Shown here one piece after another: positions 1 to 64,000 of a stretch of DNA of 64,000 bases (position 1 is the stretch's first letter; each line of letters begins with the position of its first letter). Origin of the DNA: Bugula neritina (taxonomy: Eukaryota; Bryozoa; Gymnolaemata; Cheilostomatida; Bugulidae). The position numbers and the translations under genes are program-made. The notes under the pieces are model-generated. The model saw nothing but the letters and a program-made list of their open reading frames with translations. It did no database searches and was not told the DNA's origin. The stretch covers positions 24,144,819 through 24,208,818 of the forward strand of contig OZ037768.1 of assembly GCA_964035545.1 (NCBI GenBank). The letters run 5' to 3'.

Positions 1-121
1 TTATGTCATTTAGTGCTTCAACTTTGAACCCAAAACAATATAGTTTGTATGCTGGATGTCCTAACACTGGTTGCACTGTATAAAATTATTAAATTTATCT
101 TATAAGATAGATCAATACATG

Positions 122-154
<33 letters not shown>

Positions 155-1928
155 CATGCAAAAGGCTACCAGGCTAATAAATTATTATACACATTATGTA
201 ATGTGAATAATTGCCACTCAATTATTTTCAAAGTGTCAATTGCATCAACACTCAAATAAAAATTATTTTTCTCTTTAATCCATATACTATATGTTTAATG
301 TAGTATATGCATAAAATAATGTAAATGCTCAAAAAATGTTCATTATCATATTTTAGTAGTTATGATAAATATTTCATGGTTTATAAAGCTTGTGTCACTT
401 TACTTTATTTTGCCTTGCGTACAAGATTTTTGCAACCATAAAAATATGCGGACCATAAAAACTGCTGCCAAAACATTATACTGTTGGTTAAATGAATTTC
501 CCAGCAGGTTGCCGAGCAATATTATTCAATAATGCCAACAATGCAGACTATAGAAAACACGAACTGTTTTTGTTGGTTATAAATCGAGCAAGCTTTACTA
601 GGATTGGACAATGCAAAAATAGTGTGGCGGGAGATGCAAGCGCTGTTGGTGTTGATGAATCAATCAATATTTCTATCAGCAGCTCCGAGTTGGTGGTGAG
701 TGAAGGCAGTAGTTTGGGGCTCTCGATTTTTGAGTTGGGGACGCAATTTCAAACGTCAGACCCCCCAACTACTGCACTCATTCACCGCCAACTTAAAGCT
801 GCTTCTAAGATCATTCTTAGTCGAATGAGTTCATCAATGTCATTCAAAATCAAACTTCTACTTCTAGTTCTAGTCAATATTTTTAATATGAGCTGTTTAT
901 AACAAACTATTGCCAACTTCTGAGTTATTATTATTGTTTTACCAAAGTGGCTCTTCAGCATAAACATTTAAAAATGAATTTTAATTTCAGAATAAGTCCG
1001 ATTCTCATTATGATAATAATCATCATCATGATTATGATTATCATTATGATTAAGACTTAGATTAACACTCTAATTCTGTGATTGACTCAGACTGATCTAT
1101 TTTCAGTTTCACTGTTTGAGTTTCAATTTCAGTAAATAAGGTTGAACTTTAAATTTTAATGTTATTTTCAAGTTCAAGTTGTTACACTTAGACTTACTAT
1201 CAATATAAACTATAAAGCTAAAGACTAATCGTTATACTTAAATATTGTAACAATCTTTATCATTATGATTATGTGAAAATTGAAACTTAAACTATTAGTA
1301 TTAGTAAAAGTATTGACAAATATAAATTTTTTCGAAAAAGTTGAACAAATATTTTTCTGTTATCAAATTGAAATAAGTTAAAATTAAGTCCAAAATACAA
1401 ATGTAAAGTAAAATTCAACTAGGATATAATTTATGTTATTAGTTACAATTAATATTATAGGAATACTAATAGTAATAGTTTCAGTTTCTAATAAATACTT
1501 GTAGTCAAAGTAGTAATCACTACTAATAACAGTAACACTAAGGGTAATACTAATTCACCCAATTACTATTTCAGTATTTGTTAGTAATGTGCTATAACTA
1601 TAAGTTGAGGTAAATGAATTTCTAATCCCAAGTTGAAATTGGCTATCATTGTGATTTTCAGATAGTCATTTCATTGTGATAGTTAGACTGACTCTGAGTA
1701 ATGACAATGAGAAGATCACGATGTCGATAATTATAGTAATACAGACTTTGGCAAATAATGTAGTTTAGTGAAGTTGTGCTTTTAGCAAGTCAAGTGAAAT
1801 TGAACATTAGACAGATTCTGACTAACACATGGGGCCTTTTGATCTGTGGATTGCAGTACGCCGTCCTAGTTACATTGGGATATGACTGTAAGTTGCCAGT
1901 AATGCTTGTGTTTTTAGAATTCATCAAC
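1..1928. other. Gene-free left flank
   Basis: No supported gene. There is a (TA)n microsatellite at about 125-153. An open frame at 492-902 has no recognisable content. From about 990 to 1740 the DNA becomes a degenerate low-complexity tract built from words like ATCATTATGATTAT and AGTAATACTAATAG. The same texture recurs around the 5' ends of other genes here, so this tract may flank the promoter of the following gene. Confidence 0.5.
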
Positions 1929-4079
1929 ATGGCTACACACAGAGTTGTAGAGGCAACATATAGTATTCACAGTGATGATACAGGAGATGAGCCAATCCGC
2001 TATGCCCAGTCCGTCACTGCTGAGTCAAATCTCGCTGAGTCAGTCACACCCCAGTCAGTCACTGCTGAGTCAGTCACTGTGGAGTCAGTCACACCTCAGT
2101 CAGCCACTGCTGAGTCAATTCCCGCTGAGTCAGTCACACCCCAGTCAGTCACTGCTGAGTCAGTCACTGTGGAGTCAGTCACACCTCAGTCAGCCACTGC
2201 TGAGTCAATTCCCGCTGAGTCAGTCACACCCCAGTCAGTCACTGCTGAGTCAGTCACTGTGGAGTCAGTCACACCTCAGTCAGCCACTGCTGAGTCAATT
2301 CTCGCTGAGTCAGTCACACCCCAATCAGTCACTGCTGAGTCAGTCACACCTCAGTCAGCCACTGCTGAGTCAATTCCCGCTGAGTCAGTCACTGCTGAGT
2401 CAGTCACACCTGCGCTAACTGACAGGGAATCACTACAAGACATGGAAGTAAGGCTACAGACTGTAGATACATGCTGTAATCTATCATACACTGCAGGGAT
2501 GTACGATGGCATTTGGACTGGTTGATGCTTTCTATGATGTCCAATAATGTTTGAATAAATTGCAATATGGCTATCAAGATTGACTATATCTGTCATGGCA
2601 AGACATTCTTTTTATAATTACATGAAGTTTATAGTTATATTATATTATTTATAGTTACATTTGGAATGTATTAAAGAAGAACATGCCAGGTTCACTTTAG
2701 AAAGGAGGGCCTGGAACAAGCTACTAGCTGACCGAAAGGCACAGGTAAAGATTAAAAACAGTGAAATTTCATAAGGTAGCTGTTAAACTCGAAATGGCAA
2801 ATTTAATTGAAGCTGATAAATTTGTCCTTGCTGAAATTTTAGCTGACGATTTCTCGACAGCATTTCCTTCATCTTCCTGCGTTACTTGGGTAGCGAGCTG
2901 CTGGGCTATATGTATGAGTTAATTTGAATAACCAGAAAACCATACAAGTGGATATTTATTGAAATGCCACCCACCGTGTCTAGTCTTACATTTCAACCAG
3001 TTGAATTGAATTTTATGGATACAACTTCGCTGATATTCAACTACAAATAAATGATTTCAGCTATTAAAAATAATTATTAATTTATCTGTCGAATATTCTG
3101 GAATCGTCTAATCATGCTGTTTGAAGCCTGTGACCTTCCTGTAGACTAAGAGGTCAGAGGACATGCTGAAAGAGGTGGAGCAAGGTGGGGACCCGTGGAA
3201 GTGTAGGCGGAGAAGCGGCTACCTCCCTCCACCCAAATGGAAGTTCTCATGTAAAGAGATCCTAGATGAAGTGGACACTTACATCACCAGGGCATCGCTA
3301 GCGGTGGGTCTAGTTTGTCTATATACAAGGGGAGGGGGGAGAGCCGGGGGTTCCAATCTCATTGAACTGGGCTGCTGAATCCAAGCTAATGTGTCAGAAA
3401 GTTATCTCCGACAAATCATGTTTTTAACTGCCATCTTTGAAAGAGTATAAATCAAATTCTACCATCTCAACAGAAGCTCAAGCTTCATGGTATCATATTA
3501 CTTGGGCCTATTTTTGGCCGTATTAAATTAAATTAGGTGATTTTTGAAAAAATATTTTTAAAGTCATATGAATTTCCTCTCAATTTTATTCCCCTCACAC
3601 TTGGCACACAAAATACTTATGTCATATTTTGTTGATACAGTTTTGGCTATTTAGTGACTAAAATAAGAAAATGCATAACATAATGCGCTGAAAAGTCAGC
3701 GTTAGTGCACGCGATTATTGTAGGCATCAAGATTTGTGAAGAGATCTATAATTAGTATTCCATACCCAGTTGGTTCTCTTTCTGCTATTCTTAGATTCTG
3801 ACCTGATAATGTCTTGTGTATACAATCAAATTGTAGGCTAAGTTCATAATGGAACACAAGGAAAGTACGGCCACAACAGGCATCCACCCCGTAACAACTG
3901 AAGCAGATGCCCAAATGGAGTTATCTCCTAGTACAGCCATTAACCAATCAAATGTATTGTATCAGACGCTGCGGACCAGTGAGCCAGATATTAGTATGTT
4001 TGACGTATCAACCAGAGAAGTCATACAAAACACCCTGAAGAATTTGGAGGCTTCAAGAAAAAGACGATCCATGCATTAA
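1929..4079 (+). CDS. Unrecognised protein with coding ESVTA repeats (4 exons)
   Basis: Proposed exons are 1929-2447, 2655-2744, 3145-3303 and 3837-4079, all joined in phase 0, giving about 336 aa. I do not recognise the family. Exon 1 starts at the ATG of MATHRVVEATYSIHSDDTGD, a few codons after a possible 3' splice site at 1917, so there may be an upstream non-coding or coding exon. Residues about 30-160 are a Ser/Thr/Glu/Pro-rich repeat of ESVTA/ESVTPQ pentads. The later exons are not repetitive: a charged helix-like stretch (RFTLERRAWNKLLADRKAQ), then a basic segment with SGYLPPPKWKFSCKEILDEV, then a hydrophilic C-terminus ending in NLEASRKRRSMH. No signal peptide or membrane helix is visible. 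The non-repetitive part resembles fast-evolving coiled-coil proteins, but no function is assigned. The four-exon model rests on phase agreement and splice sites only. Confidence 0.5.
2030..2410 (+). repeat. Coding minisatellite, 15-bp unit in 90-bp higher-order repeats
   Basis: The basic unit is 15 bp (GAGTCAGTCACTGCT and variants), organised into a six-unit 90-bp block that is nearly identical in about three copies and then degenerates. The unit is a multiple of three, so it stays in frame with the flanking exon and encodes ESVTA/ESVTV/ESVTPQ/ESIPA pentads. Confidence 0.85.
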
Positions 4080-4806
4080 ATTATATTTTTATAGAACTTT
4101 ATTTTGTAATATGATATTTTTAAATTATCGGTTTCTGTGAGATAATAATGGCAGTTCATTTGTCTTCATGTACGCATGAGTTTGCTGTTCGAACCATGGT
4201 AAGCATGAATATACAAACACACTGAAGTGAATGCTTGTGACTACAGATAGAGGTGGGCTGCATGCCAAGACATGTGAGTTTATTAAGTAGTATCTTATGA
4301 CTATTTCTTCCAACAATGAAGGTTTTGGCGAAAGGGTTAAAGGTCATGTCACTCTGAGTCCTAGCAGGTCATTAATCAACTGGTAACAGATTTCATTAGA
4401 TTATTCATAGTGACCTTAAAATTCTAATAATAGCCTAAGCCTCGGTTCCTAACAAGTATCTTATAGCTGAAGGCAGAGTGAGTGCCTAATGGTGTAAATG
4501 AGCTCATCTTCAAGCACAATGATTTTCAAGCACAATTATTTTAAACACTTATAAACACACTTGGACTCGTTACATATGCAACTAGAAGTTGCTTTCTGCC
4601 ACCAGCATGAACTACAGGCAATGTGAACCAATCCACAACATAAATAATTTGTGAAATAATAGTTTTATTAATGCAAGTTGATATAATGATACGATACAGT
4701 ATAAGAAAATTACATTGACATATTATACATTAGTGGACAAGTCTTCCACTTTTACACTGCCAAAGATGTCATAGCTATAGAAGTTATCCTCTCGATATTC
4801 CGTTGC
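4080..4806. other. Convergent gap between the first gene and CSNK2B
   Basis: This is the shared 3' flank of two convergent genes. It is AT-rich and I see no conserved open frame. The 3' UTRs of both genes presumably lie here. Confidence 0.4.
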
Positions 4807-7800
4807 TCATCTTTTCATGTTCATCATGCTCCTTGAAGGCATCTTGAAATTCGATGCAGCTTGAATTTGCAGCTGGTAAGCAACAGGGTGAATCTTAAAT
4901 CCATACAACCTACAAGAAACGTATTGGAAGCTCATTGTTCAACCACTGTTCACGCTTACAGCTAATAAACATGCATGAAAGTGGTTGTCTGTTGAATATG
5001 AAAGTCTATCGAAAGCTGGTTTTAAATCAATTTAACAGAGTTATTTTTATTAATATAAAGTGTGAAGCTAAATGATACAAGAGACAAATAATATATCGGC
5101 ATTGTTTTGTTAGAGTGATATTTTATATATCATGATACGCCCTTGAAAGAAAAATAAGTAGCATATCGTTTAATGAAAAGAAAGGTTGCGCTCACCTGGG
5201 GGTAAACTGAGTGCCGGGTCGTTTGGGACGATACTCCTGATGGACCATGAACAGCATGTGAGGGAATCCCGTACCGAAGTAAGCTCCATCCGTATGGTGG
5301 TGCCGGCTAGACTTGGGAGTGTAGACGTCACAGCATTTGGGACAGTACAGCTTCACCTGAGAGCACAACCAGGCGGGTGTCAACTGAGCTACGGGGCAGA
5401 CATTACCTTACAGCAGTTAACAGGAGACTAGCTCAGGTTGGCAGCGACTTACCATAGTTTCTCCTGGAACATCACTCAGTCCAATTGGTAGCATCTGCTG
5501 ATTCTCACAGTAGACTCGAGGACAGTAGCCGAAATCTCCTGCCTGCCACTTCTCCACCATCTGCCCGATACCTGAAGAATATTCCAGAAGTAAAGAGAGT
5601 GAAGGAGACCAACCAAAAGTTAATTATTAGTGGGGGTGCCAACATGCAAAAATGGGCGGGTGGAGCACATCAATACTAACCTTTGTTGCTATATATCACT
5701 GCAAAGCCAACATTCTACTGATCTCAGATCTGCGAGTACCTTTTTTGTATCTGGGGGGGTTCTCTCGTGAGAGGGGTGGATATACAGGGGTTCAGCATTT
5801 TTCAAGGGGGGACTATGGAACTCTAAATATTTAATTTTCTGAGTAGTTTAAGTTTGACATTAAAAATATTTTCAAGGAATGTTATACACATATGAAACTT
5901 TCTCTAACAAAAGTTTGGACCAAAAATAAAAAAGTGGGCGGAGCCTATAATATGACAAACTACATTTTTGCATATACCGGATATTCTCTAAACTGCTACT
6001 TTTCTGTTCTAGCATTTAGAATGTTGATTTTTGGTATGAAAATACTCTATTGTGTTCTAATAATGCTCTCCGATTTTCATTACGTTCTGAACTATATAAC
6101 ATCTTTCCCAACCATGACAAATAAAAAACATAAAACGGGAGTTATCTCCTCCGTTAAAAATTATTGCATTTCTACCCAATAATATTGCTCTTTGTTGATA
6201 GGAACAACATCAGCATGATAAAAATGTATTCTTAGCGTATTTATATTAGCTTATTGACTTATTTTGAATCATTAATTACGATCAATACTATTGAGTATTA
6301 ATATTCAATATTTACTGTATAAATTGAGTGTCAGCAATAATTAACAGACCACTAATATTCGATTTTTTTATCCATAAGTATAGTAACATAAAATATGGTT
6401 CATAAAAAAGTAATATTATGATTTCAGCATCACAAGCAATTACTATGCTCTTTTATATCAGATATTGGTAGACATTTGTAATTGTATTTATTTATAAATA
6501 AGATAGTATTTAAAATTTTAATTTACAATAGATCAAGCTTTATTACAAAGTTTTGTTATCTCTAGCGTTTATATACCAAATTAAATATGTTATAACTCTT
6601 CATCAGAACTGTGTTTGTTGCCATCATCATCATAATCAGGCTCTTTGTTTGAAAAAGAAGACTGGCCACTTTCGTTGTTGCAATCGAAACATTCACATAA
6701 ACCACAGCATTTCATCATCAGGCGCTTGCATTTGCATGCTTTACTCTTACAGCCTGCTTTTTTGCATTTACATGCTGTTAAAATCACATCTGCGTTGCTC
6801 TCAAAATCATATTTTATTGGAGTCAAGTTGGTATCCCAACCATGGTCAAAAATTGGCTGATGAAGTAAATTAGGTGTAAAAGAAAGTTGCCAAAGTGTAA
6901 CTTGATAATTGGCTCGTTTCACGTGATATTCTAGGGAATTCCTACTAGGTGGTAGCTGTGCTTCACTGGAGACATTTTTTAAAGCCAATATTTTATATCT
7001 TGCTTCAGTAATATCATCATAGGCACCATATAGGTTGGAGACAAATCATTCACACTCTAAGTATGTTTCTTCTGATACTGGGGACCAATCATTAGAACCT
7101 AAAGACAGATTATAGCTTTCCTTTTCAAGTACCTCCAAAGCACGCTTTTTAGATATTCGGAAGATAGAACTTACTGAGTCACAACCTGTAAGTGCATGGA
7201 GTGATAATAGATTCTTGAGAACTTTTTGTAGATTTTTTTGGCTGATTCAAAAAGAGACATATATCTTCTGTGACTCCCCATTCCAACGAAGATTACTACA
7301 TCTTTATTAGCGTGCTCAGTTAAAACATTACTAAGATGATGTTAAGCGCAATAATAGCAACATTGGTATCTACTGATCTTATTACTACCAAATCGTAATC
7401 ACTCAGTGCATCAGCTGCATGAAGGATTAATCTCAAGTCTGCTTCATCATGATTGGATTTCAATTTGTTACAATTTTAACGATAATGGTTTTGCAGAACA
7501 CAGACTTCTTTGGCGCTACACACTAAAAATGTACCAGCTGGAATTTTCTCAATATGTCTTCTCCATGCACCTTCACTATGTAATCTACCAACTCATTTTT
7601 GTTGTGAATATTGCTCAGAAAAGCACTCCAGTTTTTAGGAACAGGCAGGTTGTTATGAATAATGGAAATAGAGCACATCTATTGGGCACCCCGTCTAATA
7701 CGCTCTTGTGCTTTAATTAATGTTTCAGAATACACGTCAAACACTACATCAACCCTTGTATATCCTTTGCCACATTCAAGAAATATTTCCAACATCTTCA

Positions 7801-10800
7801 GAGCATAGCTATAAAAAGTGCCTGATGTTTTTGTCGAGTGAAGTATGCACATACCATCAATAATGATCGATTTGTTGGTGGACAGTTGACTATCATCATT
7901 GGAGACCCTGTTTCCAAGATATTTCTGTTCCAAAATATGCATTAGTTGCAATTTGCATGTTTTTCTCATCTGTCCGTTTTCAGTAAATAGAGCAAGAGGA
8001 ATGGGACCAATTTTTTTCTCTAGAACTGTATGCAAATCTTTGGCACTTTTGGCACTTATGAGAAGTTTAGCAAATGATATTTTAGGAACATTTGGTTTAA
8101 TGGCCGGTTGAAGTGATTTAGCCACAAAGTCAAAGGAAGGGATTTTAAGCCGGTGAATAGCAGTGTAAAATGGTTTTATTGTATTCAAAAGTCTATCTTG
8201 AAAAAACTTTTGAGCCATAGCAGTCACTATTGACAAGAAGGTCTCCGCATCGGGACTTACTCCAGTAGCAATATTAATAAGTTCAGTTGAAGTATTGCTA
8301 AACAACTTAACATCAAACTGCTGCAATGTAAAAAGAATTGCTTGTGTATCAATCTCATCCGTCATAGTTGTAATGATTGTGTCTTCCTTGTGTAGTGTTG
8401 ATGACTGTGAGGCTATTTGGCAAAAATCCTTTTGCAAAGAAAGCAGTTGGGCTCTGATATGACTAGTTAAGAACCATTTTGTCCGAGCTTCTTCATGGTT
8501 GCTAATGCCAATAATGCCTCCAGATGTTTTACTGTCTCGGTTCAAAGTTTGCTCCAAGACTTGATCTGGAGCCATACCTGCAATTTTTTTCCTGTCCTGT
8601 TTACGGTGAATGAACCCTTTGCAAACATTCCATAAACTTCTGGAGCAGATTCAGGCAAATTTAGCATATCAATAAGGTATATAGGCAGCCACCTTGAGTA
8701 GTTTGTGCGATCATATGCAAAAAATACTGGTAGCATTGCCTGCATACTGTCCAAATATAATTGCCAGTTGCCACTACGCTCAGCTCGAATATGTCCCAAC
8801 ATGGCTTCTACTGCATGAAGGTAGGAATTCCAGAACATTGAAAGGTTAGATTTTAATTTAGTATCAGAATCAAACTTTTTTATAGCAGTAGCAACTTTAT
8901 CTGCAACAGTGGTCCATTCACGCAAGTTATCGTCAATAGAAATACGTATTATGAGACTCTAATGGGTCAAACTGATCATTTTATTGAAGCCATTCCGAAA
9001 GAAATTTTAGTTTCTGCCTCGATATTGCCTCATACAAAATCTTGTGTGCCCGTACACCTCTGTTATTATGCTTACCACATAGCACCTGTTTCACTGTAAC
9101 TTCAGAATATATATCACTGTGTACAAGAACTTGGGCGAGGCCGCTTGATTTTACCATTTTGCCAAGTGCTGCCATGTAATTCATCAAGATATGAAAACCG
9201 CCCATTCGAATTATTGTGTTTGAAAATTCAGTTGGTTTGTTCCATTGAATCTCTTTGGCCATCTTGTAGATAGCTTGGTCAAATGTAATTACTGAATGTT
9301 TCTGATTTAAAACTTTCATAGTTTTCTTTAGCTGCAGAAGGATTGTATAAATTGTTGATGGATCTGTTGATGGTGCATTAATCATTGGGCAATACCCAAT
9401 GACTGATCTTTTATTATCTTCTGTGGCAACCAAATTTCTTACATTAAAGCTACTCCAGCTGGGGCAGTTATGTGTAGAAGGACTTATATCCAATTGAAAT
9501 AGTTTGATTGGGGCAAGTCTTGCCAATAGCCATGCTGTATTTAGATTACATGAATCCTCAAGTGACTTTTTCATATTCAGCAATGTCTCTTGACTAAGTT
9601 TTGTGATAAAATATGATTTTGAGAGCAACGCAGATGTGATTTTAACAGCATGTAAATGCAAAAAAGCAGGCTGTAAGAGTAAAGCATGCAAATGCAAGCG
9701 CCTGATGATGAAATGCTGTGGTTTATGTGAATGTTTCGATTGCAACAACGAAAGTGGCCAGTCTTCTTTTTCAAACAAAGAGCCTGATTATGATGATGAT
9801 GGCAACAAACACAGTTCTGATGAAGAGTTATAATATATTTAATTTGGTATATAAACGCTAGAGATAACAAAACTTTGTAATAAAGCTTGATCTATTGTAA
9901 ATTAAAATTTTAAATACTATCTTATTTATAAATAAATACAATTACAAATGTCTACCAATATCTGATATAAAAGAGCATAGTAATTGCTTGTGATGCTGAA
10001 ATCATAATATTACTTTTTTATGAACCATATTTTATGTTACTATACTTATGGATAAAAAAATCGAATATTAGTGGTCTGTTAATTATTGCTGACACTCAAT
10101 TTATACAGTAAATATTGAATATTAATACTCAATAGTATTGATCGTAATCAATGATTCAAAATAAGTCAATAAGCTAATATAAATACGCTAAGAATACATT
10201 TTTATCATGCTGATGTTGTTCCTATCAACAAAGAGCAATATTATTGGGTAGAAATGCAATAATTTTTAACGGAGGAGATAACTCCCGTTTTATGTTTTTT
10301 ATTTGTCATGGTTGGGAAAGATGTTATATAGTTCAGAACGTAATGAAAATCGGAGAGCATTATTAGAACACAATAGAGTATTTTCATACCAAAAATCAAC
10401 ATTCTAAATGCTAGAACAGAAAAGTAGCAGTTTAGAGAATATCCGGTATATGCAAAAAAGTAGTTTGTCATATTATAGGCTCCGCCCACTTTTTTATTTT
10501 TGGTCCAAACTTTTGTTAGAGAAAGTTTCATATGTGTATAACATTCCTTGAAAATATTTTTAATGTCAAACTTAAACTACTCAGAAAATTAAATATTTAG
10601 AGTTCCAAAGTCCCCCCTTGAAAAATGCTGAACCCCTGTATATCCACCCCTCTCACGAGAGAACCCCCCCAGATACAAAAAAGGTACTCGCAGATCTGAG
10701 ATCAGTAGAATGTTGGCTTTGCAGTGATATATAGCAACAAAGGTTAGTATTGATGTGCTCCACCCGCCCATTTTTGCATGTTGGCACCCCCACTATATGC

Positions 10801-12208
10801 AAATATTATTATCAAGTCTTCGAGAGAGAATTTGAGAGAGAGACATGTGTATCATACCTCGATTAGTCATGATGTATCTAGCGTGGATCAAGCCGTACAG
10901 CATTTCCGCAGCTTGCTCTACAATGTCACTTTGGCCGGGGTTCTCGTCCATCTCATCATCAGGTTCTAGGTCTAAGATCATATCCAGAGCTTGTCTGTAG
11001 TGAGGTACCTTGAATGGATACAGAGACACGAGTGTTAGTAGCTAGAGGGGAGGGGAAGGAGGCAGTCATTGTGACTTTCTTAATAAGTAATAACTACATG
11101 TTGCTATAAGAGGTCAATAGAAAAGGTCAATGTAAATGGTGGTAGTATCCGAATTAGATTCTTTCAATAAACTTGAAAGCAAATAGTATTTATATGTTGC
11201 TATAAGAAGTCAACTATAAAATGTCAATAGAAAAATTAACAAAATATAGTGAAAAGCTGGGTTTTCTACCTGTTCATTGAGTCCTGTCAAGTTGAACTTA
11301 TCCTGAATATAGTCCTCGTCAACCTAAAGACAGAGAGAGCAAGTGATAGACTTAAGATAGAAGAAGTTACATATTTTATTTATTAAGTTAGCCATTTTTA
11401 GTAATTTTACAATACATTATTACTTATTTTTCAATATTTTCAACAAATGGTATATGTAGTATGAACTGTATCCAACAGGGAGAACAAAATAAATTTAAAA
11501 AGTAAAAACTGCTCTATTGATAGGAGTGAGTCATGTTATACTGACAGGAGTGAGTCATGCTATATTGACAGGAGTGAGTCATGTTATACTGACAGGAGTG
11601 AGTCATGTTATATTGACAGGAGTGAGTCATGCTATACTGACAGGAGTGAGTCATGTTATATTGACAGAAGTGAGTCATGTAATACTGACAGAAGTGAGTC
11701 ATGTTCTATTGACAGGAGTGAGTCATGCTATATTGACAGGAGTGAGTCATGCTATATTGACAGGAGTGAGTCATGTTCTATTGATAGGAGTGAATCATGT
11801 TATACTGACAGGAGTGAGTCATGTTTTATTGATAGGAGTGAGTCATGCTATATTGACAGGAGTGAGTCATGTTATATTGATAGGAGTGAGTCATGTTATA
11901 TTGACAGAAGTGAGTCATGTAATACTGACAGGAGTGAGTCATGTTCTATTGACAGGAGTGAGTCATGTTCTATTGACAGGAGTGAGTCATGCTATACTGA
12001 CAGGAGTGAGTCATGTTCTATTGATAGGAGTGAGTCATGTTCTATTGACAGGAGTGAGTCATGTTCTATTGATAGGAGTGAGTCATGTTATACTGACAGG
12101 AGTGAGTCATGTTTTATTGATAGGAGTGAGTCATACTTCACAGAAGAATTCATTTCCTCTGAGACCACAGAACCAGTTGATCCATGAGACTTCTTCTGAG
12201 CTACTCAT
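4807..12208 (-). CDS. CSNK2B: Casein kinase 2 regulatory subunit beta
   Basis: This is the regulatory subunit of the CK2 tetramer, a Ser/Thr kinase of nucleus and cytosol; beta dimerises through a zinc finger and docks the catalytic subunits. Exons in transcript order are 12137-12208, 11270-11323, 10858-11008, 5453-5571, 5196-5356 and 4807-4909, which sum to 660 nt or 219 aa (human is 215). The start [20 protein letters not shown] is the conserved N-terminus with its acidic autophosphorylation site. The acidic stretch [16 protein letters not shown] is present. The zinc cysteines are visible as CPRVYC in exon 4 and CPKCC in exon 5. The C-terminal [14 protein letters not shown] helix is intact; the last ten residues ([11 protein letters not shown]) are lineage-specific. 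All phases agree. The intron at 5572-10857 holds a 5.2 kb transposon, and intron 1 holds a 24-bp minisatellite that begins at the 5' splice site. Confidence 0.97.
5628..6818. repeat. Left arm of long inverted repeat
   Basis: It begins TAGTGGGGGTGCCAACATGC and pairs with 9606-10795. It includes the coding end (about 6590-6818) of the transposon protein plus about 960 bp of AT-rich non-coding sequence. The boundary with the unique interior is where the text changes after CATATTTTAT. Confidence 0.9.
6590..6838 (-). pseudogene. Transposon protein, Cys-rich C-terminus
   Basis: The C-terminus reads [17 protein letters not shown], then [10 protein letters not shown], then an acidic tail ending HSSDEEL and a stop. 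The spacing of cysteines resembles a tesmin/TSO1-like CXC zinc-binding module. It lies inside the left inverted arm. Confidence 0.7.
7679..8575 (-). pseudogene. Transposon protein, nuclease-like fragment
   Basis: About 298 codons stay open, starting [20 protein letters not shown]. Near the end come [12 protein letters not shown] and [11 protein letters not shown], acidic motifs that recall the XPG/PIN-type nuclease fold reported with Academ elements. Downstream (6989-7678) similarity to the family seems to continue through several stops (for example [20 protein letters not shown] near 7150), so the gene is inactive in this copy. Confidence 0.65.
8542..8925 (-). pseudogene. Transposon protein, middle fragment
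   Basis: It carries [17 protein letters not shown] and the block [18 protein letters not shown], then [20 protein letters not shown], which is a typical run for the same family. It is separated from the upstream fragment by stops and a frame change at about 8926-8985, and from the downstream fragment by a frameshift near 8560-8590. Confidence 0.7.
8981..9600 (-). pseudogene. Transposon protein, upstream fragment
   Basis: The frame reads ...[17 protein letters not shown]... and ...[18 protein letters not shown]..., a block I associate with a widespread family of uncharacterised long proteins in invertebrate genomes. It ends at a TAA after LKFLSEWLQ. The residues encoded upstream of about 9600 are antisense to the duplicated arm and are not genuine, so the N-terminal part of the protein is missing. 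Confidence 0.65.
9606..10795. repeat. Right arm of long inverted repeat
   Basis: This is an inverted copy of 5628-6818. On the plus strand, positions about 9606-9833 again read the Cys-rich C-terminus ([17 protein letters not shown]) through to a stop, now pointing rightward. This copy has no upstream coding context, so it is a by-product of the inverted duplication. Confidence 0.9.
11517..12136. repeat. 24-bp minisatellite in CSNK2B intron 1
   Basis: There are about 25 copies of a 24-bp unit containing GACAGGAGTGAGTCATG. On the gene strand the array starts exactly at the 5' splice site: exon 1 ends TTCTGTGAA and the intron reads GTATGACTCACTCC, while the inner copies read ACATGACTCACTCC. 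Only the exon-proximal copy retains the GT. Confidence 0.9.
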
Positions 12209-14151
12209 TATGTCTTTTTCTAAAATTAAACCAACTCTATAATACTATGTGCTTCATACAACTTAGGCTGCCATTTTGCCATGTCTTTCAGTATATCTAA
12301 TAAAAATCCAACGTTCTACTGACACACACAAATCAGTTGCTGTAATTGAACTCGCGCATTACTGTTAAATTACCAAATTGCCAAATCATACAGCAAGACA
12401 TAGTTTTATACTGCTTTTTAAACATCTCAACTTGTTCGCAGTTGAAACATAAAAATACAACAGCATATGCCATCTTAAATGAACAAACTAGTTTAAATTA
12501 TAATATTAATATAGGCCTGATGCTATTGGACAATAGGTTTGTTTCATATTGTGATGGATTTTGGGAGTTGCCTTTTTATATACCATGTTTAGCCTTGTCG
12601 TAACTTATTGTTTATCTTTTCCGTCCCATTTTTCTTTTGTGCACTGTAAACCGATTTTCGACCGAAGTCGGGCATTTCGGAAACTTGGGCGTCCGAATCG
12701 GAGCTCCAAAGTTTCTGAGATGACCGGTTTTCGGCCGAAGATCGGTAAAATATTTTGGAAGTCGGAAAAACATCCAATTTCCAGAGTATATAAGGAGGCA
12801 AGCTTTCAGTGTAGAGTTAGTCTACCACTGAAGCTCGCCAGAGAAGGTCCTACCATAGATACTACTACTACCTTCACTACTCAATAAAGATTCATATATA
12901 GCCTACATCTGGGCAAAGACACTCTCTGCTTCTCTACTCAATCCTAAGGAGTTATGTTATCCACTTAATTATTTCTAAACCCACCAAATTTTTACAATAT
13001 TAGTGCTTGAAGTTGAAAAAATACTAATTTAGCAGTGAACATTACAATATACATATTTATAATAATTATAAATTGCCATAAAACTTATTCACTATTGTCA
13101 TAGTAGCATTATAGCAACACCAAATTCAATATTCATACTATAACTACTATACTCTATTAATATTATTAACACCAACAGTCAATGGTCACTATGACTATTG
13201 GTTGAAACTTAAATTACCAAAGGTACTGTAGATGAGCAAATAAAAACCACCAATCAACAACGCAGGCCCCAAATTAAACTCAAAATAACAAAATTAAAAG
13301 TAAACAAAGAGCATAAAAATATTATAGAATGAACAAAAGATAATTCAATTCGAACGGAAGAATATTAATATAATAATAGTTATAGTGTCACTGTATCAGT
13401 ATGTGCTCTGCCTTCAACTTCAAGTGTGATCTTTTTCTGTGAACATAGCTATTTATATTGTCTATTAGTATTTTAACTACGACTGTGAGTATGAGTATGA
13501 GTATGACTACTACTCAGACTACTGTCATTATGATTTTTTAAAAACTGAAAAACTAAAATCACAAGTCAAAATAAAGGCTAAACTAGAAGTTAAAACTTAA
13601 AAGACAAAGTAAAGTGGAAACTTAAACTTAAAGAAGAACTATAAGTAGAAGTTTACGCTAACTCTAACTCTAAGACTAAGACTAAGAGTAAGCACACATC
13701 TTCATCTTGATACTTAAAACAGTATTTTGAAAGCTAAGGTAAACTAAAACCGCAAATGTTGACAAAAAAAATTACTTTCATATCCAACCACCACGGTCAT
13801 AACAAAAATTACATAAGTGAATGGCGAAAAGTTGGAATATAAAAGCTTTTTTGCATTCAGGCGACCTGACCGATAATTAATCAAGCTAGCTTCGTACTGA
13901 AACTATAACGAAAACGAGCTCAGGAAATGACTCAGTTGCTAACCTGTTTTAGTAAAAACGGACTCTCTAGTTAAGCTATTCTCTGAGCACGTTAAGCTTG
14001 ATTGTTTGGCGTAATTGATGAGCACCCGACAGTTTCTGCGTAATTCTAAAGAATACAGCTTTTCACTACTACAGTGTAATGTTGAATAGTTCTATAAGCA
14101 ACTACGAGTTTGGGGTGAACAAGCACAGTAGTTCGGAGTTCTCGAAGTTAG
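12209..14151. other. Divergent intergenic region CSNK2B / AMDHD1 (upstream part)
   Basis: No gene. Positions about 12620-12965 form a GC-richer island with GTATATAAGGAGG at about 12786, AATAAAG at about 12884 and repeated TTTCGGCCGAAG-like words. This order of signals would fit a solo LTR, but I could not find clear ends or a target duplication. From about 13060 to 13700 the DNA is a degenerate low-complexity tract (ACTATT, GAGTATGAGTATGACTAC, ACTTAAACTTAAAG). Confidence 0.35.
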
Positions 14152-14219
14152 CCTAGGGCCACACGGTGCGTATTTTCGCATGCGAAAATTGAAATCACAA
14201 GTAGCAAAGGTGTCCACTG
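14152..14219 (+). mobile_element. Solo MITE terminal inverted repeat upstream of AMDHD1
   Basis: These 68 bp, beginning CCTAGGGCCACACGGTGCG, are identical to the left end of the full MITE at 18818-19159 and stop exactly where its inverted repeat ends (GTGTCCACTG). They contain the palindrome ATTTTCGCATGCGAAAAT. The sequence lies 125-192 bp before the AMDHD1 ATG, so it is probably in its promoter or 5' UTR. Confidence 0.8.
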
Positions 14220-14343
14220 CAGATTGGAGGTCTTCGACTACAAACCTGAGAACGCAAACTTACTGCATTCACCCCCAATTCGGAGCTGCTTATAAAACTA
14301 TACGTAAATGTTGTTCAGTTGAGAAGAACGTGCAGAAATTAAT

Positions 14344-17300
14344 ATGACCTCGAAATTCGAATACAAGTTATTGATTCATTCTGCTGCCCAAATCATACAA
14401 GTCGCTGACTCTGGTCAGAATGTTGCAATTGGGAAGAATATGCGTTTGTTACCAACTATTCAAGGAAATGCTGATGATGGTTGCTGCCTTGTCATAGACT
14501 AGTTAGTAAAACTAAAAGTAAATGATAAAATTAAATCACATCTATTGCTAAGCTTAAAGTTAAACTTGATGTTATTGTTATCAGTTATCACTGTAAAACT
14601 AAATGACTATCGGTAGTTGTTATTATAATTATATGATTATCATAGTCACTGTCAGTGGCATACTGATAGTGATACTGATAAAGTTGAACTATTTTCAATT
14701 TAATACACTGCATTTTCATTTTGACTTTCATTTTCATTTTGTCACTCAAACTATCACTATGAGTATGACTGAGCAAGTTAAGCAGAAATATTTGAACTAT
14801 AAAATTAAATGTCTATCGAAGTTGGCCACTAAACCTAATTCTAATGGTTACAGTAATAGTAATACTATTAGTCTAATACTAATACAAATACTGAAATAGT
14901 AATGCTAATACAAATAGTAATACTAAGCCTAGTGGCAATTTTTTTGTTTTTTGCCGTTTTAGTAAAGGAAAATTTGCTGCTATTGGACTAAATTCAGAAA
15001 TAAAGTCAGCGTATGGTGATAGATGTGAAGAATGGTATGATGCAACTGGCCAGTCTGTTATACCTGGTAACTACTAGTACTTTAGCCCATTATAACTAAC
15101 TCATCATAACTAGTAGTAGTTGCTAACTTTTTGCTCCTTCAATTTCGTAGTCTTCAGGTTTACCAACATTTTAGTTTTAGTGGTGATTTCTTAGTATTTT
15201 GGAGCGTCTTGGAAATATTTTGCCATAGGTTTAAAGTTTAAGGAGCAAAAATGAAATACTAGTTGATATTTTAGAAATCACTGGTTCAAAGTCAGTATTT
15301 TATTTGAGAATCTCTCTAACTGCAATATCACATAAACTTTATAGACTCTGCTTTACATGTCCTTAAGATGATTTGTAGGGCTGGTAGATGGCCACACCCA
15401 CACAGTCTGGGCAGGTGATCGGGTACACGAGTTTGCTATGAAGGTAACTGAAAGAAACTATCTAAATAAGTTGGGCTATATGATGCATGTATTATGACAT
15501 GTTTGTTTTCTGATTATGGGGGATGAGGCCAATTTGTATCATGTATAATATATATGAGTTTATGGCTACTTGTGTACGACTACTGCCGTCTAGGTGGGAG
15601 AGAGAATATTGATGAGTTTGTAAACTTAATATTGAAATGAAATAATTCAAAGGTCAACCTCTTCTGTCTTAGTGATGAAAACTTTACTATATTTACTGTT
15701 GCTTTGTTATCTCTAATAAGTGAAAAAATGTGCTGCGCTATAGAATACTGATTAGTTGTAAAACTTTTGCCCCCACTGGGATTCTAACCCTGGACCTCCG
15801 ACTTGCACATCTAGCGTGCTAACCCTTACACCACAGGGACTACCGGATTCCTAACATCTTTCATATAATATGATGACACAGCTGGAGGGAGCTACTTATA
15901 TGGACATACACAATGCTGGTGGTGGTATTCATTCTACTGTCCAGAGCATATTGAAAGCTACTGAAGACGAACTGTATACTCTCTTCAAGTCTAGACTGCA
16001 TCAACTTCTCAAGTCAGGTGAGCTCATTAGACTTAGAAATGATTTCATTAGACTTAGAAATGATTTCATTAAACTTAGAAATGATTTCAATAGACTTAAA
16101 AATTATTTCATTTGACTTAGAAATTATTTCATTAGACTTAGAAATGATTTCATTTGACTTAGAAATGATTTCATTTGACTTCGAAATGAGTTCATTTGAC
16201 TTAGAAATGACTTCATTTGACTTAGAAATGATTTCATTTGACTTAGAAATGATTTCATTAAACTTAGAAATGATTTCAATAGACTTAGAAATTATTTCAT
16301 TAGACTTAGAAATTATTTCATTTGACTTAGAAATTATTTCATTTGACTTAGAAATTATTTCATTTGACTTAGAAATTATTTCATTAGGCTTAGAAATGGT
16401 TTCATTTGACTTAGAAATGATTTTATTTGACTTAGAAATGATTTCATTAGATATGGAAATGAGTCTGTTGACAGCAAACCTTCTGTTTAAGCTGAAATTT
16501 ATTACTGCAAATTGGGGGGAGACAATTAGGGGAAGGTGGGGTAAGTTGGGTCAAGGGGCAAGTTGGGTCAGGCCATTTTCTCAAAAACTGTAATGCTAGG
16601 AAACTGAATAGTTAGGTCAAGAAGTAAAGGCCAAACTAAAATAACTTCCTGCTATTACAACAACACTATCAAAAAAGAGGTGAGTGAAATATTACCTAAT
16701 ATCAATATTTTTGCTTTATTTGACATTCTGTTCACCAAAACAGTAGACCAAAACTTTGTCATTAAGCATGAGGTTAGAGTGCTGATGTTTTGTGTCATGA
16801 ATACTTGAGTAGTTAGCTTATATTTGGTGGATTATAAAACTTTTTAAATTAATTTTTTCATGCAAAAATTACATGCTTTACAAAATTGCTGCCAATGGGG
16901 CAAGTTGGGTCAAAATTTTGGGGCTAGTTGGCTCAGTGGCCCAACTTGCCCCAAGTCACTAAACATAGTGTTAATGTAATATTATTGTTGCAGATCGTGA
17001 TACTGGATAATCAATGCTCACATATATCCTTAGAGAGTCTGTAACTCTTGCTAAAAAATCAGGAGTTGTTCTACTCACCTTGCCACCACATACTTCACAC
17101 CAATTACAGTCTCTGGATAGAACTGTTTTCGGTCCAATGAAAACATACTTCAACAAGGCAATGGATAACTAAATGATAACCTATCTGAACATGAGCATAA
17201 AAGTGAAAGACATTGGCGCCCTAACAAAGCGAGCATTTGGGCAAAACATGACTGTTGCTAATATAACATCGGGCTTTCGCTCATCTGGCATATTCCCATC

Positions 17301-20300
17301 AAAAGCAGGCATATTTACCGACGCCGACTATGTTCCAACCGATGTTACGGACAAACCTCAAAGAGTGACCAATGAGCAAAATAATCTAATTCAACTTAGC
17401 CAAGTTCATCTCAGCCAACTTTATTCCAGATTCCAATCTACAATCCAAGCACGCCTAGTACTTCTGGTTTATTGGCAGGGGCTACCTCTCAGGATACTTC
17501 TACTTCACTGGTGGTGGCTACCTCTAAGCAGCCTGTTACCCCTCAAGATGTTCTTCTCTTACCCAAAGCTGCTCTACGCAAAAATGGAGCACCCAGAAGA
17601 AAGCGGGTAAAGACCGCTACACTGATAGACACACCAGAGAAAGAAAGAATCGAGCAAGAATGAGCAGACAAGTTGAATAAAGGAAAGGAACGACCTAAGC
17701 GTAGGCCTATACAGAAAGAGCCAGAATCCTGCAGTGAAGATGAGCAGAACCATAGTTCCACTAGAGACAGACAGCGATTCGCAATCCGAGGCGGAAGCAG
17801 AAGAACAGGATGTGACAGATGTAGAAGAAGGGGCGTTTGTGGTGGCAAAATACAAAGGAAAACGTTCAACCATAAGTTTTGTTGGAATGGTGGTTGGCAA
17901 GGATGAAGGAGATTGGAGATTGGACTTTTACAAAAAGACTCCACAGGGCACATTCTCTAGGCCATCATAGCCAGACATATATACAGTGAAGGCTGAGCAA
18001 ATTTTTAGAGTGCTGGGGGCATCTGTCTCAACTGGAACAACTGTTCGAACTATAGGCTGTGTTAGTTTTGGCAACAAACTAAATGGCATGGGCTTTGAGT
18101 TAGTTTTCTTGATGCCTTTATTAAATAAAAATAATAGCCCCAAGCAGATTCGGTTTACTTCTTCGTCCATTCCCAGAGTCTAAACTCAAATAATCTCACT
18201 AAATTAAATGATGACTGGGGGCCTATGTTACAAACTTTGTATGTTTTTCTCAAACTAATATGCTGTTAATCATTACTTAGACCTAATGAAAATTAATAAA
18301 TTGAATTTATTTCAGTGATATGTTAGATGCCATAGTAATGAAATAGCGACCCAACTTGCCCCATTTTTTTTTTGGTGGTGACCCAACTTGCCCCTCATGC
18401 GGGGTAAGTTGGGTCAGAAGAAAGGTTTTACGGTATTATCTGTAGCTGACTCAATGTTGGTGTTGCCTCAAAATAAAATTGGGCTATCGCAGATAACATG
18501 TTAATCTATCTTTATGACAAACAGTTTGATATTTACATGCTTAGATCGGCCACAATATTAAAAAAACCAATTTTTGACCCAACTTACCCCGCCTTCCCCT
18601 ATAGTAAAGAACAATTGTTATTGTTGTTTTTACACTTTTGGTATTATTAATGTTCTCACTTTACAACATCAACAAGCAACTACCATAAAATTTAGTTCTT
18701 GTTATTTATTGGAGTTGTCATCTCAGGTTACTTCAATAACCCTCATACATCAACATAATATTATAAGCATATAAACAGCTGTGTTAAACATAAACACGCA
18801 AGCAATTTATCGCTTAGCCTAGGGCCACACGGTGCGTATTTTCGCATGCGAAAATTGAAATCACAAGTAGCAAAGGTGTCCACTGTGCGCGTTGAGAAAA
18901 CATTCGCACTTGTCGCTCAGCATTCTCAACGCAGGTGCGAATCGTCTCTGTCGTCGTCACCTAATTGACTGATAGTTATTCAGCGAGCCCAATTTCTTTG
19001 TTTTAGTGCTACATTCCAGTAAATTGCGTTTTATTGAAAGCGAGTGCGATTTAAAAATGAAAGCTTTATTTATCACGCATCATTGACGCTACAGTGGACA
19101 CCTTTGCTACTTGTGATTTCAATTTTCGCATGCGAAAATACGCACCGTGTGGCCCTAGGCTTAGTCTTGTAAATGATTACTATCTCAGATTTAAATTTTG
19201 AGTCTGTAAAACACAATTTATAACAGATTATTGTTAATTTTAGTTGCAGATGTAATACTGTTGTAAGTAATGAAATTTTAATGTCATTAAATGTGGTCAT
19301 TGCCTGTTGGTTGATGATAGTAGAGTTCTTAAAAAAGAAGATAACTCCTAAATTTTGGGTCAGTATAGCTTGACAGTTTTGATAGAATTTGAATTTAATT
19401 TAATTTATTAAATGTGAATCAAGTGCCTCAGCCTGGCTACTTTCTGATGTCCTTCTGGTATACTTACATTATGCTGTAAGTATACCGTATGCATACTGTA
19501 AGTATACTATAAGTGTATTGTAAGTATACCCTATGCATACTGTAAGTATACTGTAAGTGATGTACTGCAGGAGTAACTCTAGTAGAATGTAAGAGTGGAT
19601 ACGGCGTAGATTTTCAGTCTGAACTCAAATTACTGAGAGTGATAAACCGAGGGTTACGTGACCCTGAGGTGAAGAGTGACATCTCCGTGACGTATTGCGG
19701 GGCACACGCTGTACCCAGGTAATGGGAACTCTATCAGCTGAACTGTTCAACTGTGTAATTTTACTTGGGCAATGACAACTTTGTCTATTAGTAGATGCTG
19801 GTGTGGCGTTGTAGAAGCTAAGTTAATACCGACTATCAAAAGTATATGATTCGGTAGACTGTATTATTGGTTTCCTTTAGAGGGAAAACGGCCAAAGAAG
19901 CAACCGAAGACATTTTAACCAATCAGATTCCAAAGCTGAAAGAGCTTTGTGACAAAGGGGAACTCCATGTTGACAACATTGATGTCTTCTGTGAGAAAGG
20001 TAGCCGTCGACTTACATTTATGTTAATACTCAATAGCCCGACACTATTACTAGTTCCCATAGTAACGTCTGATTGATAGCGTGAAGGGTGTCTCTACTTG
20101 TAGGTGTGTTTGAAGTTGAAGATACTAAGGCTATACTCAAGGCTGGCCAATCAGCTGGCTGGAAACTGAACTTTCACGCTGAGGAGTTTGTCCGTCTGCA
20201 CTCTGTTGAGGTGAAGCCTTAGTGTGACCTTCACTTGTCCTTGACCTGCTTATTCTACTGAAAATGCATGCAAGAAATATGTTTTCTCTATCAGTTTTAA

Positions 20301-21936
20301 AGCCTCATTAATAAATTACCTACATAGTTTCAGCATTATTTCTACAGATCAACCAGAATGTAAAGAGAAACCCTTAATTTTATGACATTAAAGTTATAGC
20401 CAGTTGTACTTTGAATCGTAACTATTATTACAGGAAATGTTCAAGCTGTTTAAAAGGCTCCGTTGTAGCCTTAAACTTTACAGCAGATATGACTCAGCTT
20501 ATCGCTAAGTCTCAAATCTCAATACTGAACATATGTTTTGTCAAGTTCTTAGAAGTGGTTGAATGTGTCTAGATGGGGGCGGAACTCAACGCCACTGCAA
20601 TGAGTCACTTAGAGGAGATATCGGATGAGGGAATCCAGGCTATGGCGGAGAAGGGTTGTGTGGCCACTATTCTCCCCACCACAGCTTACCTGCTTCACCT
20701 GAAGCCACCTCCTGTGCGTAAGATGATAGAGGAGGGGGTGCCGGTGGCTCTGGGTACTGACTTCAACCCCAACGCCTACTGTCTCTCTATGGTTTGTGTT
20801 CTCATAATGGTGCAAGTGTTTGATTTTTTCAGACCAAAGCTAGCTTACTAAGCTTCAGGAGAGAATTGTTGATTTTATAGTGGGTAGTTTTACGTTATTT
20901 AGCATACACCAGTAAATTATAGCCAACAAGTCAAATTGATCCAAAATTGGTAAAAATCTGCTGCTTGGGGTATATCCATGTGCGGATTTCAAATATGTAT
21001 GAAAACAGACTGAGGACAGACTACAGCATAAACTGCTAATTTCTAACAAAAACGCCGGCCAATTTTTAACAGACTTATATTAATCCCAGCAGGTGAAAAC
21101 CTTGGTAGAGTTTGGGTTTAATTTGAAAGATTAACAAGTCTACACTAATTTTATGATTGCATACTAAATTTCACAAAACTATATAGATTAGAGTATTTTA
21201 GATATTTAAATGCAGTCCGCTATCTAACAGTATACATCACTAAAACTTGTGTTTTTTTGACAAATAATTTTAAAATAATTATGTGGATTCATTTGTTAAC
21301 ATAGCACTAGTTCAAAGCAAAAAAATATATAATAGCAACTAATTTATAAAGAAGGCAAAAAAGGAATAAATTCAGTGTGTACTAGGTGAGGTGATTTTAT
21401 TAGAGTAATCTATGTATGCGTCTGCTTTTTTCAGCCGTTTGTTATGAACTTAGCCTGTGTTACTATGGGTATGACAATGAACGAGGCGCTGGCTGCCGCC
21501 ACCCTCAACTCTGCTGCCAGCCTCAATATGTCCTCCACTCACGGCTCTATTGAAGTGGGCAAAGTTGCTGATGCTGTGATTGTTGATTCTCCAAGGTGTT
21601 TATATACTCTGTATACTGTGTATTACTGTGTATTACTGTGTACTATACAGATATATATACTCTGTATACTGTGTATTACTGTGTACTATACATGTATATA
21701 TATATATACTCTGTATTACTGTGTACTATATGTGTATATATATACTCACTGTGTACTATACCTATATATATATACTCTGTATACTGTGTACTATACGTGT
21801 GTATATATATATACACTCTCTGTATTACTATACTGTACACTGCAGGTGGGAGCACCTCGTATACCAGATGGGCTCTACTCAACCTACAATAAAACATGTT
21901 ATCAAGTCTGGACAATTTGTCTATTCCAGGGAGTAA
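14344..21936 (+). CDS. AMDHD1: Imidazolonepropionase (amidohydrolase domain containing 1)
   Basis: This is the third enzyme of histidine degradation: it hydrolyses 4-imidazolone-5-propanoate to N-formimino-L-glutamate (EC 3.5.2.7) in the cytosol. Exons are 14344-14501, 14963-15066, 15379-15443, 15882-16017, 19571-19718, 19881-19999, 20104-20210, 20573-20791, 21435-21595 and 21846-21936. All phases agree and give 435 aa (human is 426). Metal-site motifs are [13 protein letters not shown] (exon 3), the His of LNFHAEE (exon 7) and the Asp of [10 protein letters not shown] (exon 8). LECKSGYG-type and CGAHAVPR motifs are in exon 5. The C-terminus WEHLVYQMG is typical. Intron 4 (3.55 kb) has collected a minisatellite, a pogo-like element and a MITE. 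The gene is divergent from CSNK2B. Confidence 0.97.
15768..15843 (-). ncRNA. tRNA-like sequence, probably a SINE head or tRNA relic
   Basis: On the minus strand the segment reads TCCCTGTGGTGTAAGGGTTAGCAC at its left, a plausible A-box and D-arm, and GGTTAGAATCC further on, close to the B-box consensus. The anticodon and acceptor stems do not pair well, so a functional tRNA is unlikely. It sits in AMDHD1 intron 3. Confidence 0.4.
16018..16465. repeat. 21-bp minisatellite at the 5' end of AMDHD1 intron 4
   Basis: There are about 21 copies of a 21-bp unit (TTAGACTTAGAAATGATTTC plus one base, with T/A variants). The first unit begins within a few bases of the exon 4 donor GTGAGC. Because 21 is a multiple of three, it gives a long spurious open frame. 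Confidence 0.9.
16529..18599 (+). mobile_element. Pogo/Tigger-like DNA transposon, degenerate
   Basis: The left end GGGGAAGGTGGGGTAAGTTG and the right end (reverse complement GGGGAAGGCGGGGTAAGTTG) form inverted repeats of about 25 bp. TA on each side (16527-16528 and 18600-18601) matches the TA target duplication of the Tc1/mariner-pogo group. The word AAGTTGGGTCA recurs near both ends (about 16545, 16559, 16903, 18350, 18382 and 18405), acting as subterminal repeats. Only the C-terminal part of the transposase is left. Confidence 0.85.
17003..18183 (+). pseudogene. Pogo-like DDE transposase, C-terminal remnant
   Basis: Translated pieces include [20 protein letters not shown], then [10 protein letters not shown], then [20 protein letters not shown] and [14 protein letters not shown]. 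These are the usual end of the DDE domain in Tigger/jerky-type transposases. A frameshift lies near 17040 and a stop at about 17170. A downstream acidic and basic linker and a module ([20 protein letters not shown]) appear in further frames. The N-terminal DNA-binding region and the first catalytic aspartates are gone. Confidence 0.8.
18818..19159. mobile_element. MITE with 68-bp inverted repeats
   Basis: This is a 342-bp non-coding element. Left end CCTAGGGCCACACGGTGCG; right end is its reverse complement at about 19092-19159. It is flanked by the 5-bp repeat CTTAG (18813-18817 and 19160-19164). The interior is a second small stem around GTTGAGAA...TTCTCAAC. An identical single arm occurs at 14152-14219. 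Confidence 0.85.
19460..19562. repeat. GTAAGTATAC repeats before AMDHD1 exon 5
   Basis: About eight loosely spaced copies of CTGTAAGTATAC and variants lie just before the 3' splice site at 19570. Each contains GTAAGTA, a strong 5' splice consensus. Confidence 0.7.
21596..21840. repeat. TATA-rich repeat filling AMDHD1 intron 9
   Basis: The whole intron is an irregular array of TATACTCTGTATACTGTGTA and (TA)n segments between the donor of exon 9 and the acceptor of exon 10. Confidence 0.8.
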
Positions 21937-23252
21937 TCCCCCCTTAGTATACCATTTGTTGGTTTGTGTGTTGAATTTCTTATTCTTACTGTTGGCTTTT
22001 ATATCTGCATTGTACTGAGTTATAATATTTTACCTATGTCTGGCAGCTAGTGGATTTAAAGTTGTTTTTTGCATAATATTACACATACTTTGTTATTCTA
22101 ATAAATTGTGTTGAAAATATACTAATTATCTGTTTAATATTTGTTTCTTTAATCAAGTTTTTAATAAATTTTTAATAAAATGAGTTAGTCCCAACCCCCT
22201 TCAGCTCACCTCTACACCCCTGCTAGTCCAACCCCCTCCAGCTCATCTCTGCACCCCTGCTAGGACTACTACAACAGAGTTATATATTCAAGTGAAATTC
22301 TTTGTTTCTGTACTTAGTAGCATATCGTTAGTAGAATTGCAAGTCAGCTAGGCAAGTTTCCATATGTTGTTAACCTATAACTTCCCTTTATAGTTCATTA
22401 GTGCATGATGGAGTATGGTAAATAATTATATATTATAGCAATATGGGCAAAAACTCTTCCATAATATTTTACTTAGTATTATCTGATCAACAAAAATAAT
22501 CTCCAATATGTATCATAATCAGCTACATTGATATGATTAAGCTTTCTTCAACCAGTCAGCTTGCAGGACTGTGACTAACAACAGATAGCAGAAAGATAAT
22601 GTAGAGAATTATCTCCCCTCCTGGAGGTCTAGTTGATTAGTGAACATTTTATTATTAGTGCTGATCTAACAGAAAATTGTATATATGTTTGATGTAAAAT
22701 GAACATCCAATAGTTACAGTTAGTTAAACTTAGAAGTAGCACAAAACTATCTTAATTATAGAAGTATTAACTTTGTATCAACCACATTAGGCTAATTAGA
22801 CAATAATAGTGTGTAATTATCATGCTTCATGCAATAAAACACCAGTATGCTATTAAATAGTTAGCTACAACAATGTAACAATTCATACTATTGTGCTTTA
22901 GCAACAGTGTAACAATTAATACAAACGTGCTATAACAAAATCCTAGAGATTTCAGTAGAGATTAAAACTAATAGTAAAAATAAAACGGGTGGAAAACCAC
23001 AAAAATTCTCTTGCTGTATAAAACACACTGTGCGTAGTGACAGCACCTCAAAAATGGGGTAAATATAAATATTCAACAGTCAGTCGGCATTTTGTTAGTA
23101 AAAGAACAGCATACGTAATGTGAATAAATGTGAATATAACAGTAAAACAATATACTATATATAACAATAGAACAACCAGGTATCACAATTGATGATAGTA
23201 CTTTCGACAAACTCTAGTTAAAGTAGTTGGGTGAAGGAAGAAGCCATAGTGC
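21937..23252. other. Convergent gap AMDHD1 / small beta-rich protein
   Basis: No gene. It contains a roughly 70-bp direct duplication at about 22193-22262 (AACCCCCTCCAGCTCATCTC-type unit, two copies). Candidate AMDHD1 polyadenylation signals (AATAAA) lie at about 22100-22180. The rest is AT-rich without visible structure. Confidence 0.4.
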
Positions 23253-24913
23253 TTATGGCAAGTCAATAATTTGCCGATATTCTTTCTTGATGGAAGTTCC
23301 ACCAAACATAACCGTTTTAGGTTTATTGACAGTGATAGCTACAGCTCCCTTTTCCAGCTGCAAAAACACGTATCCAGAGCTAAACACAAACAACTAACAG
23401 GTTTAAGTGAAATTTAGTTAGAGTAAGTGATGTGTACACCACTATAGCAAATATACCCACTGAGCAGGCAAACACTCAACATTGTCCAATATAATTATAG
23501 TTGTACAAACATGAATTGTGGGAATGCTATTACATAGCCCTAGGCCCTAGACAGTTTACCTTAGCCTTGGGTTCCCCGGTTATGTCGGCAGGTAAATTCT
23601 GTATAACGCATTTCATAGTTGGTTTGCCATCAGTTTCTATCCAAAACTTGAAAGATCTAAAACCACACAAATAGAGCTCTTTAGTGGCTAAAGAATTAAA
23701 GAATTGAAAAAGAGCAGCTGTGGCAGCTAGCAGTCTGTAGAGTTTTTAGAGATTTCATACCTATCTGCAGACACACACATATGTAGATGCGTATACACAT
23801 ATCCGTAGGCATGTCTACACATATCTGTAGACATGTCTATAGATATCTGTAGACATGTCTACACATATGTGTAGATATGTCTATAGATATGTGTAGATAT
23901 GTCTATAGATATGTGTAGATATGTCTATAGATATGTGTAGATATGTATACACATATCTGTAGACATGTGTACACATATCAATCGTAGCATGAGAAATAGA
24001 CAGAATTAAATTCTAACATTACAGCAATGCGCAGTATTTAATATTTAATAAAAGATGTTAGCTAAAGATTCAGTACTTAAAAGTACCTACAGAATACTAA
24101 ATCAGTGACTGTGAGGAATTTCGATACCGACTGAAACTTTAAACACATAGACTTATGGTATTTACAGCTTTTGATTTGGTAAAGGATGAAAACAACATAT
24201 ATTATTTTATATCTTAGTATTTGATACAGGAATGTATTCAGGTAGTTCCCCCTCTTGATTAGTATAACAATAGTGTGCATACCTAGCATCAATTCCTTCC
24301 ACTTTAAATACTCCCCCAACAGGGGCTTTAGACTTGACTTCCAGATCTTCAATCTTTATTACAAAGGTGCACTCTTTCTTATTGTCTTTGATTAGAACAG
24401 TGCCTACGGTCCCTGCAATTGCATAGTGTGAATAGAACTGGTGAACATGAAACTTTTTTTGTTTATACATGTTAGACTTTACAATACTTCAGAAGAAGGT
24501 TTCAATTAAAGACTACAAAATAGCAAACATCTACAGAATATATTTTTTATGATATAATGATATAAATAACACCAACTTTATTCAAATGACACGCAGGTTA
24601 ATGTATAACTTACAGTTAAGTTATAGTATAGCTTATAGCTTATAGTTAAGTTAGAGTATAACATACAATTTTTATAACTTATAACTTGCACTAATACTAA
24701 GTACTAGTACAGGACTACCAATAGTAGTAACTGTAAAAATTAGAGCACTGAATAGACAGAATAGTAAGTCACTGAATAGTCACAGTGCTACTGAAACTTT
24801 CACTTTCAGTGCAAGTGAAACTGAATAGTTTCAAATTTCAATTTATCAGCCTTACCATATCCTGTTTTTGGAGCAGCCAGCAACAAAATTGCATCAGTTG
24901 ATGCTGCAGCCAT
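23253..24913 (-). CDS. Unrecognised small beta-rich protein (129 aa)
   Basis: Exons in transcript order are 24856-24913, 24283-24412, 23560-23656 and 23253-23357; phases agree and give 129 aa. It starts MAAASTDAILLLAAPKTGYG and ends TSIKKEYRQIIDLP. Alternating hydrophobic and polar residues (TVGTVLIKDNKKECTFVIKI, KFWIETDGKPTMKCVIQN) suggest a compact beta-sandwich. There is no signal peptide, membrane segment or catalytic motif that I recognise. The exons have much less repeat character than their introns. It is divergent from the claudin-like gene, with 498 bp between the two ATGs. Confidence 0.75.
23765..23985. repeat. Palindromic 22-bp minisatellite in intron 2 of the small beta-rich protein gene
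   Basis: Units alternate between TGTAGACATGTCTACACATA and TGTAGATATGTCTATAGATA forms. Each contains a near-perfect palindrome such as TAGACATGTCTA, so the array could form hairpins on either strand. Confidence 0.8.
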
Positions 24914-25411
24914 TATTATCTAGGTAAAATAAGAATGCAGTTTAAAAAAATTTTAAGAATTTTTTATCAGGTGAAGCCACATAAACTTATTATGTATCAA
25001 AATGTACTGATATTCGTGTAAATTAAATTTTAATAACTAAAAAGGAGTCGTGCTACTAGGAAGCAATAGTTTAGCACGCGCACCTGAGCAACAGAAGTTC
25101 GAAGCTTTAGCTTTGTGTAAGACACACGCAAGAACTTAAACCAGAATGTGAAGGTGCCTAAAGATTTTAGCTAATTTTAACGAGCCCGTTTTACAGTTAG
25201 GTTAATATAATACCTGGAACCTTGGTCGACGTTCATATAAATAGTAGCCAATTGTGTCCAAATTAACTAAGGAATCAATTTATGTTTGTGACTGTTTCCG
25301 TTTTAAAAACAATATAATAAGTTACACCGAACCTATCCAGCTTTCTCCTCTTAGCTTATTAATTACTGATTTAAGAAGTTTGTAAAGTAAAAACGTAATG
25401 GTAAAGTAACA
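24914..25411. promoter_or_regulatory. Divergent promoter region, small beta-rich protein / claudin-like
   Basis: Both genes start outward from this 498-bp gap, so their promoters must lie here or in overlapping 5' UTRs. I see no TATA box or other motif that I would name. Degenerate low-complexity tracts flank it on both sides, inside the two first introns (about 24600-24840 and 25700-26140). Confidence 0.5.
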
Positions 25412-28400
25412 ATGGGAGCTTTTTTAGGAAGTGCAGTGTTTAGTGCAGCTGTCTTCTTTTATTGTTTGGGCCTAATATTTGCTGTGGTTGGTTACATCGG
25501 CGATTGGCTAGAGCCAAGAAATGTCAATAGCGACATTTTGAGCGTGGGGATACGTGAAGTTTGCTTTGAAAAATATACTTTTGAAACTGATTCTCGTATA
25601 GAAAAAGAAATATATGATGGCTGTTATGATTCTACAAAGACTAGTGAATGGTTTGCTGATATTCCTTCGGAATATGTGAGGCCTAGTAAGTTATACTTAT
25701 AAGATTAAGTTATAATTATTATATTTATTACTATTAGTATTAGTGTTCCCTAGGTGCAAATATAAGCTTAAGTTTAAGTTTAGACTATTAACTTTAAATT
25801 TACTATTAGTTAATAGTCATTTTCATAAAATACAAAGCATCAGTATTTTGAAACCAATGCTTGTGGTAAATACTAATCTGCATTTTGTGATCGAACTCTG
25901 TTAACGTAGTGTTACATAATCATAATGATAATCACGATGAATAGGTTTATCATTATGATAATTGATATATTGTTGTAAAACTAAATACTGAATAGCGTTT
26001 TATATTTTCAATACTGTTTGGATTGTAGTTAGGACTATGATTGTTTTTTCTCATTTCTGTACTCATGATCCAGCTGTGATAATCATAATTATAAATAGAT
26101 ATCTTAGTCACACTCCGTGTGGTAACTGTTAGTGTTATCATTTGTTAATGGTCATTGATGAAACAAAAATATTTGACCTAATGGGTAATTAATACTTCAT
26201 CGGTATAAAATTTTGAGGAATTTTATGTTAATTTCTTATAGCATGTAGTTAGTAATTAATTACGCTTTTAAAATTTTTATCACAAGTTTGTTATCACCCA
26301 GTGTTATTTATTTATTTGCATTTCAACTTAAAATTGCACCTTCTATCTTTTTTAAATTAAGGTTGTATTAGTTTTTGTACATTCAAAACTTTAGTTTTGT
26401 GCCATCTTACAAGATTTATTAAACAGAAATTGATTTCCATTTTTACTTTGAAATAATTCTTGTGAGACTCAGTAGAATATATGAGTTCAGGTTCAGGTTT
26501 TAGCTGCCAACTAGGTTGAAGTGTATGTATCTTGCAGGTTGGTACACCATGATACAGGACATGTATCTCGCTAGCCTCATTCTGATATTTCTCACCCTGA
26601 TTATTGTCATCGGTTTCCTCATCTCCTACTGCACCCTCAAGCAGCAGATCAAGAAGCGGCAACGGCCTTCCAGCACTCTCATCCTCTCCAAGGCTGTCCT
26701 GGCACTCTGGTTTATTCTAGCAGCTGTTGCAGGTTTCAAAACTGTTTAATTGCTGATTAATTTGTTTGAGAAATTTTAAAAAAATATCTTTTTAATCATT
26801 TCAAATTATTTTCATTTTTTTATCTGTTCGGCAATAAACCGGTTGTTAGTTAAGGGTGAGAAGCTGAAATTTGTTTAGTTCTCTAATTGATGTTTTAAAG
26901 TTAATTGAACATTAAACTGTATTTAATTTGGACTTTAAAATCTAATATTTATACTCTGAAAACTACATGGTTGATGGTTGGATAAAGTTGAAGTAACATG
27001 GTTGTCTATATTAACATTACTATAGCTGTCCATAATAAAGTGTACACCCATTATACTTCCCCGAGCAGGTGTTATGCTAATAGTGGGACCCACTATATTT
27101 CACCAGAACTATAAAGACTCGGGCACCGTAGCAGATGACACTGTTGAGTTCAAGTATGGCTTATTCGAAACAGACAGTCTCCAGTTCAAATACGGTCCCG
27201 GCTTTGCTATCACCATTGTGGGCGGGGCTAGTCTACTCATCTCCACAGTCCTAGAGTTCGTAGTCTTCCTCACTATTGTGAGAAAGATGCACCGTTTTTC
27301 AACCGGTGACGCAAAGGTAATTTGAATGTCTTCAATCTCGAGAGCACAACTCCTAGTCTGTTCTCACTGTGGTAGACAGAATTTTTTATTACCATTGTTG
27401 CCACTGCATTGTCTAAAATCATTTCTTTTGATCAAGTAACTGTGACCTATCCCTTCTCATTTACTTCTTATGGCTTTAAAACGTGCCATTTTGTTGAGTG
27501 CATACCTGTTTTTATGTCTATACTCTGTCATGTTGTGCTTTTGAGTAAACACATTGTCTTTTTTTATTTTGCAGATGGTGTTCACGGTGAGTTTCAATTC
27601 ATAACATGCGTTTGGTAAAAATATAATGATTTATAAAACAATTTGATAAAGGTGTGGGTTGTCTGCCCATTCTGTCTCTAGGATAATAGTATTTTATCTA
27701 AAAGTAGAGAGCACAACTTCAAATATTCTGTCTAACTCTAAAATAATGCTATGTTTTAGTCATCCACACATATTGTTGTAAGTAATAATTTATCCTCACA
27801 TACACAACGTTGTGCTTTCTTATAATATTATTCTGCGTTCTTATTTATGATTTTTATTCGCATCTTCAATGCTTGTACTTTGAGCTCTGGCAGGTTTATA
27901 TTATCATTCTTGAAATGTGTTAAAGTTTGGACTATCAGTTTAGTGAAATAGGTGTAGTTCTTAATAATATCAGGTAAGAGAGTAGGAAGAGGGTCTAATG
28001 CAACCCTTTCTTCTGTACTAATAAATAAATCAACTGCACAGTTTTTTAATTGGTGTGACTTCATAGCTTCTAGCTAATCTATAAACCCCTTCCTTTAGAC
28101 TGTTCCGTGGTCAGTAGTGTTTTCAGAGCACAGTGTTTAGAGCACAGTGTTTAGAGCACAGTGTTTAGAGCACAGTGTTTAGAGCACAGTGTTTAGAGCA
28201 CAGTGTTTAGAGCACAGTGTTTAGAGCACAGTGTTTAGAGCACAGTGTTTAGAGCGTGTCACAGGAAGTTGAAGTTGTGGCACCACTCGCTTCTCTCTTA
28301 GAAGTAAACGTTCAGATCTGCACACAACAGTTTAGTTTAATTTACAATTCTTTTAGTAGCTGCTTTTTGAGGTTAGGATAGCCAGTGTCCTGCATTTTTG

Positions 28401-30170
28401 GCCTTTGTTTATATGTCCATTTATGTAATAGGATGAGTTTGCTAACATTGATGCTGATGGGACAGAAATGGAGAGATTATCCAATGAGGAGCTAGATAAC
28501 ATTGATGATGAAAATTCTACTCAAGTTACTGTAAAGAAGGCATATCCTGTAGCTGCACCACGAAAACAACTCCCCAGGTAATCATGGCTGTTGAATCAAC
28601 TCCCCAGGTAGTCACAGTCACGCCTTGCTCAGTCTCACTCTCAAAGTGACTAAGAGTCATACTCATTACCAAGATTATGTTAGTCACTCACTCTCAAACT
28701 GACTCATAGAAATGACTGACTAATGAGTCGAATGAAGTGTTGTCTGTTTTGTTAGTTGGGTCAGAACTCTGTAGTCTTAATCAGCCATAGAGTGACTTCA
28801 CTTACTAACTTTCTCTCTTTATGTTATGTTATCAATGTGAAGACAGTTATAGTAACTCAGTGGCAATGCATTACTTAGCCAAGTGTGAGTATTCAGTTGG
28901 AACTAACTCTACTATAGAGTATACTGCATGAATGTTTGTCTGTCCACTAGTGAGCATCCACAAGATCAATCCTATCAAAACATTTCAAAATCTAAAGATG
29001 CAGCGGCTGACACGGAGCGAGTAGACGAAGGAGGTCAGTCGTACCAGAATATTCCGCGACCTCGTCCAAAGTCTGCTGCAGCTCCACAACCAGCCAAACG
29101 GTTGTCTCTGCATGGGCCACCCAAGGTGTGCTCCTTATACGTTATACTTACACAGTTATACGTTATACTTACACAGTTATACGTTATACTTACACAGTTA
29201 TACGTTATACTTACACAGTTATACGTTATACTTACACAGTTATATGTTATACTTACACAGTTATACGCTATACTTACACAGTTATACGTTATACTTACAC
29301 AGTTATATGTTATACTTACACAGTTATATGTTATACTTACATAGTTATATGTTATACTTACACAGTTATACGTTATACTTACACAGTTATATGTTATACT
29401 TACATAGTTATATGTTATACTTACATAGTTATATGTTATACTTACACAGTTATATGTTATACATACACAGTTATATATTATACTTACTCAGTTATATGTT
29501 ATACATACACAGTTATATGTTATACTTACACAGTTATATGTTATACATACACAGTTATATGTTATACTTACACAGTTATATGTTATACTTACACAGTTAT
29601 ATGTTATACATACACAGTTATATGTTATACTTACACAGTTATATGTTATACTTACACAGTTATATGTTATACATACACAGTTATATATTATACTTACTCA
29701 GTTATATGTTATACTTACTCAGTTATATGTTATACTTACTCAGTTATATGTTATACTTACACAGTTATACATTGTACTTACACATGTATATATTATACTT
29801 ACAGGGAAACGGTGGAACTGATTCTTCTCATGGTTACAAACCAGACTATTATTCAGAGTCCAAAGAGAGAAGCATAGCCCCAGGATCTAGGAGTATAGCT
29901 GGTGAATCTATGGCATCTACAGCATACCCCCCCTCCACAGCATACGCCCCATCTAATGCGTCTCCCTCACTAGCTGGCCGTAGCTATAGCAGGTTACAGC
30001 ACAGTGACACAGAGTCTGTGCGAAGTGGTAATAGAAACGTTACTGTAGCCAGGTCTGCTGCAGGAGGGGACAACTCATCTATGGCTAGCAGCAGTGTCCC
30101 CCCTCCAACTGTTATACAACCTGGTAGAACTTCAACTAACAAACACAGTAGATATGCTGCTATGTATTGA
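25412..30170 (+). CDS. Claudin/PMP22-like four-helix membrane protein with long cytoplasmic tail
   Basis: Exons are 25412-25685, 26538-26732, 27069-27316, 27575-27586 (12 nt), 28432-28577, 28951-29125 and 29805-30170; phases agree and give 471 aa. Four hydrophobic helices are visible: residues about 4-28, in exon 2 (SLILIFLTLIIVIGFLISYC), across exons 2-3 (VLALWFILAAVAGVMLIVG) and in exon 3 (GFAITIVGGASLLISTVLEF). The first loop has GIREVC followed by a second Cys (YDGCYD), resembling the G-L-W-x2-C...C signature of the claudin superfamily. The tail of about 250 residues is acidic, then Ser/Pro-rich, with two SYQNI motifs. It ends SRYAAMY, without a clear PDZ ligand. Family membership is inferred from topology and the loop motif; the specific subfamily is unknown. 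Confidence 0.8.
27575..27586 (+). other. 12-nt microexon
   Basis: The exon ATGGTGTTCACG is bounded by TTTTATTTTGCAG and GTGAGT. It adds MVFT between DAK of exon 3 and DEFANID of exon 5 and keeps the phase. Skipping it would also stay in frame. Confidence 0.7.
28118..28255. repeat. 14-bp minisatellite in claudin-like intron 4
   Basis: About ten nearly perfect copies of AGAGCACAGTGTTT. Confidence 0.9.
29126..29800. repeat. 21-bp minisatellite filling claudin-like intron 6
   Basis: About 31 copies of a 21-bp unit (TATACTTACACAGTTATACG plus T) occupy nearly the entire intron, from a few bases after the donor to the acceptor. The real acceptor ATACTTACAG at 29804 looks like a shortened copy of the unit's ATACTTACACAG, so each unit resembles a 3' splice site. 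Confidence 0.9.
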
Positions 30171-30855
30171 TTCAGTCACGGCATACCAGCTATAATCTGC
30201 CATATATTACATCTCACAGCTCACCCTGGAATCACTCTATCAGATGATGTAGAGGAGTGTGTTGGACAGGACTACCTCTAGTCAGTACTATCACATGTTT
30301 TATCCAATCAAACATCAGCTGTGTGGAAATTATCTCACCTTGCATGGTTTCATTCCGTACTGACAACCTTTACATATAATTACTTTTTGGTAATTAGACA
30401 GAAACAGTGCCCTCTAACACATTCCATGTTACACTAATTATTTTGAAAGAATTGAACTATATTTTTACTCCTTGAATTTTTCTGCAATGTTAATCTCTGT
30501 TTTGATTCACTGTGGTGGGTACTTAGGATCTTAGAATATTTTACTTACTGTGAACAAGTTTTTGTACTTTTGATTTTTTTCAAGTAGTTAGAAATTTTTA
30601 TATAACCGTTTATTATTATATTACTATATTATTATTTTACTAAACACAATATTGTAGTCTTAACAATGTAGTGAAGAAATAAAATGGGAAGACATTGTCC
30701 ATGAAATTTTCAACACTATATTTTATATAAAAATAACTACACATCCATAGCATATTTACAAAACTGAATCAGAACTCCCTTCCTTCACATGGAGAGAGAG
30801 AAATGAGTCACAAGACGATGTTATAAATAGACATTCCCTAACTGTAATGCAGATA
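30171..30855. other. Convergent gap claudin-like / TIMM17
   Basis: This is the shared 3' flank. A candidate polyadenylation signal AATAAA lies at about 30678. No open frame of interest. Confidence 0.4.
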
Positions 30856-32592
30856 CTATCTGCCGGTCATATACTGATTGGTCTGTGAATCTGCATTGTA
30901 CGTGGCTGCATCAGGGTGGTCCGCGGGTGGTTGCTGTTCCATCACAGATACTGTAACAGTATGTAACCATAGCAACACGAGCATCATAGCAACACAAGCT
31001 CTATAGCAACACACACTACAGCATAATAAGACGGTGCTAGAGTAAGCTGACAAGATGACTCACTGTTTTGCATATTGCTAGCAGCGAGTCTGTTCATGAG
31101 AATGCCTACTCCTTCTATTACTGCTAACAAAACTCCTCCAACGAGAGCTGAACCTGTCATTGCCATTGCACCATCTACAAAATACCAACTACTTTCAATG
31201 AGGAGAAAACTCTAACAATTTAGGTTATCTATTACATGGAGTCATGGTAGCTGAACATTAGCTCTATATAGTGCTGACTATACATCAGCTCTATATGTTT
31301 CTCCACAAGATGTCAACATGGAATAGCAGGTGAAATGACTCACTCCTCACTGACAAGATGGCGCCAGTGGCTGCTCCACTCATAATACTGTTCCACGGAT
31401 CCTCTTTCTTTCTCAGGTAAACTAGAGTACAGTCTATAGAAGAGAAGCAGCCACCCCACATGGCAAAGTTACCTCCAGTAATAGGAGCTCGTTCTTTTAC
31501 GCCAGTTAAACTACCAATAAAACGCCTTCGTAAACCCTACAAAATAAAATATAACTTCAACACTGAAACTAACCTGCCAACAACAGTGTCAGTTATTACA
31601 TGTAAATAAAAACTGATACTTACACTGGGAGCGTATCTAAACCCTTTAATGGCATGAAACACAGATCCTCCAATTGCACCCATAGCAAAGGCACCGCCCA
31701 AGTCTTCTGTGATTCTCCATGGACTAAATAAAAAAGACTAATTTATAAGTATAAACTGTAGCATTCACCTCTAGAAAACTAGGGTGCTTCAGTAGAACTC
31801 CATCTTCGTTGAGTTTTGATAGTCTCAGTCTGAAGTTGTACAGAAATTATCATTCAAGCCCAGTTATAGTAGTACTAGTAGTTATTTTAAAGTAGATAAC
31901 CCTAAGGCTAATACTAATAGTAATGTAAATTTTTGTCAATATACATAATCATTATGATTATCATAAAGATAAACGTAATTATAAATGATTAAATCACTAG
32001 GCTATTTTTAATTAAATTGCTAGCGCGCAACCATAAACTTAAAGTTATTAATACTATTTTAAAAATTAAATGCATTTTTATTTCACACTCGCAGCTTCAA
32101 AGTTCAAACCTCTCCGTGTCATGCTCATTATCATAATTTCAAACTTAAAACCAGAAGGCCTGACTCGTCTCGAATACTTATACACTACAAATATGAAATA
32201 TTGAAATAACATTACTGATTACTCATAACTGCAAGTGACTCCTAACTTGAAACTTCTAGTTTTTGTTTCATTTGTCCTTTCAATTTTGATCTTTTATCTG
32301 TCGACACCTACCTTCACACTAAACCAACCTGTTGGATAGAACTAGGAGTAGAACTAGAAGGGCCAGGGGTGTGCCACTGCGACTGGGACTGTCGTTAGTC
32401 TTTGACTTTTACTTTTAGTCTTAACTTACCTTTGAACGGACGCAATTTATCAACTCAAAGGGTATGCTTAATTTGAAATAAATGCTAAAAAAATATTGCT
32501 AGGCGCAAAATTATTTTATTTTCATGGTACATAGATGCAGATTGCTATACAGCCGTATTTTTAACCTACCAAGGTTCACGTTGGTACTCCAT
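30856..32592 (-). CDS. TIMM17: Mitochondrial import inner membrane translocase subunit TIM17
   Basis: This is a core channel subunit of the TIM23 complex that imports presequence proteins across the mitochondrial inner membrane. Exons in transcript order are 32570-32592, 31624-31723, 31344-31536, 31064-31174 and 30856-30950; phases agree and give 173 aa (human TIMM17A is 171). The start [20 protein letters not shown] is close to the canonical N-terminus. [20 protein letters not shown] and [20 protein letters not shown] match the conserved core, and [20 protein letters not shown] is the last helix. Four short Gly-rich hydrophobic helices are visible. The tail is short and hydrophilic. It is divergent from the FAM227 gene. 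Confidence 0.96.
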
Positions 32593-33671
32593 GACGGCGA
32601 CTGACTTAAGAAAATAAAGTAAAAAATTTGCGTTGATAACCGGCAAAGACACAGTCTAACTGAAAGGAAAAACTTTTTTTTATTGTACTTTGTTAATTAA
32701 TTTTTTTAACAATTTTTTTTCAAAATGTGAAATGATTGTTGATAAAAAAAGTTTTTGATTGTTAGCTATTCCGAGGAAATTTGCAAAGCGTTCTTAGTAA
32801 CAGCTTCCGGTAAATGTGCATGTAGTGGTACTTCGCCTTAGGCTTATGAAAAGTGACTAACTTGAACTTGCAACTAATCAACATCTCCTTTACTCTCTTT
32901 TTGATAAGTTTAAATATGTTTATGCAATAGTTTTTGTATTTTAACTTTGCTTGCTTGCTGCAACACACATTTTGTGACTGTGAGTACCACAGTACAAGTT
33001 GGATAGCTTGAGTGTCATACTGATACTCAATCTCATACTGATACTGATAGTCATAGTGATACTCATAGTGATAAGTGATAGTCATACTGAATTTGATACT
33101 CATGAGTCATGGCCATTATTATTATGATTTTCAATAATATTATGATTATTGTAATTATAATTATCAGCATTAGTATAAGGGTGAATATGAGTTTTTTGAC
33201 TGTAACAACTTAGAGTTGAATAGGATTTCACACCTGGCATGAGAGTCTGTGTTACTTATCCTCGATTGGCCACTGACTTAGAGGCGAGAGCTAGTGGCCA
33301 ATGATAGTTAAGCTATTTCTCTAATATTTATTTTGTGGATACAAATAGTTCGTTGGGTTTACAAGTCTAGCTTATGCATTAAATGTTACTATTAGGCAAT
33401 TATAGTATGACACCATACTCTATCTGTGGTTGAAATTCAAGTATGATTTGTGGCTTGTAAATTATAAATTAATTGTTTTATTTTGAAATTTTATTTTTAG
33501 ACTTAGAGGTTGCAATATTGCTTGACTACTTATCCCTTCAAATATGATAATTACTAAAACAATTTGACTCGAAAATTTTTAGCAAGTTACTTAGAGTAAA
33601 ACATAAAACTACATATTTTTTTTAGTTTACTATATGGGCTAATTTCTAGACTCTATTATTGTTTGCAGAAA
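32593..33671. promoter_or_regulatory. Divergent region TIMM17 / FAM227
   Basis: No gene. It holds poly-T-rich DNA at about 32670-32760 and a low-complexity tract at about 33010-33180 (TCATACTGATACTCAATCTC-type words, then ATTATTATGATTTTC). The two gene starts point outward, so promoters are expected here. Confidence 0.45.
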
Positions 33672-36600
33672 ATGGATTTAAAACATGCCTCCGACATTCC
33701 TGAGTATGACTCTAGAGTAGCTGACATTATGTTGTCTATATCTATGGAACGCCCGGGTAATCCGATGGAAAGTCAAAGCAAACGCGTTGTCCCACAATAC
33801 CTAGCAGAGCAGAAGATTCCTACCAGTGTGGAAGAATTCCTAAAAATGGAAGGCCTTGTATGTCGGCGAATATTTAAATTAATAAACGTCATGCGCTAAA
33901 CTCTAACACAGCTAAAGCAGTAGTTTCACTGGTTTCAGAGTTCCCAAATCTAACTTTAGACTGCCTTACATTTTGAGAATGTGATTTGTTGACTATAGAA
34001 TTTTTATGATTTAGTAACCTTTCTCTTTCGTTAACCAACATTCTCACTTTGATAGGATGATTGGCCGGAGCACATCACGTCTGAGTATCCTATTGAGCAC
34101 GACTCCCAGTCTGTGTTCGGTGACCTTGACCAAATCACTGACTTCCTAAAGAGTGCGGCTCGTATCCTTAAAGTGACACAGCGTCTGCATAGATTAGACT
34201 CCTCTATGGTCGTGTGATAAGCTCACAAGTAATTGAAAGGAAAAATTGATTTCCCAATCTCTTTTTCAATCAAACTTAATTGTTCATTATTTTTATGACT
34301 TAATATAATAGTATTAGATCCTATAGTCTTGTACTGAGACAAAGTCTTGCTGTTTAGTTCCTTATCATAGCCTTAGCTCTCCACGAACAGCTAGCCTCTC
34401 TAGACGCCTTAGAAAACAGAATCAATAGTTTAGAGTCCTCCTTGAATAAATATGCAGATGCCATTCTTACAGATGAGACAAGATTTTCCAGAATTAAAAA
34501 AGGAATTTTTTACTCAAATGTTGACAGTAAGTTGACTCTGTTTGATAAGATTAATAGTAATATATATAATAGCTAAATAACATAAAGTTGGTATTATACT
34601 ATTGCTATTATTGGTATTATAGAGTTTTTATTGTTACAGAGCTGTTTGAGACTGGAGTGGATCAGTTGGGTGGACTGCAAGACAAAGGTGGACAATCACA
34701 AGGTAAGGCTACAATGAATAGGCATGTTATTGTGGCTGGACAACTCCAGGACAAGAAGAAAAAAGATGTGAATTTCACCAACTTCCCTGGTTACCGAGCC
34801 AAGGAGCTGGCGGAGCTACCTGGCCAGTTGGAGGCCCCCCAGCTTTTGCATCGTGTCACTCAGGCTCAGGACTTTGATGTAAGAGGCTTGAAAACTTTTT
34901 ATTTAATGATTTTTTGTCCTAAATAGTTTAAGCAGAATCTTCAAAGTTTTGCTGGCAAGTTGTTGGAATACAGAAGCAATAAAGGCTTCAAGACAAATGT
35001 CACCATGAGAGTAAAACACTATGAAAGTTAGAGAAAGGTTTTTGTGCGCGAATGATGTTTACCTGTGAGATGGTTTTAAATGGTTTGGTAATTCAACTTG
35101 TGATGTCTTGATTTTCTAGAAATACCCAGATGGGGTAGGTACACGAAGTTGGTAGGTACATTGAATCTAATGCCTTCCAGCTTTATAAATACTCTTCCAT
35201 GAGTTAAAAGTTTATAACAATCCTGTGAAAATAATGAAAATGAAATAATATTTATAGTTAGCTTGAAATTTAATAAAACTGAACCACCACCCATAACCAA
35301 TGCTTAGAGTAATTAAATTTAGATTCTCTTGCTTGACAGAGCTGAAAATTTTTTAACTCCAATTTTCTGCTGAAAATGTAAAAATTCAAATACATTAAAA
35401 TGGTGTGTTTGGTATCCACCAATCAAGTACAGACACCTGTACGTGATTTATAAAAAAGGACAGAGAGTTATGGCTTCCTTAGTATATATTAAAGTATGTT
35501 TTATGATGCACATGTAATGCTGCTTAAGCTTTTGCACACGATATAAATATGAGTTGATGTGTTGGCATCTGTGAGGTTCACATTCCACTGCAATGGCATT
35601 GTGTGTTGATGACGTTATATGCTTCATAATATCTGATGATTTAGATTTATTAATAATTTCTTCAGTTGTTACTACAGCAAGTTTGAGACTTTTGAGTCAA
35701 ACCAGTCAGTTACCAAACTCCTTATTGGGTAACTTATCAAGTCACTGATTGATTTGGTGAGTGGCTCACTCAATGGCAGTGAGTCACTCACAGTGAATCA
35801 CTAACTGTGAGTCGCATACTAACTGATTGTGTGATGAGCTTCTCAGTAAAAGTGTGAATCATCTAATCAGTGACTCATCAGTAAATATTCCCCAACATAT
35901 TATTCTATATTGTAGGTTTCTTATGATACATACATATTAGTGTATATTGCTGAATATGTTAAACATTATGTTTGATTATCAGGAGTTTTTGATATATTAC
36001 AATGTTATTTTGAAGACTAGACCTGGCTGGTTTTGTGTGAGTGACAAAGTGACGACTGAAACATGCATAACATAATGTAGGCTATGACTATATTTTAAAT
36101 CGGAGGATGTGCAAGTATTTGCGATCCTTAAACAAATATCAATATATTTTAGACTGGCTTTGCTAAATTTTGGAAGAAAATATTTCTTTCCGAGGCGTCT
36201 ATAGCTGTGGTTCACGACCTTTTCTGGTGGACTTTCATGAAGATATTTAAGCCCGGCACTCAAACTGACCAAGACCAGGTGTTTGACAGACTGGCCGATA
36301 GTTTTGCGGCTCTCTTCTTCAGCATTCACCCCGACACCCGGGACAAAATATTTAAGGTGCGATTTGGTTATTTGGCTAAACACAAAGAAATAGTTTGACT
36401 TGGATGTTCAAGCACTTCAGCTAGTCTGTCTGTTCTCACACTGCCGATTATCTATCTGCAGGTGTATCCAGGTGTTCTGGCTCAAGCCATTTATATGATA
36501 TTTCATGACGCGTTTCCTGAATCTCACAGGATGTTTGGTCCTCTGTTCAAAGAGGAAGTAGTTGGCTATTGCTGGGAACTTACTACTGGTGAGATGACTT

Positions 36601-39600
36601 CTATTTAGATTGAAATTCAAAGTCTATCATTTTAGTATTTTCTATTATTAGGTAAAATTATACTAGAATATATATAGTTTATTCAATGCAGCTTTTAGTG
36701 AATATTTCAATAGCAATGACTTGTTTTCAATGAAACTTATTTTATAAACTTGTTAAATATAAATCTAGATGTTAGATACATGAGAATATAGATGTGTTAG
36801 ATACACTAAATAGTGTACCATGTAATAGTGTACCATGTAATAGTGTGCTATGTAATAGTGTACTATGTAATAGTGTACTATGTAATAGTGTACTATGTAA
36901 TAGTGTACCATGTAATAGTGTGCTATGTAATAGTGTACCATGTAATAGTGTACTATGTAATAGTGTACTATGTAATAGTGTACTATGTAATAGTGTATCA
37001 TGTAATAGTGTACTATGTAATAGTGTATCATGTAATAGTGTGCTATGTAACAGTGTACTATGTAATAGTGTACTATGTAATAGTGTACCATGTAATAGTG
37101 TACCATGTAATAGTGTACCATGTAACAGTATACTATGTAACAGTGTACCATGTAATAGCGTACTATGTAATAGTGTACTATGTAATAGTGTACCATGTAA
37201 TAGTGTACTATGTAATAGTGTACTATGTAATAGTGTACCATGTAATAGTGTACTATGTAATAGTGTACTATGTAATAGTGTACTATGTAATAGTGTACTA
37301 TGTAATAGTGTACTATGTAATAGTGTACTATGTAATAGTGTACTATGTAATAGTGTACCATGTAATAGTGTACCATGTAATAGTATACTATGTAATAGTG
37401 TACTATGTAATAGTGTACTATGTAATAGTGTACCATGTAATAGTGTACCATGTAATAGTGTACTATGTAATAGTGTACTATGTAATAGTGTACCATGTAA
37501 TAGTGTACCATGTAATAGTGTACTATGTAATAGTGTACTATGTAATAGTGTACTATGTAATAGTGTACTATGTAATAGTGTACTATGTAATAGTGTATTA
37601 TGTAATAGTGTGCTATGTAATAGTGTACTATGTAATAGTGTACCATGTAATAGTGTACCATGTAATAGTGTACTATGTAATAGTGTACTATGTAATAGTG
37701 TACTGTGTAATAGTGTGCTATGTAATAGTGTACTATGTAATAGTGTACTATGCAATAGTGTACTATGTAATAGTGTACTATGTAACAGTGTACTATGTAA
37801 CAGTGTACTGTGTAATAGTGTACCATGTAATAGTGTACTATGTAATAGTGTACCATGTAATAGTGTACTATGTAATAGTGTACCATGTAATAGTGTACCA
37901 TGCAATGGTGTATTTATAGGAACAAAGCCACCACCACGAACATGGAATGAGTGGGACCTCGAAGGATTGCAAGGCAAAAGTGGAGAAAATTTTGATAGTA
38001 AACAGCTAGCAATAATGCCCGGTAACACGGAATTAGGTGGGCATTATACGGTTCATATTGGAGATTGAAAGCAATGGTATCTTTTATTTTGTCTATTGAT
38101 TTGTGTTTTCTAAATCAATATATATGAATTCTGCTTATTTTGCAAATAGGTTTAGTTAATAAATTCTATTTAGCTAAAAATTACCGATCTATAATTTAAA
38201 TCTCAAATCACTTTTAGGCTCAGTAAATTTATTTCAGACTTCACGTTTTATTATATTCATTTATTTATAAACTTAATGCAGAGGCACCAAAGTTCGACTT
38301 TGAAGGTCTCTACAAATCTATTGGGTCGTTGGAAACGCAAGTAGTCAATGGAGAGGTTGTGCCAGTCGTGTATGAAGAACTAACTAAACATAACTTACCT
38401 GTGAAGAGAATAGTGGAGGTATGTATAGTGCAAGTAACTGGTAGAGAGGGGTAAGTGTAGTGTAAGTAACTGGTAGAGAGAGTAGTAGAGGTAAGTGTAG
38501 TGTAAGTAACTAGTAGAGAGAGTAGTAGAGGTAAGTGTAGTATAAGTAACTAGTATAGAGAGTAGTAGAGGTAAGTGTAGTGTAAGTAATTAGTATAGAG
38601 AGTAGTAGAGGTAAGTATAGTGTAAGTAACTAGTAGAGAGAGTAGTGGAGGTAAGTGTAGTGTAAGTAACTGGTAGAGAGAGTAGTAGAGGTAAGTGTAG
38701 TGTAAGTAACTAGTAGAGAGAGTAGTAGGGGTAAGTGTAGTGTAAGTAACTAGTAGAGAGAGTAGTGGAGGTAAGTGTAGTGTAAGTAACTAGTAGAGAG
38801 AGTAGTGGAGGTAAGTATAGTGTAAGTAACTGGTAGAGAGAGTAGTAGAGGTAAGTGTAGTGTAAGTAACTAGTAGAGAGAATAGTAGAGGTAAGTGTAG
38901 TGTAAGTAACTAGTAGAGAGAGTAGTGGAGGTAAGTATAGTGTAAGTAACTGGTAGAGAGAGTAGTAGAGGTAAGTGTAGTGTAAGTAACTAGTAGAGAG
39001 AGTAGTAGAGGTAAGTGTAGTGTAAGTAACTAGTAGAGAGAGTAGTAGAGGTAAGTGTAGTGTAAGTAACTAGTAGAGAGAGTAGTAGAGGTAAGTGTAG
39101 TGCAAGTAACTAGTAGAGAGAGTAGTAGAGGTAAGTGTAATGTAAGTAACTAGTAGAGAGAGTAGTAGAGGTAAGTGTAGTGTAAGTAACTAGTAGAGAG
39201 AGTAGTAGAGGTAAGTGTAGTGTAAGTAACTAGTAGAGAGAGTAGTAGAGGTAAGTGTAGTGTAAGTAACTAGTAGAGAGAGTAGTAGAGGTAAGTGTAA
39301 TGTAAGTAACTAGTAGAGAGAGTAGTAGAGATGAGTGTAGTGTAAGTAACTAGTAGAGAGAGTAGTAGAGGTAAGTGTAATGTAAGTAACTAGTAGAGAG
39401 AGTAGTAGAGGTAAGTGTAGTGTAAGTAACTGGTAGAGAGAGTAGTAGAGGTAAGTGTAGTGTAAGTAACTAGTAGAGAGAGTAGTAGAGGTAAGTGTAG
39501 TGTAAGTAACTAGTAGAGAGAGTAGTAGAGGTAAGTGTAGTGTAAGTAACTAGTAGAGAGAGTAGTAGAGGTAAGTATAGTGCAAGTAACTAGTAGAGAG

Positions 39601-42600
39601 AGTAGTAGAGGTAAGTATATTGTAAGTAACTAGTAGAGAGAGTAGTAGAGGTAAGTGTAGTGTAAGTAACTAGTAGAGAGAGTAGTAGAGGTAAGTGTAG
39701 TGTAAGTAACTAGTATAGAGAGTAGTAGAGGTAAGTATATTGTAAGTAACTAGTAGAGAGAGTAGTAGAGATGAGTGTAGTGTAAGTAACTAGTAGAGAG
39801 AGTAGTAGAGGTAAGTATAGTGTAAGTAACTGGTAGAGAGGGGTAAGTGTAGTGTAAGTAACTAGTAGAGAGAATAGTAGAGGTAAGTGTAGTGCAAGTA
39901 CATCAACATAGAGGTATACAAGTATATATACACTGTATGTAGCAGAAGTTGATATTGGTTAGATATTGTATAAGAAAAAGCTTGTCTTTGCTGCAAAGTT
40001 TGCCTGCATTTGTTCAATTATAACAATGGCAGATGTTTTGTTCCTGTTTTGCTCATTTTTTATGTGGACTCTATTAGAATGATATACATCTACTTATTTC
40101 ATACTTTGTGTAATTATAGAGGGTTGATAGGCGGAATGGCAAGGTACAGAAAGTTAGATTTGCGTGTGAAGAGTTTGTAGTTTCGTAAAGTGAATAATAT
40201 TTTGGTTCTTGATTGAGGAAATAATATTTGGGTACATGGTTTGTGATAATAACCTGTGGTGTCTATAAAGAGATTATCTATAGATAGTATTTTATGTCAG
40301 ACCGAGTTTGTGATGTAACACAATGCTAACTTTAGTTGAGAAGTGTTCTTGTCTTTTGTCTAGTTTTATCTTATGTCACAAGACACATGTGACATGTGTC
40401 TTGTGACATTTAACATGTGATATGTCATGCATTAAATGTCACATGTGACTTTTCGCATGTGACATTTAACGTCAGTTGGCTAACGCAAGCTAATGAAAGT
40501 TTTCATTAACTATTAGATGATGCATTGATTGGATCTATTTCAACCAACTCATTTTATCAATTATGCAGAGGAAATCTCATTAAGAATTGCCTTTTCTTGA
40601 TGTCCTTGCTGGGGTATTTTTAGTACATTTTCTGCAGTACTATGAATAAATATTACTCTAAATGTCTACTTTATTAGATTATTCTCAACCCAGTCAAATG
40701 GCTCGAGACTAATGTATTAAAAGTTATGATGACTCATATTTCATTCTGACTCACAAGAACTCACATAACATTGTAGTCTTCCCTGGTTGGCCCTGGTCCA
40801 GAATATTCTAAGGCGGTATTCAACCTGTCCGGCCTCAGCCCTCTTATGGCCCACTTCCTGAACATGAAGCATTTACGTGACGCTGCCATAGTTGGCAGGA
40901 AGGTTCGGCGGACAGAGATCAAAGGTCAGCCTACCGGGGAAAGAACTTTCCAAGACATCATTGAAGAGAAGAGAGCATTGACTAAGTCTAATAAGGCACA
41001 TTACATCAAGTAAGCATACATTACATCAAGTAAGTACACATTACCCTAAGTAAGCATACATTATATTAAGTAAGTACACATTACATCAAGTAAGCATACA
41101 TTACATCAAGTAAGCACACTTCACAGATTGTGTAAAGAGACAGAAGCCGAGCTGAGTAAGATAGAGAAGAGAAGAGCCATGGTTACCAAGGAGATAAATA
41201 AACTGAAAGACAATACGGCAGCTTTTAAGCAGACGGGACTCGACGTGAAGTTTGTGGCTGATCGGCTGATGAGTAAAATAGTGAGTCCATTTGATTTCAC
41301 ATCCATGTTAGGTGCTGTGAAATGCTTGTTGTGTAGTTAGACACTATGTCTATTCTAATATTTTATCAAAACTGATAGCCAAGACACACTTTGCATATGC
41401 ATTTGAGTTTCTGTCATGGAAACCCATTTTTTCTGCTTGATTAATATCTTTAATCAGAAATGATTTTGCTAGTAGAAAATTTAATATAGTTTTCTCACCA
41501 TTAAAAGAACTTCAATGAGTAGACGACTGCATTATGTACACAGTTAGTCTACTCTATCACACAGATACTTCAAGGGAAAACAATCCCAATCCGTAACTTT
41601 ATTTCTCAACTTGACTCACTAAATTGAAACTTTTGTGCGTAGAATGGAGATCCTAAGAGAGTTCCGGAAAATCTGGTGACTGCCAACGGAGAGGTGAGTG
41701 TCGAACGGAGCTCTGACTCGGAAGAATCAGATGAAGAGTTGGAGGAGACTATAGCACTGGAGGTATAGTTTAGTATGATGTGCTATAGCACTGGAGGTAT
41801 AGTTTAGTATGACGTGCTATAGCACTGGAGGTATAGTTTAGTATGGCGTGCTATAGCACTAGATGTATTGTTTAGACTTTAGCATAATGTGCTATAGCAT
41901 AGATGTCAGAATGATTTGATAAAGTTTCATCAACTGCTGATATTTGAATTACATTATATCAGATGCTTTTACATGCTTATATCTATATTCTAGGAATAAG
42001 CTCGACATGTCAGGTAAGGTGGGTGTTGTGTGTGACACTAATAGCACTTCCTTCTCACTGCAAACTTCTCTACTTACAGCTTTGTTAGAAGTATATACTG
42101 CTATAAGCCTATTGCAGGCTTATATTTCTAACATATGATACTACTATCTCTCCGTATAATATTACTATCTCTCCGTATAATATTACTATCTCTCCGTATA
42201 ATATTACTATCCCTCCATATAATATTACTATCCCTAGGTATAATATTACTATCTCTCCGTATAATATTACTATCCCTCTGTATAATATTACTATCCCTCC
42301 GTATAATATTACTATCCCTCCGTATAATATTACTATCCCTCCGTATAATGTTACTATCTCTCCGTATAATATTACTATCCCTCCGTATAATATTACTATC
42401 TCTCCATGTTTAGAATAAATATTTTTAGACAGATTGTGGCGCTACTAAGCTTCAAGATGGCCGATTTCCACCGGCCACTGACATTACAGATAATATCTCT
42501 TTTACCAAAGACAGGGCTAAGTCACTGGAAAGAAAACGAGTGAAGCAACTGCAACAGGAAGTCAAATATCACTTTAGCCGTATCAACAGCCGATTGAATA

Positions 42601-42608
42601 TGCTGTAG
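33672..42608 (+). CDS. FAM227 family protein
   Basis: Proposed exons are 33672-33857, 34056-34161 (3' end uncertain), 34371-34526 (5' end could be 34377), 34640-34878, 36153-36356, 36462-36588, 37920-38021, 38282-38418, 40777-41009, 41127-41280, 41643-41762 and 42429-42608, giving about 647 aa. The family core is clear: LPGQLEAPQLLHRVTQAQDF, then TGFAKFWKKIFLSEASIAVV, FWWTFMKIFKP, FAALFFSIHPDTRDKIFKVY and LAQAIYMIFHDAFPESHRMF. These align with human FAM227A/B. The C-terminal part is charged and coiled-coil-like. The biochemical role is unknown to me; FAM227 genes are mostly linked to cilia or sperm. The exon 2/3 boundary is unresolved because the best phase needs a weak GTATCC donor. Five introns carry minisatellites. 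Confidence 0.85.
34927..35010 (+). other. Possible cassette exon in FAM227
   Basis: An 84-nt open segment after AAATAG and before GTAAAA encodes FKQNLQSFAGKLLEYRSNKG and eight more residues in phase 0. The family alignment runs directly from AQDF to TGFAKFW without it, so it is either an optional in-frame insert or a chance open stretch. Confidence 0.3.
36796..37912. repeat. 15-bp minisatellite in FAM227 intron (about 74 copies)
   Basis: The unit is TAATAGTGTACCATG with a common C/T variant (CTATG). It runs to the acceptor TGGTGTATTTATAG at 37919. The 15-bp period keeps at least four frames open for about 370 codons, producing spurious proteins such as SVPCN and LLHST repeats. Confidence 0.95.
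38407..39900. repeat. 40-bp minisatellite carrying the 5' splice site (about 37 copies)
   Basis: The exon at 38282-38418 ends AGAATAGTGGAG and its donor is GTATGT. The array unit is AGTAGTAGAG, GTAAGTGTAG, TGTAAGTAAC, TAGTAGAGAG. Each unit thus repeats the exon end and a better donor (GAG then GTAAGTG), plus a second GTAAGTA. About 74 GTAAGT motifs lie downstream of the real donor. Confidence 0.95.
40374..40408. repeat. Perfect 35-nt hairpin
   Basis: TGTCACAAGACACATG is followed by TGA and then by its exact reverse complement. Related CACATGTGAC words continue to about 40470. It lies in the same FAM227 intron as the 40-bp array. Confidence 0.85.
40999..41118. repeat. 20-bp array duplicating the FAM227 donor (about 6 copies)
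   Basis: The exon ends CACATTACATCAA and the donor is GTAAGC. The unit GTAAGCATACATTACATCAA is then repeated, so each copy ends with the last ten or so exon bases followed by GTAAG. Confidence 0.9.
41742..41870. repeat. 34-bp array duplicating the FAM227 donor (3 copies plus decay)
   Basis: The exon ends CTATAGCACTGGAG and the donor is GTATAG. The unit, ending CTATAGCACTGGAG and followed by GTATAGTTTAGTATG, is repeated three times and then fades. Confidence 0.9.
42130..42412. repeat. 21-bp minisatellite in the last FAM227 intron
   Basis: About 13 copies of a unit containing ATATTACTATCTCTCCGTAT lie shortly before the acceptor at 42428. Confidence 0.9.
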
Positions 42609-42919
42609 CGTTGGCTGTATTTTATTACAATATTGTATTATTTATTTTATTTATTATATTCTAGATTATATATTTTTTCAGCATATGCCTTTTATTCAAC
42701 TAGATGTCTATCAGCTACAATCTCAAGTATGATTTAAATTACAATTATTCACGAATTTTGCTCAATAAATTAATTATAAAATAAATTTCAATATAATCAT
42801 GGGAGATAAATCAGCATTATATTATACTAATATATTGGGGAGATAATTCAGCATTATATACTAATATAATGGGATAGCCATGAATTCTAACAAATATTCT
42901 GGGGAGGGGGAGAGAAGAT
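42609..42919. other. Convergent gap FAM227 / HACD3
   Basis: AT-rich 3' flanks. It has a local duplication of GGGAGATAA(A/T)TCAGCATTATAT at about 42801 and 42839. Confidence 0.4.
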
Positions 42920-45900
42920 TTAGTTGTGTTTCTTGTCTTTGCTAGTACTGCTACGAGCCCTGCTGCTGCTACCTAATTTCTTCCTTCTCAACGCTGCCAT
43001 ATGTAACATCATCTTAGTCAGCCCTTCAATGATAACATGATTGGTTCAGTTCACAAGTCAGTCACTATAATACCTTGCACCACTCCATGCACTAGTTGTG
43101 AGTATACTGTGTGTAGGAATAGTCTAATATAAAGGTGTGTACTTACCAATGGGAATGATGAGCAGGTGCATGTACATATACGTAGTGATGGAGATGCTGA
43201 AGTTGTAAGTGTTTGGGAGTTCCAGAGAGAACTTTCCAGAACTCTCATATAATGGTATACTCAGCCAAACAACCATCCCTACAGTATATAATATATAATG
43301 GTGTACTCAGCAATACAACCATCCCTACAGTATATAATATATAATGGTATACTCAGCCAAACAACCATCCCTACAGTATATAATATATAATGGTATACTC
43401 AGCCAAACAACCATCCCTACAGTATATAATATACATGAAAAAATATATCATTGAAAAAGAAGTTAAATCCCGGAGGACTTAAAAAATTGTTGAAGAGATT
43501 GAATACAAATGCCCCCCCCCCTCCCCGTAGACTTTCACTATTGCTAAAATTTTTCAGGAAATATTTGCTAAAACTTCATATTGGGAACTTTAAGTGGTAT
43601 AGGTCATCTGAAGGCACATGTATATACAGACTTAGTACTTACATTCACAGCCAGTTCCGAGAGGGTACAGAGGTATCCACATCGTGTATCTGAGCCAGGT
43701 GAGGAACTTGAGGCTAAGTCCCATGGAAGTCAGCATATAGAAAGGATGTCGGATGACATCAGCAAGCGACCAGAACAGAACCAGGTAACTCACGAAACTG
43801 GAGCCATGAATTCCCGGCTCATTCCAAATCACTACGAGTAGAATGAAGTTACGTCCACATGTCTAAAAGACAAACACCATGGAATAATACATTACTAGAT
43901 ATTTTAACTTCAGAAGGCTATAGGATTGATTTATACAGTTTTACTAAAACATGGGATATGATACATGATGCAAGCACTGTAATGTGCTCAGCTATTTTAT
44001 GAGAGTAGAAATAACAAAGTGGAATAGCTGTAATCTTACCGCCTACCTGTATAAGTGGGGAGACAAAACTGGACTTGACTAGTCCCACTATTGGGTGGAC
44101 AACTTCCAAGAATGAGAACAGCTGGGCTATTATAAGCACAGTGCCTACATCCTCAAAGGCGTTATAATCTGCAAAGTTAACAGATGAGAAACATTTTGCA
44201 GCCTGTAACCAAAACAAATTAATTAAAAGTTGATAATAAAATAAAAAAAGAAAAATTTCTAAAATGGCGTCTTGATGAAACTAAAATCCTGCTAACATTT
44301 GGACGAGATGATTTAATTACTAGAGTGATAAAATTCAATGAGTTATTTATAAATTCAATATTTATATGAACACAGCATGTGACTACATACAAATACTGTC
44401 AATTATAATTTTAAAGAAAAATACCAATCCAGTTTCTATGTCCCTTTGTCTAGCTCAGTAATAAAAATATATTCAAATATATTTTGCTATGTCCGTTGCT
44501 AATATCCCATGTATAAAAACAACAAGCATATGGTAAGCATATGGTAATTGGTAAGCATATGGTAAGCATATAGTAAGCATACAGTAAGCATACAGTAAGC
44601 ATATGGTAAGCATACAACAAGCATACAGTAAGCATACAGTAAGCATATATTCAGTGTAAACCTACCTTCAGTGGTGAAGATTCCAATCATCACTTTAACT
44701 AAGATAAAGGAATAAGCTATGAGATGAAAGAGGCTGTAGGAGAAGAGGTAATTCTTTTTAATATCTTCAATGGCTGCAGAGAACAAATATATGATGTCTT
44801 GTTATCAGAGAGAGTGCACCATCAAGTATTCACATCAAAATGCATTGAAAGAGAAACTCAAGTTTACACTTATTTTCCTTTTCAAATTTTAATAAAATAA
44901 ATTTATTAAAACTAGGTCCCATGAACAATTAGACAAAATTTGATGAAAAAACTGATTGAAACTCAAACTGTATAACCTATTTATATCCTAAAAGAAGTTT
45001 GTCTTTTTACTTACATTACATCTACACTGACATTACATCTACACTTACATTACATCTACACTTACATTACATCTACACTTACATTACATCTACACTTACA
45101 TTTAGGGCACTCCATAATAAAGTAGCTTTTATAAAACTTTATTAAAATATTTTAATGAGACTAGTTTCGCAACAAACGTATTGAAATTGTCATTGGTTGA
45201 AAAAAACACAACGCTAACTCAACATTCCCACCCACCCACCCCTAGTTTATAAAAAAAATTGAAACAAATTTATTTCTATGTCTCATATACTGACCCTTAT
45301 CTTGAGTCTCTGCCATTTCACTAGTCAGCTTATCTATATACTCTTTCTCCAGCTGTAACCACAAACTCAATATATAGATAGCAAATTATCAGTTTCGAAT
45401 CTTCAAATGAAGCTAATTAATTTCATATGCATACATGACAAATATAATTATTATATATATATATTAAACAATAATAATACACACAGCCTATCTGAGTATC
45501 ATATACAATCCATCAGATTATCATAGACCAACCCTTTTCTTTTCTCTCTCCATCTCTTCCTCGTCATCGGAGATGTCCATCTTATCAAAGTCTGGTCTGA
45601 TCCAGGCGTGCTTAGCAACGTCCTTCGTGAGTCTTGGCCAGGATTCATCTCGAGCAGTCGTGTCTCGCTTTGGAATGTCTAGTAACACTTCGGAACCGGT
45701 CACTCGAAGGCGTGATTTCTAGTGAATATTTACAGTCCATAATTTCTTATACTTTACAGTGTCAGGGGGGGGGGGATCCTGTTGAAAGCTTTTAGCATTG
45801 TATGTGATGTGAGAATGAATTATTCATTCAAAAATACAGATTGTAGTGCATTTGATAGCTTAAAAATTCTTACCTCTGGAGAAATATGTCTGTAAGGCTT

Positions 45901-46427
45901 AATACTGAACTTGTAAACACAATCTCCGTGAGCACCAACACCTCGCCCTTCGAAGCTAATTTGATCATTCGATAGGTCTACATCTGGCTGTTCCTGCAAT
46001 GGAACAGTTACAGTTATAATACTGTATAAGTGTATTACTATTAGCGCTATCACTATCACTTATGTGTATGGTTGTGACTGCACCTGAGAAGTTTAGACTC
46101 GGTTTTTTGGTACTGATAGTATCACTATCAGTGATACTGAGTTGATAGTTGATGTCATTGGCATTGTAAATGTAATACTAATACAGTAACAGTCATACTG
46201 ATATTGGGAATCATAGAAATAATGAAAATAATTATTCATTTAATTGTCATTCACATTGATAATCTCTTAATCAGTTAATGAGTTAATCTTATAGTTAAAC
46301 TTGATCAGTTATTGTTATTGTTAATGCTACTCACGGTAACATCCTTTAGGGCTATTTTTATGAATATGTTTTGAGCAGATTGTCCCCAATATATAAATGG
46401 AGAAGGAGTTGGTGACGCTGATGGCAT
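42920..46427 (-). CDS. HACD3: Very-long-chain (3R)-3-hydroxyacyl-CoA dehydratase 3 (p23-PTPLA fusion)
   Basis: This enzyme dehydrates 3-hydroxyacyl-CoA in the ER very-long-chain fatty acid elongation cycle. Exons in transcript order are 46335-46427, 45874-45993, 45533-45718, 45295-45352, 44666-44773, 44047-44168, 43643-43862, 43147-43278 and 42920-43023; phases agree and give 380 aa (human is 362). The N-terminus is a p23/CS beta domain (PFIYWGQSAQNIFIKIALKD, ISFEGRGVGAHGDCVYKFSI), followed by an acidic linker (FDKMDISDDEEEMEREKKR) and then the multi-helix PTPLA domain. The catalytic Tyr and Glu are in LYPLGTGCE. The tail ends KDKKHN, a KKXX dilysine ER-retrieval signal. The p23-PTPLA order is what distinguishes HACD3 from HACD1/2. 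Confidence 0.95.
43250..43434. repeat. 46-bp array duplicating the HACD3 3' splice site and exon start (4 copies)
   Basis: On the minus strand each copy reads ATACTGTAG followed by GGATGGTTGTTTGGCTGAG, which is the acceptor plus the first coding bases of the exon at 43147-43278. The real junction is the copy nearest the exon; three near-identical copies lie upstream in the intron, with a period of exactly 46. Confidence 0.95.
44519..44652. repeat. Short minisatellite in HACD3 intron
   Basis: Units of about 10-11 bp (AAGCATACAGT / AAGCATATGGT), about 12 copies. On the gene strand they start about 14 bp after a donor (GTAGGT). Confidence 0.85.
45013..45102. repeat. 18-bp minisatellite in HACD3 intron
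   Basis: Five copies of TTACATTACATCTACACT. Confidence 0.85.
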
Positions 46428-48323
46428 TGCAGTTGCTTAACACAAGCAAAAAAGCGCACAGATGACGCGTAATTGCAACAGAATATAAGTATAAGTTCAT
46501 TCAAAAATAAATCTTCGACTGAAATTAGGAACCTTGAACTTTTTTAGAAATGAAATTACTAGATGCAGCGCTCAAGCTCATTTTGAAGCTACGATGCTCG
46601 AGATCCTAAATGTTGTAGTGAAACTTTTATTCTAACAAAATTATGTCACAAACTAAAGCAAAAATAATACGGCGGCACGCAGGTTATAACAAAGTGCAGA
46701 GCCACTTCTACCGTTTTAACTTGCTTTCATTGATCTCTAACAGTCAAATAACACTAGTGTCACCAGTCAAGTTGACGGATCGTACTTTTCCAATAAATTC
46801 ACATAGTCGGTATCATTGCCACAATCCATAGTTGCCATGTGTACAAAAAGAAAGTTACAAAGAAAGTACAAGCGTTGTTGTGAAATGAATATTTTGACTA
46901 TATCAGTATTTTGAGCATGAGTATCTACACACTAATACGTGCAAATTTTTTAAAAATATGTTTGCCTTTCAAATAAAGCGTAAAACTTAACGTTCCAAGT
47001 TCTGATTCAACTCACAACTCGTCAACTGTTATTCATTTTCATTGTGATTGTGTGTAAAACTAAAACGGCTAAAGTAAAACTTACACTAAAAGTAAAAGCT
47101 CTTTTAAGTTAGTCACGTTGAACTTGATGATTAATCTTACTCTTAGTCATCTCAAATGAATGAACGATACTCGATAGCAGACTGCAACGAAGACACACTC
47201 ACACTGACGCTGACATTAGATGATTCACTCAATAGGGATTACTATTAGTCACTGGCACTCGCACTTACTCTCAATATGACTATGCTATTGATAGTAATAC
47301 TAATAGCATGATACTCACTATGACATTGACTATGGGTATGAGTCTCACAGTTGAACTAAAGCTTAAAATATCACTCTGCGTCTGGCAATGGGTATCAGTA
47401 TGAGTTTACCAAATTGAATACCATTATGATATTATGACTATGAGTATGAGTACGACTATAAGTTAAACTCAAAGTTAAAGTGAAATATGAATAACTCATT
47501 ATGATTATGACTATCACAATTAATATTATGCTGATACTCATACTGGTACTACATAAATGTTGACTAGGCTATTAATATTAGACTTTGTATTAGACTTGCA
47601 CTTGGTCTTAGTATTACTTATTACTATTAGTATCAGTATTACATTCATCAGCGATATTACCAATTACCATGCAGTCACAGTGATTATCTTTAGGATTATT
47701 AAAATTTGCAATTAATCTGAAATGACCGAAATCAAAATAATGGTAGTGACTAAACTGAGGATCACGGTATTATCTTTACAGTTTATGGTATTCTGGTGTC
47801 AATGATATTATAATGTTGGTTGTTAAATTAATTACATTTGCATATCTTCATTTTGAGTATGACTAAGATCATGATTATGAGGTGACTATTAACTTTTTAT
47901 TGAAATTAGTAATTAATATCAGCATAGCTTTTACATTGTGGCTGCTATTAGTAATAACTATTAGTTAATACTTAATTGTCCAATGTAAATTTAACTATTG
48001 TACTAATTGAGTGCAATATAACGTTTTTATTTTGTAATTATTTCTTGTAACTGCTGTTACTTTAGGAAGACAGTGCAAAGACACTACCTTGCTAAACATA
48101 ACTAAACTTGTTTATTTATTAATTTGCTCAGCTCAAAACAGTTGCAGTTTTAAGTTGATACTTTTCCAGGTGTTTTATGAACTGTCTGTAAGAACTCATT
48201 TATTTTTATTTTTACATTTTTGCGATGGTTCTGTATTTTTGAAGCTAGGCCTATTGATATTCTAGCTTCCTTGGCTTTATTCCTAATCTATCAAAAATCT
48301 CCGTTAACAAAAGTCAGTGAAAG
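46428..48323. promoter_or_regulatory. Divergent region HACD3 / MARS1
   Basis: No supported gene. From about 47020 to 47960 it is a long degenerate low-complexity tract (GAGTATGAGTACGACTATAA, ACTATTAGTATCAGTATTAC), the largest such tract in the window. The open frame at 46643-46831 has no context. Both genes start outward. Confidence 0.45.
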
Positions 48324-51300
48324 ATGTTTTTGAGATTTTCAAAAGGAGATCCAGGAGCCCTGAAGCCTGTGTTGGCGGCTGAACTCGCGTCAAAATCTCT
48401 GCAATTGGACTCACTTGAGGGTACGTCTATAGGAAGTATTATATAGAGTTGTGAGGGGGTGTGTCTATAGGAAGTATTATATAGAGTGGTGAGGGGGTGT
48501 GTCTATAGGAAGTATTATATAGAGTGGTGAGGGGGTGTGTCTATAGGAAGTATTATATAGAGTGGTGAGGGGGTGTGTCTATAGGAAGTATTATATAGAG
48601 TGGTGAGGGGGTGTGTCTATAGGAAGTATTATATAGAGTGGTGAGGGGGCGTGTCTAAATTTAATAAATATTTAGCTTTCACCTGCAACTATTAGTTTGT
48701 TTTATGAAATAAGTCTTTCAGAAAATCTTGAAATATTTTCATTTCCATTAAATTTTCCAGCTAACACTTTATTTCTCTTATTTCAGCCAACTTCCGCCCT
48801 GCACTTCTCTGTGATGGTGAAGATTTGGAGTTGTTCTCTATGAATGCTGCCAGTTGGTGAGTGAAGCATGACCCCAGCTGACCCCCAGCTGCCTGTTTTT
48901 GTATCCTTTGACTGCCACGTATTCATTTCATACACACAGCTACTCCTTCACCTTTCAGCCCAAATCACACATTTGAATGTCTTAATCCTACAAATTAAAG
49001 CAGCATTTACTAAACCTAAAATATTTCTGAACTAGGTGACTGGAAATTCAGCCTTTATGTTACATCTTATATATGTCTTTGTTTTCTAATTACCTACCAA
49101 TACAGCACCACTCCTTTCTATATCTATTTTACACTATGACCGTTACTTTCAGCTACCTCCTCGGAGCAAAGATTTCACCTGAGTTAGACCAGTGGCTGGA
49201 GTGGGAGGCGACTGAACTCTCGGTGCGTAATACTCTACGCTTTTTATTTATTAAAGAAGTATTTTACCATCAACTATATAATAAAATAAAGTTTGAATTA
49301 GTTCATATTTATAGAGAACCTGCACCCAGCCTTCATATTCTGTGTTGGTGGAACTGTTCTATAGTCAGAGCAAGTGATGCGATGAAATTACTTTGTGATG
49401 ACTCATAAACTGAGTAATTATGACTCATCACTTCTGCAGACGTTATTCCTGTCACTCTCTTATTGTGTTACTTCTGGACATGTTGCAGCCACTGATTCAC
49501 CTTCACGTGGTGAGCTGTTTGAACAAGAAGGAAGATGCGGCTGTCAAAGCTAAGCTGCTGGGTTGTCTCACTCAGATGGAGAACTCACTCATCACTCTGG
49601 ACCAGTCTCTCCATTCAGTGCTCTGGTGTACCCTCTTCTCTCTGGTCACCAGCAAATCTCTGCCAGGTAGAGTGTTATCTGTAGCTGCTGTTGTCATCTA
49701 AAATATTTAGAGTGAATAGAGTTCAAGCATTCAATAGACTATTGTTAGAGTAGTAGAGTGAGTTGTGTGAGGAAAGTTATCATATCTTACAGAATCAGCC
49801 AATTACCTGTGACTCAGTGTACTGCAGGAGCTCTTTGTAGAGATCAAGTGAATGTGTGTTGTAGAGCTGGAGACATCATTTGTCAAGGTCAGCAAGTGGT
49901 ACAAGGAGTTGGCAGCACGAAAGGAGTATGTTAAAGCTGTCAGCGATGTCTTTACATCAGATCCTCTTTCAGTACTGAAGGTATGAGTATAGAGAGTATA
50001 TATAGGGAGTATATATATATAGTATATAGAGAGTATATATAGAGAGTATATATAGCTAGTGTATATATAGAGAGTATATATAGAGTATCTATAGAGTATA
50101 TGGCACCTGGAGCCCATGACAGTGGTGACAGTATCTGCATAGATAATGAAGACCTTGCCAGCGTCAATAAGTTTAAATATCTTGGGTCTACAGTGATGTG
50201 CAACAACAAGATGGATGAAGAGATTCATACAAGGATGTCCAATGCTTCAATCTCATTCGGCAGACTAAAGACCAAAGTGTAGTACAATAAGGATCTGTCA
50301 TTCAAGACCAAGTGTACAGAGCCATTGTCCTGTCCTCTCTGCTCTATGGAGCGGAGGCCTGGCCTGTATACAGGATAGCCGCTCACAAATTCAACACCTA
50401 TATGATGAGACATCTACGCCAGATCTTGAACGTGAAGTGGTGGGATTTCATCTCGAATGAGGAGACTCTAGCACAGGCAAATCTACCCAGCATGTATGAA
50501 CTACTCATTCAAAAAAACCTGAGATGGGCTGGTCATGTGCATCGAATGGATAACTCTAGATTACCTAAACAAATTCTCTATTCACAACTGAAAGAAGGCA
50601 CCCGTGGTGTTGGCAGGCCGCGACTGAGATTCAAAGATACCGTTAAACGCAATCTAAAAGACCTGAAGATCCCTATTGGTAGCTGGCAATCTCTCAGCAA
50701 AGACAGATGTAAATGGAGGACCATGATTCACCGGAAGTCATCTTCGGACACGAAGGACAGCTAATGAATGAATGAATATATATATATATAGAGAGTATGT
50801 AGAGAGTATATATAGAGAGAGTATATAGAGAGTATAGAGAGTATATATAGAGAGTATAGAGAGTATATATAGAGAGTATATAGAGAGTATATATAGAGTA
50901 TCTATAGAGTATATATATGTAGAGAGTATATAGAGAGTATATAGAGAGAGTATATAGAGAGTATATATAGAGAGTATATAGAGAGTATATATAGAGAGTA
51001 TATAGAGAGAGTATATAGAGAGTATATATAGAGAGTATATAGAGAGTATATATAGAGAGTATATATAGAGTATATATAGAGAGTATATAGAGAGAGTATA
51101 TATAGAGTATATAGAGAGTATATATAGGGAGTATATATAGCGAGAGTATATAGAGAGAGTATATAGAGAGAGTATATATAGAGAGTATATATAGAGTATA
51201 TATAGAGAGTATATAGAGAGAGTATATATAGAGAGTATATATAGAGTATCTATAGAGTATATAGAGAGTATATATAGAGAGTATATATAGAGAGAGTATA

Positions 51301-54300
51301 TATTTTCCAGGCTACTATAGTAAAACTGCCTCTCCCCGACTACTGCCTATCCAATGCATCCACCCCTGAGCCAGTGGTGTCTGGGCCGGCAGCAGGGGAT
51401 ATAGAGACTGCCTACCGTACTTGGTGCACTAAAGAGCAGCGCCCCCTGTCCTCTCGACAACATCCTGTGTGAGTTTTCCTAGTGATGTCATATAACTGCT
51501 GGAATACTGTGTCAGCTGTATAGACGGATCAGCATATTGACACTTACTGTTCACTTGTTGAGTAAATAGCACAGAGTATTATTAACACACCATGTAACCT
51601 GCAGACTGTACTTTCAGACTACCGGATGCAAGTAAGCGTAACGTGCTCATTACCAGTGCCTTGCCGTACGTCAACAACGTGCCTCACCTCGGTAATATCA
51701 TCGGCTGCGTCCTGTCTGCAGACGTCTTCTCGAGATTCTGTAGACTCCGGGGGTACAACTCCTTATATATCTGTGGTAAGGGGGTACAACTCCTTATATA
51801 TCTGTGGTAAGGGGGTACAACTCCTTATATATCTGTGGTAAGGGGGTACAACTCCTTATATATTTGTGGTAAGGGGGTACAACTCCTTATATATCTGTGG
51901 TAAGGGAGTACAACTCCTTATATATCTGTGGTAAGGGGGTACAACTCCTTATATATCTGTGCTAAGGGGGTACAACTCCTTATATATCTGTGGTAAGGGG
52001 GTACAACTCCTTATATATCTGTGCTAAGGGGGTACAACTCCTTATATATCTGTGGTAAGGGGGTACAACTCCTTATATATCTGTGGTAAGGGGGGTACAA
52101 CTCCTTATATATCTGTGCTAAGGGGGTACAACTCCTTTTATATCTGTGGTAAGGGGGTACAACTCCTTACATATCTGTGGTAAGGGGGTACAACTCCTTA
52201 TATATCTGTGCTAAGGGGAATACAAACCCCTTATATATCTGTGGTAAGGGGATACGCTACTCTCTCACTTGTACTCTGTCACAGGCACAGATGAGTACGG
52301 TACAGCCACTGAGACTAAGGCCGTACAGGAGGGGCTAACTCCCGAGGAGATCTGTGAGAAGTATTACCGACTCCACTCTGACATATACAAGTGGTTCAAC
52401 ATTGACTTTGATCACTTTGGGCGGACAACTACTTCTCACCAAACTAAGTAGGCGTATATTATCTGTCATATATATTACTAGTCATATATATGTATAATAT
52501 ATATCGTTTGTCATATGTGTGTAATATATACTATCTTTCATATAATGTTTGATGTACTAGATTCTTAGTCAATGATGAGTTGCTTTACTTTGATTTATTT
52601 TGTTCGTTGAATATTTTTACTTTTGTTTTGTTTTTCAATTTTACAACGTTGCTGTCTTCTTGTTCCTATTGAACTTTATTGTTTCACAGCCGCCATTTTG
52701 TATTTCAGAATATCCCAGGATATATTCTGGAAGGTGTATAAGAATGGTTACATCAGTAAAGACTCCGTCGAACAGTTGAGATGTGAGAAGTGTGAGAGGT
52801 AAGAGCTGTGTTACCATGAAATACTGTCACTATGAAATAACCTTTGTCATGTGACACTGGTGTTGCCATACAGTGCTGTTCCTATGTAGTAGTGTATGCT
52901 AATGTTGTATCCTTACAGGTTTCTAGCTGACAGGTTCGTAGAGGGCACGTGCCCTCTGTGTGGGTACGAGGATGCCCGTGGAGATCAATGTGATAAGTGT
53001 GGTAAACTGATAAACGCCGTAGAGCTCATTAACCCCAAGTGTAAGCTGTGTAAATCATCGCCGGTGGTGAAGAGCTCAAATCATCTCTTCCTTGATCTCT
53101 CCACGGTTGGTTGGAATATAGTATCTCGAGTTTACTAGCAGGCTATGCTGTATCTTAGGGTATCTCCTGTAGACGTCCCCTGCTTTGTTCACTGTCTCAC
53201 ATCAGTTGGTTCTAAGACTAGCTTAATCTCGAATAATATACTGTAGTAATAATTAAGGTGATATAATGATTTGATTACAGTATACTGGCATTAGTATTAT
53301 ACTTTGTGACTGTCTAAATTGAGAAGTTTCAGTAAGTTAATAAAACTACATAGTACAATCATTAGTGGGACAGAGTGGGTAGAGAGTGAGACTGAGTGAT
53401 TAGAGAGTGATACTGAGTGAGTAGAGAGTGAGACTGAGTGAGTAGAGAGTGAGACTGAGTGAGTAGAGAGTGAGACTGAGTGAGTAGAGAGTGAGACTGA
53501 GTGAGTAGAGAGGGAGACTGAGTGAGTAGAGAGTGAGACTGAGTGAGTAGAGAGTGAGTAGAGAGTGAAACTGAAGAATTGTTAACAAATACTGAAATCT
53601 GTTTGTTTAGCTGACGGACAAGCTATCAGAGTACCTGGCTGTGGAATGGGAAAGAGGTACGTGGTCCCACAATGCCAAGGTTATCACTAAGGCATGGCTA
53701 AGAGATGGACTGAAGCCGCGGTGTATCACCCGAGACCTGAAATGGGGGACTCCTGTGCCACTAGAGGGTTTCACAGACAAAGTGTTCTATGTGTGGTTTG
53801 ATGCTCCTATTGGCTACATCTCCATCACTGCCAGCTATACTGACCAATGGGAGAAGTGGTGGAAGAATCCTCAACAGGTACCCGTTTAGCCCTGCACTTC
53901 CATCGTCCAAGTAACTAACTACTAACTAACTAGCTAACTAACTAACTACTATATACTAACTACTAGCTTACTAACTAACTAACTAACAAACTAACTACTA
54001 GCTAATTAACTAATTAACTACTATATACTAACTACTAGCTAACTAACTAATAACTAGTTAACTAACTAACTAGCTAACTAGAGGGTTATATAGTAAAGTT
54101 TGTTCAAAGTTACAGCTTGTAGTTTGCTAGTAACATAGAAAAGAAAACTCCTATCTCCATGGTTGGTTAAACATATCAACATGTTACAACATAGTAAATG
54201 TTATCATATAATCTGCTTTTAAAATTTAATAGTTGCAAAAGTCTTATATTAAAAATATTGTCCTCTATAAAGAAAGTGTGGAATACGTCTGCTTATTGAC

Positions 54301-57300
54301 AGGTTGAGACGTATAACTTCATGGCAAAGGACAACGTGCCCTTTCACAGTGTCGTGTTTCCCTGCACTCAGCTCGGAGCTGATGATAACTACAGCATAGT
54401 CAATCACCTCTGTGCCACAGGTGCGTTCTGCAGAGCTTCTGCCTTCTGCACAGTTTCTGCGTTCTGCAGAGCTTCTGCCTTCTGCACAGTTTCTGTGTTC
54501 ATAATCCTCAGGTGTCAAACTGGAAATTGTGTTTATAACACTCTACTTCAATTTCTATTATTCTAGTATTATAACTTCTAGTGTTTTATACCTGATTAAA
54601 ACTATATAATAATATATATTTCATAGTATAGGGAATGCTGTTATATGACATTTTAATATGTTGAATACATTGTGTAACATTTGTTGAATATTAAGAAGTT
54701 ATAAATTTACTAATAAGATTAGTTTCTTGTAAAAATGTTGAAAGTTTTTACTCAGAAATTTGCACCTCATATTCACTGCATAGCCTGCTGCCGCCACTGC
54801 TGCCTTATATACTGTAACATTTCAGAGTACCTCAACTATGAAAACGACAAATTCAGCAAGAGTCGAGGTGTCGGTGTGTTCGGTAACGACGCTCAATCAA
54901 CCGGGATACCGGCGGACATCTGGCGGTTCTACCTGCTGTACATGCGGCCTGAGTCGCAGGACAGCACCTTCAGCTGGGACGACTTCCTGTTGAAGAACAA
55001 CAGCGAACTGCTCAGCAATCTCGGCAACTTTGTCAACCGGGCGCTCAAGTTCATAGCTGACTTCTACGGCGGAGTTATCCCTGAGATGCAGGTGACTGAA
55101 GAGGACAAGGTACTGTTGGCGCAAGTGACGGCTGAACTGGAGTCGTACGTCGACAAACTAGAAGCCGTGAGTGGATAATATTGTATACAGTCTACAGTGT
55201 ATAGTGTATAGTACACGCCTGAGACTTGAACTATATAAATAATGCCATATGATTGGTTGGATTTTAAGAAAGTACAGTTGGCTATGTAATCATGTAGGCT
55301 TTAGTTCCCCGAATGAGAGCTGATCTAACACTACCTGCATTAGGAGTATTTATTCATAGTAATTGCAGACGTGTCTATTAGTTGCAGACGTGTCTATTAC
55401 TTGCAGACGTGTCTATTAGTTGCAGACGTGTCTATTAGTTGCAGACGTGTCTATTACTTGCAGACGTATCTATTAGTTGCAGACGTGTCTATTAGTTGCA
55501 GACGTGTCTATTAGTTGCAGACGTGTCTATTAGTTGCAGACGTGTCTATTAGTTGCAGACGTGTCTATTACTTGCAGACGTGTCTATTAGTTGCAGACGT
55601 GTCTACTAGTTGCAGGCGTGTCTATTAGTTGCAGACGTGTCTATTAGTTGCAGACGTGTCTATTAGTTGCAGGCGTGTCTATTACTTGCAGACGTGTCTA
55701 TTAGTTGCAGGCGTGTCTATTACTTGCAGACGTGTCTATTAGTTGCAGACGTGTCTATTAGTTGCAGACGTGTCTATTAGTTGCAGACGTGTCTATTAGT
55801 TGCAGACGTCACACTGAATTGTGTTTCAGGCTCAGCTGAGAGACGGTATCTGGCACATGCTCAGTATCTCTAGACTAGGCAACCAGTACCTCCAGTCTAC
55901 AATGCCGTGGAAGTTGTACAAGAGTGCTGACGCCGCCGACAAGGCCAGGGCCGCCTCTGTAGTTGGTGAGTTGTCCTCTCTCACGCTGACTGAGGTATGA
56001 CTGCCTTGTCAGCAACTGGCCAAGCTGTAGTAAACTGTGATGTAGTAGTTGTCTCTCCTGTATTACAGGTATCGCTGCTAACATAGCCTGTCTTCTCTCA
56101 CTACTGATACACCCCTACATGCCAGAGGTCAGTCAGACTATGAGGGACCAGCTCAATATTCAGTCGCTATGGCAACTGGAAAAGTCCTTCACCTGTAACC
56201 TCAAACCTGGTCATAAAATCGGAAAGGTAGCTCACTATTTTATGTAATATAATAGTAACTGTAGATGTTATCTAATATGAAAAGTTCTTAACATAATATA
56301 ACTTTGCTTTAAAAAATTAAAATTGCAATTTCTTAATTTTATTGGGTTCAGCTTTTCACTGCCTTTTTTTAATAAGTTTCTAGTATCTTTTGGAGAATTT
56401 CTTAAGAAAGTAATTTTTTAAATCATCGCTAGACCCCACCCCTTTTCTGTCACTACTTCCCGTCACTACTTCCTGCCACTACTTCCTGTATGAAGATGGT
56501 GTGTTCTCTGTTTCTAGCCCTCGCCTCTCTTTGCCAAGATCGAACCTGAACTGATAAGTGAGTTGAAGAAAAGATTCTCTGGTACACAGGCTACAAGAGA
56601 AGCAGACAGCCAGGTGAAGGTCACAGCAGATCCTGCAGAGGCTAAGCGACTAGCTGCCGAAGTTGAGAGTCAGGTAAGATAACTCTATGAGTAGCACACT
56701 AGTAGCACATGAGTAGTACATGAGTAGTACATGAGTAGCACATGAGTAGTACATGAGTAGCACACGAGTAGCACACGAGTAGCACACGAGTAGCACACGA
56801 GTAGCACACGAGTAGCACACGAGTAGCACACGAGTAGCACATGAGTAGCACACTAGTAGCACATAAGTAGTACATGAGTAGCACATGAGTAGCACACTAG
56901 TAGCACATAAGTAGTACATGAGTAGCACATGAGTAGCACATGAGTAGCACATGAGTATCAGATGAGTAGTACATGAGTAGCACATGAGTAGCACATGAGT
57001 ATCAGATGAGTAGTACATGAGTAGCACATGAGTAGCACATGAGTAGTACATGAGTAGCACATGAGTAGCACATGAGTAATACATTAAACTTTGAGAAATA
57101 TAAAAGCTTTAGTGTCTTTTATATTTCTTGGATTTTTACGTAAAAGCTGTGCGGTCATGTGTGGTTGTTTTAGTAAGTAAAGTTGTCATCTCTTGACTTC
57201 TATCTGTTATACTGAAGGCGTCTAAAGTGAGAGAGCTCAAGGCGAGCAAGGCTGAGAAGTCTAAGGTAGATGAAGAGGTCGTGTTGCTACTCCAACTGAA

Positions 57301-57683
57301 GAAAAAGCTTCTCCTGGCTGAGGGAAAGGATCCTTCTGAACAGAGCAAGAAGTCCTCTTCAGGTTTGACCTTCACCTTCCTGTCTCTATGACCTACGTCT
57401 GCACTCACATCGCTGTTGGCGTCTTCATTCATGTTTGACAACTTACAACAAAAAAGCTTAAGAACATTGTTATTATAAAAGCTTAGATTAGTAACAACTT
57501 AGTAAGTTTTGTAGCTTTGAGTTTAGCTTTAAATCTGTTCAAGTGCTGTGTATGATAGGATTTTGAATTCAACTTATTGCAAGAAAATTTAGTTTCAATT
57601 TATAATTGATAAACAGAGTGTCTGTTCTTTAATGTCAACATAGCCTGTGATTCTACTATGCAGGTAAAAAGAAGAAAAAGTAG
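48324..57683 (+). CDS. MARS1: Methionyl-tRNA synthetase, cytosolic
   Basis: It charges tRNA-Met with methionine (EC 6.1.1.10) in the cytosol. There are eighteen exons: 48324-48420, 48787-48856, 49153-49222, 49489-49666, 49865-49980, 51311-51468, 51618-51775, 52285-52447, 52709-52798, 52919-53105, 53611-53877, 54303-54420, 54826-55166, 55830-55965, 56069-56226, 56518-56673, 57218-57362 and 57664-57683. All phases agree and give 875 aa (human is 900). The N-terminal GST-like domain ([13 protein letters not shown]) comes first. The catalytic domain has [14 protein letters not shown] (HIGH box, exon 7), a Cys4-type knuckle ([22 protein letters not shown]) and [10 protein letters not shown] (KMSKS box, exon 13). 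A WHEP-like C-terminal helix pair follows and the protein ends in a poly-lysine tail. Several introns are filled by tandem repeats. Confidence 0.98.
48408..48655. repeat. 37-bp array duplicating the MARS1 intron 1 donor (about 6 copies)
   Basis: Exon 1 ends CACTTGAGG and its donor is GTACGTCTATAGG. The unit carries GGTGAGGGG then GTGTGTCTATAGGAAG, so the exon-end purine block and a GT start recur in each copy. Confidence 0.9.
49981..51310. repeat. GTATATAGAGA array filling MARS1 intron 5
   Basis: A run of about 650 bp of AGAGAGTATATAT variants, split by a LINE fragment (50096-50775), fills the intron from the donor GTATGAGTATAGAG to the acceptor. Period is variable, 10-22 bp. Confidence 0.9.
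50096..50775 (+). mobile_element. LINE 3' fragment (reverse transcriptase C-terminus)
   Basis: The insertion encodes the end of a non-LTR retrotransposon reverse transcriptase: [20 protein letters not shown], a stop at about 50280, then [39 protein letters not shown] and [18 protein letters not shown]. The 3' end is TGAATGAATGAATA, a short tandem tail as in RTE/CR1-like clades. It is 5'-truncated and inactive. Confidence 0.85.
51752..52250. repeat. 31-bp array of exon end plus donor in MARS1 intron 7 (about 16 copies)
   Basis: Each unit is the last 23 bases of exon 7 (GTACAACTCCTTATATATCT, then GTG) followed by the donor GTAAGGGG. The first copy is coding ([10 protein letters not shown]). 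About fifteen further copies follow, most keeping an intact GTAAG; some read TGTGCTAAG, which destroys the GT. Confidence 0.97.
53385..53568. repeat. 21-bp minisatellite in MARS1 intron 10
   Basis: About nine copies of GAGTGAGTAGAGAGTGAGAC plus T. Confidence 0.9.
53910..54082. repeat. AACT-rich repeat in MARS1 intron 11
   Basis: Irregular (AACT)n with interspersed ACTACTATATACTAACTACT units. It starts about 30 bp after the exon 11 donor. Confidence 0.8.
54421..54500. repeat. 36-bp duplication at MARS1 intron 12 donor
   Basis: About two copies of GCGTTCTGCAGAGCTTCTGC followed by CTTCTGCACAGTTTCT begin directly at the donor GTGCGTTC of exon 12. Confidence 0.85.
55365..55810. repeat. 19-bp minisatellite in MARS1 intron 13 (about 23 copies)
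   Basis: The unit is GTGTCTATTAGTTGCAGAC, ending about 20 bp before the acceptor of exon 14. Every unit has TTGCAG, a potential 3' splice site, but without a long pyrimidine tract. Confidence 0.9.
56690..57085. repeat. 10-11-bp minisatellite in MARS1 intron 16 (about 36 copies)
   Basis: The unit is GAGTAGCACAT or GAGTAGCACAC with TACAT variants, starting about 15 bp after the donor of exon 16. Confidence 0.9.
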
Positions 57684-58791
57684 TCACCTCTTCTCCTGCC
57701 ATACAACTGTGGATTCTCAGACTATAGGGATATCCCCAGCAGACGTCTGCAGCTAGTAACTATGGTAACAGTGTATCACAAAGGATGGTATAACATTACA
57801 AATAGATCTTCTAGTGACTTGCAATAGTTTATGATTATATAATCTTTTGTTTGGCTTTCCCTGTAGATGTTTACAGCTTGCTGGCATTTTACTGTTAGAT
57901 AAATTAATCTGCCATAGTGATACCTGTAGTAATCAACCTGGAATATACTTCGCGAATAGTTATTTTTCAGGTAATGCTTAACTAGGAAATTATTGTTTAA
58001 CTTATTAATATGGTTGTTTAGTTTCTATTTTCTTTTCATGGACTGCATTGACTACAATCTGTATGGAAATACTTTCAGCTCTCCCCCAAAGTTGCAATTT
58101 AAGATAATAGAATGTATATCTTGATGTAATCATTATATTGCATAATGTATTATATAGTAATATATAATATTATGCAATATGCTATTATATATGGTAATAC
58201 GTTGCATAATATTATATAACAAAGTATGTGAAATCATTAACTAGGAATCAAATAATTTTATGTTTCACTCACTGAGATTTGTTATGCTGTTCAACAGTAT
58301 ATTTTCAATTGTTTAATGACCTTAAATATTTTTGAAACAATAAATTAGTTCCTTTTAAATCTTTCATGCTTTTAGTTCAACAAGAAAGTTGTTGAGTAAG
58401 ATACAACTTCACCAGTCATACATTTACCAAATAAATACTTGAGACTTTTAAAATAATTGCAGCTTTTTTTAGTAGAGATGAATGATTATTGCAGCATTTG
58501 CTTGTGTCAACATTATGACTAGTATAAACTACTGCACTGTGTATTATAAGAGGTTGACACATGAACTCCCATATGGATACTAATACTCTGATATATAAAT
58601 ACTGACAATAGAGCTCTATGCTATGTCTGTAAGAGTTATTTCCCCAGTTTGTTGACCTGTTGACACAACTCCTGAATTCTAATAATTCAACGCTATTACA
58701 TAGCACATCATGTTGATTGTAATACAATCAGTTACATGTGCAGCAAAGTTTCTCCTTTTCATTGTTGGACTGTGCGTTTTCATTCTACAAC
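57684..58791. other. Intergenic gap MARS1 / Ser-Pro-rich gene
   Basis: This holds the MARS1 3' UTR and the presumed promoter of the next same-strand gene. AT-rich, with a small dyad region at about 58130-58220 (TATATAATATTATGC words). No gene seen. Confidence 0.4.
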
Positions 58792-61700
58792 ATGGCGTCC
58801 TCAAGTCCTACAAAGAGCAACCTAGAACATTGTTTCACAACTCTGGCTAATCGCCAATCGAGATACAAGGGGAAATCAAACATGGCGCAATCATCTCAGG
58901 CGCTTGACGAACCGGCCACCAAAATCTCGCAGTTTCTGGGCAGTCAGCCTACCGAGCAACAACTCTCGAAAACTCTTGACCAGTACAAAGCCTTTGTCCT
59001 AGAGTTGGCCACGAGGTCATGTGACACCCGACCCGCTGAACTCGCGTGGAAACCGGGTGCACAGGCTAAACGACAAGCCAAGCAGAAGTTCAAAGATGTG
59101 AAAGCTCAGCAGCCAATTATAGGGAAGGTTCTGGAATCATATCGAATGGCCGTGAGCTGTTTAGAAGACGCCCTCAGCCGTCAGAAGCAGAAGAATAACC
59201 AGAGGCTAGCCAACTTCAAAGAAGTGGCTAAAGTTGTGTCCACTAATATGGGCATTATGTTTGAGGAAGTTTGTGGCGTCAAAAAGGTGGGAATCGTTCA
59301 CAAGTATCGGTAAAATAGTGGAAGAGCTGTGAAGAAATTACTTTGTATAGTATACTCATAATATGTGTAGTATTTTAGGAGTTGTTTTCTCTACTCTGTT
59401 TTAGCAGAAGGACAGACGACCCTTACCAGCAATTCGACTGCGTCAGCATCTAGAAAAGTAAGTGACTAGAAAGATTAGACCAAACATTATAAAACTTTTC
59501 TCTGTCACCTTGTGCACTCGGTTTAAAAGTAGTCCCCGTTTTCACATATTTCATATTCTAAGATGGTTATATATAGTTTACACTCATGATTTAAGCTGCT
59601 GGGTTACATAGTGATAGGTTATATTTTTCTCTTCATGCACACAACTTGCTGAAGACAAATTTTTAAACCTTTTGGCCTACAGAAACCGTAGCCCCACATC
59701 CAGCACATCTATGTTCAGTCACACGGGTGGACAGTCGGCCCCTCAACCCTCCCCCGTCTTTGATAGAGAAAGTCGGGAAGGGAGGGAGGCTAGACGCAGC
59801 GCTAGAGAGATGGGTCTACAGCAGCAGGATAACACAGAGTCTGGTATATCCGCATTTCCTGTCGCCTCCTGGATCTCTCAACTCTCACAAGAAAGTCATT
59901 CGCGGTTAGACAGGAAACTTTATACGTTTCTTTTACTCTTGAAACAAGTATCTGAAAATTATATGTTTTTTGAGTTATTTTTTTTCAGTTTTTGATAAAC
60001 CTAAATTTCTTCCATAACAAAGTTTTATGTTTTCAAGACGTTTAGTTTGATATTTGAGCTGGATACGCTTGAGTTTGATAGTTTTATTTGCTTAGTTGTG
60101 GTAAGTATTATCTTTCGACTTTTCTGGCTGAAATTCAAGCAAAAATTTCCTAATAATATTTAATTGGTATGTTGAGCAGAATTTCAAAATTGGTTTGCTG
60201 GTTTCTCTGTTAGAAATATTGAAGACACAAGTCCACATACATCTGTGTCACAGGAAGTTATAAATGCTAATAGTAATGGATCTGCTAAATCTCGGTGAGA
60301 CAACTCCTCATTTCTTGTATTCTGTCAGATTTCCGGTTTAACACATCTGAATGATTGACTCTCACTATGAAAATATTAGCACTTCATAAGTTAGTAGAAT
60401 ATTCTAGATCTAATGTAGTGAACATGTAATAACGGAAATAATTTGAGTTGCTAATCTTTCAATCTTATTCATGAGAAACGACATGCAAAATGCTCAATAC
60501 CGAACTGCTTCACAACCTGGCCGAGGCAGTGATCACGATATACTACATGCTGGATCCACCCCTAGAACTAGGTCTGTTCCCTCTTCTCCTCGTCATGACA
60601 CATCCACTCCTAGCAAGAAGAGTGCTTCTAAAACCTTTTCAGTATGTTATCATATATTTCTTTATATACCTCAGTATGTTATCATATATCCCTACATATA
60701 TCTCAGTATGTTATCATATATCCCTTCATATATCTCAGTATGTTATCATATATCCCTTCATATATCTCAGTATGTTATCATATATCCCTTCATATATCTC
60801 AGTATGTTATCATATATCCCTTCATATATCTCAGTATGTTATCATATATCCCTTCATATATCTCAGTATGTTATCATATATCCCTTCATATATCTCAGTA
60901 TGTTATCATATATCCCTTCATATATCTCAGTATGTTATCATATATCCCTTCATATATCTCAGTATGTTATCATATATTTCTTTATAGCCACATGCCTTCA
61001 TTTCCACATGGTTTTTTTCTATAATTTCTACAGACTACACATTCTACTCTACTCTTTCTACACTCTCTATCTACTCTCTATCTATTCTCTCTACACTCTT
61101 TCTACACACTTTGTTTATTTTTATCTCTTGTTCTATTATTAGCTGCACCGGCCCAGGTCTAGCCCGGCCAGCCAACAGCAACACTATGTACCAGACTGGC
61201 AGGTGTGTATGTCCAACTTCCTCCCACAATGCACTTGGTGGTTCATAGAATATATTACCACAAGTTTATAGAATATATCACAAGTTTATAGAATATATTA
61301 CTATAAGTTTATAGAATATATCACAAGTTTATAGAATATATTACCACAAGTTTATAGAATATATCACAAGTTTATAGAATATATCATAAGTTTATAGAAT
61401 ATATTACCACAAGTTTATAGAATATATCATAAGTTTATAGAGTATATCGTCTCTTCCAGTCTCCACCGAATCAGTTCCAGGATCTTCCATTTACGGTGAA
61501 CGAAGCTGTAGTTCATAAGACCTCAACAGCTCATTGGGTGAGCATTACTAACAACAAATGTGATTGGCTAAATGTTTACTTTGTAGTACTAACAATGAAT
61601 ATCATTGGCTAAAAGTATATAACAGCAAATATGATTGGCTGAAGACATACTCTGTTATATCAAGTAATAATCAGCTGTTTTATTTCACATGTTGGATGAG

Positions 61701-64000
61701 CAGCAGCAAGCTGCAGTGACAGGCAGACCTGAGTCTAAACAAGCCCTCATTTCGGGGACGCCTCCTGTGCCTTCCATACTTCGGTCTTCTGTAGCTAAGC
61801 AGAAGGTTAGTTCTATTAGTATTAAATTATTCGTCCAATCATTGCTGTTCATTTATTCACTGCATGTCGTTACTTAGTATGTAGCACTTGTAGACACCTG
61901 CCATACCTGACAGAAATTACCATGTAGGTATATGCTAGTGTATACTTCTTATACTTGTTACAACCTGAAACACAGAGTAACCTTGACATTGTATTAGCAA
62001 TTAGTAATTACTATTTATATTGTAGATTAGTATATACTATTTATATTGTAGATTAGTGTATACTATTTATATTGTAGATTAGTATATACTATTTATATTG
62101 TAGATTAGTATATACTATTTATATTGTAGATTAGTGTATACTATTTATATTGTAGATTAGTATATACTATTTATATTGTAGATTAGTGTATACTATTTAT
62201 ATTGTAGATTAGTGTATACTATTTATATTGTAGATTAGTATATACTATTTATATTGTAGATTAGTATATACTATTTATATTGTAGATTAGTATATACTAT
62301 TTATATTGTAGATTAGTATATACTATTTATATTGTAGATTAGTGTATACTATTTATATTGTAGATTAGTGTATACTATTTATATTGTAGATTAGTGTATA
62401 CTATTTATATTGTAGATTAGTGTATACTATGTATATTGTAGATTAGTATATACTATTTATATTGTAGATTAGTATATACTATTTATATTGTAGATTAGTG
62501 TATACTATTTATATTGTAGAGCACCAACTTTGTGGAAGTTCGCAAACCTGTATCCACATATGAAGGTAATTTTTACCTCTTTCCTTCATTTTCTAACTTT
62601 AGATTGGATTCATGGTTCAAACATTTCAGAGTTCAAATAAGTGAAACACATTTTTCCTAATTTAAATTATTTTGTTACCCATTGAGTGTTGATTTTAAAA
62701 TTTATTTAATTTTTCAAGTGTTGAAAATTTTATCTATGCATGCTTGTGGAGTGTGTGGCGTGTATAGTGTGTCTGTGTGTGGAGTTATGTCCCCATGATT
62801 TATTCCCTCCGTCTGCAGCCATTGGACCCCCTCAGAGTCCGTCTTCTCCAATCAGAGCAGAGCAAAAGATCTCCTTCGCCGTCCCCACTCCGAGCCAACC
62901 CTCCACCGAGGAGAACTCTTCTAGCTGCGACACTTCTCAACCCCCCTGGGTGGCGACTACACTGACGTCTACAGATGTAGCTTCGTCAATGAGGTCTCCT
63001 TGTCTTCACAGGTAACTTGTACAGTGTTTGTGAAGAGATCTATTAGATGTACTGTGTTTGTGAAGAGATCTATTAGATGTACTGCGTTTGGTCTCTCAGA
63101 GAGTTTCTATTTGTGTTATTCTGTATAACCCGAGGAATTTTGTATAGCCTGAGAATCACTAATGGCTTAGACTTCATACACATTCACGGGAAAACATTCT
63201 ATGATGTAGAATTTTTAATCATGTTTAATGCACTTAGGGAAACTTTTGTCATTCTATCTCGTGGAATCAGTACTGTGGTACCTCTGTGATGATTTAAAGT
63301 AATTTGATCTGCCGCAGACGTGATGATGTAATACTTTACATTACAGTGATACATCAGAGTCTAGTTGCAGCAGTTCTGAGGAAGACACGCCCACCAGTCA
63401 GGTCAAGGCCAGCAGCTCTGCCAGTGGTATCAATATGAGCATTCAGTTGTGCTCTCCTGGGAAAGTCCTTCGTCAGGACCCTTGTGGGGTGTCCCAGGGG
63501 GGTAACAATTCACCTGACCTGGCCCATGGCTCACCTGGCCTGGCCCATGGCTCACCTGGCCTGGTCCATGGCTCACCCCGTAGAGCCTACAGCCCGGCCC
63601 ACAAGTCCCAGAGTCCGACTCATGAAGCCAATGTCCAGAGAGGGATGCAGTATTGTGTTCCCCTGGATAACCACGGTGCCCCCTCGTGGGCAGACGACAG
63701 AAAAGGTTTCCAGACTTCGCCAACAGAGAACTACCCCAGGAGTTGTCGTGTCCTGTCACCGTCCAGGAATCTGGTGGGTTGAGTATTACTATAGTTTGCT
63801 GGATGCCATTTACATGAACCTTGACTTTTGAAATATTAGTATATGCTATCACTACTGTGTTACAGAGTAATGGTGGGACAGGCAGTAAGAATATGTCACC
63901 TTCACCAAGACATCCCCAACCACCTGCTCCACCTGCCACCGGTCTCTTATCTGCTCCCAGTGTCAGCTATTCAGCGTACCAGCAGGTGCTTGAGGAGAAT
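58792..64000 (+). CDS. Large Ser/Pro-rich protein of unknown family (5' part, open at right edge)
   Basis: Exons seen are 58792-59286, 59405-59457, 59683-59904, 60214-60294, 60476-60641, 61143-61202, 61460-61537, about 61701-61805, 62520-62565, 62819-63011, 63347-63773 and 63866 onward. Phases agree. I do not recognise it. The first about 165 residues (MASSSPTKSNLEHCFTTLAN...) are helical and charged, with a lysine-rich stretch (AKRQAKQKFKDVKAQQ) and no membrane segment. After that it is low-complexity, rich in Ser, Pro, Gln and Arg-Ser (RTRSVPSSPRHDTSTPSKKS), as in scaffold or cytoskeleton-associated proteins with many Ser-Pro phosphosites. The exon at 63347 encodes three HGSPGLA-type heptads. 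The acceptor at 60475 (TTCATGAG) and the one at 61700 are weak. Confidence 0.7.
60640..60978. repeat. 32-bp array carrying the donor, Ser/Pro gene intron 5 (about 10 copies)
   Basis: The exon ends CCTTTTCA with donor GTATGTTATC. The unit starts CAGTATGTTATCATATATCC and ends TTCATATATCT, so each copy repeats CAGTATGT. That word contains an AG usable as acceptor and a GTATGT usable as donor. The 32-bp period rotates the frame and gives three long spurious open frames. Confidence 0.9.
61255..61448. repeat. ACAAGTTTATAGAATATAT repeats, Ser/Pro gene intron 6
   Basis: About nine copies of a 19-23-bp unit lie shortly before the acceptor at 61459. Confidence 0.9.
61995..62519. repeat. 26-bp array ending in the 3' splice site, Ser/Pro gene intron 8 (about 20 copies)
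   Basis: The unit contains ATACTATTTATATTGTAG, and the final copy's TTGTAG is the actual acceptor of the exon beginning AGCACCAAC at 62520. All about 20 copies therefore carry the same acceptor sequence (ATTTATATTGTAG). Confidence 0.95.
63010..63083. repeat. 35-bp duplication at donor of the exon ending 63011
   Basis: TGTACTGTGTTTGTGAAGAG followed by ATCTATTAGA occurs twice right after the donor GTAACTTGTACAGTG, with a partial third copy. Confidence 0.75.

Follow-up and report, generated by a model that had tools for sequence, protein, structure and literature searches.

The window analysed here is a 64,000 bp stretch of the Bugula neritina genome (GCA_964035545.1, OZ037768.1, positions 24,144,819-24,208,818). 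Gene models with 49 introns in six genes were built from reading frame, and from homology where present. FAM227, AMDHD1, HACD3 (as distinct from other HACDs) and claudin-like are names that we presume to fit. Pieces of the FAM227-like gene and of a coiled-coil gene were assigned to no family in Pfam. No homologs were found for the coiled-coil gene, a weak test since the draft query contained one X and one wrong-frame exon. The acceptor of HACD3 intron 4 was modelled too early, adding 11 residues that are absent from the B. neritina PTPLAD1 protein (P0003), and the statistics keep the old position. An array in this intron lies 16 bp from its donor.

Thirty intronic array rows were reduced to 28 by leaving out 16538 and joining 52486 with 52455. 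Period and limits were set by hand for the compound arrays at 21597, 40997, 49988, 53912, 54422, 61043 and 61241. All arrays named in a previous sequence-only reading of this DNA were located (Table 1), and the four unrelated genes to which it had assigned junction-containing units were identified as the FAM227-like gene, HACD3, MARS1 and one coiled-coil gene.

Table 1. Tandem arrays at or near exon-intron junctions in the window.
Feature	Position	Strand	Description
Donor mirage, FAM227-like intron 3 (38419-40776)	38405..39900	+	40-bp unit, ~37 copies, 14 bp exon
Donor mirage, FAM227-like intron 4 (41010-41126, 117 bp)	40997..41119	+	20-bp unit, ~6 copies, 13 bp exon
Donor mirage, FAM227-like intron 6 (donor 41763)	41749..41875	+	34-bp unit, 3.7 copies, 14 bp exon
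Acceptor mirage, HACD3 intron 6 (acceptor 43279)	43247..43433	-	46-bp unit, 4 copies, 32 bp exon
Donor mirage, MARS1 intron 7 (51776-52284)	51749..52255	+	31-bp unit, 16 copies, 27 bp exon
Array from 3 bp before donor, coiled-coil gene intron 5 (60642-61142)	60639..60977	+	32-bp unit, 10.6 copies; junction from frame only
Array reaching 1 bp beyond acceptor, coiled-coil gene intron 8 (61806-62519)	62000..62520	+	26-bp unit, 20 copies; junction from frame only
Array from 4 bp inside MARS1 intron 1	48425..48657	+	38-bp unit, 6 copies; exon part candidate only
Array over almost the entire intron 29126-29804	29135..29803	+	21-bp unit, 32 copies
Two TATAGAGAG-type arrays, MARS1 intron 5	49981..51310	+	ends ≤7 bp from donor, ≤8 bp from acceptor
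Edge array, AMDHD1-like intron 2 (starts 6 bp inside)	16024..16462	+	21-bp unit, 21 copies
Edge array, MARS1 intron 12 (starts 1 bp inside)	54422..54500	+	distance relative to gene models
Edge array, MARS1 intron 16 (starts 13 bp inside)	56687..57078	+	11-bp unit, 36 copies

The exon-intron boundary was clearly copied in five arrays, in introns 3, 4 and 6 of the FAM227-like gene, HACD3 intron 6 and MARS1 intron 7, with 13-32 bp of coding sequence per unit relative to the gene models. Both boundary types were copied (donors 38419, 41010, 41763 and 51776; acceptor 43279). At least seven such introns had been claimed; these five are clear and the rest marginal, as the arrays at 60639 (3 bp), 62000 (1 bp) and 48425 (doubtful) merely touch or begin next to a junction. 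Lengthening the 48425 array by 6 bp to 48419 raised its score by just 1. With this array placed among the touching ones, 20 of the 28 window arrays neither copy nor touch any junction.

FAM227-like intron 4 is mostly occupied by its array, and its exon join ..HYIK/LCKETE.. corresponds without a gap to HYAK/LCKETE of the Watersipora protein P0001. The exon before donor 41763 matches P0001 up to DEELE (both by eye), and an in-frame TAG lies immediately 3' of this donor. The acceptor of the same intron 6 (42000, 13-bp exon) was placed from frame only, and the intron 3 junction from the reading frame alone, no homolog covering it. The HACD3 exon join ..GTGCE/WMVVW.. occurs without a gap in P0003, and the outermost acceptor of intron 6 is the one matched by this protein; the B. 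neritina gene set was predicted with transcriptome hints (PMC7576161, in the part drawn on here). The exonic part of the MARS1 intron 7 unit encodes GYNSLYICG, and human MetRS (5gl7) aligned without a gap over the junction. Copying ran from exon to intron: what the intron repeats is coding sequence that is conserved between human and this bryozoan.

Structures of this kind are known from amphioxus as mirages, in which 5' or 3' exon-intron boundaries are repeated in tandem like minisatellites (Adh3, the globins BflGb6/9, TnC and PGBD5), with AG/GT present in many copies and mRNA reported to be normal (PMC3087553 and PMC3902484, in the sections drawn on here; both refer for the original Adh work to Canestro et al. 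2002). The statement that no standard feature type exists is wrong, since the anatomy is shared: the unit spans the boundary, both 5' and 3' types occur, and GT/AG is present in many copies. The bryozoan arrays differ in phylum, in reaching up to ~37 copies and in having three mirage introns in one gene; the random-placement test done for them goes beyond the amphioxus reports. Ordinary intronic minisatellites or VNTRs have similar units and copy numbers, whereas the mirage subset takes in coding sequence and the junction. Mirage reports found in the literature concerned lancelets only. The main text of the bryozoan genome paper PMC7576161, in its accessible part, makes no mention of tandem, satellite or intron, and the accessible part of PMC10675955 none of tandem. 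Mirages in a second phylum suggest that they arise generally as a by-product when short introns undergo tandem duplication.

The reading that we consider probable is that mirages are ordinary tandem duplications in short introns, tolerated over junctions and sometimes filling the intron. A minisatellite would arise when 10-50 bp within a short intron, or at one of its edges, were duplicated locally in tandem, and where the duplicated segment spanned a junction by chance, every copy would carry a donor or acceptor. This would be near-neutral so long as splicing used the exon-adjacent copy, a wrong choice mostly giving a frameshifted message. The array could expand and contract, and unique intron sequence might go, leaving splice signals and array. 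Use of the outermost copy in RNA, the enzymology of duplication and the takeover of intron sequence are parts of this scheme that we infer. Three explanations had been offered earlier, and the suggestion that junction duplicates are merely tolerated fits best.

Junction overlap was compared with a null in which each array was cut to one unit and the seeds were randomly placed in collapsed introns. In the window, 7/28 arrays overlapped a junction against 7.29 expected, and across 280 kb from other parts of the same genome 2/39 did so against 5.72. With collapsed introns floored at at least 92 or at least 182 bp, the expectations were 5.41 and 4.27 in the window and 5.11 and 4.26 outside, and the smallest P for an overlap excess among the nulls, floored ones included, was 0.11. 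The 39 outside arrays were taken from 85 rows. Two-copy arrays (7 downstream, 15 in C1, 2 in C3), exonic or intergenic arrays, C3 8562 and 11 C1 rows (weak, microsatellite-like or in very long introns) were excluded; excluded rows close to a junction were C1 144336 (20 bp), C1 163205 (10 bp, 2.3 copies) and 79678 (10 bp, one mode only). Outside junctions were called with our own gene finder, trained on the window, which at the settings used recovers 46/49 donors and 39/49 acceptors of its own training set. With the 'first' collapse mode, on which the outside count is based, it recovers 4/7 window overlaps (5/7 with the other mode, 6/7 with at least one), so outside overlaps may be undercounted. 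Rows 71173 and 73188 were positioned by hand after reading, because the gene finder misread both. All 85 rows, in either collapse mode, gave four overlaps (71173, 74038, C1 192229 and C3 18696; the first two were counted), and four among 39 arrays would remain below 5.72. Junction overlap is at chance level for short introns in the stretches tested. The proposed comparison of arrays with splice sites, run on the window and the 280 kb, thus gave no overlap excess, and of the claim that placement is not random only the closeness to intron edges survives, more weakly outside the window.

Among the non-overlapping window arrays, 14/21 were no more than 20 bp away from a junction, where 5.68 were expected (P <1e-5), a threshold first noticed in the window itself. 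Outside, the 20-bp band held 9/35 arrays against 6.10 expected (P 0.08 under the plain null; under the floored nulls, 0.047 and 0.009), and 14/35 lay within 30 bp against 8.01 expected (P 0.002). Uniform placement does not account for this edge band, and the excess is weaker outside the window. Arrays said to begin or end near junctions were found 1-13 bp inside introns at 16024, 29135, 54422 and 56687, the second beginning 9 bp past the donor and stopping 1 bp short of the acceptor; the one placed at 11517 (here 11515) is within none of the gene models. Between the two arrays of MARS1 intron 5 lies a fragment that we take to be reverse-transcriptase-like.

A milder form of the seeding idea is prompted by the crowding of arrays in the first and last 20-30 bp of introns. 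It holds that transcription- or splicing-linked duplication seeds arrays within about 30 bp of junctions, at donors and acceptors and sometimes across them, and we regard it as unlikely. Besides the edge excess, it is favoured by the many one-sided arrays (for example 6 bp from the donor and 3050 from the acceptor), which shrinkage of the flanks does not explain. It is weakened by junction overlap at or below expectation, by the origin of the 20-bp threshold and the plain-null P outside, and by the source of the outside junctions. Nor do the flanks of 19 edge arrays retain similarity to the unit (mean rank p 0.57, none <0.1). The possibility that edge arrays are worn junction copies was rejected on this result, since the positive control passed: the five clear junction copies, with the array start shifted inward by one copy, all gave p 0.020, the lowest possible with the 49-junction pool.

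Unit length was divisible by three in 0/9 junction copies and in 20/57 other arrays (P 0.048, post hoc). It is conceivable, if doubtful, that in this bryozoan lineage minisatellite birth or growth is focused on the first and last ~30 bp of introns, equally at donors and acceptors, through a mechanism linked to transcription or splicing, and that arrays take over whole introns and hold them above a minimum spliceable length. Only junction copies whose unit length is not a multiple of three would then be retained, because nonsense-mediated decay would clear wrong-copy messages.

Array-filled introns pose the question of intron replacement or birth. On collapse, 5/25 array-bearing introns shrank to 14-69 bp, less than the 92 bp of the shortest window intron that lacks an array, so these five are not accounted for by an array simply inserting into an intron of ordinary kind. 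Introns of 117, 679, 509 and 250 bp were reduced to 14, 31, 33 and 54 bp, the 31 bp being what remains of intron 29126-29804. Intron gain by tandem duplication (Rogers) has been described for ATP2A1, potato RdRp and fission yeast, the last with 24-bp exonic tandem repeats forming introns (as cited in PMC4974935, in the part drawn on here). As in these cases, exon-edge tandem copies give splice sites and introns span repeats; unlike them, one all-array bryozoan intron seems old (P0002, by eye). A mirage route to new introns is rather improbable in our view. In its favour, the four collapsed lengths are too short for prior existence, exon sequence makes up most of the unit in FAM227-like intron 4 and in MARS1 intron 7, and the fission yeast introns offer a precedent. 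Against this, P0002, read as an unspliced frame of different origin, diverges exactly where FAM227-like intron 4 ends, before LCKETE (by eye), and the boundary therefore looks older than the array. A search for dispersed introner-like copies with one array region (43200-43460) returned 1 match, the query itself; the search skips simple repeats.

That the multiple splice sites function in alternative isoforms or splicing control is very unlikely. Inner GT/AG are mostly intact (36/38, 6/6 and 4/4 in FAM227-like introns 3, 4 and 6, 4/4 in HACD3 intron 6, 12/16 in MARS1 intron 7, and 20/20 in one further array), and the inner GAGGTAAGT of FAM227-like intron 3, which occurs 32 times, outscores the outer GAGGTATGT (site score 7.66 vs 6.62). 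Yet changes to the splice dinucleotides of the copies numbered 7/200 vs 103/3393 elsewhere in the unit (P 0.67), so no selection on inner sites was seen relative to other unit columns, and the functional role suggested earlier finds no support. Use of the first inner copy in place of the outer shifted the frame in 8/8 modelled cases and gave a stop in the insert or next exon in 6/8. Both results also count in favour of tolerated duplication. An assembly artefact, with repeats collapsed or inflated, is scarcely credible: tandem arrays are difficult to assemble and copy numbers in this one assembly may be off, but substitutions distinguish the copies and proteins of other species confirm the exon edges within units.

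Over the scored stretch, inner sites were identical to the outer one for all 10 donors of coiled-coil intron 5, all 3 acceptors of HACD3 intron 6 and 18/19 acceptors of coiled-coil intron 8. Provided that the modelled protein is produced, the choice must therefore depend on position or surroundings and not on the site itself, and mirages are in this respect natural tests of splice-site choice.

The window was located at G000:C4:24144819-24208818 in a genome of 215.8 Mb, on a contig 24.8 Mb long of which one end is about 586 kb away; the draft B. neritina genome is given as 214 Mb (PMC7576161). Six genes with 49 introns in total were modelled, and those other than HACD3 read through without internal stops. 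In HACD3 one donor was shifted by one base in the model; its protein was 93% identical to B. neritina PTPLAD1 (307/329 aligned columns, one gap making up 11 of the remaining 22) and 54% identical to that of Watersipora subatra, which identifies the animal as a bryozoan closely related to Bugula. The labels FAM227, AMDHD1, HACD3 (as opposed to other HACDs) and claudin-like are names that we assume.

Genes and other features, in window coordinates where positions are given
Feature	Position	Strand	Introns	Description
MARS1			17	draft model aligns to human MetRS 5gl7, 900 bits
Coiled-coil gene			11	
FAM227-like gene			7	best homolog P0001 (Watersipora), 61%
AMDHD1-like gene			7	Amidohydro_1
HACD3		minus	6	PTPLA
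Claudin-like gene			1	
Inverted repeat	5458-7045, 9580-11041	opposite		long arms, same open frames
Fragment in MARS1 intron 5	50043-50761			presumably reverse-transcriptase-like, from its appearance
Coding repeat	63510-63577			in-frame, 21 bp, within a coiled-coil gene exon
Downstream intron	73188-73269 (L026 9188-9269)			missed by gene finder

The sequence-only reading held that the tandem units contain the exon-intron boundary itself. This stood for five window arrays, in which coding sequence and junction were present in every unit; three others, at 48425, 60639 and 62000, touch or almost touch a junction, and many further arrays start or stop within 20 bp inside the intron. The clearest example is MARS1 intron 7, where the spliced protein aligns gap-free to human MetRS: the exon end (GYNSLYICG) makes up 27 bp of a 31-bp unit that recurs about 16 times in the intron. 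HACD3 intron 6 shows the reverse arrangement, with an array upstream of the true acceptor in which 32 bp of the 46-bp unit are the exon start, exactly matched in PTPLAD1. As both exon edges match other proteins, copying proceeded from the exon edge into the intron.

Although we had known of no standard feature type, this anatomy is shared with the amphioxus mirages, in which exon-intron boundaries are tandemly copied, many of the copies carry AG/GT and the mRNA is reported to be normal; they have been described from globins and Adh3 (PMC3087553) and from TnC and PGBD5 (PMC3902484). Literature searches on bryozoans, on the structure and on other animals, restricted to openly licensed papers, found no report of bryozoan mirages. 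The structure is real and already known, now in a new phylum.

Intron length before array growth, rather than present length, was judged the right basis for the null. Each array was collapsed to one unit, and a unit-long seed was placed randomly so that it touched the intron. Junctions were overlapped by 7/28 window arrays against 7.29 expected (P 0.66), or 5.41 (P 0.28) and 4.27 (P 0.11) with collapsed introns taken as at least 92 and 182 bp long. The outside sample comprised 200 kb of C1, 20 kb of C2 and another 20 kb of C3, with 40 kb downstream of the window. Its genes were predicted on collapsed sequence using a small hidden Markov model, for which the window models served as training set (46/49 donors and 39/49 acceptors of that set recovered). 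Here 2/39 arrays overlapped a junction against 5.72 expected, with four overlaps among all 85 array rows in either collapse mode. Run on the window, the same gene finder recovered 4 to 6 of its 7 overlaps according to the collapse mode, so the outside count is slightly low, an undercount not of a kind to produce an excess. Comparison with random positions, which had been proposed as a check of non-random placement, therefore showed no excess of junction-copying arrays in the window or the 280 kb outside; they are real and overlap junctions at chance frequency in the stretches tested.

A functional role for multiple splice sites, also proposed, gained no support: across nine junction arrays (eight in the window and one at 74038) the splice dinucleotide was changed in 7/200 positions within the copies against 103/3393 elsewhere (P 0.67), and selection on the inner sites was not evident in either direction. 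Use of the first inner copy would shift the frame in 8/8 modelled cases and give a stop in the insert or next exon in six. Unit length was divisible by three in 0/9 junction arrays and 20/57 others (P 0.048, post hoc). The junction-copying arrays are most likely neutral. We consider it fairly probable that all are ordinary tandem duplications in short introns, tolerated across junctions if the exon-proximal copy is spliced and sometimes taking over the whole intron.

Over-full intron edges and whole-intron arrays are the parts that retain interest. With overlapping arrays excluded, 14/21 window arrays lay within 20 bp of a junction against 5.68 expected (P below 1e-5). This threshold came from the window, so the test consists of the outside figures only, from which two paralogous fibrinogen-like copies were excluded: 9/35 against 6.10 (P 0.08, or 0.047 and 0.009 when collapsed introns are floored at 92 and 182 bp), and 14/35 against 8.01 within 30 bp (P 0.002), one of several thresholds inspected. 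Edge arrays were not recognisable as worn mirages, because the flanks of 19 lacked residual similarity to the unit while five true junction copies, treated identically, showed it.

Of 25 array-bearing window introns, five collapsed to 14, 31, 33, 54 and 69 bp, whereas all 24 array-free ones were at least 92 bp (P 0.05); in some introns the array would therefore have replaced earlier content or created the intron. Intron birth by tandem duplication is an old model with a few worked cases (PMC4974935). For FAM227-like intron 4, P0002, a frame of other origin that appears to be unspliced, breaks at the same position when read by eye, which speaks for an old intron. Downstream and on C1, 157/161 predicted array-free introns were at least 80 bp, the other four (10-34 bp) being taken for gene-finder errors, and 0/49 predicted array-bearing introns collapsed below 80 bp, which is evidence against whole-intron arrays being common. 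The tabulated downstream intron, read as GTAAG..TTACAG, collapsed below 80 bp by manual reading and is seemingly array from end to end.

Minisatellite density, counted as arrays per 10 kb with at least 3 copies and at least 80% match, was very uneven, at 3.9 for the window and 0.65, 0 and 3.0 for the sampled stretches of C1, C2 and C3, respectively. The array-rich neighbourhood downstream (L026-L029) holds genes that we take to be long coiled-coil, hedgehog-like, proline-dehydrogenase-like and tandem fibrinogen-like, the last having the same intron arrays in common. The inverted repeat is probably a mobile element, and the MARS1 intron 5 fragment lies between TATAGAGAG arrays that fill the intron.
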